From Rugalucina vietnamica (Eukaryota; Mollusca; Bivalvia; Lucinida; Lucinidae), in the NCBI GenBank assembly GCA_964017185.1, contig OZ024874.1, forward strand, positions 38,354,721 through 38,418,720: a stretch of 64,000 bases of DNA, written 5' to 3'. The position numbers and the translations under genes were made by a program. The stretch's first letter is position 1. Each line of letters begins with the position of its first letter. The notes beneath the pieces were generated by a model. It saw only the letters and a list, made by a program, of their open reading frames with translations. It was not told where the DNA came from and did not search any database. Positions 1 to 64,000 of this stretch are shown in pieces.

Positions 1-659
1 CAGCATTCAGATTGTTTTTGTTGTGATGTGTTAAGCTTTTGTGAAAGTCTAAAATGATTTAATTGTTTACATAGAGAGGAAACTCTTGCCAATTTCTGTC
101 TTCTCTGCCTAATTGGATTTGGAATGGGATCTCCTATGTTTGTTTTGTAGTTTCATTTTCTTTGAATATATTTTCCTCTCTCTCTGTCAATAGTAACTTC
201 AACTTCTACATGGTCAAGACTTGTAAATCAGGACAGCTTGATGGATAGCATATTTGGGTACTTTCTTGACACTGCAAGAAGTCCACAATTCTCTGTTACC
301 CAGAAAGTGATGGGTCGGTGCTGACATGAATTAAGAATTATTGACTGGGATGTTAAACCTCAATACAAACAAACAAACAATTTTCCATTCTTGTACTTAG
401 GCTTTGAAAACATTTTTGTATAGTGACCATTTTCTATCTTAAGCAGTTTCAGTAAGAGTATTTATGTCAAGCATGTGCATTATAAGTACTGGTCAACAGT
501 TTTAAGTTAGCATGATGGAAGATTGAATATAAGAGCATGTTATGTCTGTCACCTAAGTGATACCATACTTCAAACTGGTCATCAAGATGTCCTTCAAGTC
601 TTTAATCCTTGTCTGTGGTATAGATGATAATCACAGAGCAGACTGACTTGCTATGATTT
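1..659. other. intronic sequence, start of window
   Basis: No coding exon seen. Positions about 290-380 resemble the 3' tail of a tRNA-derived SINE (gactgggatgttaaacc and then an aaac-rich tail). This is the intron upstream of the exon at 10171; the exon-55 equivalent is not in the window. Confidence 0.4.
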
Positions 660-898
660 GAGCTGCAATTTAGTGAGAAAACAGGATTTTTGCCTATGCG
701 AAAACAAAGGCTCAGATCAGCTTTGCAGTAACTGCGAAGCTGATCAGCGCCTTTGATTTCACTGCCAGGATAGTACAATTCCTCCTCTACCTCTACCCAA
801 AGTTCCAAGATACTAACTTTCTTCTGAGACTGTACAGGCCAGTTTGTGTCGGACCGGGTTAGGATTCCCGAAGACCAGTTCTCTTGCTTCGTGGCTTA
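660..898 (+). mobile_element. M1 MITE copy 1
   Basis: M1 is the main MITE of this window: about 235 bp, ends like GAGCCGCGTCATGAGAAAAC and its inverted copy, an internal 31-bp palindrome built on GATCAGCTGTGCAG, and an asymmetric arm with cttctgtgactgtacagg. 'Plus' here means the palindrome is near the left end. This copy is complete but diverged. Confidence 0.8.
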
Positions 899-2189
899 TT
901 TAATCCTAGGTAAGAGACCACCAGCCCATTATGTACTGTTACCTAAATGTTTAATAAAAGGATCAATGTGTCTTCTTCCTATTTTATACCTCCTTGTTAA
1001 AGCCATTCCTTTTGAAGTAAAGTGCATGGCTGCAATCTTATGCAACATAATTATTTGCAGACCCATTTATGGTGTCATTTCGTCACTTAAGATAATAGCC
1101 ATTAACAGTATAAAAGACATTGATCTGTTGGCTAGCTAGACATTTCCTAATTTGTATGTAGGTAATATTGTCAGCTTTTACACTTTTCTGAAGACAATTA
1201 ATTAAACTTGATTTTAGAGTCCCATGTAATCTGATTTTGTTCCCAGAGTGGTATGTGAAAGTTGATCTAAATGGTCAATTTAAATGTAAATTTTAGTTAG
1301 TTCAATTTGTACCTGAATAAGGTGTTAAAAGCAGTTGCTTTTGAAGTTTAATAATTTTAGATTACCAATGCCAATTACAGGTACACAGACAGAATTTGAA
1401 ATGACCCCAAGCCCATTCCTGGAATGGCCCTGAATTGACTATTCCTAGAAAACGAAAGAATGAAATGTGTGCGTGGAATCAATTGACTATAATACCATCA
1501 GTGTAATGCATTTGCACTCCATGGATATGGCTTTGGTGTAATGAGGCATGCACTTCTGGTACAGCTATTTCATGTATTTCTATCAATGCCAATTGTTTTT
1601 GCAGCCTCATCATTGTTTCCTCTACTAATATAAATATATGTTAAAACAGATTGTTGTAATGTTTTTTGTGCTATAATAAGCGAGGGCTTTTATGCATACA
1701 AACATAGTTGTTATCTCAGAATGATGGGTTACCATTTTCTAGACCGGGCTCCTATAGAGAATTGATTCCTGAATTGCCTTCATTATAAAGTGCTATTCTG
1801 GTAATTGTGTTATTTTGAGGGAAGTGGTCATTGATACATAGATGGAGATACCCTCTTGCTTTTCATCCGCAAATTACTTCAGATTTTGGCACTTACAATA
1901 GGAAGAATCCAATTATTCACACTTGCTTCAAATGCTTAGCATTCAGTATCTGGAAACAGTTCCTCATGTCTCAGATTCTCTGTAATTAGTTTGTGGCCAT
2001 CTAGTGGTAGTGCATGGCAGGCCAGCTGGGGAGGACAAGGAAAATAACAAAACATAAATGCATTTTCTGTGTTATATGACCTTTCCACTTGAAGCTTCCT
2101 TGTAGTATGAAGTGTTTGAAGGACCTAACCCACGTTATTGCTACTCCTCACACAGTTTCATGATTTGTAAATCTGTTATGTGATGAATA
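899..2189. other. intronic sequence without recognised features
   Basis: AT-rich DNA between two MITEs. I see no exon with spectrin-repeat coding potential and no clear repeat. Confidence 0.5.
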
Positions 2190-2667
2190 TAATGCACCAG
2201 TCATTTGTATCCCCAGCTCCCCTAGGGCCGGGGATAGCGGGGACTCAGCGGGGCTAAAGTGCCATGCTTTAACCTCTGATGAGTCGTGGCAGTGCAGGGG
2301 ATGTGCCAGGGTTTTAATTTCCCACCAATACACAGTCACATTATTTCAAATTAGATATTAAGTGTATTTTTAACATTTCATTACTTTTATGGTCCTTATT
2401 TAATTTGCAAATGTGCCTGTACTTTTACATGCATAAATCAAAGCCCCTTTCACATATTTCAGTTTCATCAGAACAACTCTCAGCTACTGTTGATCACTGT
2501 TCCACCTTATGGCCAGCCTCCGGGGAGCCGCGGCTTTTAGCAGGGATTTTACCACAAAACTGGCCCCACAGTGCCGGGCTTTTATCGGGGCTTTAAAAAT
2601 TGAAAAGTTAAAAGCCACGCTATTCCCCGGCCCTAGGGGAGCCGGAGATACAAATGACTGGTGCATA
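2190..2667. mobile_element. ~478-bp MITE with ~40-bp terminal inverted repeats
   Basis: Begins gcaccagtcatttgtat and ends with the inverted copy at 2628-2667 (two mismatches over about 40 bp), including the CCCTAGGG-type core. The interior has GGGG/CCCC-rich blocks. Related ends occur at 6537 and 8131-8447. No transposase. Confidence 0.75.
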
Positions 2668-4591
2668 AGCACTTAACCCTCGCTGACAGAGGCACATATC
2701 ATTACTTCTGTGGCACCAGTGGATAGTATGCTATCCTGCACACACCTCATGCATGTGGAGCTATATTGGCTATATTGAATTTATAAAAGTTGGAACCTTA
2801 GAAAATGTGAAAGGTATCACACACATAATCAAGCTGTTTTAGCAGGCCACATTGTCCAAATGAGAACTGATTGATACTGTTTTCTTATTATTGTAAGAAA
2901 TCTAAGTTCTTCCATTGTTTTTGTAGCCAGTTTAGAAGCTGTCTGTCGGCACTTTATCTGTTATTGCAGGAAATTAATTTTTCTATGGTTTTAAAAGTCA
3001 GACAGCAAATGAGTTTTGTTGCTTTGTGCCTAGTTATAAGGATTCCTGGTAATGGTTATTTCTGTGGAGAATGGTGGGATTTCTCCAATAAAATGTTGGT
3101 TAGGAGTTGATAGTCTCTGTAGGAAGGTACAAGTAAGCAAAGATCAGGAAAAGGCGCAATCAGCAAAAGATTCCCACTCTAAAAGCCCGAGGTGGGAAAA
3201 AACCAAACTAACAACCAGGTACCTATACCATGAAAACATTTCGTAAGCCGAATGAGCAGCTATTTTCCCAATAGGTGGCCACTCAGTTACCTTAACTTAA
3301 CTAAAAATATGAAAACATACATAAGGCGCCAACATCACAAAAATATTAAACACCAAGACATAAAACATAAAGAACCACCACAGAAGTATCGACTTGGAAC
3401 GATCAGTAACAAAAAGTTACCGGCGGGCTTAAATCGATTTTACATGGCCGTAACCTCACCCTCAGCTTCTGCAGTGGTTCATGACATTTAGTTAGTTCTT
3501 TGGTCCTCGTGGTGAATCTCTAACTAGTCAATGAATCATCAAGAACAAACAAAAAAAAATCATGATAAACATCCTGATGATTTTAAGAATTGCCTGATGA
3601 CCTAGTATAGCTGCAACTGCAAGGTGTTGCCTTAGGACCATGATGACTGCAACTGCAGTCACGGGCTGAGAACATTGTAGAAGGGGTATTTAAGAGAGAA
3701 AAGCACTAGTATGCCCACCAAAGTAGTGCAAGTATGATAGGGAATTAATTTAGTAGAAATCAATGCCTCAGTATCATTCTTATTTGGTTTTATATTAGAA
3801 ATTAAGGGTTTATCATGAACATGATTAGCAGTCTAGGTGTATGGTTACTTTGCCAATCAAGATAAGGCAGGTCAAACATGATCAATTACATACTAAAAAC
3901 TGTGTAATTAGTCAGATATTTGTATGAAAATTGATCAAGTTAGACTTTGTCTAGACAAACACTACCGTGAACAGTCCCATTTGGCCCAGATCTAGTCAGA
4001 GGGACACAAGGCCAGCTTTGTCAGAGTATGTCCCTGTCACAGCAGTTTGTCGACTATGATGTTAGGCTGTGGTTGGTGTCTGGGCACCTGTTCAGAGAAC
4101 CATTCCTTCTACAAGATGGCTTCCAAAATGGATGCCTTCAAAAAATTGGTCTTGTTTCATTGCCCAAAGAAGCTTTTTATTGTCACTATCGATAAACAGT
4201 GTAGAGGTGGGATGTTTGCAAAAGCAATACTTTTCAAGAACTTAAGTCCATTAAAACGTTATGTACATCTTTTCTCTGTTAAAGTGTGCACACAATTTAG
4301 TGACACATATGCAGCACACAATTTATTAAAGTGTTAATGACATGTCAAGACCTTGTAGCACTTTTCTTGCCTATTGACTTAAGAGCGCAGATGTTATGCA
4401 TCTAGCCGAGAAAATTGAAAAACAAGCTTAGCTCCAGATGATGCATACTAATTTCTGGAACAACAAACTTGTAGGATATTTCTATCAAAACATGTGCCAC
4501 TTATAATGAAAATCATGGGGCTCATTTTCATGAAAAAATGAGATTTTTCTCTTTCATCTTTATAACCTTAGATATCTGGTATGTTTTTTTT
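2668..4591. other. intronic sequence without clear gene
   Basis: Scattered short open frames on both strands, none with recognisable motifs. I see no supported exon here. Confidence 0.4.
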
Positions 4592-6494
4592 AGCTCACCT
4601 GAACCGTTAGGCTCACAAGGTGAGCTTATAGGATGGCCATGATCCGGCGTCCGTCGGTCGTCCGTCGTCCACCATTTTCAAAGATCTTCTTCTCTGAAAC
4701 CGCTTGGCCAATCAAAGCCAAATTTTATGAAGCATCTATAGGAAGGGGGAATCAATGTGTTTATAAATAATCCAGGTCACATGACCAAGATGGCCGCCAT
4801 GCCCATATATGGTAAAAACCCTTCAAAATTCTTCTTCTCCAGAACCACTGGACAGATTTCAACGAAACTTGGCATGAAGCATTGAGGACTAGAGTACTAC
4901 AATGTGTTTATAAATTATTACCTTTGGATGACCTTGACCTATTTTACGGCAAGGTCAACATAGGTCGCCCATGCATTTGAATGGGGAAAATTGTTAAAAT
5001 GTCATTTGAAAGGCAAATCTTGCAGGGAATGGGCAAATGGACTGAAGGTATGTAATTCTGAAAAAGATTTGGACCCCAGGGGTTGGTCTGCCCCCACCCT
5101 GGGGCAATATACATGTATATTATGAAAATATTCAAAGATCTTCTTCTCTGAAACCGCTTGGCCAATCAAAGCCAAATTTTATAGGAAGCATCTATGGGAA
5201 GGGGGAATCAACGTGTTTATAAATAATCCAGGTCACATGACCAAGATGGCCACCATGCCCATATATGGTAAAAACCCTTCAAAATTCTTCTTCTCCGCAA
5301 CCACTGAACTGATTTCAACGAAACTTGGCATGAAGCATTGGGGACTAGAGTACTACAATGTGTTTATAAATTATGACCTTTGGATGACCTTGACCTATTT
5401 TACGGCAAGGTCAACATAGGTCGCCCATGCATTTGAATGGGGAAAATTGTTAAAATGTCACTTGAAAGGCAAATCTTGCAGGAAATGGGCAAATGGACTG
5501 AAGGTAGGTAATTCTGAAAAAAAAAAATTTGGACCCCAGGGGTTGGTCTGCCCCCACCCAGGGGCAATATACATGTATATTATAAAAATATTCAAAGATC
5601 TTCTTCTCTGAAACCACTAGGCCAATCAAAGCCAAATTTTATAGGAAGCATCTATGGGAAGGGGGAATCAATGTGTTTATAAATAATCCAGGTCACATGA
5701 CCAAGATGGCCGCCATGCCCATATATGGTAAAAACCGTTTAAAATTCTTATTCTCCTGAACCAATGGACCAATTTCAACAAAACTTGGCATGAACTATCG
5801 GGGACTGAAGTACTACACTGTATATATAAATTATGACCTTTGGATGACCTTGACCTATTTTACAGCAAGGTCAACATAGGTCAGCAATGCACTTGAATGG
5901 GGAAAACTTTTAAAATGTCATTTAAAGTGAAAGTCTTACAGGAAATGGGCAGTAGGACTGAATATTAATGATTCTGAAAAAAATTGGACCCCAGGGGCTC
6001 ATTTGCCCCAGCCCCGGGGCATTATACATGTATATTACCATAATATTCAAACATCTTCTCCTCTGAAACTGCTTGGCGAATCAAAGCCAAATTTCATGTA
6101 AAGCATCTATAGAATGGGGGAATCAATGTGTATATAAATAATCAAGGTCACATGACCAAGATGGCCGCCATGCCCATATATGGTATAAACCCTTAAAAAA
6201 TCTTCATCTCTGGAACCGGTGGACTGATTTCGAAGAAACTTGGCATGAAGCATCAATGACTCAAGTACTACAATTTATGTATAAATCATGACCCTGTGGT
6301 GACCTTGACCTATTTTAAGGCAAGGTCAACATGGGTTGCCTATGTATTTGAATGGGTAAACTGTTAAAATGTCATTTGAAGGGAATGTATAGACAGTATA
6401 TTGATTATTCTGAAAAAATAATGGCCCAAGGGCTTCACCTGCCCCTATACTGGGACTATTTTCTATAACATTTGTATACCATTGGTCCTCTGGT
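4592..6494 (+). mobile_element. Helentron-like non-autonomous element, family A, four tandem units
   Basis: Starts AGCTCACCTGAACC after a T-run, followed by a small hairpin (ggctcacaaggtgagc) and a gtccgtcg-rich stretch. The core is four units of about 457 bp starting near 4675, 5130, 5589 and 6047, each with tgaccttgacct. It ends near accattggtcctctgg. Compared with the copy at 20559 the 3' end has lost about 30 bp, including the subterminal inverted repeat. Confidence 0.7.
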
Positions 6495-6536
6495 TCTTCT
6501 TTTGCTTCATTAGTATGGCATTAACTATTATGGACC

Positions 6537-6670
6537 AGTAATGCACCCATCATTTGTAACCACATCTACCACCTTATAGGGAATAGTGGGGGTTAGCTGG
6601 GCTAAAGGTTGGGGCAGTTACTTTGATTGTCCCCACAGTGCAGGGGAAAGGACAGGGTTTTGATATTAGG
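6537..6670 (+). mobile_element. partial copy of the 2190-2667 MITE family
   Basis: aatgcacccatcatttgtaa followed by a GGGG-rich block and gggttttgat matches the left part of the element at 2190. No right end was found. Confidence 0.5.
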
Positions 6671-7079
6671 ATCCTCACCCTGTTGAGATTTTCTATTTTG
6701 ATGGGCACAGCAAAGAGTAGTTGCGAGATCTCACTCCGCTATATTACACATATGTTCCATACCTCTTCGTTGCGATCCCAGTTGGTTGTTCAGTGGTGAA
6801 ACGTAGTGTCAATAATTGCAACCTTTTCAAGATAAATCAAGAAGAATACACTTAACCGATGCGTTACTAACATGTTTATTGTGCTTTTAAAAAAATCCAA
6901 CCTATTTTTGTCCGTTTTTAGCGGTTTTATTCTCATTTAAAAACTTCTTGCTGTCATTCTTTCAGTGCACTAAATCGTCCGTATATATTCGTAGGTTTAC
7001 GCCTAAAATTGACTTCCGATCATTTCCTTATATGGAAAGTTAATTGTTGAATTAATATTTAATTGATCAATTAGTATAA

Positions 7080-7460
7080 TGCAGCGCGTGTGCAACGTCA
7101 CAATGACGTCAAACGCCGCGCGCCAAAATCAAAATGGCTGACCTGATTGACGTCATTTATAGAAATACGTGCATATCATTGGACAAGGCCAAATCTTGAC
7201 CTTTCAACTGGAATAAATTAATGTTCGACGTCAATTTCCGTAACTTCGGCATATGTGTTCGGTTCGTTCCGGAAACGGCCCCACACGAGTGAACACGATG
7301 ACAAACAGCTGAAAAATGAATCTGTTAGAAAGAGAAAACGCAGAATTTTGAGGAGAATATTTTATTTATAGAAATTTAAATATGTGTTTCATCAAATAGC
7401 GAAGTGTCGGTGAGCATTTCTTTTTATTAACGATGGAATTCTATGTAAATCAATCGGTGT
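7080..7460 (+). promoter_or_regulatory. candidate internal dystrophin promoter (Dp116-like position)
   Basis: A CpG-rich stretch in AT-rich surroundings with two perfect palindromic CRE sites (TGACGTCA at 7104-7111 and 7148-7155). An ATG at 7433 has good context (A at -3, G at +4) and opens a 68-codon frame; GT donors at 7445 (gtaaat) and 7457 (gtgtgt) would leave MEFY or MEFYVNQS in phase 0, the phase required by the exon at 10171. A non-coding-exon donor, CGG|gtgagc-like, lies near 7410. Mammals place the Dp116 promoter in this same intron. The promoter role is inference. Confidence 0.35.
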
Positions 7461-7639
7461 GTAAAAACCACTTGTTTTCGCCATCTTGTTTTACGGATGG
7501 ACACGAGGCTGAAAGTACATTCGGAATGGTGAAGAGACGTTTCGCTCCATGGAGATTGTACTCATCAGCTGAGTGTGCGAGTCTAAGCAAAGAGCAGAGT
7601 TTTGATGTCCAGTTTGACCCCTGGGAATGTAGCTTATAG

Positions 7640-8130
7640 CAGGGCACTTTAAACTGAAAGTCATATTCCCAGCTATGTCTCATGGGTGGTGGTGGGTGGG
7701 TTACGTTTTAAAAGGACTGGGTGTATGAACTGAATATAGCTTCATATAGGCGCTCATTGATGTTGTAACCCATATCAGGCTTGTTGAAAAACTGGGGGTC
7801 AGTTCTGCAAACAATTCAAAGGTACCTATGAATGCTTTATAGAAAAAAAAGAAGAAAATTAAATGGGCAATGCCTTATTAACCTTTTATTCTGACAGTTT
7901 TATGAAGTGATTGAAACTGACCATGCCTATCAAGTTTATCTTATTCAGCAGGTTTCCAAAATATTTCATTATTTTATGATTAAGAATTGTTGAGAAATGC
8001 TTTTATAAAAGATCACAGCATATGAACTGCTGTAGATTTACCAAAATATAATGTTATATATTGTGGCCATGGCAAACATGCTGAGCAAATCTTAACCTGA
8101 TGCTCTGGTCACCTAGCACTACATTATTAT
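7640..8130. other. intronic sequence without recognised features
   Basis: AT-rich, no supported exon or repeat. Confidence 0.45.
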
Positions 8131-8447
8131 AATGCAATAGTCATTTGTAACCACGCACCCCTCTCCCCCCACCCCCAGGGAAAAGCGGGGACTTTGACTT
8201 TTGGTCCAGCATATTCCCGCTAAAAGCCCCACCCTGCGGGGACTGCTCATTGGTAAAACCACTGCTGTTTCCCCGGCAGCATGCTATCTTTTCATTTCAC
8301 GGCCCTTTTTGCCTATATAAAGAAAACCCTGAGCATTTCCCCCCACACTGCTGTGGCAAAACTTTGGTCAAAGCCCCTCTCATTTCCACGGCTGTCCCCC
8401 GCCTTCCCAGGGGGTGGAGGTGGGGGCGTGGTTACAAATGACTAGTG
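8131..8447. mobile_element. ~317-bp MITE, related to the 2190 element
   Basis: The left end (caatagtcatttgtaaccac) and right end (gtggttacaaatgactagtg) are inverted copies; C- and G-rich blocks lie just inside. Non-coding. Confidence 0.7.
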
Positions 8448-8715
8448 TAAAAGCATGAAAGGTATAAGAAAAATAGGTATGTAAAGAAGGGGAAAAGTTT
8501 GCATTTAATTTTTCATTTTCTCTTGATATGCCAGATTCATTTATTTAATTCATCATCAAGTTTATTTGAATGCATGTTATAAATGGATGAATAGGGAAAG
8601 CTAATGAGAAAACTTGGAAAGTGTAACAGATTTAGGTGTCAGCAGATCAATATAAGAGGAGGACATGGGAAAAAGACAATTTACAGGAGCCTAAATTTGC
8701 TCTTACCATAGCTAT

Positions 8716-9136
8716 ATACCGTAAAAATTCTATTTAATGCCCGGGCGCTTATTCAAAACAGTTCCTTTAGAATAGAAGTTGATGGGCGTTCATTGGAGGC
8801 TACACTGTATGGCAACATTAAAGAGTTCATATATTAAGAACTGAAATTATTGGTTGATCTAAATCTGCCCCATACGTGACTTTTGTTCCAAGTTGTTGTT
8901 CGGATATCCCATGCTTTACCATTTATTTGAACTACAGGAGAAAAATAGATGATAAAGCAGAAAAAATAAAAATTTACTGCTTAAAATTTAGGATTTTTCT
9001 CAACATTTTTAATGTGGGCATTTATTAGAGGTTCCAGGAATTCCAAAACTCTCCGATAAAATGTCCATTTGTGGCATCCAAATAGGGGTATGGGCGTTTA
9101 TTAGAGCGTGGGCGTTTAATAGAATTTTTACGGTAT
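8716..9136. mobile_element. ~420-bp TIR element, TACCGTAAAAATTCT ends
   Basis: The left end taccgtaaaaattctattta and the right end taatagaatttttacggta are inverted repeats, extending inward with gcgcttatt/gggcgttta-type similarity. Flanking TA suggests a TA target duplication. No transposase. Confidence 0.75.
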
Positions 9137-9661
9137 GCTGAACCCAAACTTAAGGTGAACCCAAACTTATGGTGAACCGAAACTTTTGAGAGTTTATCTA
9201 ACAGAATATTTTCGAATTTTGATATAACTTTTGTCCATTTGGTATGTAATAGTTAGGGCCTAAACGTCAGCATCAGTGACTTTTAAGCTTGTTTTGTATT
9301 TCTGTCGCTTCGCCATAATGGTGCAATTCATATTGTTTGTTTGCTGTGGAAGGTGTCTGTGGAGATAATTGAATAGGTTTTAAAAAACAGTTTTTCATGC
9401 ATATTTTGGATGTTTAAAACTCTTCACTGTTCCCTTGATATTTTGAGCTTACGGTTCTTGTGAATTCTCCACCTAACTTAAGCATAGTAAGTGTTCACTT
9501 CAGCGCGGATGTTGCCTAAATGTGTTTGCAGAATAATTGCTCTTTTCTGCAATCATTATCCTGTCCGTTAATGATTTATCTCCCAATTACTGTATGGAGA
9601 TGTATTAATTCTGGTCACCAATATTGGCATTTTCCACAGCAGTTGCTTTTATCTCATCATT
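9137..9661. other. intronic sequence; short aacccaaactta tandem at its start
   Basis: Three ~21-bp copies of ggtgaacccaaacttatg lie at about 9138-9195. Otherwise nothing recognised. Confidence 0.4.
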
Positions 9662-9860
9662 TGATGCGAGAAAACCGGTCTTCGGGGTTTCTGACAAGGT
9701 CTGACACAAACCAGTCTGTACAGTCTCAGAAGAAGGCTAGAAGCTTGGAATTTTGGATTTACGTAGAGGAGGAAATTTACTATCCATGTAGTGAAAACAT
9801 AGGCACTGTGCCTTTGTTTTTGCATAGGCATAAATCTGGTTTTCTCATGACGCGGCTCAT
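9662..9860 (-). mobile_element. M1 MITE copy 2, lacking the internal palindrome
   Basis: Carries gatgcgagaaaaccggtctt, the ctgtacagtctcagaagaagg arm and the right end ctcatgacgcggctca. The GATCAGC palindrome is mostly deleted. Confidence 0.8.
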
Positions 9861-10170
9861 TTTATGTCCTTTACTGTCCCATAGTGATTCCCATATTGCA
9901 GAATTTGAAAGAGCAATGTTCGAAGCTTTGAGGTATGATATGAACAAACACACGTCCACACATCAGTAGCGTTTACCTGGTGCAAGACCAAATCAGCATC
10001 AACATCATCATCATATTCATTTTGTATTAGATTCCCCTCCTGAGTTTTTTTTTTCTAACAAGTCTTCTTTGCAGGTGTCATCTCTGTTTAGACAGGTGAA
10101 TCCATTCCAAGCCTGTTTGTCATCCCAAGAGCAGTCACCTCTAACGTGGGACCCTCTTGTCTATTTCCAG

Positions 10171-10343
10171 GATCTACAAGCTGAGGTAGACGCACACCAA
10201 GGAACTTACGAGTCTCTGAACACTGCAGGGAACCAGCTCACTAACACCATGGTACAGGGAGCCGACATGGAGAGGCTGCACAGCAGACTACAGGAGATGA
10301 ACCAACGCTGGCTCACACTCATGACTAAATCCATGGAAATCAG
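10171..10343 (+). CDS. DMD: dystrophin exon 1 of window (human exon 56 equivalent)
   Basis: 173 nt, starting in phase 0 after the acceptor ctatttccag and ending in phase 2 at AATCAG|gtactg. It encodes DLQAEVDAH... through ...[11 protein letters not shown], a spectrin-like triple-helix segment with the NQRWL-type tryptophan. Human exon 56 is also 173 nt and begins with the matching DLQGEIEAH. The last 50 nt (10294-10343) are the founder unit of the tandem array that fills the following intron. Confidence 0.93.
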
Positions 10344-13300
10344 GTACTGAACCAAAGCTGGCTAATATTCATGACTAAAGACATAATCAGGTACTGAACC
10401 AACACTGCTTCACATGACAAAATCCATGGAAATAAGGTACTGAACCAACACTGGTTCACACTCATGACTAAATCCATAGAAATCAGGTTCTGAACCAACA
10501 CTGCTTCACATGACAAAATCCATGGAAATAAGGTACGGAACCAACACTGGTTCACACTCATGACTAAATCCATAGAAATCAGGTTCTGAACCAACACTGG
10601 TGCACACTCATGACTAAATCTATGGAACTTAAATACGTAATCAATGCTGGCTCACACGCATGACTAAATCCATGGAAATCAGGCACTGAACCAACACTGG
10701 CTCACAGACTAAATCCATGGAAATCAGGTACTGAACCAATGCTGGCTCACACTCGTGACTAAATCCATGGAAACCAGGTACTGAACCAATGTTGACTAAC
10801 ACTGTTGACTAAACCCATGGAAACCAACTAAGTAACCAATGCTTTCTCGCATTTATGAATAAATTCATGGAAACCAGGCACTAAATCAATGGTGGCTCTA
10901 AATTGCTCATGTTAAATCCATGGAAATCAGGCAGTGAACAGACCATACTGAAAACTCATGACAAAATTCATGGAAATCAGGTACTTTACCATCACTGGCT
11001 CATACTCATGACTAAATCTATGGAAATTGGGTACTTAACCAACACTAACTCACACTCATGACAAAATCCATTGAATTCAAGTACTTAATCAATGCTGGCT
11101 CACGCATGACTAAATCCATGGAAATCAGGTACTGAACCAATACTGGCTCACACTCTTTCTGATGACTAAATCCATGGAAATTAGGTACTGAACCAACCTG
11201 GCTCATACTTATGACTAAATCCATGGAAATTAGGTACTGAACCAACACTGGCTTACTCATGACGAAATCCATGGAACTAAATCCATGGAAATTAGGTACT
11301 GAACCAACCTGGCTCACACTTATGACTAAATCCATGGAAATTAGGTACTGAACCAACACTGGCTTACTCATGACGAAATCCATGGAACTTAAATACTTAA
11401 TCAGTGCTGGCTCACACTGGTGGCTAAATCTGTGGAAACCAGGTACTGAACCAGTGCTGGCTCACACTCGTTGCTAAACCTATGGAAACCAGGTAATGAA
11501 CCTCCATTGGCTCACACTTGTTACTAAACCCATGGAAATCAGGTACTGAACCACCATTGGCTCATACTCATTACTAAACCCATGGAAATCAGGTACTTAA
11601 CCAACACTGGTTTACTCATGACGAAATTCATGGAACTTAAATACTTAATCAGTGCTGACTCACACTGGTGGCTAATTCTATGGAAACCAGGTACTGAACC
11701 AGTACTGGCTCACACTCATTACTAAACCCATGGAGACCAGGTACTGAACCACCATTGGCTCACACTCGTTACTAAACCCATGGAAATCAGGTACTGAACC
11801 AGCACTGGCTCATACTCATGGCTAAATCCATGGAAACCATGTACTGAACCAATGATGACGCACACTCGTTACTAAACCCATGGAAATCAGGTACTGAACC
11901 AACACTGGCTCACACTCATGACTAAATCCATGGGAATCCAGTACTGAACCACCATTGGCTCGCACTCATTACAAAACCCATGGAAATCAGGTACTGAACC
12001 AACACTGGCTTACACTCATGGCTAAATCCATGGAAACCAGGTACTTAACCAATGCTGGCTCACACTCGTTACAAACCCCATGGAATTCAGGACTGGCTCA
12101 CACTCATGACTAAACCCATGGAAATTAGGCCTTGAACCAAGGCTAGTTCACACATGACTAAACCTATGGAAATCAGGTACTAGATGGCACTAATCTTGCA
12201 TTATTGGTTTTAAAATACACAGAACTAAATTTGGTCAGGTTTTTTCAGTAGTAATGGTGGAGGGAATTAATGACTGTCAACTTCTGACTAAGCTGTGGTT
12301 GACAACAGCTTAACTGATAGATTGAGAGTTTATCCTCTGGAGTGTAATTTTCTTCACCAGATTCCGAAGGATTGACTTAAAAGCCACTTTGTTATTTGAG
12401 GCAGGATTATAATAAAGGACAAAAAACAACAGTTGTCATACTGAAAGAAATAGATCTTAAACTCAGATATCAATGACTGTTGACCTTTGCACTCCAGAGA
12501 AAATTCATGACAAGGAAATCTGTTTCTTTAATTCATCATTGATGTAAAACTAAATTTTATTGCAAAGAAATAACAATGAAAACATGCAAGACTATGGGTA
12601 ATATGCAGTATGTTTTTCAGAGGGCGGTTAGAGACAAATGCTGAGCAATGGCTGAGACTTTTAACCACGATTCAGGACCTGTTGTCATGGATACTGAAGA
12701 AACAGTCTGATCTGAAACAGACTCAGAAGACATTGGGTGGGGACCTGGAGACAGTACAGAGACAGTCCACATACAATCAGGTAATAATACAAACTGGCTG
12801 CTGGTATAATTATACTGAAACAGAGCTGTGATGTAACCATACAGCTTACCCGCAATATTGGTTTCAATACAAAATGCAATCTTTACTCTCTGTGTCCAGA
12901 ATTTCAAGTCTGTAGCCATCTTCTGTGGCTGTACAGGCAAAAAAAGAAAACATACTCTTTTGCATTCTGTTTCCGTGAATTATTGTTAGTAATGGTCTGG
13001 CGTCAGTTGTCTGATGTCCATCTTCTGCCATTTTCAAAGATCCAGTCTTCTGAAACCTCAGAGCCAACCGTAGCCAAGTTTCATTTGAAGCCTCCTTGTG
13101 AAGGGGGAACAAAAGGTTGTTTAAATCACATAACCAATATGGCTGCCATGCCCGTATATGGTAAAAAATATTCTTCTTTAGAAACAGAAACAGAAAGCCC
13201 ATAGTTTTGAAACTTAAAATGAAATGTTTAGGAAATGGTCCTCTGATTAACTTGCACACATTTCCATTTAGTTCATCGGGAAAATACTTTTAGAATAATT

Positions 13301-16300
13301 GATTTTAAATATATTCTTGGTAACCTTGTAGAAACTGCGTGAACAGCTGGATGTGAAGCAGCCCCTGGTAGAGCAAACACTGGAGGCTGGTAGACTGTAC
13401 CTGCAGGAGGAAGGGGAAGATAACCGGCTCAGCTCTGATAGTGTTGACAGCAGGGACCAAGGTAATACACAGTTACTCCCCTCGGTATTCTTTGAACTTT
13501 GTTATAGTTTGAGTTATTTAAAAGTACCAGTCATCTATGACTGCTTTCCAAATCATCAGGTGATAGGCAATGATTGCAAAGCACCATTAAATGAGCCGCC
13601 TGGTTATAAAACCAACAATGTGGTTTCTGACCAGGTACGACACAAGTCGACCTGTACAGTCACAGAAGCAGGCTAGAAGCTTGAAATTTCGGATTTAAGT
13701 AGAAGAGGAATAGTACTATCTCAGTAGCGAAAACAAAGGCACTGGTAAACGCGAAGCTGATCTGCGTCTTTGTTTTTAGCTCGACTGCACGAAGTGCATA
13801 GAGCTATTGCAGTCACCCCGGTCGTCCACGTTCCCGTTCCCGTTCCCGTGCGCGTTCCCGTGCGCGTGCGCGTGCGCGTCACACTTGCGTTAAAGTTTTC
13901 TAGAAGTCCATATCTTGACAACCGCTCATCAGAAAGCATTCATACTTGGACCGTAGATACCCTGTAGGGTTAGCTTTCATTCCATGGCATCGGGCCCCTG
14001 GGTCCAGGCCAGGGGGTGGGGCTGGAGGTTAAAATCTAGAACACCTTCAAAAATGGCAATTCTTATGTTAAAGTTTTCTAGAAGTCCATATCTTGACAAC
14101 CACTCAGCAGAAAGCATTGATACTTGGGCCATTGACACCCTGTAGGGTCGGCTTTCATTCCATGGCATCAGATCCCTGGGTCCATGCCAGGGGGTGGGGC
14201 TAGAGGTTAAAATCTAGAACACCATTAATAATAATGGCTTTTCTGTGATATAGTATTCTAGAAGTCTATATCTTGAAAACTTTTTATCAGAGGGCTTTCA
14301 TACTCGGACCATAGGTACCCTGTAGGGTTGAGTTTCATTCCATGGCATCGGGCCCCTGGGTCCATGCCTGTGGGGTGGGGCTGGAGGTTAAAAACTAGAA
14401 CACTAAAAAATAGATGTACTGCTGTGTAACTTTTACAAGGAGGCATATCTTGACAACAACTTATCATAAAGCATTCATACTTCATACACTTTAGGTTCCA
14501 TGACATCGGACCTCTGGGTCGGAGTCAGGGGGCGGGGCTAGAGGTCAAAATCTAGAACTCCTCGATTTTTTTTCTTTTTATTTCTTAATAGAAACAACTT
14601 AGGAGGATGGTTGGTCATTCATCTTTTGACTTTGTGACACTAACTTGTGTGTCATGACGGTAAGGGTCGGTTGACCTATTTTCCATGGTTCAGTGATTTT
14701 GCCTTATATCTTGACACTCAATTAGTATATTTTCTTACTTCTTTCAGATTATGAGTTAGTACGACCAGGCCTTTGACCCCAATATACTTATAGGTCACTG
14801 TGACCTAATTTCACGGTTCAGTGATTTTGCCTTATATCTCGGTACTCAAATGGTTTATGAACAAACTTCTTTCAAAGTATGTTTGCGTATGACAAGACCT
14901 TTGACCCTGAAGTAGTCCTAGGTCACTGTGACCTAATTTCACGGTTCAGTGATTTTGCCTTATATCTTGACACTCGATTAGTATATTTTCATACTTTTTT
15001 CAGATTATGAGTGAGTATGACCAGACCTTTGACCCCAATATACTTACAGGTCACTGTGACCTAATTTCACGCTTCAGTGATTTTTGCCTTATATCTCGGT
15101 ACTCAAATGGTTTATGAACAAACTTCTTTCAAAGTATGAATGCATATGACAAGACCTTTGACCCTGAAGTAGTCCTAGGTCACTGTGACCTAATTTCACG
15201 GTTCAGTGATTTTGCCTTATATCTTGACACTCAATTAGTATATTTTCATACTTTTTTCAGATTATGAGTGAGTATGACCAGACCTTTGACCCCAATATAC
15301 TTATAGGTCACTGTGACCTAATTTCACGGTTCATTGACTTTGCCTTATATCTCGGCACTCAAGTGGTTTATGAACAAACTTCTTTCACACTATGTTTGCG
15401 TATGACAAGACCTTTGACCCTAAAGTAGTCCTAGGTCAATATGACCTAATTTCACGGTTCAGTGATTTTCCTTTATATCTCTGCACTCAATTGGTATATG
15501 AACATACTTCTTTCACGATATGTATGAGTATGACAAGACCTTTGACCATAAAGTAGTCCTGGGTCACTGTGACCTAATTTCATGGTTCAGTGATTTCGCC
15601 TTATATCTCAACACTCAGTTGGTATTTTTTCATACTTCTTTCTGATTATGAATGAGTATGACCACACCTTTAACCCAAACATACTTATAGGTCAATATGA
15701 CCTAATTTCATGGTTCAGTGATTTTGCTTTATATCTCAACACTGAATGGGTATATGATCATTTTTCTTTCACATTATGAGTAAGTATCACTTGACCTTTG
15801 ACCCTGCAATACTTATAGGTCAGTGTGACCTTTTTTCACGGTTCAGTGATTTTGCCTTGTGTCTTGGCACTCAGTTGGTATATGAACACACTTCTTTCAC
15901 AATATGAGTGAGGCCTTTAAATCTTAGGTAGTTATAGTTAACTTCCATGGTTGTGATTTTGCCTTATTGCATCAAGGCAAAAAGATGTGAGCATAATGCT
16001 TTGGGTTACTGGTCGGGTTTGGCCTTATGCTTGACAAAGGTCAGAAGCAGTCGAGCACGCTGTCCTGCGACAGCTCTTATTGCATATGCAGATTGTTGGT
16101 TTTCTCATGAGGCGGCTCAAATATTAAGCCTGATGCAGGGTTGGGATGGAGTTTGGGGCCTTTAGCTAGCAAGGTATAGCTGTATGAAATGTCCTACTGG
16201 TCCCATATTTACAAACCCTGAAATGCTGAGTATTTATAAAGAAAAGACAAAAAATAACATAGACAAAAAATGATAAAAAATAAGTACAAGTCTCTCTATT

Positions 16301-19300
16301 ATAATACTATTTTTTGGGTCTATTAAAACAGACCATCTTACAAGTGAAACTGTGTAATAATGAGGTGACTTGCAATATAATAAATGGCAAGAAAAAGATT
16401 TTGATGGTTAAGTTATCAACAATTTCTAGGTTTATCTCTGATATGAATATAAACTAGGCAGTAAGATGGATCTGCTGTCCTGTTTGAACCCATCTATTGT
16501 CTGGAAATCTGTAGACAATGGATATTTCAATTTGAAACTGTAATCTAATCTAAAGCCTGATGTGTCTGTAATATTTGACAATACTGTGTTTAGCTTATAG
16601 ACAAGCCGAGATAAATGACAAAACTCTCGAAGAAAACGGCAAGATATTTTTGAGAAAACTAATGTGTTTTCATTGATTGAAATTGAGCCGCGTCATGAGA
16701 AAACCAACAATCTGCATATGCGAAATCAAAGACGCGGATCAGCTTTGCTGTAACCGCAAAGCTGATCAGAGCCTTTGTTTTTGCTACACGTATAGTACAC
16801 TTCCTCTTCTTAAATCCAAAATTTCAAGCTTCTAGCCATCTTCTGTGCTTGTACAGCTCAGTTTGTGTCGTACCTGTTTAAAAACCACATTGTGGGTTTT
16901 CTCATGAGGCGGTTTAAATATTCTGAGGTGTAGAGACAGTGTGATGTCTTGAGTTCTGATCTTCCTGCGCAATGGTATGGCAGTATAGTGGTAAAGTTTA
17001 TTACTTTAGAACAATAGATCCTGGGTTTGATACCTACCTCAACTATGTAGTGTCCTTGAGCAAGACACTTTAAGCTCTCCAGATTACATTGTAATGCCCA
17101 AGATGTAGCAGTTCTGCCAGATACAGTAAAACTTGCGCTAACGACCACTTGAATTGGGCGACCACCTACGTTTAATGACCAGTTTCAATTCCTCCCAACG
17201 ATTTTCACTATATTTTATCATTGGATTAAGCGACCGCCTCGCTTTAGCGACCAACGACCATGTTTTTGACTAAAATTTTGCATTCTTGCGACCATATTTA
17301 GAGCCAAAATTTTGATCGTTCTCTTGAACGGTAACTTCATAGAGCGTTGTTCACACCTGTTTCAAGGTTATTAACCCTGGCGTAGGTTTTCATTATACTA
17401 TTGTTAAATTGTTTATTGTATTTATAACAAAGTCACTGATAGGTGGTAAAGTAATTGGTCTAATTACCGAAGCATAAATCCTTCTATTGTCTGTCTCCCT
17501 CGTCGCAACGGTTGATCAGCACAAGCTCAATACAGTAATTAAAAGTGATTAAGCGTTAAGAGCTTGTGTGATTATTTTGTTGATTCTGCAATGTTCATGA
17601 AATCAACGAAGTTCATGAAAACACAAGAATTGATCTCTGTTTATCCTTTTTCCCAGTAAATTCGGCGTTTCAGTCCAATATTGTAAGGGAAGCAACTCTT
17701 AGACGCTCCATTCCGGCAAATCGTAATACCCCGCCTCGTTTTGAATCGAAAGTAGAGTTGATAAATTAGACCAGAAATCGTTCGAAAGGTAGATTAAATT
17801 TGCTGCAGTTTCCGATTCTTTTTACGTTTTTTGTTCTTCCATCTCTGTTTTCTTGCGTTCAACATCAGTTCAGTCGTTCTGAAGGTAGTTGATAGAGCCA
17901 GATGCGTCTGTTTGACAAAGTCAGTGAGATTTGTCAGGTGTTTCCCCCCGGGATGCTCCCTTGCTCACCCCACCCATCTATTGTTTCGTGGATTCGTCTC
18001 GATATGAGTGAAAAAATTCGACAGGCATAAAAGCGATTAAAAAATATCCTTGCCCAAGCAAAACACTCCCTTTTGCTTGGAGAACAAAACAATAAAAACA
18101 ATTAAAGAACCATGGAAAAAAAACACTAAGAAATCACACTTCTTGAAAAAAAAAGGCACATATGTCTCCGAAAAGCATTTCCTAATTAAAAGACCACCTT
18201 GATTAAGAGACCATTTTCCATCCTTCCCTTGAGCGGTCTTTTAATACAAGTTCTACTGTATGTCTAAAAAGTTCAGGCCTTGGATGTATATATAGTCCAT
18301 ATATACCCCTCAATGCAGTGCTACCTGTGATCAAGTCAAATAATTCTTTGTTATCTTTTCTAGATGAGACGTCAGGCAGCGAGTCTTCCCCTGAGAAAGA
18401 GGCTCGTCAACTCATCAAGAAGATCAGGCGACACATCCGTCTTCTCAACAGAAAGTGGGCGGAACTGAATCAGGGATCTAATGAGTGGCAGGCCAGACTA
18501 GATGAAGTTTTAGAAGTATGTATTTAATGAGAATACATGTTTTAAAAGATGTTACTAAGATGTAAAGGAGCACATTCTTGTTGTTTTGGAAGTTGGAATG
18601 CCTACCTGTTACTTGACTTCTTGTTTTGTATTGTTAGAGTATTGGTAATACAGGGAAATTTTAAAAGATAGACAGTGGAAATGGTTTTCCTGAAGTCTTG
18701 ATTATTTTTTCCTTCGATGTATTCAGGATTTACAAATTATAGAGGCTTCATCTTAAATAGGAACACAAATCATATGTATGTAATGTAAAGCATTCAAGTA
18801 GAGCTTGTGGATACAGGATGTAATATGAAATGATAATCTTGCCCATATTTCCAGAAAATGACCTATTTCCAAGATGCTATGGAAGACTTGAATGAGGGGT
18901 TAATGACGGCAGAAAATGAGATGCACAGATGGCAGCCAGTGGGAGATATACTCATAGACAACTTACAGAAAGAAATTGATAAAACGAAGGTAAAGTACAT
19001 GGATAATTTTCTTTACTTTGGTATTGTACTGTAGAAATTAAGAATCACTCTGGTCAGAACATGAAATATTGCCTTCAGTTTTCACATACAAACCCAATAA
19101 ACAACAATAACTTTAACCTATGTGAATTAGTTGAGTGCCAAATAATGCAGAGCTCTGTGGATTAAATTCAAATGAAAATAATCCAGCGACATTTGTTTGG
19201 TCTAATTGTACTGGCCTGTTATTTCCAGGCATGATTCTGGCACTGTCACCTAGCTTAGTGCCTTCATTTGGTCGGAATTGATAGTTCATCTTAATTGGTT

Positions 19301-22300
19301 TGATTATCAAAACTATCACGCCCTTAAACATGTAACCTTCTTTATTGATATGCAGTTTGTTAAACTTATAAAGTTTCAATGAAATTTCACTGTGGACGTC
19401 CCTGACATAATATATATTTTGTGTTCCAGACATATCAGCTAGCTATAGGTCCACTTCAAGGACAGGTGGATAATGTTAACGACCATGTTAACGAACTAGA
19501 GGCAGCCAATATAGTTCTCTCACATGTAGTTTTACATAAACTAGATGACTACAAAACAAGGTACATGTATTGTACATGTCAATATGCCCTTCACTGGATT
19601 AAAACTTGGTTAGAAAATTTTCCAAAATAGATGATACACAAAAAAATAGAACTGATAAATTCTAATGCTTATTGAAGATGGAATAGCATGCAGAAGCTCA
19701 GTATAATTGATTGCATTATCTTTTTATAAAAAGGAAAAAAGTCCTTCGATATTGAAGAATTTAAAGCATCACTAAGTGTCAAATTTGTTCTACACACAAT
19801 TTTCTTTTTACATGTAATTGCTGTGCTATTACACTTGATCTAAATAAAAATCAGGATCCAGTCTCTTTATCTAAGTTTATAGATATAATTAATGGTTAAC
19901 TTGTCTCAGAAATTGATAAAACACCTAACTTTAAGACTGAATGATTCCATTTGTAGTCTATGACCTGAAAGATGTGAACCTTTCTGTCTATGTTTCATTG
20001 CAGACATAAAGCCCTCCAGTTAGCTGCTGAAGATAGATTAAAAAATCTACAAGATGCCTTAAGAGCTTTCGGTCCTAACTCACAACATTTCCTCTCAGGT
20101 AAGCTTTCGGTCCTAACTCAACATTAATTTTCCTCTCCGGTGAGACAAACAATAGTTTTAACCTTACTTTGTGTAGTCAGAGCTAGTTGTTGGTGTTAGA
20201 ACCCCCGCCCATCAGAGCCATGAGAAAAAGTAGGCTGCCTGTGCCTCCACACAAAGCTTATAGCCATCTGACCGACCACCTGATTACTGGTTAATCATAT
20301 AGGTGGTCTGATCCTGCCAAGGAAAAGTGGTTTAGTCAAGACTACTTGACTAAAGCCTTAGTTTTTTACTCGGTTGAACATATTTTATAGCACATTGTGG
20401 ATGTCATGACATTCCTGTGCTGCGTCCAATCCAATAAAATGGAGGCAACTTGCCTACATTATTGTAACTGATGACTGGGATGTAAAGCATCAAATAAAAC
20501 ATACAATTTGTTGTTGATGATCATATGATCATAGTAATGTGATGTCCAGATGTTTTTTAGCTCACCTGAGCCGTTAGGCTCACAAGGTGAGCTTATAGGA
20601 TGGCCATGATCCGGCGTCCACCCGTCGTCCGTCCGTCCGTCGTCCACCATTTTCAAAGATTTTCTTCTCTGAAACCGCTTGGCCAATCAAAGCCAAATTT
20701 TATATGAAGCAACTATAGGAAGGGGGAACCAATGTGTTTATAATTAATCCAGGTCACATGACCAAGATGGCCACCATGCCCATATATGGTAAAAACCCTT
20801 CAAAATTCTTCATCTCCGGAACCACTGGACCGATTTCAACAAAACTTGGCATGAAGCATCGGGGACTAGAGTGCTACAATGTGTTTATAAATTATGACCT
20901 TTGGATGACCTTGACCTATTTTACAGCAAGGTCAACATAGTTCGCCTATGCATTTGAATGGGGAAAATTGTTAAAATGTCATTTGAAAGGCAAATCTTGC
21001 AGGAAATGGGCAAATGGTCTAAAGGTAGGTAATTCTGAAAAAAAATTGGACCCTAGGGATTGGTCTGCCCCCACCCCGGGAATATACATGTACATTACAA
21101 AAATATTCAAAGATCTTCTTCTCTGAAACCACTTGGCCAATCAAAGCCCAATTTTATAGGGAGCATCTATGGGAAGGGGGAATCAATGTGTTTATAAACA
21201 AGTATAAGCTTTAACAAAAAACTTGGTCTACGCTTCGCATATATAAACTAGAATGTCAGAGAATCTGACCGTACTCCCATTTCATCGAGGTGCACTTGAC
21301 TGAACAGAAATAAAACGCTGCGCGGTGAAAGCATTCATACCTGACAATCGACCGTCACAATACTGTCGGTTCATTTCATTCTGTTGTGGCTGGGATAGAA
21401 TGTAATTGGCTACACGGCAGGTGGGGCGCGGTCTAAGCTTTCATACCTGGCCATATAGCGTCACAATACCGTTGGTTCATTTCATTCCGTTGTTGCTTAG
21501 ATAGAATGCAATCATGCGCCAGTTCCATGAATTTAACAATTTTTGGTACAAACTGCACCATTGGTACAAATGTTACCAACCATAGGGAGGTTTGCATGGG
21601 TGTTTGGGGGTGTTTACACGGTCCTTGGCGAAACGACCCGGAATCCTACTAACACGATGGTCAAGCCACTAGACTCAAACATGCAGTTGCAGTTGTAGAG
21701 AGGTGTATGAGTTGTCTTGTAAGTATAATCCAGGTCACATGACCAAGATGGCCGCCATGCCCATATATGGTAAAAACCCTTTAAAATTCTTCTTCTCCTG
21801 AACCAATGGACCGATTTCAACAAAACTTGGCATGAAGCATCGGGGACTGAAGTACTACAATGTGTTCATTAATTATGACCTTTGGATGACCTTGACCTAT
21901 TTTACAGCAAGATCAACATAGGTCGCCAAGGCATTTGAATGGGGAAAACTTTTAATATGTCATTTGTGAAAGTCTTGCAGGAAATGTGCAGTAGGACTGA
22001 ATATTAATGATTCTGAAAAAAATTGAACCCAATGGGGCTCATTTGCCCCAGCCCCGGGGCATTATACATGTATATTACCATAATATTCAAACATCTCCTC
22101 TGAAACCGCTTGGCCAATCAAAGCCAAATTTCATGTGAACCATCTATAGAATGGGGGAATCAATGTATATATAAATAATCAAGGTCACATGACCAAGATG
22201 GCCGCCATGCCCATATATGGTATAAACCCTTCAAAAATCTTCTTCTCCGGAACCAGTGGACCGATTTTGAAAAAACTTGGCGTGAAGCATCGATGACTCA

Positions 22301-25300
22301 AGTACCACAATGTATGTAAAAATGATGACCCTGTGGTGACCTTGACCTATTTTAAGGCAAGGTCATCATGGGTTGCCTATGTATTTGAATGTGTAAACTG
22401 TTAAAATGTCATTTGAAGGGAAAAACTTGTATGGACAGTATATTGACTATTTTTTTTAAAAAAAATGGCCCAAGGGCTTCATCTGCCCCTATACTGGGAC
22501 TATTTTCTATAACATTCGTATATACAGCAGATCTCAGGTGAGCGTTTACAGGACCATTGGTCTTGTGGTTTACTACATCCAGTAGGCAAATGTCAAGGTA
22601 TTGGAAGAAAAATAAGCCAAGAAAATACAACAGCTATTAATCAATGAATGTATTTATAGGTTGGCAATCAAAGTTACCTCCCTTGCACTTAAGAATTTAA
22701 GATAGCAAACATATTAAGAAAACTGCATTAAAGCTTACATTGAATGGTTTTGAATGAAGCAAATTCTCCCAGTTTAAGGTCATGATAATTGTCTTGTTGG
22801 CTCTTTTTAGATTTTGCATGTCAAATTTTGATGGACATATCCAAGTCGCATAATATTAACCTGTATTCTGGAACTCTCCATATTGATATGTTGTCATGTG
22901 ACACTTCACAAACAGTTGAACTGATCAACAGAGCATCTGCATAGTCTGATTAAAGCATTCAGTGTATTGAAGTTGACGGGGTGGTTGATGAGACTTCCAG
23001 CAGGACTCACTGCTTCATTTTGTCCTATAATATTAAGTCAATTAGTGTTCCTTTGCTGGTCATTAAGGTCGTGTTAATTGCCTTGTGAAGTCATTAACTG
23101 TCTGGCCAGCCACTTAGTCATTATGTTTTTGTCTATTTAGTGTCATAATAATGGCTTCCTGCTGATACTTTGATATACTCCAGTTTATCATTAGTAGAGA
23201 CACCTCGTTAGAAAAAATGTTTTCTGTGTTTATGTCTAGGTCGAACACTGGTCTTTACAGCCACGAAAGATTTTGAAATCTCAGATTTTGAAAGATGCAA
23301 GGGTTTTTTACTCCCTATAATGTGAAAACAAAGGCACAAATAAACTAAATACTTCTCATTTATCGTGACCATATGTTTGTTTTTGGTTATTCAGAATACA
23401 GGTTATCTCATGATGTGGCTCATTGTATCTTTATTGTCCATCATGGCTTTTTGTGATAACAATTTGCTGAGAAAATAAGTTTACTGGAAAGTTATATAAC
23501 AGATTTTAGATTTTTCTAAAACAAAACATAAGTAGTGAATCGAGAGATGAAGGAGCTAAATATGCAAATGATCATGGGTAAATCTTGTTTTGGAAGCAAT
23601 AAACATAATGAAAGCTTAATTTGACTACAGTGTAGATTTAAGAGATGGCTTATCTAGGAAATGCCATAGACTAAGATCAGATGGCTCAGTGATAGTACAT
23701 GTATTTCAAGCCCAGTACAGGTTATGTGGAACAAATCAAGTACTGCTAGCGGATGTGGAAGGTGTTTTTTTCCTCTAGGGTACTTGCATTTTCAGAGGTG
23801 GATCCAGGATTTTTGGAAAGGGGGTTAAAATGAAGAAAAGGGGGGTTCGTTTGCCTAATTTCACACAAAATCTCCTGAAATTACCCATGCAAATGAAATA
23901 ATTTGAGACCGGAGGGGGGTTCGAACAAACCCCTGGAACCCCCTCTAAATCCACCACTGATTTTACCCCACCTACTGCTGGCTTGTCTTGATACATGTAT
24001 GTGTGTGAAATAAACCTGAAATGGATGTAGTACTGAATTTTTAGAACAAATCATATAAAACAGATTGCCAATTAAAGATTTTATTATATTAGTGAGTACA
24101 GTAGTAAAGACATTCTAAACTGTTCTGGATTCTTGAATATATATCCAGTAGCTGAGGAAATTATTGCAACTGCTGTTATTCTGTGTTTAATTTCTCTGTA
24201 ACTTGCAAATACCTACTTTGAAAGTTTGTCCATGACCAGTAAACTTGACTATGAAACAAGAAGCATACAGCATTGAAAACTAATAAAGGCCCCCATGCAT
24301 GTTTAGTTGTCATTAATGTCATCCTATTGACAGTGGGTATTATTGGCCCTGTTATCTTTTCATAATCTTAGATTTTGTCAAATTAATGGACTTATTTATA
24401 TGGTGCACACTTCATTAATAATATAGTATGATTGACTATAAATAATAATTATTAGATATTAGGTCCAATATTGGTATAGTGGTTGACCAAATATGTAGTC
24501 ATTTACATGGCATTTTTTTTATGGTCTCTTTGTTTTGCTTTTATGCATTTTTTTTTTTGAAATTTAGTGTCCTTTTCCATGGTTAATTCAGTAGTACAGG
24601 TACGAACAATCTAATGCTAGTAGCTCATTGCTTGGTCCCCTTTTGTGTATCACTTTAATTGGATTTTGATGTCCAAAAGTTCGTAGGCAGTGTCCAGTCA
24701 TGAGTGAAATATTGTTTGTTGGAGGATTAAAATCTTTAAATACACAGAAATACTAATAAAATCATGGTAATCATTATCATTATCAATATTGCTCCAGCAC
24801 AAGTTTAACAGTGAGCCGTGACGCGAGAAAACCGGTGTTCAGGGCATCCGACCAGGTTCGACACAAACCGGCCCAGACATGCACAGAAAAAAGCTAGAAT
24901 CTTGAAATTTTAGGTATAAGTAGAGCAGGAATTGTTCTGTCTGTATAGCGAAAACAAAGGCGCTGATCAGCTGTACAGTTCTGCGTCTTTGTTTTCACAT
25001 GGGTAATAATCCCATTTTCTCACGACATGGCTCACTTCACCCTGTAGGACAGGAATGTCTGAAGGTTTAAACCTCTGGCAAACTTTTGGCCCTATACTTT
25101 AGACAAATAATATGAATAAGACAGATTCCCTAGATTTCTTAAGTATTACAATATTATATTGTGCATGCAAATTTGTAGCATATTGGAATTGTTCTAATAT
25201 GGCTCAAGGGAGCGAAATAAAGCATCTTTACTGAACTAGAAAGTTGGATTGACTATCCTTGAGATAGCTACAGTCTAGATAGGAATGGAGGATTTCAAAC

Positions 25301-28300
25301 TAAAAGGTAACCACCTGTGTTATGTATACCCTCATACAGCCCACTTTGTATAGAAAAACAGGGGAGTACAGGGGTATACATTATTTTTCTTATGTTTACT
25401 CCAAAACATAGTGGGAAGGTGGTTTTAACATTTATCCACAATCACTAAGCAAAACTAAAACAAATGCATGGTTATGCTATTATGATGGGTGTTTGTTGTA
25501 TTTTCAGCCTCAGTAGAACCTCCCTGGGAGAGGTCGGTGGCAGGGAATAAAGTGCCTTATTATGTCAAGTAAGTTATACCATTTTACTCCTCTGCACTTC
25601 TTGTACTTGTAAGAAGAAAATCACATTTAGATAAAAACAAATCACAGAAGCCTTTATGGTGTAGTGGTTAAGCCATTGGCTGGTAAACCAGGGGCTATGG
25701 GGTTCAGGCATGAGATTCTTCAGACTAATGGAGGATTTCAGATTTTTTCATGTCAAAGTACATTTTCAAAAGTTATTGGATTTCATCTGAAAGTTATAAA
25801 AACAAACTTTTTGGAAAGGGTGTATAGGGGTTTCAGACTTTTTAAGCTGATTTCAGTCATTTTCAGATTTTTTCATGAAGAGCTCAATCTCATGCCTGGG
25901 GTTTGATCCCTGGTTCATCCAGTCTTAAGGATCAGACTTTAACCCAAGGTCCTGTTGTCTCCATATGACCTTAGCTGTAAGTGGGGCATAACTCATGAAA
26001 TCAACTCTCCCCCCCCCCCCCCCCCCCCCCCCAGTGTTAATTTAAATATTGCCCCAGAATTTGCCAGGCATCGGTCAAGTCAGACCTGTATTAGCTGTTT
26101 GCTTGAAGAAAATCAAGTTTGTTATTTCCTCTGTAAGCACAGAACTGATTGATCAAAACTTATGGTGAGTGCCATACATGTGATATCTCCCGATCTCGTC
26201 GGGTTTTCCCGATTTTGGGCTTCCTAACCCGATTGTCCCCCGCCGAGCCCAGTAGGGCCCAAATCTCCCGATTTCAGTATTTGCCTATCCCAATTTTTCG
26301 GCAATGTTCCATTTTTAGCTCGCCTGTACGAAAGTACAGGAAGAGCTATTGCAGTCACGTCGGCATTAGCGTCGGCGTTAGCGTCAGCGTCGACGTTGCT
26401 CAAAATGTTAAAGATTTTGGTTAAAGTTTTTATGAGTCTATATCTCTTGAAGTTGTGGATGGATCAAGTTGATACTTTGCATGTTGGTAGATATTGGTCT
26501 GAAGTTTTATGCTGTACCATCATGACCCACCTGGGTGACCTTGAGGTCAAGGTCACGGACTTAGAAATTTTTTGTTAAAGTTTTTGGTTAAAGTTTTTAT
26601 AAGTCTATATCTCTTGAAGTTATTGATGGATCAGGTTGATACTTTGCATGTTGGTAGATATTGGTCTGAAGTTTTATTCTGTACCATCATGACCCACCTG
26701 GGTGACCTTGAGGTCAAGGTTATGGACTTAGAAATTTTGTGTTCGGGTTTTTGGTTAAAGTTTTTATAAGTCTATATCTCTTGGATATGTAGATGGATCA
26801 TGTTGATACTTTGCATGTTGGTAGATATTGGTCTGAAGTTTTATGCTGTACCATCATGACCCACCTGGGTGACCTTGAGTTCAAGGTCACAGACTTTTAA
26901 TTTTTATGTTAAAGCTTTTGCTTAAAGTGTTTTGAACTGTATATTGCTGGAACAGATGGATAGATCTAGTTGATACTTTGCTGTTAGATATTATTCTTTT
27001 ATTATGCTGTAGCATCTTGACTCACCTGTGGTCAAGGTCACAGACTTAGGTTTTAGGTTATAAGTCTATGTCAGATATGTAGATGGATCAAGTTGAACTA
27101 AGCATGTTGGTAGATATTGGTCTGAAGTTTTATGCTGTACCATCACGACCCACCTGAGTGACATTGAGGTCAATGTCTTTGGTCATAGATGTAATAGATT
27201 TAGTGACAAAGCACAAGTCAGGCGAGCTACGCTGTCCTGCGACAGCTCTTATTAATATTGCGGTAATATACGGTACGTGTTATTGATCATTGACCCGATA
27301 AATACCTTGGAGTAATTTAGGAGACAATGCAGAATAGATGACATGTCACTTTATTGCATAATTGGCGAAGTGAGAAGGGATTAATGATGCGACAAATTGT
27401 CAGTCTTACAGGTACAGTGTATAATGTCAGCCGCTAATTTGATCAGAGTTCATCTTTAGAAAGATTAATGCGTCTTTAATTTGGAGGGCTTGGATTAAAC
27501 ATTGCCGATAATCGTAATAGGACAATTAATTCTGATTGTCCTTTAAAGATTATCGGGCATTTTGAACATGTGGGACCGATTTATCTTTCATTTTTGTCGG
27601 TCCAAGTAAAAACATTTTTTCCGATTTTTCCCTGAAAAAAGTTTGATCGGTCCTTATATTCACAAGTTTCAGACGCAATATACCACTACTACGCACGTGT
27701 CAACATGATAATTGCCCCTGTCAATTGCCTAGTTATCAAAACAATTTTCGCGGAAAAGTGTGAAAGTTACTGAAACGTGAGGACTGGTAACCTTGCGGTT
27801 TTAATGTGTTGGGTAAACATCGCAGTAATTCATGCAACACTTGCTGATTGGCCCATTCTAACTAACGCGTGGGCGGAGCTTCTCAATAATCTACCGAAGC
27901 CGTTTTGACATTGTGCAATAATGTCCGTCTGTCGTTTCAACACTGTGAAACAATTTTCTGATTTTGAGCTCGGAGCCAAAATCAAAATTTAATATTAAAC
28001 TCCAGACAGATAGTGACCAGCGATAATTGGGTGGCGGCGCGACATCAAATGATTAACATATAAGTTTAAAACAAACGCCATATAGTTCCGAAAGATCGGG
28101 TATTTCATACACATGAAAACGCCGCTTGCGAAGGTAGCGTAAGGCAAAAAGTCAGGTAAATTTTCCGACCTACAAACTATTGGAACGAAACGGTTATAAT
28201 AAAGGGGAGCAACTGCGTTGTCGAACCAGAAAAATGCGGGGTACCAGCTAATAAAGTAAACATTGGAATTACAAAAACTTGAAACACAAATTTCTGTGGA

Positions 28301-31300
28301 AAAAGGAAAGAAATTTGTACGTTTTTCTGCTTTTTTCTTTGTCTGTTTTATTTCAATACATTGAAATATTTAAATTTTCTCGAATTGACGTTGATACAAT
28401 GGACATAAAGTATGAAATAATAAATGTCATTAGTTTTCGCGACTTCTTAGATACGCTTTGTACATGCATGTTGTATGTCCATGATGACGTCAACACTGAG
28501 CTAGACCGATTTGAGAATTAAAATTTCCTCAGCTGTGATTATATTTAATTATGGAATTATTAGTTTGCTATAAAATTACCACCCATTAGCAAAATCATGA
28601 AAATATAAGGGATCATAAGGCAAATGTAATGCATCTTTTGCTCAAAAATGGCAAAAAATCTTCGCTTTTTAACCGCGCTAAAATCTCCCTATTTGAGACC
28701 CAATCTCCCTATTTCAAAACACAAATCTCCCTATTTGAGACCCAATCTCCCTATTTCAAAACACAAATCTCCCTATTTGGGCCAAAGAAGATATCACATG
28801 TATGTTGAGTGCACAATTTATAATTTTTAATTTGTCTTGCAATTTCTCTATGTTATGCATTTGCCTTACAAAGATTGATATTCAGTGTATAAATTATAAG
28901 CAGTAAGACATGAATATAAGGACTTATGTTCACTGAAAGATAATAAAATGTTATGCAATGTAAGACTATATTTGTTGTTGTTGTTTTCTTGCAGTCATAA
29001 CAGCAGAACCACTCACTGGGACCACCCAGAGATGACTCAGCTTATGGATGCCCTCAGTAAGTTGGAATGTGTTTCTATGTATCATATACATGTATTAGTC
29101 TTGTGTACAAGAGCCAGTCTAGAATATGATCAGTTTGACTTATGTTTATAAATGCTCCGAGAACAAAATTTCATCTACAATTATGGCAGTACATGTATAT
29201 TAATGATATAAAGCCCAAAAGAGGCAACTTTATTTCTTTTTTCTAGAGCAAAGAAAACAGTAAGAATGTGTACCATCCATTTATATTTAAACTTCCATAT
29301 ACCGTATTCGTTCTAATTAGCGCACATGCTCCAATAAGCGCACACCCCGGTCATTTCCGAAAACACGTGCATAAGCACACACTGCGCCAATAGTATGTTG
29401 GTATTTTACACCAATAATACACAATGATAACGCATTAAAACTTAACCGTAAATAATCATATATAACTTGGAAACAATTTGAACACTTAAATGACATCACC
29501 ATTGGTAGATTGGACATGGTTATTAGCATTTGGATGTGTTGTTTTCGTTCGTAATGTGCGCTTATTAGACCGATATTTTCTTACCTCAACTTTTAGTCAT
29601 TTTGAAAATGTTCGCTAATTAGAACGAATACGGTAATTATTATTCAATTTAGGGTTAATCACTGAGTGTAAACCACAAAGACACAATTAATTTTGATATA
29701 ACCTTGTACACTGCATTGTAAACACATGGCAATGTCTTCTCTTCCAGATGATCTGAACAATGCTCGGTTTGCTGCCTACAGAACTGCTATGAAGTTACGT
29801 CTTGTTCAAAAGAAAATGTGCTGTACGTCCACTTAAAATATATTGTCCCTTGTTACGAAGAACTCTAATTTGAAACATGTCCTTGAGCATTCACATTAAT
29901 GAGCTGCGATGCCAGAAAACAGGTCTTTGGGATTTCCGACCAGGTCAGACATATACCGACCTGTGCAGTCACAGAAGAAAGCTAGACTCTTGAAATGTTG
30001 AGTATCAGTAGAGGAGGAATTGTACTATTCGTTAAGCAAAAACAAAGGCACTGATCAGCTGTGCAGTCACTGCACAGCTGATCTGTGCCTTAGTTTTCGC
30101 ATAGGCAAAAATACGGTGTTCTCATGATGATGCTCAATTAAGGCCATTGTGCTGGTTAATATCCAAGAAGCTTTGGCTGCAGCTAGACAGAAAGTTCTGA
30201 AAAATTCTGGACTGGGATCTGATGCCAAAATACATTAAAGAACAAATTTTGATAATGAAATATGAATTTGCATTAGTTTACTCTCCCATCATCACAAAAA
30301 ATATTTTTAAAAATAGATATACCACATTTTATGTGCCAGTTGAAGTTTGTTATCTTTTCCTTTCTTCCAGTGGATCTAATAGAAATGGATGTGGCAACAG
30401 ATTCTTTTGATAAACAAGGACTTCGGGGACATAATGACAATCTTATGGACGTGATAGAAATAATAAACTGTGTTGCCGCGATGTACGAGTCGTCGGCAAA
30501 AAATCATCAGAACCTTATTAATGTTCCACTGTGTGTAGATTTAGTGCTCAATTGGATGTTAAGTGTGTATGATGTGTAAGTATTCCCAGACATGAAGTTA
30601 TTTTTAAATTTATGATTGATGCTTTTCAAAAATCATAAATTCGAATTTTTGTATCATATGTCCTAAAATGTGCTGAATACATTATTTTTCACGAATAAAA
30701 CAGTACAAAATCATTAAATGTATATAGCTTTAAAATATTACATATAAGAATTGGATTGCTTTCCTTGCATTATGGATCATACAAGTCTGTTATGATAAAA
30801 AAGCTGCTAAATCAAAGGTGTTATGAAAGGGATCATATTGTGAACTGTATCTTTTTAGCCATAGCTTTCAAACAAGCTCTCTATTTGTTTCTATTTCTTT
30901 TGAACAAGTTTACTATAATATCCTGAAATTGCCAGTTTCTTATTTCAGAACGAGAAGTGGTAAAATTCGAGTTTTATCCTTCAAAGTAGGTGTGATATTG
31001 ATGTGTAATGGCCATACAGATGAAAAATATAAATGTGAGTACCCTTTGCATGTCACCACAGTTTTCTGGTTGAGTTAGAAAGGATAAGTATGATCAAAGT
31101 GTTTCATAATCTTTTTGTGTGAATGGTTTTTGAGACTGTGAAATTTGGGCTTTTTTTGTTCAGCCACCTCACAAATACACTGAAACACATAAATAAATTG
31201 TTAATCACAAAGTTGTTGAATATTTTCTCCAAAGATGTAATTTTTGAGCTCATTTGCAAATGCAAGAGCTGATGCCTCATATATTGATCTTTTTAATTTG

Positions 31301-34300
31301 TGCAATTTTAGTGGAAGTATTTGAGCTGCCTCATAAAACCAACAATCTGCATATGCAAAAACAAAGGCGCAGATCAGCTTTACAGTAACTGCAAAGCTGA
31401 TCAGCACCTTTATTTTTGCTACATGGATAGTATGATTCCTCTTCTTTCTGAAGCCAAAATTTCTGGCCTCTAGCCTGCTTCTTTGACTGTACAGCTTGAT
31501 TTGTGTTGGACCTTTTCGGAAACCACATTGTTGGTTTTCTAATGAGATGGCTTATTTTTACTATTTCAGTTTTATTCCGGTTGATTGCTGACACTGATGG
31601 TCTGACGGACCAGAGGAAATTAGGTTTACTTCTCCACGACTGTATGCAGATACCCCGACAGTTAGGAGAAGTGGCTGCTTTCGGTGGCAGCAATGTAGAA
31701 CCTAGTGTTCGCAGCTGTTTTGAGAAGGTAACTTTCTTTCGTTCAAAACTTGTCTTTCTGAATTTTTTTAAATAACTGCTAATATTTTATGTTTATGCCC
31801 CCAACTTTGAAAAAGTTGGAAGGGCATATTGCTTTCGGCTTGTCTGTGTGTGTGTGTGCGTGTGTACGTCTGTTAACTTTTGAATGGTGAATGTTAGGGA
31901 TTTGAAATTTCATGTGTGTATTCCTCATGAAAAAATAGTTGACCCGTATTTTTTTTCTTGTCTGAGTTATGCCCCTTTTCTGAGTTATTTCCCTTTGAAA
32001 ACAAAATTTGAAAATCTTGTGTGCAAGATATCTCGAAAAGTATTTAAGCTACAGCCTTCATATTTGGTATACTGGTTGGGGCTGATGAGTAGATGACCTG
32101 ATCAACTTTTGAGAACTTTCCGTCAAATTTTGACAAAAATACGGAATTTTGAAATTTTGATTGATTTTTCCACTTTTCGGTGAAATTTGAAACTTTTGAA
32201 CGGTGAATGCTAGGGTTTTGAAATTTCATATACAGATTCCTCATGAAAAAATAGTTGACCCGTATTTTTTTTTCTTGTCTGAGTTATGCCCCTTTTCAGA
32301 GTTATTTCCCTTTGAAAACAAAATTTGAAAATCTTGTGTGCAAGATATCTCGAAAAGTATTTAAGCTAGAGCCTTCATATTTGGTATACTGGTTGGGGCT
32401 GATGAGTAGATGACCTGATCAACTTTTGAGAACTTTCCGTCAAATTTTGACAAAAATACGGAATTTTGAAATTTTGATTGATTTTTCCCACTTTTCGGTG
32501 AAATTTGAAACTTTTGAACGGTGAATGTTAGGGTTTTGAAATTTCATATACAAATTCCACATGAAAAAATAGTTGACCCGTATTTTTTTTCATGTTCATT
32601 TTATGCGCCTTTTTGGAGTTATGCCCCTTTTAAAACAAAATTTGAAAATCTTGTGTGCAAGATATCTGAAAAAGTATTTAAGCTAGAGCCTTCATATTTG
32701 GTATACTGGTTGGGGCTGAGAAGAAGATCACCTGATTAATTTTTTAGGACTTTCCGTCAAATTTTGACAAAATAACTCCATTTGAAATTTTTACTCCATT
32801 TCTAACTTGCATGCAAAAAGCTTACATTCTGTTTCTGGATCGAGGTAAAAAAAACAGGCAACCGAACAGCTTCTTTAGGAAATTAAATTTCACATCATTC
32901 AAATGAAATAAATGAATCATACAGGCTGCCGGTTTAGGGACAAGCATACAGTTGGGGGCATTGTGTTTTACAAACACACATTTCTAGTTTTAAAAGAATT
33001 TTGATAGCAACAGTGATTTCTGTTGGATTACCAGTACATATAACACATGAATAAACTGCTTTTGCATAATTTCTATTTCTTTATCAAATATATTTCAAAA
33101 TATATTTCAAGATTTGGCAAGCATGACAGTGCATGGAGGTTTTGAGTTTTCCAGATATAGAAGTACATGTATTGCCACCAAGCAGAAGTCCCTGTAGGAA
33201 GATTTCAAAAATGAGCCCCGTCATGACAATATCAATGTTTTGCATGTGTGAAAACAAAGGCGCCTTTGTTTTCACTACACAGATAGTACAGTGCCTTTAC
33301 TTTCTTAATCTAAAATTTCCAGCCTATAGCCATCTTCTGTGCTTGTACAGCTCGGTTTGTGTCTGACCTGTTCAGAAGCCACATTGTTGGTTATCTCACA
33401 TTGCGGCTTAAATATTGAAAATCGTGATTTTCTGTTACAGGTGCCTGGTAAAACTCAGATTGAGGTCAGTGATTTCCTCGAGTGGTTACGTATGGAGCCA
33501 CAGTCCCTCGTCTGGGTACCAGTCATGCATCGTATGGCGGCCGCGGAGTCAGCAAAACATCAAGCAAAGTGCAATATCTGTAAAGCTTTTCCTATTGTAG
33601 GTTTTAGGTAAGTACAGTATTGTGTACTTCTTTTTCTTTTTTTAAAAAATATTTAAATGCTTAATTTTTGAAAATTCAGTACTGCCAATTCATGAAATAT
33701 GTAAGAAATTTTTATTCAAGCTTATCACCTAAAAAATGTCTGCATGCTCACAAAAAGAATAGACTGCTTCAAGTGGTGCAGCATTACTGCTGGTAGCTAA
33801 ACACTGGAAAATCGTTATTATATGTCACTCTTTACAAAAAGAAAAAGTCTGTTATTTACTTTGTTTCAGATATCGTTGTTTACGGTGCTTCAATTTTGAC
33901 ATGTGCCAGAATTGCTTTTTCTCAGGAAGGAAGGCTAAACATCATAAACTCACTCATCCTATACAAGAATACTGTTCTACCGTAAGTTATTCCCCTTGTT
34001 AATGTTTTCGTATTGTACCTCTTCTTAGTTAATATTCCTTCAGTCTGAGAAATAAAAGAGAGAAAATGTAAGGGAAATTTGTAGCATACGAAAATCAAGT
34101 TTGATCTCTTTTCGATTCTAGGATCTTCTATGGTATAGAGAAAAATTGATCATGTAAACCTTGTAAACCAGGGATTGTGGGTTTGATTCCACGCTTATCC
34201 ATTCTCAGTGGCCTAGTTGTAGAGCTTTAACTCACCAGAGTACTGGTTAATACCCACATATCAGTAATGGAAACTGTTGTAACATTAAACACAGAACACA

Positions 34301-37300
34301 AACTCGTCGAGAGTATCTAATAAGAAATCTATCTCCATGTATTCGAAATTGTTTTCTATTCACTTTCAGACATCCTCAGGGGAAGACATTCGAGATTTTA
34401 CCAGAGTTTTCAAAAACAAATTCAAATCCAAACGCAGTTTCAGGAAACATCCTAGGCTTGGTTATCTCCCTGTACAAACGGTCTTAGAAGGAGATGCCTT
34501 GGAAAGGTAGGTAACTCTATTGTGAATGTGGTGGCGTTGTCTCCCTGTACAAACGGTCTTAGAAGGAGATGCCCTGGAAAGGTAGGTAACTCTATTGTGA
34601 ATGTGGTGGTGTTGTCTCCCTGTACAAACGGTCTTAGAAGGAGATGCCCTGGAAAGGTAGGTAACTCTGTTGTGAATGTGGTGGTGTTGTCTCCCTGTAC
34701 AAACGGTCTTAGAAGGAGATGCCCTGGAAAGGTAGGTAACTCTGTTGTGAATGTGGTGGTGTTGTCTCCCTGTACAAACGGTCTTAGAAGGAGATGCCCT
34801 GGAAAGGTAGGTAACTCTATTGTGAATGTGATGGTGTTGTCTCCCTGTACAAACGGTCTTAGAAGGAGATGCCCTGGAAAGGTAGGTAACTCTATTGTGA
34901 ATGTGGTGGTGTTGTCTCCCTGTACAAACGGTCTTAGAAGGAGATGCCCTGGAAAGGTAGGTAACTCTGTTGTGAATGTGGTGGTTATCTCCCTGTACAA
35001 ATGCCCTAGAAAGGTAGGTAACTCTGTTGTGAATGTGGTGGTGTTGTCTCCCTGTACAAACGGTCTTAGAAGGAGATGCCCTGGAAAGGTAGGTAACTCT
35101 ATTGTGAATGTGGAGGTGTTGTCTCCCTGTACAAACGGTCTTAGAAGGAGATGCCCTGGAAAGGTAGGTAACTCTATTGTGAATGTGGTGGTGGTGTCTC
35201 CCTGTACAAACGGTCTTAGAAGGAGATGCCTTGGAAAGGTAGGTAACTCTATTGTGAATGTGGTGGTGTTGTCTCCCTGTACAAACAGTCTTAGAAGGAG
35301 ATGCCCTGGAAAGGTAGGTAACTCTATTGTGAATGTGGTGGTGTTGTCTCCCTGTACAAACGGTCTTAGAAGGAGATGCCCTGGAAAGGTAGGTAACTCT
35401 ATTGTGAATGTGGTGGTGTTGTCTCCCTGTACAAACGGTCTTAGAAGGAGATGCCCTGGAAAGGTAGGTAACTCTGTTGTGAATGTGGTGGTGTTATCTC
35501 CCTGTACAAACGGTCTTAGAAGGAGATGCCCTGGAAAGGTAGGTAACTCTGTTGTGAATGTGGTGGTGTTATCTCCCTGTACAAACGGTCTTAGAAGGAG
35601 ATGCCCTGGAAAGGTAAGTAACTCTGTTGTGAATGTGGTGGTGTTATCTCCCTGTACAAACGGTCTTAGAAGGAGATGCCCTGGAAAGGTAGGTAACTCT
35701 GTTGTGAATGTGGTGGTGTTATCTCCCTGTACAAACGGTCTTAGAAGGAGATGCCCTGGAAAGGTAGGTAACTCTGTTGTGAGTGGGGTGGTGTTATCTC
35801 CCTGTACAAACAGTCTTAGAAGGAGATGCCCTCGAAAGGTAGGTAACTCTGTTGTGAGTGTGGTGGTGTTATCTCCCTGTACAAACAGTCTTAGAAGGAG
35901 ATGCCCTGGAAAGGTAGGTAACTCTGTTGTGAATGTGGTGGTGTTATCTCCCTGTACAAACAGTTGTAGAAGGAGATGCCCTGGAAAGGTAGGTAACTCT
36001 GTTGTGAGTGGGGTGGTGTTATCTCCCTGTATAAACAGTTCCTGGAAAGGTAGGTAACTCTGTTGTGAGTGTGGTGGTGTTATCTCCCTGTACAAACGGT
36101 CTTAGAAGGAGATGCCCCGGAAAGGTAGGTAACTCTGTTGTGAGTGGGGTGGTGTTATCTCCCTGTATAAACAGTTCCTGGAAAGGTAGGTAACTCTGTT
36201 GTGAGTGTGGTGGTGTTGTCTCCCTGTACAAACAGTTGTAGAAGGAAATGCCCTGGAAAGGTAGGTAACTCTGTTGTGAATGTGGTGGTGTTGTCTCCCT
36301 GTACAAACGGTCTTAGAAGGAGATGCCCCGGAAAGGTAGGTAACTCTGTTGTGAATGTGGTGGTGTTGTCTCCCTGTACAAATGGTCTTAGAAGGAGATG
36401 CCCTGGAAAGGTAGGTAACTCTATTGTGAATGTGGTGGTGTTGTCTCCCTGTACAAACGGTCTTAGAAGGAGATGCCCTGGAAAGGTAGGTAACTCTATT
36501 GTGAATGTGGTGGTGTTGTCTCCCTGTACAAACGGTCTTAGAAGGAGATGCCCTGGAAAGGTAGGTGTTATTATGTATGGGTGTTCTGCTTTGTTAGTGA
36601 AGCTGTGTTACTGTTGTTGTTGAAGACTGTTGTTGTTCCTGACTTGAGCCGCCACATGAGAAAACCGGTCGTTGGGGTTTCCATCCAGGTCCTACATGAA
36701 CCAGCCTGTACAGTGTCAGAAAAGGCTAGAAGCTTGAAATTTTGGATTTAACAAGAGGAGACATTGTACTATCTGTGTAGGGAAAACAAAGGCATGATCA
36801 GCTTCACAATCACTGCGAAGCTGATCTGCGCCTTTGTTTTTGCATAGGCAAAAATCTGGTTTTCTTATGACACGGCTCACTTTTAAAAGGCAAACTGTCC
36901 ATATTGGGGAGAGGGGAGGGGGGCATGGAGTGGGAGGGGGCATGGAGTGGGAGGGGGGCATGGAGTGGGAGGGGGCATGGAGTGGGAGGGGGCATGGAGT
37001 GGGAAGGGGCATGGAGTGGGAGGGGGCATGGAGTGGGAGGGGGCATGGAGTGGGAGGGGGCATGGAGTGGGAGGGGGTATGGAGTGGGAGGGGGCATGTT
37101 TTATAACATGAACTTGTGAACTCCTGAATGCAGAGTTGGGTAGTTGAGAAACAGAATTGTACAATGTCATTGAATTTAAAGGAGAAAATGATAAATTACA
37201 TTGTCACTGCCCTAAGTTTGTACTATATGATAGCATTTCTTGTGAATGCAAATAAGCTAACTTCAGCATCAGACAAGATGTATTGTGTCACGACAGTAGG

Positions 37301-40300
37301 ACATAGAGATAGACAAACCAGGGTTTATTTTGGGAATAAATATTGATTTAAGATGATTCACAAATCATTATGCAAAGGTTGCTATTAGTCATAGTCTTAT
37401 ACTTTCTATCAGGATAGTTTTGTTCAGTAGCTACTTTGTCTTCAGTACTGATATTGCAAGAAAGTAATGGCTTAGCTTCCAAGACAGTACCACGGTCTGA
37501 TTTCTGAGATATATTGAAGAATTACCTGTCTGCTGCAATATTGAACTTAATTGATTGTGCCGTACTAAATTAATTGAATATACCTCAATCCTTTTATAAG
37601 GTTCCTTGTGATAATTTGACCAGCTTTTAGTGAGGAGTTTCCTTAAGACAGAAGCATACTAAATCCCTTATTGGGATCTTTTCTTTAACAAATAAAAGAT
37701 TCAGTCATGCCAACAAACACACCTCATTTTGAAATGCACATTACCGGCAAGTTAACATATAGATAGGAAGAGAGTTATAGAATCCTGTACTGGTTTCAGT
37801 CAACCATATTAAACTTAAATCTTTGTTTCATTCAAATTGCAAATTGTTTCTGAGGTCTGCAGGAAAGCATTTTACAATATTGATTCTTCATTTTACTGAA
37901 AATTGAAAATTGCAGCAGTCTTGAGGATTGCTGATGCTGCATTGTAACAGTATTGGACATCTTTATTGAAAGAAACAAAACACCCAGCAGAGTGGAATAA
38001 TATGAACCTTCGCATGATGAGAAAACCAACAATTTGGGTTGCGACCAGGTCTGACACAAACTGGATTGTACATTCACAGAAGAATGCTAGAAGCTTGAAA
38101 TTTCAGATTTAGGAAGAAATGGGATTGTACTATCACTGTAGCGAAAACAAAGACTGATCAGCTGTGCAGTGACTGCACAGCTGATTTGCATCTTTGTTTT
38201 CGCATATGCGAATTGTTGGTTTTCTGGTGCAGCGGCTCATAGTTTTTTTCCACTTGATACTTGATTGTTGCAATTCTAGGAGCTGCTTTGGGATTGATTA
38301 TTGAGTAACATTATGTAGGGTAGCGTGACTGGAAAACACGACAGTTATTACTGATTTATTGTCCTGTGTCTCACTGAGCCAGGCTTACTGGAAAATTATT
38401 CCTAATGACAAGTTGTTGCTTGGCTTCTGTATCATAAACATACAGGGTGTCAGAATATTGTTTTTCCGAATATCTTGGGGATTAATTTGTGAGAGCCAAA
38501 ATTGTTTGGGGTTAGAATAAAGTGGAATCACACTATTAAATGGGAACAGGAACTGAGGAAACATGCAGGTATACTTGTTATAGATAGTTTACTGTAAGTC
38601 TGGAAGTTTTCACGTGGCTTTTATTTCACAAATTTTTAAATCCCGAATTATTAGCGAGTCTTTGAATTCACGAATGAGTACTCGTGCAGTGTATAAAGCT
38701 TATTGTAATTCTTTATTAGTGAGAACTTATTTTTGCGAGGCAACAAATTTGTGAATATTAGCGAAAATTAAGTTCTCGTGAACATTTCCAAATTTACAGT
38801 ACTCAATGTTTCTAAACTAAACCCTGTCTTTTGTGTGTAACAAACTTGCTCTTAGAATAGACACAGAAACTAGCTAGATGGTCAAAAGCTCCTCAGAGCC
38901 TAATGTTTTCTTGTTAAATATTGTCTTGTTGTCTTTAGATATTTCTTTATCCTATAACTGAACTGAAATTATGCATGTATGAGCCGCAATGTGAGAAAAC
39001 CGGTCTTCAGGTGGGACACAAATGGGCCTGTACAGTCACAGAAGATGGCTAGAAGCTTGAAATTTCAGATTTAAGAAGACGAGGAATTGTGCTATCCTTG
39101 TAGCGCATAGGCAAAAATCCAGTTTTCTCGTGGCACGGCTCGTATCTAGTTGGGATCAAAGAATCTTAATTCAGATTTAATTAGACATCTTTGTTGACTT
39201 CTCACATGTTAAACAAAGTGTGCATAAACAGAGATGGATCTTTACATATTGACCCCCATCCCTCTTAAACCTGTATTTAGTAGTTTAGAAAGAATTGATT
39301 TATTGTGCTCATTGGCATTCCAGCACTTTGACTTTGTTATTTAAAGAAATGCAATCAATATTGAGGCATCCAGTACAATATTAATTGATGAGAATAAGCC
39401 TGGACCTGAGAGAAAAGGCATAACACAAGCAATTACTGATAATATCTAGGCAAAGTGTGACTTATAGGGATCTCAATAATTGAATTACAATGCGAGAAAA
39501 CCGGTCCTCGGGGATTCTGACCAGGTCTGACACAAACCAAGCTGTCCAGTCACAGAAGCAGGGTAGAGACTTGACATTTTGGCTATAAGTAGAAGAGGAA
39601 TTGTATTATCGGAGTAGCGAAAACAAAAGCCATGATCAGCTTTGCAGTTACTGCAAAGCTGATCTGTGCCTTTGTTTTCGCCCAGGCAAAAATCCGGTAT
39701 TCTCATGACGTGGCTTAATTAAAGCCAGTCAGCACGGTGGATGATCAGTCATCAGAATTACAGGCAAAACAATGTACTCACTGAGAGAACATATCACCAT
39801 TGTGAAAACAATAATGTTCAACCAGTTTTATGTTGTATTTTCAGTCCCGCCCCTTCACCCCAGCACAGTTCATCTCAAGATATGCATTCCCGACTAGAGT
39901 TGTATGCAAACAGGTAAGGATTTTACAACTTTGGACCACCACTGGGTTACTTTCAGTCTTGATTTTGCAGTGTTAGAAATAGGAATATCTTTCTGTTCCT
40001 TTGCAGTTTGACATATTTTTACTACTAAATCTATATCAAAGTATTCCAGCTACCCTTACTTTTAGAGGTTCATCTTACAAGTATGTCCTTCATGTGCTGA
40101 CTCTAGTTTGGACATATTTATTAGTTCAAATTATTATTCAATTACTTTTTCAAATCAGTTGTGAACACTTATGATTTTGAGATGAAGTCTGAAAGCCATT
40201 CGGTGCATGATCTGATTACGAATCTCAGTCATCTAAATATAGCTGGACGGAGTTTCTGTTGCTAAGACTTTGTCATAGCTCTTGATCTGTTATGCTGATG

Positions 40301-43300
40301 TCATGAATCAAACCAAGAAAATTACTTCTATATCTAGCACAAATGGATTGTCTCTATCAGTTCCATTGATACAAAACCTTGGTCCTTAGCATCTCATTAA
40401 CTCATTTAAGCCTGGCTTCTCTTTTATGGGACATAGGCAAACAGAATAACCCCAGATGTGACGCCACAGAACGCGGCATCCCATTTGGGGCTATTCTGTC
40501 TGCTTGGAGGAATTTCATCGAAAAATGAGATAAAATTAAAAATCACTCCTAACACCCCTAAAAATGAAAGTGGACTCACCCAATTGATAATGATGGAAAA
40601 ATCCATTCATCAAATATGGGTTAAGAATACAGTAGTGTTGGATCAGACTGTCATGTAGCTGTACAGGATCAACTGAGTTGTAGAAAGATATTTTATTGAT
40701 ATGTCATGCTGTGCTGCTGTTATTTTATGCTCTTATCCATATTGATGTTCCAGACAATTATAAAATCTTCTATAAATGCTGACTGATGTCAATAAATTTT
40801 ATTTCCAGCAATGTAATATGTCTCTAGAGAAATGGAGAGCAAATGAAAAATATCAAAATTAATACCAAAGGACTGGATCTTACAATGCTCAGCTGATGCT
40901 TATACATGTATCATTATATTTCTGTAACTGGGTAAAAAAATTATTTCTCTTAAGTTTGGACAAATGATTTTATTATGCATGGTTTGATCTGTTAAACTGA
41001 GATTGGTTGAGTTTTGTTACATATTTTCTTCCCCTATATTTGCAGGTTAGCTGAAGTAGAGCAAAGACAAGCCTCATCCACACCAGAATCGTAAGTTCAA
41101 TTGAAAATAATTAAAAAGGATATGAGCCGCGTCATGAGAAAACCTAATTTTTGCCTATGCAAAAACAAAGGCGCAGATCAGCTGTGCAGTAACTGCACAG
41201 CTGATCAGCGCCTTTGTTTTTTGCTACACAAATAATACAATTTCTCTATTACTTATATACAAAAGTTCAAGCTTCTATCTTTCTTCTATAGCTACATAGG
41301 CCCGCTTGTGTCAGATCTGGTCGGAAACTCCGAAGACCGGCTAATATAGTACCTATGCAATAGACGCTTGATTTTGACCGTAGGTGCATCAAATCTTCTT
41401 CTCTGAAACCACAGGGCCCACAGCTTTGATATTTTGTATGTGGCAATGGCTAATGGTCCTCTACATAAATTGTGCCAATCATGTCCCCGGGGTCAAAATT
41501 GGCCACGCCCCGGGGGTGGATAGTCTCCATAGACCTACAATAGGAAAAACTAAAAAAATCTTCTTCTCTGCAACCACTAGGCCCACAGCTTTGTTATTTG
41601 GTATGTAGCAATGGCTAATGGTCCTCTACATAAATTGTGCCATTCATGCCCCTGGGGTCAAATTTGGCCAGGCCCCGGAGGTTGATAGTCTCAATAGACT
41701 TGCTATGGGAAAAAATTAAAAAAATCTTCTTCTCTGAAACCACAGGGCACACAGCTTTGATATTTTGTATGTGTCAATGGCTAATGGTCCTCTACATAAA
41801 TTGTGCCAGCCATGCCCCTGGGGTCAAATTTGGCCACGCACCGGGGGTAGATAGTCTCCATAGACTTACAATGGGAAAAACTAAAAAAATCTTCTTCTCT
41901 GAAACCAAAAGGCCCAGAGCTTCTATATTTTGTATGTAGCAATGTTTGGTAGTCCCCATTATAAATTGTGCCAGTCATGCCCCTGGGTCAAATTTGGCCA
42001 TGCCCCGGGAGTCAATAGTGTCCATGCATAGACTTTCATTGGTCGATTCTCAATTAATTTAAATCTCATGAGCTTACAATGTGATAATCTCTCAGGTGAG
42101 CTACAGGACCAATGGTCCTCTAGTTAGCTCACCTGAGCCGAAGGCTCACAGGTGAGCTTATAGGATAGGCAGGCATCCGTCGTCCGTCGTCGTCCGTCCG
42201 TCGTCGTCGTCGTCCGTCCACAATTTCAAAGAAGAATATTTCTGAAGCTAGTAGGCCGATCTTGATCAAATTTAATGTGAACCATAATTGGGTTGGGGGA
42301 TTGATGGCATTAGGTTTTGGAGCAGATTGTATCAAAATTGTGGTTTCCATGGCAACAGATAGGTCCCATAGACTTACAATGGGAAAAACTAAAAAAATCT
42401 TCTTCTCTGAAACCACTAGGCCCACAGCTTTGATATTTGGTATGTAGCAATGGCTAATGGTCCTCTACATAAATTGTGCCATTCATGCCCCTGGGGTCAA
42501 ATTTGGCCAGGCCCCGGGAGGTCGATAGTCTCCATAGACTTACTATGGGAAAAAAATTAAAAAATCTTCTTCTCTGAAACCACAGGGCCCACAGCTTTGA
42601 TATTTGGTATGTGGCAATGGCTAATGGTCCTCTACATAAATTGTGCCAGCCATGCCCCTGGGGTCAAATTTGGCCATGCCCCGGGGGTCAATAGTCTCCA
42701 TAGACTTACAATTGGAAAAACTAAAAAAATCTTCTCTGAAACCACAAGGCCCACAGCTTTGATATTTGGTATGTAGCAATGGCTAATGGTCCTCTACATA
42801 AATTGGGCCATTCATGCCCCTGGGGTCAAATTTGGCCACGCCCCGGAGGTTGATAGTCTCCATAGACTTACTATGGGAAAAAATAAAAAAATCTTCTTCT
42901 CTGAAACCACAGGGCCCACAGCTTTGATATTTTGTAGGTGGCAATGGCTAATGGTCCTCTACATAAATTGTGCCAATCATGCCCCTGGGGTCAAATTTGG
43001 CCACACCCCGGGGGGTCAATAGTCTCCATAGACCTACAATAGGAAAAAAACTAAAAAAATCTTCTTCTCTGAAACCACTAGGCCAACAGCTTTGATATTT
43101 GGTATGTAGCAATGGCTAATGGTCCTCAACATAAATTGTGCCATTCATGCCCCTGGGGTCAAATTTGGCCATGCCCCGGGGGTTGATAGTCTCCATAGAC
43201 TTACTATGGGGAAAAAAAATCTTCTTCTATGAAACCACAGGGCCCACAGCTTTGATATTTTGTATGTGGCAATGGCTAATGGTCCTCTACATAAATTGTG

Positions 43301-46300
43301 CCAATCATGTCCCCGGGGTCAAATTTGGCTACGCCCCGGGGGTAGATAGTCTCCATAGACCTACAATAGGAAAAACTAAAAAAAATCTTCTTCTCTGAAA
43401 CCACTAGGCCCACAGCTTTGATATTTGGTATGTAGCAATGGCTAATGGTCCTCTACATAAATTGTGCCATTCATGCCCCTGGGGTCAAATTTGGCCACGC
43501 CCCGGGGGTTGATAGTCTCCATAGACTTACTGTGGGAAAAAAATTAAAAAATCTTCTTCTCTGAAACCACAGGGCCCACAGCTTTGATATTTTGTAGGTG
43601 GCAATGGCTAATGGTCTTCTACATAAATTGTGCCAATCATGCCCCTGGGGTCAAATTTGGCCACGCCCCGGGGGTCGATAGTCTCCATAGACCTACAATA
43701 GGAAAAAAACTAAAAAAATCTTCTTCTCTGAAACCACTAGGCCAACAGCTTTGATATTTGGTATGTAGCAATGGCTAATGGTCCTCTACATAAATTGTGC
43801 CATTCATGCCCCTGGGGTCAAATTTGGCCACGCCCCGGGTGTTGATAGTCTCCATAGACTTGCTATGGGAAAAAAATTAAAAAATCTTCTTCTTTGAAAC
43901 CACAGGGCCAACAGCTTTGATATTTGGTATGTAGCAATGGCTAATGGTCCTCTACATAAATTGTGCCAATCATGTCCCCGGGGTCAAATTTGGCCACGCC
44001 CCGGGGGTTGATAGTCTCCATAGACCTACAATAGGAAAAACTAAAAAAATCTTCTTTTCTGAAACCACTGGGCCCACAGCTTTGATATTTGGTATGTAGC
44101 AATTGCTAATGGTCCTCTACAAAAATTGTGCCATTCATGCCCCTGGGGTCAAATTTGGCCACGCCCCGGGGGTTGATAGTCTCCATAGACTTACTATGGG
44201 AAAAAAAATTAAAAAAATCTTCTTCTCTGAAACCACTAGGCCCACAGCTTTGATATTTGGTATGTAGCAATGGCTAATGGTCCTCTACATAAATTGTTCC
44301 ATTCTTGCCCCTGGGGTCAAATTTGGCCAGGCCCCGGAGGTTGATAGTCTCAATAGACTTGCTATGGGAAAAAAATCAAAAATCTTCTTCTCTGAAACCA
44401 CAGGGCACACAGCTTTGATATTTTGTATGTGGCAATGGCTAATAGTCCTCTACATAAATTGTGCCAGCCATGCCCCTGGGGTCAAATTTGGCCACGCCCC
44501 GGGGGTAGATAGTCTCCATAGACTTATAATGGGAAAAACTAACAAAAATCTTCTTCTCTGAAACCAAAAGGCCCAGAGCTTCTATATTTTGTATGTAGCA
44601 ATGTTTGGTAGTCCCCATTATAAATTGTGCCAGTCATGCCCCTGGGTCAAATTTGGCCATGCCCCGGGGGTCAATAGTGTCCATGCATAGACTTTCATTG
44701 GTCGATTCTCAATTAGTTTAAATCTCATGAGCTTACAATGTGATAATCTCTCAGGTGAGCTACAGGACCAATGGTCCTCTAGTTGAAATATGCATCCAAA
44801 CGGCTTTATAAATGCACTTTTATCTACAACATGTGCTACTTACGGTCCAAGGGCAGAGGATGTGGAACGTCGCATTCGTAACGATCTCGCCGACGCATAC
44901 GAAACTTCATAATAGCATGCATTAACATTCCACGTCGCATCAATAATCACGATTAACAGTTGATTCCCCGTGACCATGGACTTGTGTAAATTTTGATTTA
45001 TCTAATGTCCAAATCAAATTATATAAGAAGCATACCTGTAGTTTACTGAAGCATACATGTCAAATCTAATCAGCCATTTTATAGTATAAACTGTTAGCCT
45101 TTCACTAATAAAAGCGCCCTTATTTCATTTTTAAGCTTCAATGATTACATATTAAATTTAGATGGTTAATTTTGTGGAAAGATAATTATATAAGTTTAAA
45201 ATAAGTTATACAAATACTACTTGAAGTATTGAGTTGTATCATGGTAAAACCATCAATTAGTCATTTAAGAGTTTAAGTGTAGCTATGGATAGCTGAGGAT
45301 ATAAGTTGTCTAGAGCAAGATCCACAGTGAAGGCTGATCAGACTGAGAATATTGTCAAGGTTGGTCATTTTTGCTGGAGACAAATACGTACCTGAATCAA
45401 CTTTTCTCAGAGTATAGTATGTACCTGTGCTGAATTTCATGAAAGGTAAATACATGTATGCCTGTTGGGACAGAGTGCTTGTGGATGTATTTTATGTAAA
45501 AGGTCTGCTGCTATATAAAGGCTGATTTTGTATTCCAGAGATGATGAGCATCATTTGATAGCACAGTATTGTCAGAGTCTCAACGGGGATACTTCACAAC
45601 ATGCTGTAAGTTTGATAGGTTTTCAGGTTTATCATATCGCAATGAGTCAGCCGCATCGTGAGAAAACCGGATTTTTGCCTATGCAAAAACAAAGAAGCAG
45701 ATCAGATCAGGGCCTTTGATTTCACTACACGGATAGTACAATTCCTCTTTTCCTAAATCCAAAATTTCGAGCTAACCTACAGGTCGGTTTGTGTCAGACC
45801 TGGTCGGAAACTCAAAGACCGTTTTCTCATGTCGAGGCTCATATCGCAACAAGTCATTAAGATGGTAGCTTCTCATATGCCATTAATATGTATGTGTCTT
45901 GGTCAGACAGACATCTCCAAAGAATGTTTGGGGAGCATGGTGGCCTATTTGTTGAGCATTGGACTCTAAATCGAGGGATCCGTTTTGTACCAAGTTGTGA
46001 TCTTTAGATCCCATTGAATCCCCAGTATACAAGTGCTGGCTCAAATACCCAGGCAGTGGTGACTCTTTCCCAACATGACTGAAAAATTGATTGTACTACA
46101 ATACAAACAAGCAAAGCAATGTATCAGAAATTTCTATGGCAAGTCCCAGTTTACCGTACATTTGAACGTCCTTATGAGAAAACCAAGAAAATGATTTCCG
46201 AACAGGTCCAACACAAACCAAGCTGTACAGTCACAGAAGCAGACTAGAAGCTGAAAATTTTGTATTTAGAAAGTAGAGGAATTGTACTATCCATGTAGCG

Positions 46301-49203
46301 AAAACAAAGGTGCTGATCAGCTTCACGGTTACCGGGAAGCTGGTCTGTGCCTTTGTTTTCGCATATGCAAATTGTTGGTTTTCTCATGTGGCGGTTCATT
46401 TTATAGATGTGTATGAAACACCTGTAATCATTCATTAACCACAAGCCACTTTATGTTGGATTATAACAGCTTCATTAATTAGATCCAATCTTTTTTACAT
46501 GAGCTTGGGGATAAATGTGTATCTGAAAATATATATTTAAGATGAAGGTTAGATAGAAAGAATTTATTGTAAAGGATTGAAATACAGTGCTACTTTTTCA
46601 GGTAAATTTATGCTTTTTATGACTTTGTGTAAAATATTGACTTAATATTGGATAGTTTTACATCATTCATTGTTTGTTCCTCTCACCCCAGCTGAAGAGT
46701 CCTATGCAGATAATGATGGCTGTAGATGCTGACCAGAAAACAGAGTTGGAGCTGATGATCAAGGATCTCGAGGAAGAAAATAGGTAACTTTTTCATGTCA
46801 GCTAATGTGAAAACCTTGTATTTTTGTAACAATTAATGGATAAAGTTTAAATGAATTAGAAACATAGGGAGATTTGTATTTTGAGTACCTTCCAGTAATG
46901 TTTCTGGTGGTCCCCATGGCCGAGTGGTTATGATCCTTGATTCTGTTACCATTCTTAATCAGTCGTTCATCTCACCATTGTGTCCAGTGTGGGTTCAAGC
47001 CCATGTTGGGCACGTGAGACAAGCCAAGTTTTGCTTGGGTGTATGTCTGGTGTATATTTCAGGGTACTCACATTTTGGTCCCAACCTACTATTGTCACAT
47101 GTGTGGGTAATGATTAGAAAGTGACATAGAACCAAATTTAAAGAAGTAATAATGTTTCCATGGAGAAATGGAAAATTATATAACATAATTACACTCCTTA
47201 TTTTTTCTTTTGTCTAAGCTAACAGATGTGTTATTTCATGATATACCAGGTCCCGAGGTCATAAAACTATTTTCATGCTCAACTCAGCTGAGCATAAAAT
47301 TTTAACTGTTTATAAATACCAAAATAGCCCAAATATATTTAAATTGAAGGTTTAGAACTCCATAAGCTGTAATTTATCCTGCTCATAAATGTTAAATTGC
47401 CATCAATTGTTGGCATTTTAACATTTATGAGCAGGATAAATTTTAGTCTCAGTTGAGCTGAGCATGGAAAATGTTTTATAACCTTTAGGCCAGGTATGGT
47501 TGCCTGCTACACAAAGGTGTGCCGAGATTGAGTCTCAACTATTTGCTTATGCTTATCTATCACACCTAACACAGAAATCATTTGAGCTGCGATATGAAAA
47601 ACAGGTCTTCGGGGTTTCCGACCAGGTCCAACACAAACCGGCCTGTACACGCACAGAAGAAAGCTTGGTCCTTGGAATTGTGGGTATAATTATAGGAGGA
47701 ATTGTACTATCCGTGTAGTAAAAACAAAGGTGCTGATCAGCTGTGCAGTAATTGCACAGCTGATCTGCGTCTTTGGTTTTGCATAGGTTATAATCTTTTT
47801 TCTCAAGACCCAGCTCATTTGTATGTGTTTGTGTTTTAGAACATTACAAGCGGAGTATGACAGATTACGGGAACAACAGGAACATAATAACAACAAAACA
47901 GAGCTCAGTCGCAGCGGGGACGATCTCACCAATCACGATGCAGAGATGCTTGCCGAGGCAAAGTTGTTACGCCAACATAAAGGTCGGCTAGAGGCTAGAA
48001 TGAGGATATTAGAAGACCACAATCATCAGTTAGAGGCTCAGTTACAGAGGCTTAGACAACTGTTAGAGCAGGTAGACACTGGGACTGGGGTTTGTAGGTG
48101 GGGGAGGGGGTTGTGGCCGGTAGTGAAAATGAGGTGGAATACAGAAAAAAATGTCAGAATATGAATAGTCTAGCAGTTAAGCAGCTATGAACATTTCCCT
48201 TCAACAAATATGGGGAAAATGTCAAATTTGCTGCAAATTTGTTTCTTTTTAAATAACTTCATAATTCAAGTTAGCAGAACATTACACAATAGCCATTTGA
48301 CTGGTTAAGATTTCTTAATATTTCATAAGCTTATTTCCTGCTTTTTAAAAGATTGCTGCCACTACTGCAAAAATAGTAAAAATCCAATATTAAATCTTTA
48401 TAATTTCAGCCTACAGATAAGAGTATGTCCCTGTCATCATCGTTTCAAGGTTCTACCCTCGACAGTACCCCATCATCTTCCCAGAGTTCCCTGCCTGGGG
48501 GGTCCACCACGGGGAAATACAGGTTCAGTCCACAGTTAGAGAGTACTCCACAGATGAATGGTCATCATAGTGGCGGTCATGAAGGGGACAGGGAGCTCAG
48601 TGACATAGTCGGTGCTGATAATACCCTACCTCCCTACAGTGCTAGAGGTTGGTAAAATTTTCTCCAGGCTCAGACATGATTACAATATTCACCCATGGAA
48701 GGTGAAGCAGCCCTGCACTTAATGGTGTATAAAAACTGAAAATCTTTCAGCAGATAATTTGTTTATGACCAAAATGAATTTTGAATTTTGCATTGGCAAG
48801 GGAGATAACCCATGACCATGAATATTTTATTTGTCAGTGGTTTGCCACTAATTATGGCCAAGATACAAACAATAATATTAAGAACAAAAAAACTGATTTT
48901 GTCAAGTTAGTCCCTCAAAGTTCCATTGAGTCAAGTATGTTTTGATATTTATCAGAGAATTTGCATTATTGGTTTTGATGGTGACACTACCATCTGAAGT
49001 CATTGCTTAGTGCTCAATGGAAAAAAAAAAGCCTGGGAAATAAATCTAACAAAATTTTATTTCATTGAATCATTTCAGGCTCTAATAATGTTGGTGAGTT
49101 GTTTAACATGGCCGGCCAGGTTGGGAAGGCCGTGGGGACATTAGTGACTGTTATGACTGATGAAAATGGTGATATTGCTGGGGAGGATGACAAGAAATCA
49201 TAG
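10171..49203 (+). CDS. DMD: dystrophin, C-terminal 968 residues in 23 exons (5' part outside window)
   Basis: Dystrophin links cortical actin to the membrane dystroglycan complex and scaffolds syntrophins and dystrobrevin. Twenty-three exons with GT/AG borders join in one frame: 10171-10343, 12621-12780, 13332-13461, 18364-18515, 18855-18989, 19430-19560, 20004-20098, 25508-25568, 28995-29056, 29748-29822, 30371-30575, 30949-31034, 31570-31727, 33441-33607, 33870-33981, 34370-34506, 39845-39913, 41046-41090, 45539-45605, 46692-46783, 47840-48071, 48410-48647, 49079-49203. Fragment residues: spectrin-like repeats 1-325, WW about 328-358, EF-hand-like region about 360-545, ZZ finger about 583-630, coiled coils about 740-848, conserved tail 928-968. 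All splice phases agree. The upstream actin-binding domain and most spectrin repeats lie outside the window. Dystrophin is preferred over dystrobrevin because spectrin repeats and a WW domain precede the EF region; one invertebrate gene usually stands for vertebrate dystrophin, utrophin and DRP2. Confidence 0.97.
10344..12180 (+). repeat. exon-edge minisatellite, 50-bp unit (~37 copies), with splice donor
   Basis: Every unit is a copy of the last 50 nt of the preceding exon (10294-10343) with the first six positions as GTACTG, so each unit recreates AATCAG|GTACTG. About twenty intronic units keep GGTACT intact; others carry GTTCTG, GTAATG or destroyed donors. The exon's own unit begins GAGATGAACC and the intron's GTACTGAACC, which points to slippage between two CAGG sites (10291 and the junction). 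Read in frame, the first donor is followed at once by TGA. Confidence 0.95.
12181..12620. other. rest of intron before exon 2
   Basis: AT-rich sequence after the array; no repeat recognised beyond ordinary intron sequence. Confidence 0.5.
12621..12780 (+). CDS. DMD: dystrophin exon 2 (human exon 57 equivalent)
   Basis: 160 nt after the acceptor tgtttttcag; phase 2 in, phase 0 out; donor ATCAG|gtaata. It encodes [20 protein letters not shown]..., continuing the spectrin-like repeat with its conserved EQW tryptophan. Human exon 57 is 157 nt with DQWKRLHLSLQEL at the same place. Confidence 0.92.
12950..13210 (-). mobile_element. fragment related to family-A Helentron-like repeats
   Basis: ccattttcaaagatccagtcttctgaaacc, then ggctgccatgcccgtatatgg and gtaaaaaat match the core of the elements at 4592 and 20559 (in pieces), flanked by MITE-like caatactttactctctgtg. 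Degraded; no ends seen. Confidence 0.45.
13332..13461 (+). CDS. DMD: dystrophin exon 3 (human exon 58 equivalent)
   Basis: 130 nt; acceptor taaccttgtag, donor CCAAG|gtaata; phase 0 in, phase 1 out. It encodes [20 protein letters not shown]... and an acidic, serine-rich linker ([12 protein letters not shown]). Human DMD has the matching FKRELKTKEPVIMSTLE. The acceptor has a weaker pyrimidine tract than its neighbours. Confidence 0.9.
13593..13777 (-). mobile_element. M1 MITE copy 3, left part, split by a Helentron-like insertion
   Basis: GAGCCGCCTGGTTATAAAAC through gcgaagctgatctgcgtctttgttttt. The right 39 bp of the same copy resume at 16081 (tgcatatgcagattgttgg) after the 13778-16080 insertion. 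Confidence 0.85.
13778..16080 (+). mobile_element. Helentron-like element, family B, with two tandem arrays
   Basis: Starts AGCTCGACTGC after five T's and ends with GCAGTCGAGC, the hairpin GCTGTCCTGCGACAGC and TCTTATT. The 5' part has a gttcccgttcccgtgcgcg stretch. Core array 1 (about 13890-14560) has roughly 180-bp units with gggtccatgccagggggtgg; core array 2 (about 14650-15950) has 128-bp units, each with a palindrome such as AGGTCACTGTGACCT. Insertion within an M1 MITE defines both ends. Confidence 0.85.
16081..16119 (-). mobile_element. M1 MITE copy 3, right end
   Basis: The right terminus (tttctcatgaggcggctca) of the copy whose left part ends at 13777. Confidence 0.85.
16120..16684. 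other. intronic sequence without recognised features
   Basis: AT-rich; no exon or repeat recognised. Confidence 0.45.
16685..16917 (+). mobile_element. M1 MITE copy 4
   Basis: Full length. GAGCCGCGTCATGAGAAAAC end, GATCAGCTTTGC palindrome, cttctgtgcttgtacagctc arm, inverted right end. Confidence 0.9.
16973..17110 (+). mobile_element. tRNA-derived SINE fragment
   Basis: Box-A-like tggcagtatagtggtaaag and box-B-like gggtttgatacc with tRNA spacing, then gagcaagacactttaagc, a segment seen in many animal SINEs. Confidence 0.5.
17124..18258. mobile_element. ~1.1-kb TIR element, TA target sites (Tc1/mariner-like ends)
   Basis: Left CAGTAAAACTTGCGCTAACG and right CAAGTTCTACTG form an inverted pair (12 of 13 matches), with TA on both outer sides (17122-17123, 18259-18260). 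gaccacc/ggtcttttaat blocks just inside are also inverted. No transposase frame was seen, so probably non-autonomous. Confidence 0.65.
18364..18515 (+). CDS. DMD: dystrophin exon 4 (5' part of human exon 59)
   Basis: 152 nt; acceptor ttatcttttctag, donor TTAGAA|gtatgt; phase 1 in, phase 0 out. It encodes an acidic start ([14 protein letters not shown]) and then [20 protein letters not shown], the helix with the conserved W..L..GS.EWQ pattern of the penultimate spectrin repeat. Together with the next exon (287 nt) it covers the single 269-nt human exon 59. Confidence 0.92.
18855..18989 (+). CDS. DMD: dystrophin exon 5 (3' part of human exon 59)
   Basis: 135 nt, phase 0 at both ends; acceptor catatttccag, donor ACGAAG|gtaaag. 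It encodes [15 protein letters not shown]... and [19 protein letters not shown]; the WQPVGDLLID block is nearly invariant in dystrophins. Confidence 0.95.
19430..19560 (+). CDS. DMD: dystrophin exon 6 (last spectrin-like repeat, first part)
   Basis: 131 nt; acceptor tgtgttccag, donor ACAAG|gtacat; phase 0 in, phase 2 out. It encodes [20 protein letters not shown]..., matching the human segment with IAPLKENVSHVNDLA. Exons 6 and 7 total 226 nt, equal to human exons 60 plus 61 (147 plus 79), so this border has moved but the outer borders have not. Confidence 0.93.
20004..20098 (+). CDS. DMD: dystrophin exon 7 (human exon 61 region)
   Basis: 95 nt; acceptor tttcattgcag, donor CTCAG|gtaagc; phase 2 in, phase 1 out. 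It encodes [20 protein letters not shown] and then [10 protein letters not shown], the invariant end of the last spectrin repeat (human FGPASQHFLS). The final ~40 nt, with the donor, are imperfectly duplicated just inside the intron (20099-20141). Confidence 0.95.
20099..20141 (+). repeat. single extra copy of exon-7 edge and donor
   Basis: AAGCTTTCGGTCCTAACTCA... CTCTCCG|GTGAGA repeats the end of the exon (AGAGCTTTCGGTCCTAACTC... CTCTCAG|GTAAGC) with small changes, giving a second donor 41 nt downstream. Use of it would bring in TAA in frame. Confidence 0.85.
20559..22569 (+). mobile_element. Helentron-like element, family A, with an internal insertion
   Basis: Starts AGCTCACCTGAGCC and ends with CTCAGGTGAGC (22533-22543), then ggaccattggtc and ttgtgg. 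The 3' subterminal repeat is an inverted copy of the 5' start. The core has three or four units of about 457 bp, interrupted at 21208-21720 by unrelated DNA. Each unit has tgaccttgacct. Confidence 0.8.
21200..21728. mobile_element. ~510-bp insertion inside the family-A element
   Basis: Flanked by direct repeats AAGTATAA (21200-21207 and 21721-21728). The interior has two diverged ~130-bp copies of cattcatacctgac...gttcatttcattc. Element type unknown; the 8-bp repeats would suit hAT-type insertion but no typical TIR is visible. Confidence 0.45.
22570..23235. other. intronic sequence without recognised features
   Basis: AT-rich; nothing recognised. Confidence 0.45.
23236..23425 (-). mobile_element. 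M1 MITE copy, heavily degraded
   Basis: Retains gtcgaacactggtctttaca, gtgaaaacaaaggcac and the right end tctcatgatgtggctca; the palindrome is gone. Confidence 0.55.
23793..23961. mobile_element. ~170-bp short TIR element
   Basis: Left tcagaggtggatccaggat and right taaatccaccactga are inverted repeats of the widespread cagtggtggatcc type. G-rich and C-rich arms. Confidence 0.55.
23962..24812. other. intronic sequence without recognised features
   Basis: AT-rich; nothing recognised. Confidence 0.45.
24813..25034 (-). mobile_element. M1 MITE copy 5
   Basis: GAGCCGTGACGCGAGAAAAC to ctcacgacatggctca, with a shortened palindrome. Confidence 0.85.
25508..25568 (+). CDS. DMD: dystrophin exon 8 (WW domain, first part)
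   Basis: 61 nt, the same as human exon 62; acceptor tattttcag, donor GTCAA|gtaagt; phase 1 in, phase 2 out. It encodes [18 protein letters not shown] with the first WW tryptophan and the YY pair. The WW domain works with the EF-hand region to bind the PPxY motif of beta-dystroglycan. Confidence 0.97.
25643..25930 (+). mobile_element. tRNA-derived SINE split by a ~205-bp foldback insertion
   Basis: Box-A-like tggtgtagtggttaagccat is followed after an interruption by box-B-like gggtttgatccc. The interruption starts ggcatgagattcttca and ends tgaagagctcaatctcatgc, an inverted pair, so a small palindromic element seems to have landed in the SINE. Confidence 0.45.
26009..26032 (+). repeat. poly-C run (24 nt)
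   Basis: Uninterrupted C homopolymer; length may be unreliable. Confidence 0.8.
26317..27253 (+). mobile_element. Helentron-like element, family B
   Basis: Starts AGCTCGCCTGTACGAAAG, a hairpin (ctgtacgaaagtacag), then gtcggcgttagcgtc. The core has four units of about 170-190 bp with ggtgaccttgaggtcaaggt. It ends with CAGGCGAGCT, the hairpin GCTGTCCTGCGACAGC and TCTTATT. The 3' end matches the element at 13778. Confidence 0.85.
27254..28640. other. CpG-richer intronic block, possibly the body of a larger element
   Basis: Sequence such as acgcgtgggcggagcttc and gtggcggcgcgacatc differs from the AT-rich surroundings. An 80-codon frame at 28279-28521 has no recognised motif. See the 26174-28812 observation. 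Confidence 0.3.
28676..28785 (+). repeat. ~46-bp tandem repeat, 2.5 copies
   Basis: Repeats of aatctccctatttgagaccc alternating with aatctccctatttcaaaaca. Lies just inside the right end of the possible 26174-28812 element. Confidence 0.7.
28995..29056 (+). CDS. DMD: dystrophin exon 9 (WW domain, second part)
   Basis: 62 nt, the same as human exon 63; acceptor tgttttcttgcag, donor CCCTCA|gtaagt; phase 2 in, phase 1 out. It encodes [20 protein letters not shown] with the second WW tryptophan followed by DHP. Confidence 0.97.
29300..29635. mobile_element. ~336-bp MITE with 23-bp perfect terminal inverted repeats
   Basis: Left taccgtattcgttctaatta(gcg) and right (cgc)taattagaacgaatacggta are exact inverted copies. 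Ends begin with TA. It fills half of the 691-nt intron between the WW and EF exons. Confidence 0.85.
29748..29822 (+). CDS. DMD: dystrophin exon 10 (start of EF-hand-like region)
   Basis: 75 nt, the same as human exon 64; acceptor tcttctcttccag, donor TGTGCT|gtacgt; phase 1 at both ends. It encodes [20 protein letters not shown], close to human [20 protein letters not shown]. Confidence 0.97.
29901..30136 (-). mobile_element. M1 MITE copy 6
   Basis: GAGCTGCGATGCCAGAAAAC to ctcatgatgatgctca with the full GATCAGCTGTGCAG palindrome. Confidence 0.88.
30371..30575 (+). CDS. DMD: dystrophin exon 11 (EF-hand-like region)
   Basis: 205 nt (human exon 65 is 202); acceptor ctttcttccag, donor GATGT|gtaagt; phase 1 in, phase 2 out. 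It encodes ...[15 protein letters not shown]... and [18 protein letters not shown], the dystroglycan-binding EF-hand-like helices. Confidence 0.97.
30949..31034 (+). CDS. DMD: dystrophin exon 12 (EF-hand-like region)
   Basis: 86 nt, the same as human exon 66; acceptor cttatttcag, donor TAAAT|gtgagt; phase 2 in, phase 1 out. It encodes [19 protein letters not shown], matching human GRTGRIRVLSFKTGIISLC. Confidence 0.97.
31323..31553 (+). mobile_element. M1 MITE copy 7, abutting an acceptor
   Basis: GAGCTGCCTCATAAAACCAA to ttttctaatgagatggctta. Its right end is 16 nt from the exon at 31570. Confidence 0.88.
31570..31727 (+). CDS. DMD: dystrophin exon 13 (second EF-hand-like unit)
   Basis: 158 nt, the same as human exon 67; acceptor actatttcag, donor GAGAAG|gtaact; phase 1 in, phase 0 out. 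It encodes [20 protein letters not shown] and [14 protein letters not shown], almost identical to human. A MITE ends about 16 nt before the exon, so its terminus sits in the branch-point region. Confidence 0.97.
31795..32987 (+). mobile_element. Helentron-like element, family C
   Basis: Starts ATGCCCCCAACTTTGAAAAA (hairpin aactttgaaaaagtt) and ends with AGTTGGGGGCA (32950-32960), a TGTGTTT..AAACACA hairpin and CTAG (32984-32987) before a T-run. The core has about three units of 318 bp with gaatgttagggttttgaaat. A tgtgtgtgtgtg stretch lies near the 5' end. Confidence 0.8.
33213..33410 (+). mobile_element. M1 MITE copy 8, abutting an acceptor
   Basis: GAGCCCCGTCATGACAATAT to atctcacattgcggctta, with a shortened palindrome. 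It ends 30 nt before the exon at 33441. Confidence 0.85.
33441..33607 (+). CDS. DMD: dystrophin exon 14 (end of EF region, start of ZZ finger)
   Basis: 167 nt, the same as human exon 68; acceptor ttctgttacag, donor TTTAG|gtaagt; phase 0 in, phase 2 out. It encodes [38 protein letters not shown] and PIVGF. CNIC is the first zinc-binding pair of the ZZ domain. A MITE ends about 30 nt upstream. Confidence 0.97.
33870..33981 (+). CDS. DMD: dystrophin exon 15 (ZZ zinc finger)
   Basis: 112 nt, the same as human exon 69; acceptor ctttgtttcag, donor TCTACC|gtaagt; phase 2 in, phase 0 out. It encodes [20 protein letters not shown] and then [15 protein letters not shown]. Both Cys pairs (CLRC and CQNC) and the terminal His residues of a canonical ZZ domain are present; human dystrophin has SLKH in place of CLRC. 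Confidence 0.97.
34145..34290 (+). mobile_element. possible SINE fragment
   Basis: Box-B-like gggtttgattcc near 34180 in a tRNA-like context; no clear box A. Confidence 0.35.
34370..34506 (+). CDS. DMD: dystrophin exon 16 (human exon 70 equivalent)
   Basis: 137 nt, the same as human exon 70; acceptor ttcactttcag, donor GGAAAG|gtaggt; phase 0 in, phase 2 out. It encodes [20 protein letters not shown]... and [15 protein letters not shown]. Its last 46 nt plus the next 29 intron nt form the 75-bp unit repeated 28 more times downstream. Reading past the donor gives TAG at once, so the first donor must be used for the full protein. Confidence 0.97.
34461..36566 (+). repeat. exon-edge minisatellite, 75-bp unit, 29 donor copies
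   Basis: The unit is the last 46 nt of exon 16 (34461-34506) plus 29 intron nt (gtaggtaactctattgtgaa...). GGAAAG|GTAGGT recurs with donors at 34507, 34582, 34657, 34732, 34807, 34882, 34957, 35014, 35089 and then every 75 bp to 35989, then 36050, 36125, 36186, 36261, 36336, 36411, 36486 and 36561. One unit is 57 bp and two are 61 bp by internal deletion. Copy 16 (35614) reads GTAAGT. Middle units carry gttatctccc as in the exon; outer ones carry gttgtctccc, so subfamilies are visible. Because 75 is a multiple of three, long open frames appear on both strands, but they have no independent coding support. Confidence 0.97.
36646..36879 (-). mobile_element. M1 MITE copy 9
   Basis: GAGCCGCCACATGAGAAAAC to tttcttatgacacggctca, just past the 75-bp array. 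Confidence 0.9.
36906..37097 (+). repeat. G-rich minisatellite, ~17-bp unit
   Basis: About 11 copies of GGGGGCATGGAGTGGGA. The G-rich strand is the sense strand of the dystrophin transcript, with many runs of three to six G's, so G-quadruplex formation in the nascent RNA is possible. Confidence 0.9.
37100..38003. other. intronic sequence without recognised features
   Basis: AT-rich; no exon-71-like segment or repeat recognised. Confidence 0.45.
38004..38239 (-). mobile_element. M1 MITE copy 10
   Basis: gaaccttcgcatgatgagaa to tttctggtgcagcggctca with the full palindrome. Confidence 0.88.
38590..38811. mobile_element. ~222-bp TIR element, TACTGTAA ends
   Basis: Left tactgtaagtctggaagttt and right aacatttccaaatttacagta are imperfect inverted repeats; tcacgaa/ttcgtg-type segments inside are also inverted. 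Confidence 0.6.
38981..39142 (-). mobile_element. M1 MITE copy 11, palindrome deleted
   Basis: GAGCCGCAATGTGAGAAAAC to ttctcgtggcacggctcg, 162 bp. It runs from tgtagc straight into gcataggcaaaaatcc. Confidence 0.85.
39482..39717 (-). mobile_element. M1 MITE copy 12
   Basis: gaattacaatgcgagaaaac to attctcatgacgtggctta with the full palindrome; it ends 127 nt before the exon at 39845. Confidence 0.88.
39845..39913 (+). CDS. DMD: dystrophin exon 17 (human exon 72 equivalent)
   Basis: 69 nt (human exon 72 is 66); acceptor gttgtattttcag, donor AACAG|gtaagg; phase 2 at both ends. It encodes [20 protein letters not shown] and YANR, matching human PASSPQLSHDDTHSRIEHYA. It joins exon 16 directly in frame. 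I found no equivalent of the alternatively spliced 39-nt human exon 71 in the 5.3-kb intron. Confidence 0.93.
40397..40640 (-). mobile_element. dispersed repeat with palindromic core, copy 1
   Basis: ttaagcctggcttctctttt, gcaaacagaataaccccagat and ggggctattctgtctgc form an inverted core. An inverted-orientation copy lies at about 54170-54370. Confidence 0.6.
41046..41090 (+). CDS. DMD: dystrophin exon 18 (human exon 73 equivalent)
   Basis: 45 nt; acceptor ctatatttgcag, donor GAATC|gtaagt; phase 2 at both ends. It encodes [15 protein letters not shown], following the human LAEMENSNGS pattern. Length is a multiple of three and phases match, so it could be skipped without a frameshift. Confidence 0.88.
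41124..41342 (+). mobile_element. M1 MITE copy 13, right end lost
   Basis: GAGCCGCGTCATGAGAAAAC and the full palindrome, but it stops at gaagaccggctaa without the right terminus; the next sequence joins a truncated family-A2 element. It begins 33 nt after the donor at 41091. Confidence 0.85.
41346..42123 (+). mobile_element. Helentron-like element, family A2, 5'-truncated
   Basis: Tandem units of about 167 bp (cttcttctctgaaaccac... cctggggtcaaatttggcca), ending ctctcaggtgagctacagg, accaatggtcct and CTAG (42120-42123). Confidence 0.8.
42124..44782 (+). mobile_element. Helentron-like element, family A2, full length, ~15 tandem units
   Basis: Starts ttAGCTCACCTGAGCC with a hairpin (ggctcacaggtgagc) and a gtccgtcgtc run; the core has units of about 167 bp that alternate between two subtypes (ggcccacagc...atatttgg and ...atattttg). 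It ends CTCAGGTGAGCTA, the palindrome AGGACCAATGGTCCT and CTAG (44779-44782), then TT. It abuts the previous element's CTAG directly. Confidence 0.88.
44783..45538. other. intronic sequence without recognised features
   Basis: AT-rich to the acceptor at 45538; nothing recognised. Confidence 0.45.
45539..45605 (+). CDS. DMD: dystrophin exon 19 (5' part of human exon 74)
   Basis: 67 nt; acceptor ttgtattccag, donor CATGCT|gtaagt; phase 2 in, phase 0 out. It encodes [20 protein letters not shown] (human DDEHLLIQHYCQSLNQDS), the start of the syntrophin-binding region. Exons 19 and 20 total 159 nt, the length of human exon 74. Confidence 0.95.
45648..45841 (+). mobile_element. M1 MITE copy 14
   Basis: cagccgcatcgtgagaaaac to gttttctcatgtcgaggctca, with a shortened palindrome. 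It begins 42 nt after the donor at 45606. Confidence 0.85.
45930..46110 (+). mobile_element. tRNA-derived SINE
   Basis: gcatggtggcctatttgttg, cattggactctaaatcgag and a tail acaatacaaacaagcaaagc are tRNA-like SINE features; box B is weak. Confidence 0.45.
46164..46398 (-). mobile_element. M1 MITE copy 15
   Basis: gaacgtccttatgagaaaac to tttctcatgtggcggttca. Confidence 0.85.
46692..46783 (+). CDS. DMD: dystrophin exon 20 (3' part of human exon 74)
   Basis: 92 nt; acceptor cctctcaccccag, donor AATAG|gtaact; phase 0 in, phase 2 out. It encodes [20 protein letters not shown] and IKDLEEENR, the start of the first C-terminal coiled coil (human [17 protein letters not shown]). Confidence 0.95.
46913..47130 (+). 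mobile_element. tRNA-derived SINE
   Basis: Box A tggccgagtggttatgatc and box B gggttcaagccc (46991-47002) at tRNA spacing, followed by an unrelated tail. Class II tRNA (Leu/Ser)-like head. Confidence 0.65.
47584..47817 (-). mobile_element. M1 MITE copy 16, abutting an acceptor
   Basis: GAGCTGCGATATGAAAAACA to ttctcaagacccagctca; its right end is 22 nt before the exon at 47840. Confidence 0.88.
47840..48071 (+). CDS. DMD: dystrophin exon 21 (coiled coils; human exon 75 equivalent)
   Basis: 232 nt (human 245); acceptor tttgtgttttag, donor GAGCAG|gtagac, a non-consensus end; phase 2 in, phase 0 out. It encodes [15 protein letters not shown]... and [20 protein letters not shown] plus [20 protein letters not shown], the leucine-heptad coiled coil that pairs with dystrobrevin. 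A MITE ends 22 nt before the exon. Confidence 0.97.
48410..48647 (+). CDS. DMD: dystrophin exon 22 (Ser/Pro-rich linker)
   Basis: 238 nt; acceptor tataatttcag; phase 0 in, phase 1 out. It encodes a low-complexity linker ([20 protein letters not shown]..., ...[10 protein letters not shown]). Two donors compete: AGAG|gttggt at 48648 keeps the frame into the next exon, while GGTTG|gtaaaa at 48652 is closer to consensus but shifts the frame to Trp-Leu-stop. I chose the first because it joins a conserved C-terminal motif; intron retention would give ...ARGW-stop. Confidence 0.85.
49079..49203 (+). CDS. DMD: dystrophin exon 23, C-terminal tail and stop
   Basis: 125 nt including TAG at 49201-49203; acceptor gaatcatttcag; phase 1 in. 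It encodes [20 protein letters not shown] and [20 protein letters not shown]. The LFxMAgxvGkAvxxLVtVMT motif resembles the tail of invertebrate dystrophins and DRP2 rather than the human muscle dystrophin end (recalled, not searched). Confidence 0.88.
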
Positions 49204-49900
49204 TACTGACAGACCGGAGTGATTGAGTCTCGCTACAAGAAAAACAGTTTCTGTTACCTGATTGTCCTCCGAGCTTCAGTCTAGAGAAACTAGTAGTACT
49301 ATACTATTGAAGCAGTTGGGATAAATGTGCTGCTGATCAGCACTTGTATTGTTTATATATGAGCCTCAACGCTAGAAAACGGGTCTTCGGGCTTTTCGAC
49401 CAGGTGCGACACAAATCAGCCTGTACAGTCACAGAAGCAGGCTAGATGCTAGAAATTTTGGCTATAAGTAGAAGAGGAATTGTACTTTCCAAGTAGCGAA
49501 AACAAGGGCACTGATCAGCTGTGCAGCTACTGCACAGCTGATCTGCCGCTTTGTTTTTCGCATATGCAAAAATTTGGTTTTCTCACGATGCGGCTCATAT
49601 CTAGATATGGTTTTCTTGTGATGGGACACAGTTACTTTGAAGAACTTTTTCTAACCCTAGAAAAGGGTGATTAAAGGCTTGTACATGCCCATACAAGCAG
49701 AAGTGGGTACATGTGTCATCTTGAATTGCGACACAAATAAAACTAAGTGAAACTGTAAAGTGGTATTTTGACACAATCCATAAAATTAATTCTCAAGAAT
49801 AAGATAAAATGGATGTACCAAAAACGTGTTTCATTCAGGTTTGCTAATTTTCACAATGTGGAAGCATAATAAAATTCTTCGCAAAGAGCTTTAATGTTGT
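49204..49900 (+). other. dystrophin 3' UTR (extent uncertain)
   Basis: Sequence after the stop. AATAAA hexamers occur at 49736-49741 and 49868-49873, either of which could end the transcript. A MITE with a strong internal palindrome (49361-49597) would lie inside the 3' UTR and give the mRNA a large hairpin. The true polyadenylation site cannot be fixed from sequence. Confidence 0.35.
49361..49597 (-). mobile_element. M1 MITE copy 17, in the probable dystrophin 3' UTR
   Basis: GAGCCTCAACGCTAGAAAAC to tttctcacgatgcggctca, full palindrome. Confidence 0.88.
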
Positions 49901-51237
49901 GCTGCATAATAGGCTATTAACAAATTGCTTTGCTTAACTGTCCAGCCATCGATGACACACATAGATTTTAACAAATTTGCCATGAAATAGTGCCTTACAC
50001 AATATAATCTGCCATTCACATCATGCAAATACGAGTTTTTCATAAAAGTAGAAAGTGTGTAATATGTGTAACTTATGTTCAGCCATCACAAAAGATTTAC
50101 ATGTGGCATTGAATTGACGAAATTGGTCATAATGCTGTGATTGTCAACAACGCAAAGTGTGTCACTAAGATCCAGTCATTTTCTTATCTCCTTTATTTGA
50201 GGTGTATATTTCTTGGTAAATAAATGATATTTTATAAATTCTCCATGAACATTAAGATGAATGTACTCATACAAAGTCTTTATGAGAGCAGTTTCTAATA
50301 AATACCCACAAGTTATGTTTTTTTTAAAGGAGAAACAAGCATCGTTCAAACTTAATTGCATACATACTGCTTGAATTGATCATAAATATAAATGTTGTTC
50401 TGATGTACCGGTATTCACAACTTCATATTGCATACTGAATACATGAACATTCCCGACCAGAATATTAGTGGACATTGCAGTAATTTGTGAGAGATCCCTA
50501 TTGTATTCCAGTTCATGCATTCAGGATGTTCTCATGATTTGGTGAATATTATGTGTTTATTTTGTCAATGGTGCTATGTATATCTATGATTGTGTATATA
50601 TTTATAATTGTATACATTGTAAGTCATAGACTTAGCTAGCAACAAATTTGCCCCCAAATGCTCGCCAATAACCCTTATTCTCGCATTTTTATGTGTCTTG
50701 TTTTAAAGTGACTCGAGTTTACTGTAATGATCCTAAATATTTCAGACAAACTGAACATTCTTGATTTTTACCAACAAATGGTCTCTTCATGATTTCTGCT
50801 GTTTTTTTTTTTTTACCATGGACTTACAGCAACAAATAAAAAACCAAAACAAACAAAAAAAAAACAACAAAAAAAAAAAACGTTTGACATATGCAAGTCT
50901 TCATGAAAAATTGCCACGGAGATCTTTAATGCTCTTAGCTATTCTGTGAACCATATTTAATTGAAACAAAAACTTTCAAATCTCCAGATATGTTAGGATC
51001 TATACAGTAATCTTGTTATGGTTGTGAAGTATGGGAGTTTGTAATCATTAATTATGCATATACATTTTATCATTAAATAGAATTTAGACAGATTTATGGG
51101 ACTTTATTACCAGATTTATCTTTTTTATGATTTTATCCAGTGGCATATTCTATTGATATTTATTTTCTGTGTAGAACACATTCTCTTTTCTGGTATAGTT
51201 TGATTTCTTTGATCTTGCCACTTTACCTCTGACATAT
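49900..51237. other. intergenic sequence downstream of dystrophin
   Basis: AT-rich with an A-rich run at about 50828-50881; no gene recognised. Confidence 0.5.
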
Positions 51238-51454
51238 GAGCCGCATCTCAAGCAAACTGGCTTTTGCTTATGCGAAAACAAACGCGCAGATCAGCTGTGC
51301 AGTAACTGCCCACACCCCCCCCCCCTCCCCCTACCCCGCCTTCTTATATCTGAAATTTCTTCAAACGTTTAGTCTGTTTCTGAGACTGTACAGGCTGGTT
51401 TGTGTCGGACCTGGTCGAAAATCCCGAAGACCAGTTTTCTCGTGTCACGGCTCA
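51238..51454 (+). mobile_element. M1 MITE copy 18
   Basis: GAGCCGCATCTCAAGCAAAC to ttttctcgtgtcacggctca; half the palindrome is replaced by a C-run. Confidence 0.85.
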
Positions 51455-51616
51455 TATAGTGTATTTGCCATAGAAAGGTCAGCGGTAAACAGGCATGGTC
51501 AAATAAATCACACTATACAAATCCCTTTGACTCTCAGTTGAAACTGTATTAGAGTTCAAAGGCTATCTCTTTAGATTGCAAGACTCCATGTATGTGGTGA
51601 AACTTCTAAAACAAAT

Positions 51617-51851
51617 GAGCCGCCACATGGGAAAACCAACAATCTGCATAGGCGAAAACAAAGGCGCAGATCAGCTTCGCAGTAACTGCAAAGCTGATCA
51701 GCGCCTTTGTTTTCGCTACAGGATAGTACAATTCCTCTACTTAAAAAATCCAAACTTTCCAGCCTCTAACCATCTTCTGTAACTGTACAGCCCAGTTTGT
51801 GTCGGACCTGGTCGGAACACAAAATTGTTGGTTTTCTTATGCAGTGGCTCA
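51617..51851 (+). mobile_element. M1 MITE copy 19
   Basis: GAGCCGCCACATGGGAAAAC to ggttttcttatgcagtggctca; near-complete palindrome. Confidence 0.9.
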
Positions 51852-52341
51852 GATGTTACAAGGATGCCACATAAATCTGTTCCACAAATGTTTTATACTG
51901 CAATTATTTTAACAAGTATAGGCAAGACACAAAGAATTTTATTATACAGTACAACTGCATTATTTTTATATCATGAATTCATTATCTGCTTAACCATAGA
52001 AAGTCTTCGTTATCCATCATGTATTTTTTCCTTGCACCCATAATGCAAAACCTAAGTTAACAGTCATTTAATTCCATAATTATGTATTTGGTTGTCCAGT
52101 TCAAATGTCCATTACTGGTTTTAATGGATTGTATGGTTGTGTGTATTTATTTTGGTGTAGGAGCAATTCATCAATGCATCAGTTACAAAAGAGAATGTGG
52201 AGTCATGAAAATCTTATGCATGTTTTAGTGATACATAGAGGAAGTGGCTTTGCTATTTAGTTTTGGAAGTAAAGCATTTATTTTGGAATGTATGAATAGA
52301 TAATTTTTAGCTAAATTTAGATAACAATAATCACTACTAGA

Positions 52342-52440
52342 GGCCTGCACAGTGTAGTCAATAACGCATTTGCTTGTCACATCTGGGGTCAGGGTTAAAA
52401 TCTGGATTAGGGCGTGTGGCAGGGTGATGCTTGTCCAGGT
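52342..52440 (+). mobile_element. possible SINE fragment
   Basis: gcctgcacagtgtagtcaata and ggtcagggttaaaatctgg are weakly tRNA-like. Confidence 0.3.
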
Positions 52441-52735
52441 ATGGTGTTTATTTTAATAATGTTTAAAGTATCACAACTCTTGAATATGTATCTATTTTTG
52501 CATGTATTTGAAAAGGTTAACCTCATGGTGGTTTTGAATCTTTTAGATGTTGGCTTCCACAATCTGTTTTGTACCTGTAGATACCTCCTGCCTCCAAAGT
52601 GAATAGAAACCATGGGTTGTGTGTTCAAATGTGAATGCTATATAGATTTATAAATACCAGTAAAATAATTTAAACATGAATCTTTGTGTTTACTCATTTA
52701 TATTCCACGCTATTGCTCTCCAAGAGAAAGTCAGA

Positions 52736-52870
52736 AGGCTCTGTGGCATAAAGGATAAGCCATTCACTGTGAGGTCATGGGTTTGATCTCAGAATTCTCC
52801 AGTCTTTAACACTAAATTGTGGTCCCCTCTCCATATTACCTCAGCTGTCGACGGATGTAAAATATGAAAT
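52736..52870 (+). mobile_element. tRNA-derived SINE fragment
   Basis: tctgtggcataaaggataagc (box-A-like) and gggtttgatctc (box-B-like) at tRNA spacing. Confidence 0.45.
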
Positions 52871-53235
52871 CAACAGGCTGAGTTCATACATAACTAGCCT
52901 GTGGCTTATGGCTGAGTACTTTTTTCATCAAACTAATGTTCTCTCCTTTTAAGTTTACAAAGAATTGGATATGAGAACTACAACTGTTGGCTTCCTGTTG
53001 TTTGCATGCTTTATTTACATGGAATGTACAAGCGAACAAAACTGGCTAAATAGTTGAGACAAAATGGGAGACAGTTTAGTGTCCTCCATGTAAGGCACAG
53101 GATTGCATAAGAAGTTGGAAACTTGACTAATTACAGGATAAACACAAACTTCAGATATGATATATCACAGCAATGTATCAGTATAGCTAAAAAGCCGGAT
53201 TTCTATGGATCAATTCGTAGGACAAACTTCTCCAA

Positions 53236-53415
53236 ACACCTCAACCTTTTTATAACACTACTGCTGGGGTCCAAGCCAATTTCCGTGTCAGCTATCAAAT
53301 CTGTTATAACGTGAGTAAAATGTATAGTCATATAGGTAGTAAAAGCAGTCCAACTGGGTTCAGTGTTATAAACCATGTAACGAACTGTGTTATAAAGAAA
53401 GTCCAGGTGTAGTTA
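53236..53415. mobile_element. small element, ctttttataacac ends, copy 1
   Basis: Shares tttataacactactgctggg, caatttccgtgtcagctatc and tataaagaaagtccaggtgt with the copy at 55895; its two ends are inverted repeats of accnctttataacac. Confidence 0.5.
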
Positions 53416-53424
53416 AATCAAAAT

Positions 53425-53681
53425 GAGCCTTTGCATGAGGAAACCAACCTGTATTTACAACCAGTTCTGACATAAACCAGGCTGTACAGCTACAGAAGCA
53501 GGCTAGAAGCCTGAAATTTTTGGATCGAAGACAGACTGATTAGCATTCTCATCTGATTTTGAACCCACTGTACCAAACTTTTAGTTGTGTGACACCCAAA
53601 ATGTGGATCACTGCTGTGCAGTTACTGTACAGCTAGCTGATCTACGTCTTTGGTTTCGCATAGTTTTCTGGCATTGGCTCA
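53425..53681 (-). mobile_element. M1 MITE copy 20
   Basis: gagcctttgcatgaggaaac to agttttctggcattggctca, partly rearranged inside. Confidence 0.75.
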
Positions 53682-54169
53682 AGGGAGGAATGTTATTTAA
53701 TGTACGTTTTAGCTTTAACAAACCAAAACACAGTATTAAAGCACCAGAGTATTAAAGCACCAGATATTAACTTAAGCACCATAAGATTATGAATCTCCAG
53801 GCATTGCTCATGACGTCAGATTTTATAAAATATTTTCAGCTGTCATGAGTTTGTTGCAATGCATATGGTTATATTAATACATGACCATCTTTTACCTCCT
53901 TGAAATGGGGTTTAAAAGAGTAGTCTAAATTAAATTAACATGTTAGATAGTAAGAATGAACACATGAAATAGGAGATTTTAGTTATGGCACTTTGAAATT
54001 GAGCTCCGATTGTATGTGCACATTAAAAGACAAAAGTTCAAAGATGAAGGTTCATCAGGAGATAGTTGTATTTTCCATGTGTTGTAGTACACTGTCTATA
54101 TTTAGGCCCATCAGCTTGATACATTCCTGAAACACAAAACATACGTCTAACCCATATTTGACGAATGGC

Positions 54170-54370
54170 TTGACCACCATTTTCAATTGGCTGTATTCAT
54201 TCAGGAGTGATTTTTAACTTTTATTCAATTTTTCAATGAAATTTCTCTAAGCAAACAGAATAGCCCCAGATGGGATGCCGCATTCTGCGGCGTCAAGAAT
54301 GCGGCGTCAACATCTGGGGCTATGCTGTTTGTCTATGTCCCACAAAAAGGACGCCAGGCTTAACTGAGTT
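54170..54370 (+). mobile_element. dispersed repeat with palindromic core, copy 2
   Basis: gcaaacagaatagccccagat and atctggggctatgctgtttg flank two gaatgcggcgtcaa copies; inverted relative to the copy at 40397. Confidence 0.6.
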
Positions 54371-54524
54371 ACAATCTATGCAAGGACTATACTTTTTCAC
54401 TCGTCACCCATTAGACAGGTCTATTCACACAACACATTTATGAAGCTTTGAAATATATCAGGTAGAATATAGGAACAAACTGAGGGAGCAGCTAATTCTT
54501 CAGCTCACTTAACTGAACCAAATA

Positions 54525-55555
54525 TAATAATGATATATATACTTAACGACACTTCCAATGCTACCGATAGAGTTTTTGCTATAATTTCAAAACTACTCAA
54601 GATATTGAAATAAAAATTGCAGGGACGATAGAACAATTCATGAGACGTGAACTGAAGGCAAAATTATGCCAGCAAACTTTTATAAAGAAATGCCCCGGGC
54701 GTTTGGACACACCACACCTCATTTTCAAAAGTCACAAAACCCTGTATAGCGAACAAAGATCGTTACAACAGTTCCTTCGTATTTCCTTCTCGTTTTGTTT
54801 TCTCTTTTTGCCACAGCACATGGAGGGAAGAACATTTCTCAGAAAAACAAATCATATGCACGGACTTACTGGGGTATGTGTCTGATGCACGACGGTGTGA
54901 CTTCTCTTACAGCATGCAAGACTGTAAATCTTAGAACAACAAGCAAACAGAGTTAATTTTTTAGCCATCCAAATCACCGACCCAAAATAAATCTACCATA
55001 TCTAACCCTTATCTGGAACGTCCTCAGCTGTGTAGTTAGGAGGCGGTACCCTGCTAATGCTATACAGTTTGAACAATTTGTTTGTAAGGGATGGTTGGAA
55101 GGTTATAGCGCATCGTACTTGTATGCGGTACGTGGCTTCGATGTGTAGTTATTGGCTAGCTGTCATTCGAGTAAATGGCGGCCTAACGAGGTAATTTCAT
55201 TGGATTTGATGAGTATTTGATGTAATTGTTTTGTTTATTGTTTTCTTTTTCTTCTTTTTTTTCATAAATAATAAAAATACTGTATGGCAATAAATTGTAG
55301 ATTTATTGCTGAAATACTGTTTTGTTTTATCCCTCTAGTTTTGCGACTTTTGAAAATGAGGTGTGGTTTGTCTAAATGCTCGGGATGATTCTTAATAAAG
55401 GTCCGCTGGCATGATTTTGCCTTCAGTACACGCCCCATTAATTTTTCTATCATCCCTCCAATTTTCATTTCAATATCTTGAGTGGTTTCGAAATTATTGT
55501 TAAAACTCTATCAGTAGCGTTGGAAGTGTCGTTAAGTATATAATATGATATAATA
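54525..55555. mobile_element. ~1-kb element with ~210-bp terminal inverted repeats
   Basis: The arms 54530-54740 and 55330-55550 are inverted copies (for example cttaacgacacttcca against tggaagtgtcgttaag, and ccacacctcattttcaaaag against its complement) at roughly 85-90% identity by eye. The interior (about 54740-55330) has no recognised gene. Foldback or long-TIR DNA element. Confidence 0.75.
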
Positions 55556-55661
55556 ATGATAATTTTTGCCCAAGAGTTGAGAGACTACACAAGGCCTCAA
55601 CGACAGTAAGACACTGAAACGACAAAACTAGAAAATGAGACACAATTTGCAATAGTGGCAA

Positions 55662-55667
55662 TTTATT
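55662..55667 (-). terminator. candidate AFMID polyadenylation signal
   Basis: AATAAA on the minus strand about 22 nt after the stop, the only close candidate. Confidence 0.4.
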
Positions 55668-55688
55668 TGGAATGGTGTGAAATCCATT

Positions 55689-55823
55689 TTATGTGATGTC
55701 AAACTCGACCAAACCTACTTTGGTAAGTATATAGTCATCATTTTGTAGATTTTCTATCACATTGAAATGATCTGTATCAGGAACCTGGATCACAGAACAT
55801 CGTATACCATGGATTGACAATGC
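55689..55823 (-). CDS. AFMID: AFMID last exon with catalytic His and stop
   Basis: 135 nt including TAA at 55691-55689; acceptor aatatattttcag; encodes ALSIHGIRCSVIQVPDTDHF and NVIENLQNDDYILTKVGLVE, ending FDIT. Confidence 0.93.
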   Translation of the reverse strand, partial: ALSIHGIRCSVIQVPDTDHFNVIENLQNDDYILTKVGLVEFDIT

Positions 55824-58800
55824 CTGAAAATATATTACAACTTGATTATAATGTGTCTGGAAATTCCAAACAATATACCAGCTAATATTTACACAACCTC
55901 TTTATAACACTATTGTTGGGTCCATGTCAAATTCCGTGTTAGCTATCCAAACGATGTTATAAAGAGAGTAAAATGCATAGATGTATAGCAAAAATAATCT
56001 AAAATGAGCAATTGGGGTCCAACAACTGATCAGTGTTATATCCAAAAACGTGTTGTATCGAAGCGTGTTGTAAAGAGGTCCAGGTGTAATATAACAGAAT
56101 ATTTACTATTTAATAAGATTTAGCAGCTATGCTTGTCTATGGTAGATAACATAGAAGAAAAACTGAAACAAATTTATGGCTTTTGTTACCAGTTTAATTA
56201 GGGTCACTGATGAGGATTCATTACCTGAAATTGCGCAATATGACTCATACTTTCTTCCTCTGAATGTCTCCACTTCTTCTAAAGGATCTTTTTTATATTT
56301 GAGCCGCGACGTGAGAAAACCGGTCTTCGGGGTTTCCGACCAGGTTCGACACAAACCGGTCTGTACAGTCACAGAAAAGCTTGAAATTTCAGATTTAAAA
56401 AGAAAAGGGGTAGTACTATCTGTTTAGTGAAAACAAAGGCACTGATCTGCTGCGAGTTACTACGCAGCTGATCTTCACCTTTGTTTTCGCATAAGCAAAA
56501 ATCTGTTTTCTTATTATGTGGCTCGTTTTATTTATTAAAGAACTGATGGCAATTAAGACAGAAGCTTTTAAGACAGAAGCTCATTTACTATCTGACTACA
56601 GTAAATTGTTTGTTGGTTACAGATACAGCTATATGAAAGAGGCTTCCTTAGTGTTACGGAAAAAACAAATGGCCGTGTAAAGCAAGAGTCCTGAATTTGA
56701 TCTGAATCTTTTCCAACTCTTGTGATGTGAGGTCCCATCTCCATGTAACCTACGCTTTTCATGGAGTGCTAAACCTTAACAACAGATATGAGCTGCTGCA
56801 TCAGAAAACCAACAATCTGTATATGCGAAAACACAGGCACAGATCAGCTGTGCAGTAACTGCACAGCTGATCAGCGCCTTTGTTTTCACTACACAGATAG
56901 TACAATCCCTCTTCTTAACACCAGAATCTCAAGCTTCTACCCTTCTTCTGTGACTGTACAGGCCTGTTTGTGTCGAACCTGGTCAGAAGCCCAAATTGAT
57001 GGTTCTCTCATGCAATGTGTCATATATTAGCATGACTCACAGCAGCCATATCTCTACTCTGTCTGTGGAACTCTGGTGGGTCGTGTTCTCCGTACGATAC
57101 AATAATGTGGCGGTGTCCACTGTAACCACCTATCCTAGCCACCAGATTCAGCGGACTGTTCAACTCCGCATCTTCTCTAAAAGTACATTATAGCAGGACA
57201 CATTACATAGATATTAAATTTTGGTGATTTTACATATCGTTGGCTCGTTGACAAAACCTCGTAACTGCAAAAAAACAAATTTTTCAGGAGAAGCAAAAAA
57301 CTAAAACTTGTATATAAATGATATATAATTGTGCATGTTTACAAATTGTCGTATATACAAAACTTGATAAATGAAAGCCAGAAGCAGATTCTTATGATGA
57401 ATTAAAGAATGCATTTATGAGAAATCATACATATACAACCTTTGCATATCTAAAAGATAAAGATTTTCTTGTATTTAAATTTTTTGAAATTGCATATACG
57501 AGATTTTGTCACCTTTTTTCAAGTCCGTTTACCATTTGTAGTTACGAGGTTTTGTAAGGTCATCGAAAAACTAACTTCCCAATGGACATAACCTACAAGG
57601 CTTTGTCACAAGCTGAATTTGAATGTTTTGAATCGCGCCATGTGAAAAAACGATTTTTTGAAAAAAGTGCAGTTACGAGGTTTTGTCAACGAGCCAACGA
57701 TATATTCTTTTTCTGTGCATCATAAAAAATTGTCTTAAATAAACTGCCACTGTTGCAATATTATTGTTCCTGCTGCAATGAGTTGAACAATTGATAAAAT
57801 TATGCATTAGTCAGGAATTTTGACATTTCATACAACCTACGTTTGAAGAATGTGCAATAAGAACTTACCGAGTCATTTTGAGGGCATCATTGACATAGGT
57901 GTTGACTAGTGGCTTCAAGTCATACACCCCACTAACTAGAACAGTACCTAGACAGATAAAATAGTAATATACTTTATACATTAGTGTGTTGTTTTCCTGT
58001 TTTCATGACATTTGAGGGAACCAATGAGGTATGAGTGAACTAATGATGCATGAATAAAAAGAAGTTATGAAGTCACAATATCTATGAATAACATTTTATT
58101 TCTGTAGCACTTTTGGCATTTTATATGTCCTTGACATGTTATCATATTATGTTTAAACTTTAAACTTTATTTGAACCTCAACGCGACAAAATGTACCTTC
58201 GAACATTCTGACATAACTAGTAGCAAACGGCAAAATAGAGGAGAAATCATGTAATACAGTCAAACCTGTCTTAAGCAAGCGGCCAAGGGATGCAGTTAAA
58301 TTGCTTGCTTAAGACAGGTGCTTGCTTAAGACAGGGGCACTTAAGATTAAGCAGGCATTCACACTATGTAAATGAGAAATGCAATGCCACACATGCATGC
58401 AAACAGTATTTCAAATGCCAAAAAATATAAATGAAAATTGTGAAGAAGCAAATAACACTTATAACTTATGCTCTAAAGTTAGCTATTAAAATCAGCCAAA
58501 ATTTATAAATGAATAATTAAGGTTTCAAAATGTTCAAGTATACAACTTTGAAAATGTACATCATACATTAAGTTTATCATTTAAAACTTTGTATATGTTT
58601 TAGGAAAAACACTGTATTTGAAATCTTTGAACACTGGGCTACCAAATGAAGGAGTTTGAAAACATATTAATTTTCAACATTTGGAGTTATCTGCCCTTGT
58701 TTTAGCCCATAATCTACTTTATTTTCCTATAAGTATCGTTAAACGGTAACCATAGCAACCGCATCGTCATATCAAATAATTTCGACAAATTGGGTCAAAG

Positions 58801-61800
58801 GATGATATGTTTCTATCTTAACAATAGGTTCTGACCATGGCTAACAGTTTTATAAAAATGCACCGCGTTTTGTAGGCTCTAATTACATGCAGAAATGCAT
58901 TACGCAACTTTGACGTCATTTTTCAGGACAATTACGTCTTTAGGGTTCATATACTAAATTGGTCATAACTCACAAAATAATTTGAATAAGCTGGTCAAAT
59001 AAAGACTAACAGACTCTAGAAACATACTACATTCAAACTAACATTGTTTGTTTAATACTCAAAAAAATGTCCGAAGGTACATTTTCTCACGTTGTGGCCC
59101 ATTTATTTTACTTCAATTACACAGAAAGCTCATGGAACTTATATACACATTCTTGAAGGTGCAAATGTTGGCGTAATGTGGTCAACATGGTGGAGGTAAC
59201 CGGAGATCCCGGGGAAAACCACCAACCTTGGATGGGCGACCACTACCCTGTCACATGTCTTATCCCAAATTTGAACCCGAACTGCAGAGGTGACAAGTGA
59301 GTGCATTATCCACTATGCTATCCAGGCCCATGTTATGTTGACATGGTACTTGACATGTTATGTTGTCCTTATCCTCATTCAGGCCGACTTCGCTATCTCA
59401 AACTCGGTTGTCTCGAATACCCCACTTATGTCGAAGTGATCTCCCACTCCCGAGCGTCTCTCCCTATATGTTATTGTATTTCAACCTTGCTTGTGTCGAA
59501 CTCGGTTATGGCGAAAACCCGGCTGTGTCGAAGTGATAATTCGATCCCCACAGAAAAAAATCTATTAGTTTCACCCTGTCTGTGTCGAACTTTGAAATCG
59601 AAAATTATCGGTCAGACCTCATGATCAGCGAAGAAGAAGAAAAAGGAAGATGTAGAAAATCAAAAGACGATGGTCATTTTAGTCGATTTTCGGAACTGCA
59701 TTTTTCACATCAGCAAATTGATACAAAGTCCGAAAAATATTTAAAAAAAAAGACAAATTAACCCCTAATGGAGTTTTTAATCCACTGAAATTTGTCATTT
59801 AATCCATCAAAATTTTAGTTTCATTTTCACTTTTCCATGCGGTATCCGATAATTACACACAACAATGGGGTTAATTGATTTGGTCAGCCGCTTTGTGTAA
59901 ACCAATTGACCTTGAACCGTAATACGTCACACTAGCGGCGCGCTTGATTAGACAATAAAGCAGTTATCGGCGCCTTTGAAATTTAATTGTTTGAACACTG
60001 TTAAGCGGCGGTGTTTGATGTTAGCTATCAGGGGCATTCTTTAACTGGCACAATATCGTCTATTCGTCTTAAAATTAGTGTCATAATTGAGTAGCTCAGA
60101 CTTTGTTATTTAAAGGCCGCCATGTTATGCATTCGATATTCAAACCTTCATGATGTCTACGCTGTCTAATGCCGAGAAATCTAATGAAGGACCCAGATCT
60201 GATTCTGGGGGGATAGTTAGATCGGTGAACTTTACCTCTGTTGCTAAGCAAAACGCTAGTGCTAAATGGACTAGGTAACATGCGCTACATGTAAAGCGAT
60301 GAATGCATGTTTGGTTTTACAAATCACGAGTGCCAAATTGGACTGTGTAACATGTGCAACACGTATAACTACGAATGCATGTTTGTGTTTTGTGCTCTCG
60401 TTTGTGCATTTGATTTGTTATTCATGTGTGTTAAACTTTAATATAACATGTACATGTATTGAAAAAAAATAAAACAAAGCGTACTGTTTCTGTTGTCTTT
60501 ATTTCATTACCAATTTAATAGAAACAGCGTTACTACAGTCATGCTCCAAAATGTGTTGTTGAAACGTTGATTCTATTAATAGCGTAGATCGTACGTGACA
60601 ATTTTCATGTCTCGTCACAATTTGTTTATCTCGAACTTCGGAAAACTCAAAGTGGTTTCTCAATTCCCCTTGATTTCGAGATAACGAAGTCGGCCTGTAT
60701 TTTGTTAGAAAAATTCAGGTTTTGTGAATAGAAGTGAAATTGTTATTTTCAGCAATGCACAATATTTTGGCTTTAACTTGTGAAAACAAAACACAGTAAA
60801 TGTTCAATACAATATCAATACCTCTGATAAAGCTCGGACTGACCATACATTCTGACATCCAGTCCTGGGCCAACATCATAGCTGCTAGGTGGCCCCCAGC
60901 TGAGGAACCACACAGGTATACACCACTGAAATATCACCAATGTCTGTTTATTGGGAAAAAGTAATTGTTGTACAATGTATATGTACTAAGATTTGATGAA
61001 TATATTGTAATTTATTATACCTCATAAATATTCATTGGCTGAGTGTGGATTTTGATTGGTCGAGAGCAGGTCACATGGAGGGTGCTATTCTGTCATGTCA
61101 CATGATCATATTACCCTCTGACATCATATCTGCCTTAAAATATGCTGGTGAACTTGCAGTCACATGCTTTTGTTCACAGTGCACGTGGAGGGTGCTATTC
61201 TGTCATGTCGCATGATAGACATACCCTCTGACATCATATCCACCTAAATGTGACATTGCACATGTAGTCACATGCGTTTGTCATGCAGCATGTCGCTAAT
61301 TTGTTTCAAAAGTGGTTTGGTATAATAAAACAATTGTTGTCCTCGAGTGAGGGTGACATGACGATTTGTTCACCCGAGGCAGGTAATATCGTCACGTCAC
61401 CCCATCACTCAAGGGCAACAATTGTATAGTGTTCTATGACTAAACCTTATATACATCGGCTGAGGCACAATCAGGGTTGCCTTTACTACCTTGGTCATGT
61501 TATGCATCTGTAATTAGTGTGATATTTATCCAATACCTATTGTTTTTATTTTATTATAACACTGGGATAATAAGCTTTCTGGCGATATATAATGATACCA
61601 TATTGTGTACAATATTTTGCGTCAGTGAGAGATTATATGCTAAAAAACACTGTTTTTAACATGTTATGATGTTGCACTTTTATTTTGGGTGTTTTGTGAA
61701 CATGTTTGCTTTAATGTTCATGAATGAAATATGTTGCATATGGCTCTAGAACTAAGGAGACATATGTCCCCTGTAATATACTTTTTATGGCTTTGAATTT

Positions 61801-63899
61801 GGACTAAAATTAATGAAAATATGGAGTATGAAGTGAAACAGTACTTTTCTTATGTTTTTCAATTTTTCATGGTGTCTTTAGTTGGCAGGTAAAAAAATTA
61901 CACCCATGGTTAGAACATGATTTTTTGGTATCTAGTCTTTCATTGTTAAGACAATAGAAAGTTTAGAATCAATGGAAGTTGAATTTATCCTCACAGTGAA
62001 GAGTACTTGTTTTTTAAAAATCATCATTTTTATGTAGAGTCCGTAGCCCCTATTTTCATAATGGATGTTCAAAGCCAGATTCCTATTAACAAGGATGAAA
62101 TGGTCTTATTATTTTTCAGACTGAGGACTAGTAAAACATGGCTGAAGGTTTTGTCAAGAAATTGTATAGGACCGCTGATGTGGTCAAATATATTTTTTGC
62201 ATGGCCTGTAGAGTCCGTAGCCCCATGTTAAGAGACACCCTAGAAATAAAATGTGTGTTGCAGTCAAGGTTTCCTTCAATTTTTCATATGCAACCACACA
62301 TGTTACAAATCAAATCAAATCAAATCAAATAATTTATTGGCATAAAATCCAAGGACAGGATTGTCACCATACATACAAATACAAATATCCCTAACAATAG
62401 ATAAGTGAATTCACAATAATCTGCATGAACAGAATATAATTATTATATGCTGAAAATCAATTAAAATGGTATAAAAAATGTTCATCTTCAGGGTCTCAGA
62501 TTGGGCCAGACACAAACTGGGCTGTGCAGCCACAGAACATACCCAGAGGCTCAAAATTTTGTATTTAGCAAGTAGAGAGATTGTACTATCCATGTAGCGA
62601 AAACAAAGATGCCAATCAGCTGAGCAGTTACTGCAAAAGCTGATCCGCACCCCTGTTTTCACCTATGCAAAAATCAGGCCCTCCAGTGTCGAGACTCGTA
62701 TGTTAAAGTTAACATAATACAATGTCAAAATTTGCACTCAAACATCTTCATCAACAAGAACCTAATTCTCTCAGCAAATTTGTTCTTTCAGTATACATAT
62801 CATGCAAATAAGTGAGACAAATTACATTTAAGTCATATTCATTATTTGCTAAGATAAATTTCAACCTTTCAATTCTGGACATATGTATAAAAGATGGACT
62901 GATACTGGCAAGACGATGAAAGAAATGCTTTCTAATATGTTCCAATTTACTGCAGTCAAAAATAAAATGTTCTTCGTCTTCAACATCATTCTGACATAGT
63001 TTACAAATTCTTTCATTAAGGGGGATCCTATTATTACCTCCCCTTTTATAACGTCCCTCTTCAATGAATAGTTTATGAGCACTCAACCTTATCTTACAAA
63101 ATGTAGAGATTTCTTCTTTAGAATTATCACTTGATAACAAATACTTTTCTATAGAATAATCAGTCTTAAATTTTCGATATGTTCTGAGCTTGTTCCCATT
63201 AATGGGATTTTCACTGTCATCAAATAATTTACTTTTCCAAAAAGCTGTATATGATTCTTTTAGCTTTAGAGTTATAGCATTTATAAACCTGGACTTAGAA
63301 AAGGTGCCCTGATTATCCCTAACATGTGTAAAATTTAATTTATTCAAGACGGTTTTAATTGTTACATTGTATTAAATTAACTGCTGCATGGAACAATGAC
63401 TTATCTAGGCTGCATATGATCTTATTTAAGCAGCCCAAAACACTGGTTTGAAGCTCCTTTTCTGAACTATTCCCATTACCCACTATGGTGAAATTTGAAA
63501 AACGCGAGAGCCAAAAGAATTATTTTTGGAATATAAACCTGATAGGTCATAAGTTATTATAAACCAAGAAAAATGAAATTACAAAGAGGTTACTTTTTTG
63601 CCTCAAGTGCAACACAAAAGGCAACCCTGATTGTGTCTCAGCCGACATATTTTCCTTTTGAAGGCTAGATTTTGGTTTTAATAAAATGTAGTTTAAAATC
63701 CTCCTTTGCTTACATTTTAAATTTTCATAAAATGACATGAATGTAAAGAATGAATTACAAGTTAATCATGAGCAAAACAAAACATTTTAGTAAATAGCTG
63801 ATATCAAACTTTTGGGATACCTGGATCCTCTCCTGTGTGCCATGGTCATGACAAAACTAACTCCCTTTGTCACTTGTCGTACTATCTCATTCATACTGG
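55689..63899 (-). CDS. AFMID: kynurenine formamidase (arylformamidase), 3' five exons
   Basis: Hydrolyses N-formylkynurenine to kynurenine in tryptophan breakdown; cytosolic alpha/beta-hydrolase. Five exons on the minus strand join in frame: 63899-63821, 60925-60822, 57947-57869, 57176-57041, 55823-55689. Seen directly: the nucleophile elbow GVYLCGSSAGGHLA (GxSxG), LVSGVYDLKPLVNTYVNDAL, the Asp-bearing IVSYGEHDPPEFHRQS, and the His-bearing PDTDHFNVIENL, i.e. the complete Ser-Asp-His triad. Human AFMID has GHSAG at the elbow; here Ser replaces His. The 5' exons are outside the window or unclear (see 63943-64000). Confidence 0.9.
55895..56095. mobile_element. small element, ctctttataacac ends, copy 2
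   Basis: acaacctctttataacactat to tgtaaagaggtccaggtgt; the ends are inverted and the interior resembles the copy at 53236. It lies in the last AFMID intron. Confidence 0.5.
56301..56525 (-). mobile_element. M1 MITE copy 21
   Basis: GAGCCGCGACGTGAGAAAAC to tttcttattatgtggctcg. AFMID intron. Confidence 0.88.
56790..57022 (+). mobile_element. M1 MITE copy 22, beside an AFMID donor
   Basis: gagctgctgcatcagaaaac to ttctctcatgcaatgtgtca with the full palindrome; 18 nt from the exon edge at 57041. Confidence 0.88.
57041..57176 (-). CDS. AFMID: AFMID exon with catalytic Asp
   Basis: 136 nt; acceptor aatgtacttttag, donor GCTGCT|gtgagt; encodes EDAELNSPLNLVARIGG... and HIIVSYGEHDPPEFHRQSRD. An M1 MITE ends 18 nt from the donor side. 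Confidence 0.93.
57235..57703. mobile_element. 469-bp MITE with 36-bp perfect terminal inverted repeats
   Basis: Left end 57235-57270 begins atatcgttggctcgttgaca; the right end 57668-57703 is its exact inverted copy. A third partial copy of the gttacgaggttttgt segment lies inside near 57541. No coding potential. AFMID intron. Confidence 0.9.
57869..57947 (-). CDS. AFMID: AFMID exon encoding LVSGVYDLKPLV
   Basis: 79 nt; acceptor atctgtctag, donor CTCG|gtaagt; encodes TVLVSGVYDLKPLVNTYVND and ALKMT. Phases fit both neighbours. Confidence 0.93.
58173..59100. mobile_element. ~930-bp element with M1-like termini
   Basis: Left gaacctcaacgcgacaaaat and right attttctcacgttgtggccc are inverted repeats, extending through gtaccttcg on both sides (about 29 bp). 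They resemble M1 ends but the interior is different. A tandem gcttgcttaagacagg and cagtcaaacctgtctt lie near 58258-58340. Confidence 0.6.
59171..59335 (-). mobile_element. tRNA-derived SINE, minus strand
   Basis: On the minus strand: tggatagcatagtggataat (box A) and gggttcaaatttgg (box B) at tRNA spacing, then a tail with gggatctccggttacctc. Confidence 0.65.
59380..60697. mobile_element. ~1.3-kb TIR element, CAGGCCGACTTCG ends
   Basis: Left caggccgacttcgctatctc and right gagataacgaagtcggcctg are inverted repeats. Several tctcgaac/tgtcgaa segments inside echo the ends. No transposase recognised; the ends are pogo/Tc1-like in style. Confidence 0.65.
60822..60925 (-). CDS. AFMID: AFMID exon with nucleophile Ser
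   Basis: 104 nt; acceptor gtgatatttcag, donor CAGAG|gtattg; encodes GVYLCGSSAGGHLAAMMLAQ and DWMSECMVSPSFIR. GSSAG is the alpha/beta-hydrolase elbow. Confidence 0.93.
61056..61290 (+). repeat. diverged tandem duplication, ~125 bp x 2
   Basis: Both copies contain ggagggtgctattctgtcat and accctctgacatcatatc, near 61077 and 61187. Confidence 0.7.
61331..61422. mobile_element. palindromic element, two ~34-bp arms
   Basis: caattgttgtcctcgagtga at 61331 and tcactcaagggcaacaattg ending 61422 are inverted copies that continue inward through gacatgacgat / atcgtcacgtc, with a ~24-nt loop. Foldback or small MITE. Confidence 0.65.
61430..62307. other. AFMID intronic sequence without recognised features
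   Basis: AT-rich; two copies of gagtccgtagcccc (62037, 62211) suggest a short old duplication. Confidence 0.4.
62308..63350 (-). mobile_element. LINE (non-LTR retrotransposon) 3' fragment
   Basis: The minus-strand frame 63347-62751 (198 codons) has the end of a reverse-transcriptase ORF: IRLSAHKLFIEEGRYKRGGN, NERICKLCQNDVEDEEHFIF and DC, a C-x2-C...H-x4-C zinc motif typical of the C-terminus of several LINE clades. It ends downstream in an ATTTG tandem tail (62308-62330 on plus as caaat repeats). 5'-truncated. An M1 MITE sits in its 3' UTR. Confidence 0.8.
62488..62700 (-). mobile_element. M1 MITE copy 23, nested in the LINE 3' UTR
   Basis: gggccagacacaaactgggc, gtagcgaaaacaaagatgcc and cctccagtgtcgagactcg; the left terminus is degraded. 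Confidence 0.7.
63360..63820. other. AFMID intronic sequence upstream of the LINE
   Basis: AT-rich; no supported exon between the LINE fragment and the exon at 63821. Confidence 0.45.
63821..63899 (-). CDS. AFMID: AFMID exon encoding MNEIVRQVTKGVSFV
   Basis: 79 nt; acceptor ttataatttcag, donor CCAG|gtatcc; two nt, 25 codons, two nt. Matches the human DHMVDQVTRSVAFV segment just before the nucleophile elbow. Confidence 0.85.
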
Positions 63900-63942
63900 C
63901 TGAAATTATAACAAATTTTAGGTAAAAAAAGGCCAATGGAAC

Positions 63943-64000
63943 CTACATTCATGACTACTGCCCCTGCACTTTGTAGCTCATAGGATACGTTAACGCAATT
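63943..64000 (-). CDS. AFMID: possible AFMID upstream exon fragment
   Basis: Reads NVSYELQSAGAVVMNV, resembling human PLAAQGVAVVVVAY before the elbow region. The GT at 63942 would leave phase 1, which fits the next exon, but the intron would be only 43 nt (63900-63942) and about eight expected residues (YDxAPxx) are missing. It could be a damaged or mis-assembled exon. Confidence 0.4.

Follow-up and report, generated by a model that had tools for sequence, protein, structure and literature searches.

Splice-border minisatellites in the dystrophin gene and myosin loci of the bivalve Rugalucina vietnamica

Why should introns of one gene open with dozens of copies of the preceding exon's end, splice donor included? 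The question is raised by a 64,000-nt stretch of the Rugalucina vietnamica genome (the window), in which the 3' half of this bivalve's dystrophin gene lies. We mapped 23 dystrophin exons in the window, at 10171-49203 on the + strand. Spliced from the first donor at each array, they form a single open frame of 968 codons, in agreement with the 22 introns counted in an earlier note on this DNA. The features on which the analysis turns are listed below.

10171..10343, + strand: dystrophin exon E2, whose final 46 nt plus GTAC form unit 1 of array 1
10298..12181, + strand: array 1, a donor-type border minisatellite of 39 units of ~50 nt, the exon copy included, a few of them partial
12621..12780, + strand: exon E3, the next after array 1, with an in-phase joint to the first donor of array 1
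20004..20098, + strand: exon E8, from the exon map
20102..20144, + strand: one degenerate copy of the E8 tail and donor
34370..34506, + strand: exon E17, whose final 46 nt begin array 2
34461..36566, + strand: array 2, a donor-type border minisatellite of 29 units of 75 nt, the exon copy included
39845..39913, + strand: exon E18, the next after array 2, with an in-phase joint to the first donor of array 2

The copies of exon tail and donor that had been described at the start of two introns are real. Array 1 is the most diverged donor array, its copies matching the unit at 72% and the donor GT being present in 29 of 39 units. Array 2, in which the final unit is partial and three units are shortened, has the GT in 29/29 units and carries blocks of shared variants. 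Higher-order repeats, typical of minisatellites, were observed. The single copy claimed for a third intron, that of E8, is also real, if degenerate: 36 of 43 alignment columns are identical and 0/2000 base shuffles scored as high; it failed our stricter border test and stands outside all array counts and outside the 7/127 borders reported below. A transposon origin of the two window units was rejected, both matching only their own arrays at E <= 0.001 in a search of the 1.09-Gb genome that scores the best candidates only and skips very common words.

In the genome, 67 exons of the gene were mapped, with 127 resolved splice borders, 64 donors and 63 acceptors. Tandem arrays cover seven of these borders (5/64 donors and 2/63 acceptors), three donor arrays and two acceptor arrays lying further upstream, outside the window. 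The arrays comprise 7 to 176 units each, with units of 50-131 nt; one acceptor array holds 176 copies over 9.9 kb, in which 56- and 57-nt units are mixed. Cross-BLAST of the seven arrays' units returned only matches of 10-13 nt, in line with the claim that the units are unrelated. The view that exon edges, splice sites included, were amplified several times independently is supported. Within a 264-kb stretch, no similar copy of any of the seven units was found away from its own array, and the filler between units in the E17 and 64324 arrays had no match longer than 14 nt elsewhere. The acceptor array 83128 is split into two parts by an inserted repeat; its outer part (81021-81471) was counted as a separate array that is neither unique nor on a border, since its own main part lies elsewhere.

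In all five donor arrays the last copy stops at donor position +5 or +6. Acceptor units extend 13 nt, 23-24 nt and, in the myosin locus L033, 55 nt into the intron. Microhomology, judged by eye, is CACTGATG at each end of the 56-nt unit, GAG for array 70607 and AGT for array 84025; it amounts to just 1 nt at array 1 and is unclear at E17 and 64324.

The reading frame bears on how the gene is read through such arrays. An in-frame stop codon lies 4-15 nt past the first donor in all five donor arrays, which, on sequence grounds, would speak against the use of downstream donors in coding mRNA. In the acceptor arrays, an in-frame stop lies 48 nt upstream for 83128 and the nearest one 98 nt upstream for 149007; because the last unit of 149007 measures 57 nt, its next-to-last acceptor would also preserve the frame, adding 19 residues. 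Alignment with relatives is gap-free over the E2 tail LMTKSMEI and its joint to RGRLETN, and at both window arrays the joints (E2/E3 and E17/E18) show neither a gap nor extra residues. Among the 63 resolved introns, those free of a border array measure 234 nt in one case and at least 261 nt in the others, arrays being subtracted. Where flanking introns are large, the sites closest across the exon are chosen, according to the cited part of Carranza et al. 2022 (PMC9225289).

We consider it probable that the arrays are 'mirage' minisatellites, that is, border duplications that were tolerated and then expanded like other minisatellites, without a required function. Such an array would start from a short tandem duplication across a splice site, at least sometimes between microhomologies. 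The duplication would be nearly neutral because introns of this length allow exon definition: splicing would use whichever site lies closest to the exon's opposite end, namely the first donor or the last acceptor, and the extra copies would be removed as intron. Unequal exchange or slippage may then enlarge and homogenise the array, and unselected copies would decay, as seen in the donors of array 1. Tolerance is favoured by the 968-codon frame obtained with first donors and by the gap-free joints at both window arrays; against it stand the frame-keeping next-to-last acceptor of 149007 and the splice dinucleotides of six arrays described below.

Arrays of this kind occur in more than one gene of the genome. 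Among 36 of 91 myosin matches examined, one of the 36 being cut by the end of its stretch, border versions with 2-3 copies were found in 4 of 17 myosin stretches, at 5 of 72 exon-match edges. Myosin C1 has an acceptor array of three copies, C13 has copies of both its exon borders, and C7 and C3 have acceptor copies. An effect peculiar to dystrophin is ruled out by these loci, and the earlier note's restriction to one gene is not borne out. Its proposal that duplication is favoured across 5' splice sites holds with respect to tolerance and fails with respect to the 5' side, given the two dystrophin acceptor arrays, the 176-copy one among them, and the acceptor type of four of the five myosin cases. 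In a spectrin-family search covering 71 match places, in which short copies would be invisible, no exon match was seen to recur at close spacing.

The comparison of border-spanning repeats with chance, which the earlier note had called for, was made on this sample of dystrophin borders and myosin edges, and the excess depends on which repeats are counted. In a repeat-rich genome, arrays may arise everywhere and some will start on a border; this reading is possible but unlikely. It is favoured by the count of all 53 arrays in the gene with a unit of at least 20 nt, of which 7 lie on borders against 4.65 expected (P 0.17), and by the 17 myosin stretches, in which 5 of 13 tandem clusters lie on exon edges against 2.24 expected, a marginal result (P 0.053). 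Arrays common to other places in the locus are, however, probably carried by transposons, and a border is not where they would originate. Once they are set aside, the excess is strong: 7 of 24 locally unique arrays lie on borders against 1.30 expected (P 1.3e-4) and, for those of five or more units, 7 of 10 against 0.58 expected (P 1.6e-7). Any arrays of five or more units gave 7 of 14 (P 2.4e-5), the part of the gene beyond the earlier note's view gave 5 of 7 (P 5.8e-6), and reducing the effective length to 100 kb gave P values of 0.016 and 4.2e-5; the enrichment tests were selected with the arrays already known. Pure tolerance fails to explain the 7 of 10 locally unique arrays on borders. 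Amplification might instead be directed to borders, if transcription, splicing complexes or a step in base composition at exon edges promoted breaks or copying. We regard this as rather improbable. Beyond the enrichment of locally unique arrays, it would fit the ends of the five donor arrays at the outer edge of the 5' splice signal, and the G+C of 0.461 in exons versus 0.382 across the whole gene. The +5/+6 pattern, however, is a post hoc one from five arrays of a single gene, and selection preserving the first donor sets a lower bound near +5; the varying reach of the acceptor units into the intron means that they have no fixed edge, and enrichment in myosin is marginal. It is likewise doubtful that this genome has a process by which exon edges are amplified in preference to other DNA and copying stops where the splice signal ends on its outer side, such that splice-border arrays would be a genome-wide class of minisatellites born at splice sites rather than random ones that chance to touch exons.

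Myosin genes are known for alternative exons, and some copies, mainly the two-copy myosin cases, might be decayed exons of that kind. A degenerate copy of a P-loop exon ~480 nt upstream in L032, beyond the 300-nt limit of the myosin edge count, would fit. The copies in L033 and L045, however, end inside the exon and duplicate the border alone, L045 has separate partial copies at both borders, and the idea is inapplicable to the dystrophin arrays; we find it quite improbable. Functional arrays, acting as decoys, as reservoirs of U1 or U2AF, or as poison sites that yield stop-containing mRNA and so set the dose of dystrophin, are very unlikely. In their favour, every downstream donor would add a stop, one intron holds 176 intact acceptors, and six of the seven arrays keep all scored GT or AG dinucleotides (254/254 extra copies, with 83128 scored in its main part only; 10/10 GT in array 84025). 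The seven conservation mid-ranks combined gave a Fisher p of 0.028, which together with the full retention weakly suggests that copies are maintained; alternatively, they are simply young. Array 1, on the other side, keeps the GT in 28 of 36 scored extra copies and has lost it in 8, its donor core is no more conserved than the rest of the unit (mid-rank 0.81), and column tests reached P <= 0.05 in only one of seven arrays (64324, P 0.02, with five scored copies); moreover, the arrays occur at both types of site and in several genes, and have no unit in common. For storage of or competition for U1 snRNP, which the earlier note had suggested, splice-core conservation relative to the rest of each unit gave no clear support; array 1 donors decay, and acceptor arrays would not bind U1. 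That the copy number is an artefact is hardly credible. The data come from one assembly, but the differences between copies are patterned (the divergence of array 1, the shared-variant blocks of array 2, the mix of 56- and 57-nt units) and an inserted repeat splits 83128.

On the preferred reading, as tolerated 'mirage' minisatellites, the arrays belong to a type of repeat that is known, though seldom described, and do so at an unusually large scale. Canestro et al. (2002, NAR 30:2871) are said to have described one in amphioxus Adh3. Further amphioxus cases are the globins BflGb6 and BflGb9 (PMC3087553) and TnC and PGBD5 (PMC3902484). In the portions of these reports cited here, the unit of tens to ~160 bp spans the exon-intron border on the 5' or 3' side and carries many AG/GT copies, and the origin of border minisatellites is called unclear (PMC3087553). 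The bivalve arrays agree: the unit spans the border at each of the seven dystrophin sites, either border is affected (five donors and two acceptors, and both borders of one myosin exon), and units of 50-131 nt, within the range of ~ten to ~160 bp, are confined to their own locus, genome-wide for arrays 1 and 2 and in 264 kb for all seven. They differ in host, a bivalve with seven arrays in one gene rather than a cephalochordate, and in size, BflGb6 haplotypes having 3 and 6 units in the text cited. For amphioxus, that text also gives undisturbed splicing by RT-PCR and known length differences, whereas the bivalve arrays are known from the sequence of one assembly. Our search of the open-licence literature found no mollusc report of such arrays.

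A minisatellite over a splice donor of IFI6 (6-16) offers several donors (Turri et al. 1995, NAR 23:1854, via PMC4526556), and two downstream units serve, in the passage cited, as donors of alternative transcripts; the bivalve downstream donors, in contrast, would add a stop. Introns can be gained through tandem duplication of AGGT-containing segments, as excerpts of PMC4974935 and also PMC3087553 describe. There, too, a tandem duplication carries splice signals, but the bivalve copies sit in existing introns; the flanking exons join as in relatives at both window arrays, so that no new intron is needed, and intron gain was rejected for E2/E3 and E17/E18.

Whereas border minisatellites had earlier been found in single amphioxus genes, seven arrays in one bivalve gene, with 176 near-identical acceptors in one and 29 near-identical donors in another, together with the myosin cases, suggest a class that could be counted across a genome. 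Border arrays could be a source from which introns change, and gene prediction is easily misled by them. They also amount to a natural experiment in duplicated splice sites, on the choice that the splicing machinery makes between near-identical sites: under exon definition, the exon-most one of dozens should be the only one used.

On its plus strand the window contains the 3′ half of a dystrophin gene, with 23 exons (10171-49203) that form one frame of 968 codons encoding spectrin, EF-hand, ZZ and WW domains. Among ten relatives compared, the clam Mercenaria mercenaria was the nearest (80% identity over 973 columns), which points to a bivalve host, perhaps related to the venerids. To map the exons of the gene we fetched 200 kb 5′ of the window from the assembly (G000; 47 contigs, 1.09 Gb), in which the window lies at C6:38354721-38418720, and used full-length mollusc dystrophins as guides. 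The resulting map comprises 67 exons with 127 resolved borders (64 donors and 63 acceptors); it is slightly incomplete, as the clam protein's first residues and a few internal segments lack an exon and some exon ends are unplaced. Donor 70607 (C6:38225327) was placed by hand.

Tandem copies cover seven of the 127 resolved borders, namely five donors (two in the window, three upstream) and two acceptors. Donor 38225327 was scored from its array, outside the border-by-border test, which alone yielded 6/126. The arrays are listed below; those upstream are named by position in the 264-kb stretch formed by the window and the fetched DNA. The exon copy is the unit taken to form the exon end and its splice site.

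Window 10298-12181, plus strand: array 1, donor of exon E2, 39 units of ~50 nt, exon copy counted
Window 34461-36566, plus strand: array 2 (E17), donor of exon E17, 29 units of 75 nt, exon copy counted
C6:38219044: donor with tandem copies (64324)
C6:38225327: donor with tandem copies (70607)
C6:38238745: donor with tandem copies (84025)
C6:38237848: acceptor with tandem copies (83128)
G000:C6:38293820-38303767: acceptor array 149007, 9,948 bp, 176 units of 56-57 nt, closing with acceptor 38303727

The two window arrays claimed in the earlier note were borne out, and its third case, a single degenerate copy, is present 3′ of exon 20004-20098. The exon copy is likely the source of the units of arrays 1 and 2, because its protein (QRW...) matches relatives whereas most copies differ from it. 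Each 149007 unit consists of a polypyrimidine tract, CAG and ~33 nt of exon, the start of a spectrin-repeat exon. The array holds 176 near-identical 3′ splice sites, and AG is kept in 175/175 extra copies. In the E17 (window 34513-34535) and 64324 arrays, an intron-side filler of ~23 nt lies between units and is absent after the last one; the remainder of the 264-kb stretch contains no match to it exceeding 14 nt.

The chance of a random unit covering a border was approximated as the number of borders times unit length u, divided by gene length. All 53 dystrophin arrays gave 7 at borders versus 4.65 expected (P 0.17). For subsets defined post hoc, with the arrays already seen, the values were 7 versus 1.30 for the 24 arrays without a similar copy elsewhere in the locus (P 1.3e-4), 7 versus 0.58 for the 10 of these with at least five units (P 1.6e-7), and 5/7 for the latter class upstream of the window only, a part not available to the earlier note (P 5.8e-6). 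Lowering the effective length to 100 kb gave P 0.016 and 4.2e-5. A myosin-head family search of the genome yielded 91 places, of which the DNA of 36 was examined in 17 stretches (67.9 kb); four stretches were picked to cover compact genes and the other thirteen to cover isolated exons, blind to repeats. Five of their 13 tandem clusters of period 30-300 lay on an exon edge versus 2.24 expected (P 0.053), with match edges only approximating splice borders and a 25-nt tolerance applied; none of the five had at least five units. Taken together, a border bias of locally unique, high-copy arrays is therefore likely in the dystrophin gene and is not settled for the genome.

The myosin copies comprise a three-copy acceptor array (contig C1), an exon with copies of both borders (C13), and single acceptor copies on C7 and C3 (the latter degenerate), which could be decayed alternative exons. 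A degenerate P-loop exon copy upstream of its intact exon, at 121-210 of the myosin stretch L032 (G000:C16:37765621-37765710), is likely a decayed alternative exon.

Reading on past the first donor meets an in-frame stop after 4-15 nt in each of the five donor arrays, and in array 83128 a stop precedes the last acceptor by 48 nt; use of other copies at these borders would therefore yield stop-containing exons. The exception is array 149007, whose last unit is 57 nt and whose nearest upstream stop is 98 nt off, so that the next-to-last acceptor stays in frame. As judged from sequence, the exon-most copy would be chosen at each array, as exon definition predicts; PMC9225289 describes that large flanking introns lead to pairing of the splice sites nearest across the exon. 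Intron definition would instead use the opposite copies, and such duplications would then be purged. Once array length is subtracted, the six measured introns that bear border arrays span 378-3277 nt.

With exon copies excluded, GT is found in 28/36 scored units of array 1, whose donor core varies more than the unit (mid-rank 0.81), and GT/AG in 254/254 units of the other six arrays (core mid-ranks 0.02-0.87). Fisher combination of the seven core mid-ranks gave p 0.028. Splice-site retention may stem mostly from young age; function of the retained copies is possible.

By eye, the 56-nt acceptor unit has CACTGATG at both ends, in intron and exon; the corresponding unit-end microhomology is GAG at 70607, AGT at 84025 and one nt at array 1, and is unclear at E17 and 64324. 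These unit ends fit microhomology-mediated tandem duplication followed by expansion. In 5/5 donor arrays the last copy stops matching the unit at position +5 or +6 of the donor (window 12181 and 36566; 264-kb stretch 72839, 85341 and 64890), a pattern spotted post hoc that holds also for E17 and 64324, whose units have ~23 more intron-side nt. Selection gives only a lower bound for these ends.

Tandem duplications of exon-intron borders of both types are described as 'mirages' in amphioxus globin genes (PMC3087553), where Adh3 data and globin RT-PCR suggest undisturbed splicing, length varies between haplotypes and the genomic origin is termed unclear; TnC and PGBD5 are further mirage genes (PMC3902484). 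The dystrophin arrays described here fit mirages in all features that could be examined from sequence; they differ from them in belonging to another phylum, in copy number and in how many occur in a single gene.

Intronic array families with units of ~455-465 and 160-180 bp recur in the locus (window 4677-6380, 41391-44684 and several upstream sites) and are probably transposon-borne. On the minus strand, window 55690-60940 holds possible exons of a neighbouring gene; its GSSAGGHLAAMMLAQDW piece has weak alpha/beta hydrolase family matches, under family cut-offs, and we presume the gene to be perhaps kynurenine-formamidase-like. By eye only, a MITE-like element about 200-250 bp long, whose ends are palindromic (GAGCCGC...GAGAAAACC ... 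CAAAGGCGC.GATCAGCT), recurs near window positions 9660, 16680, 29905, 41125, 49360, 51620 and 56300.
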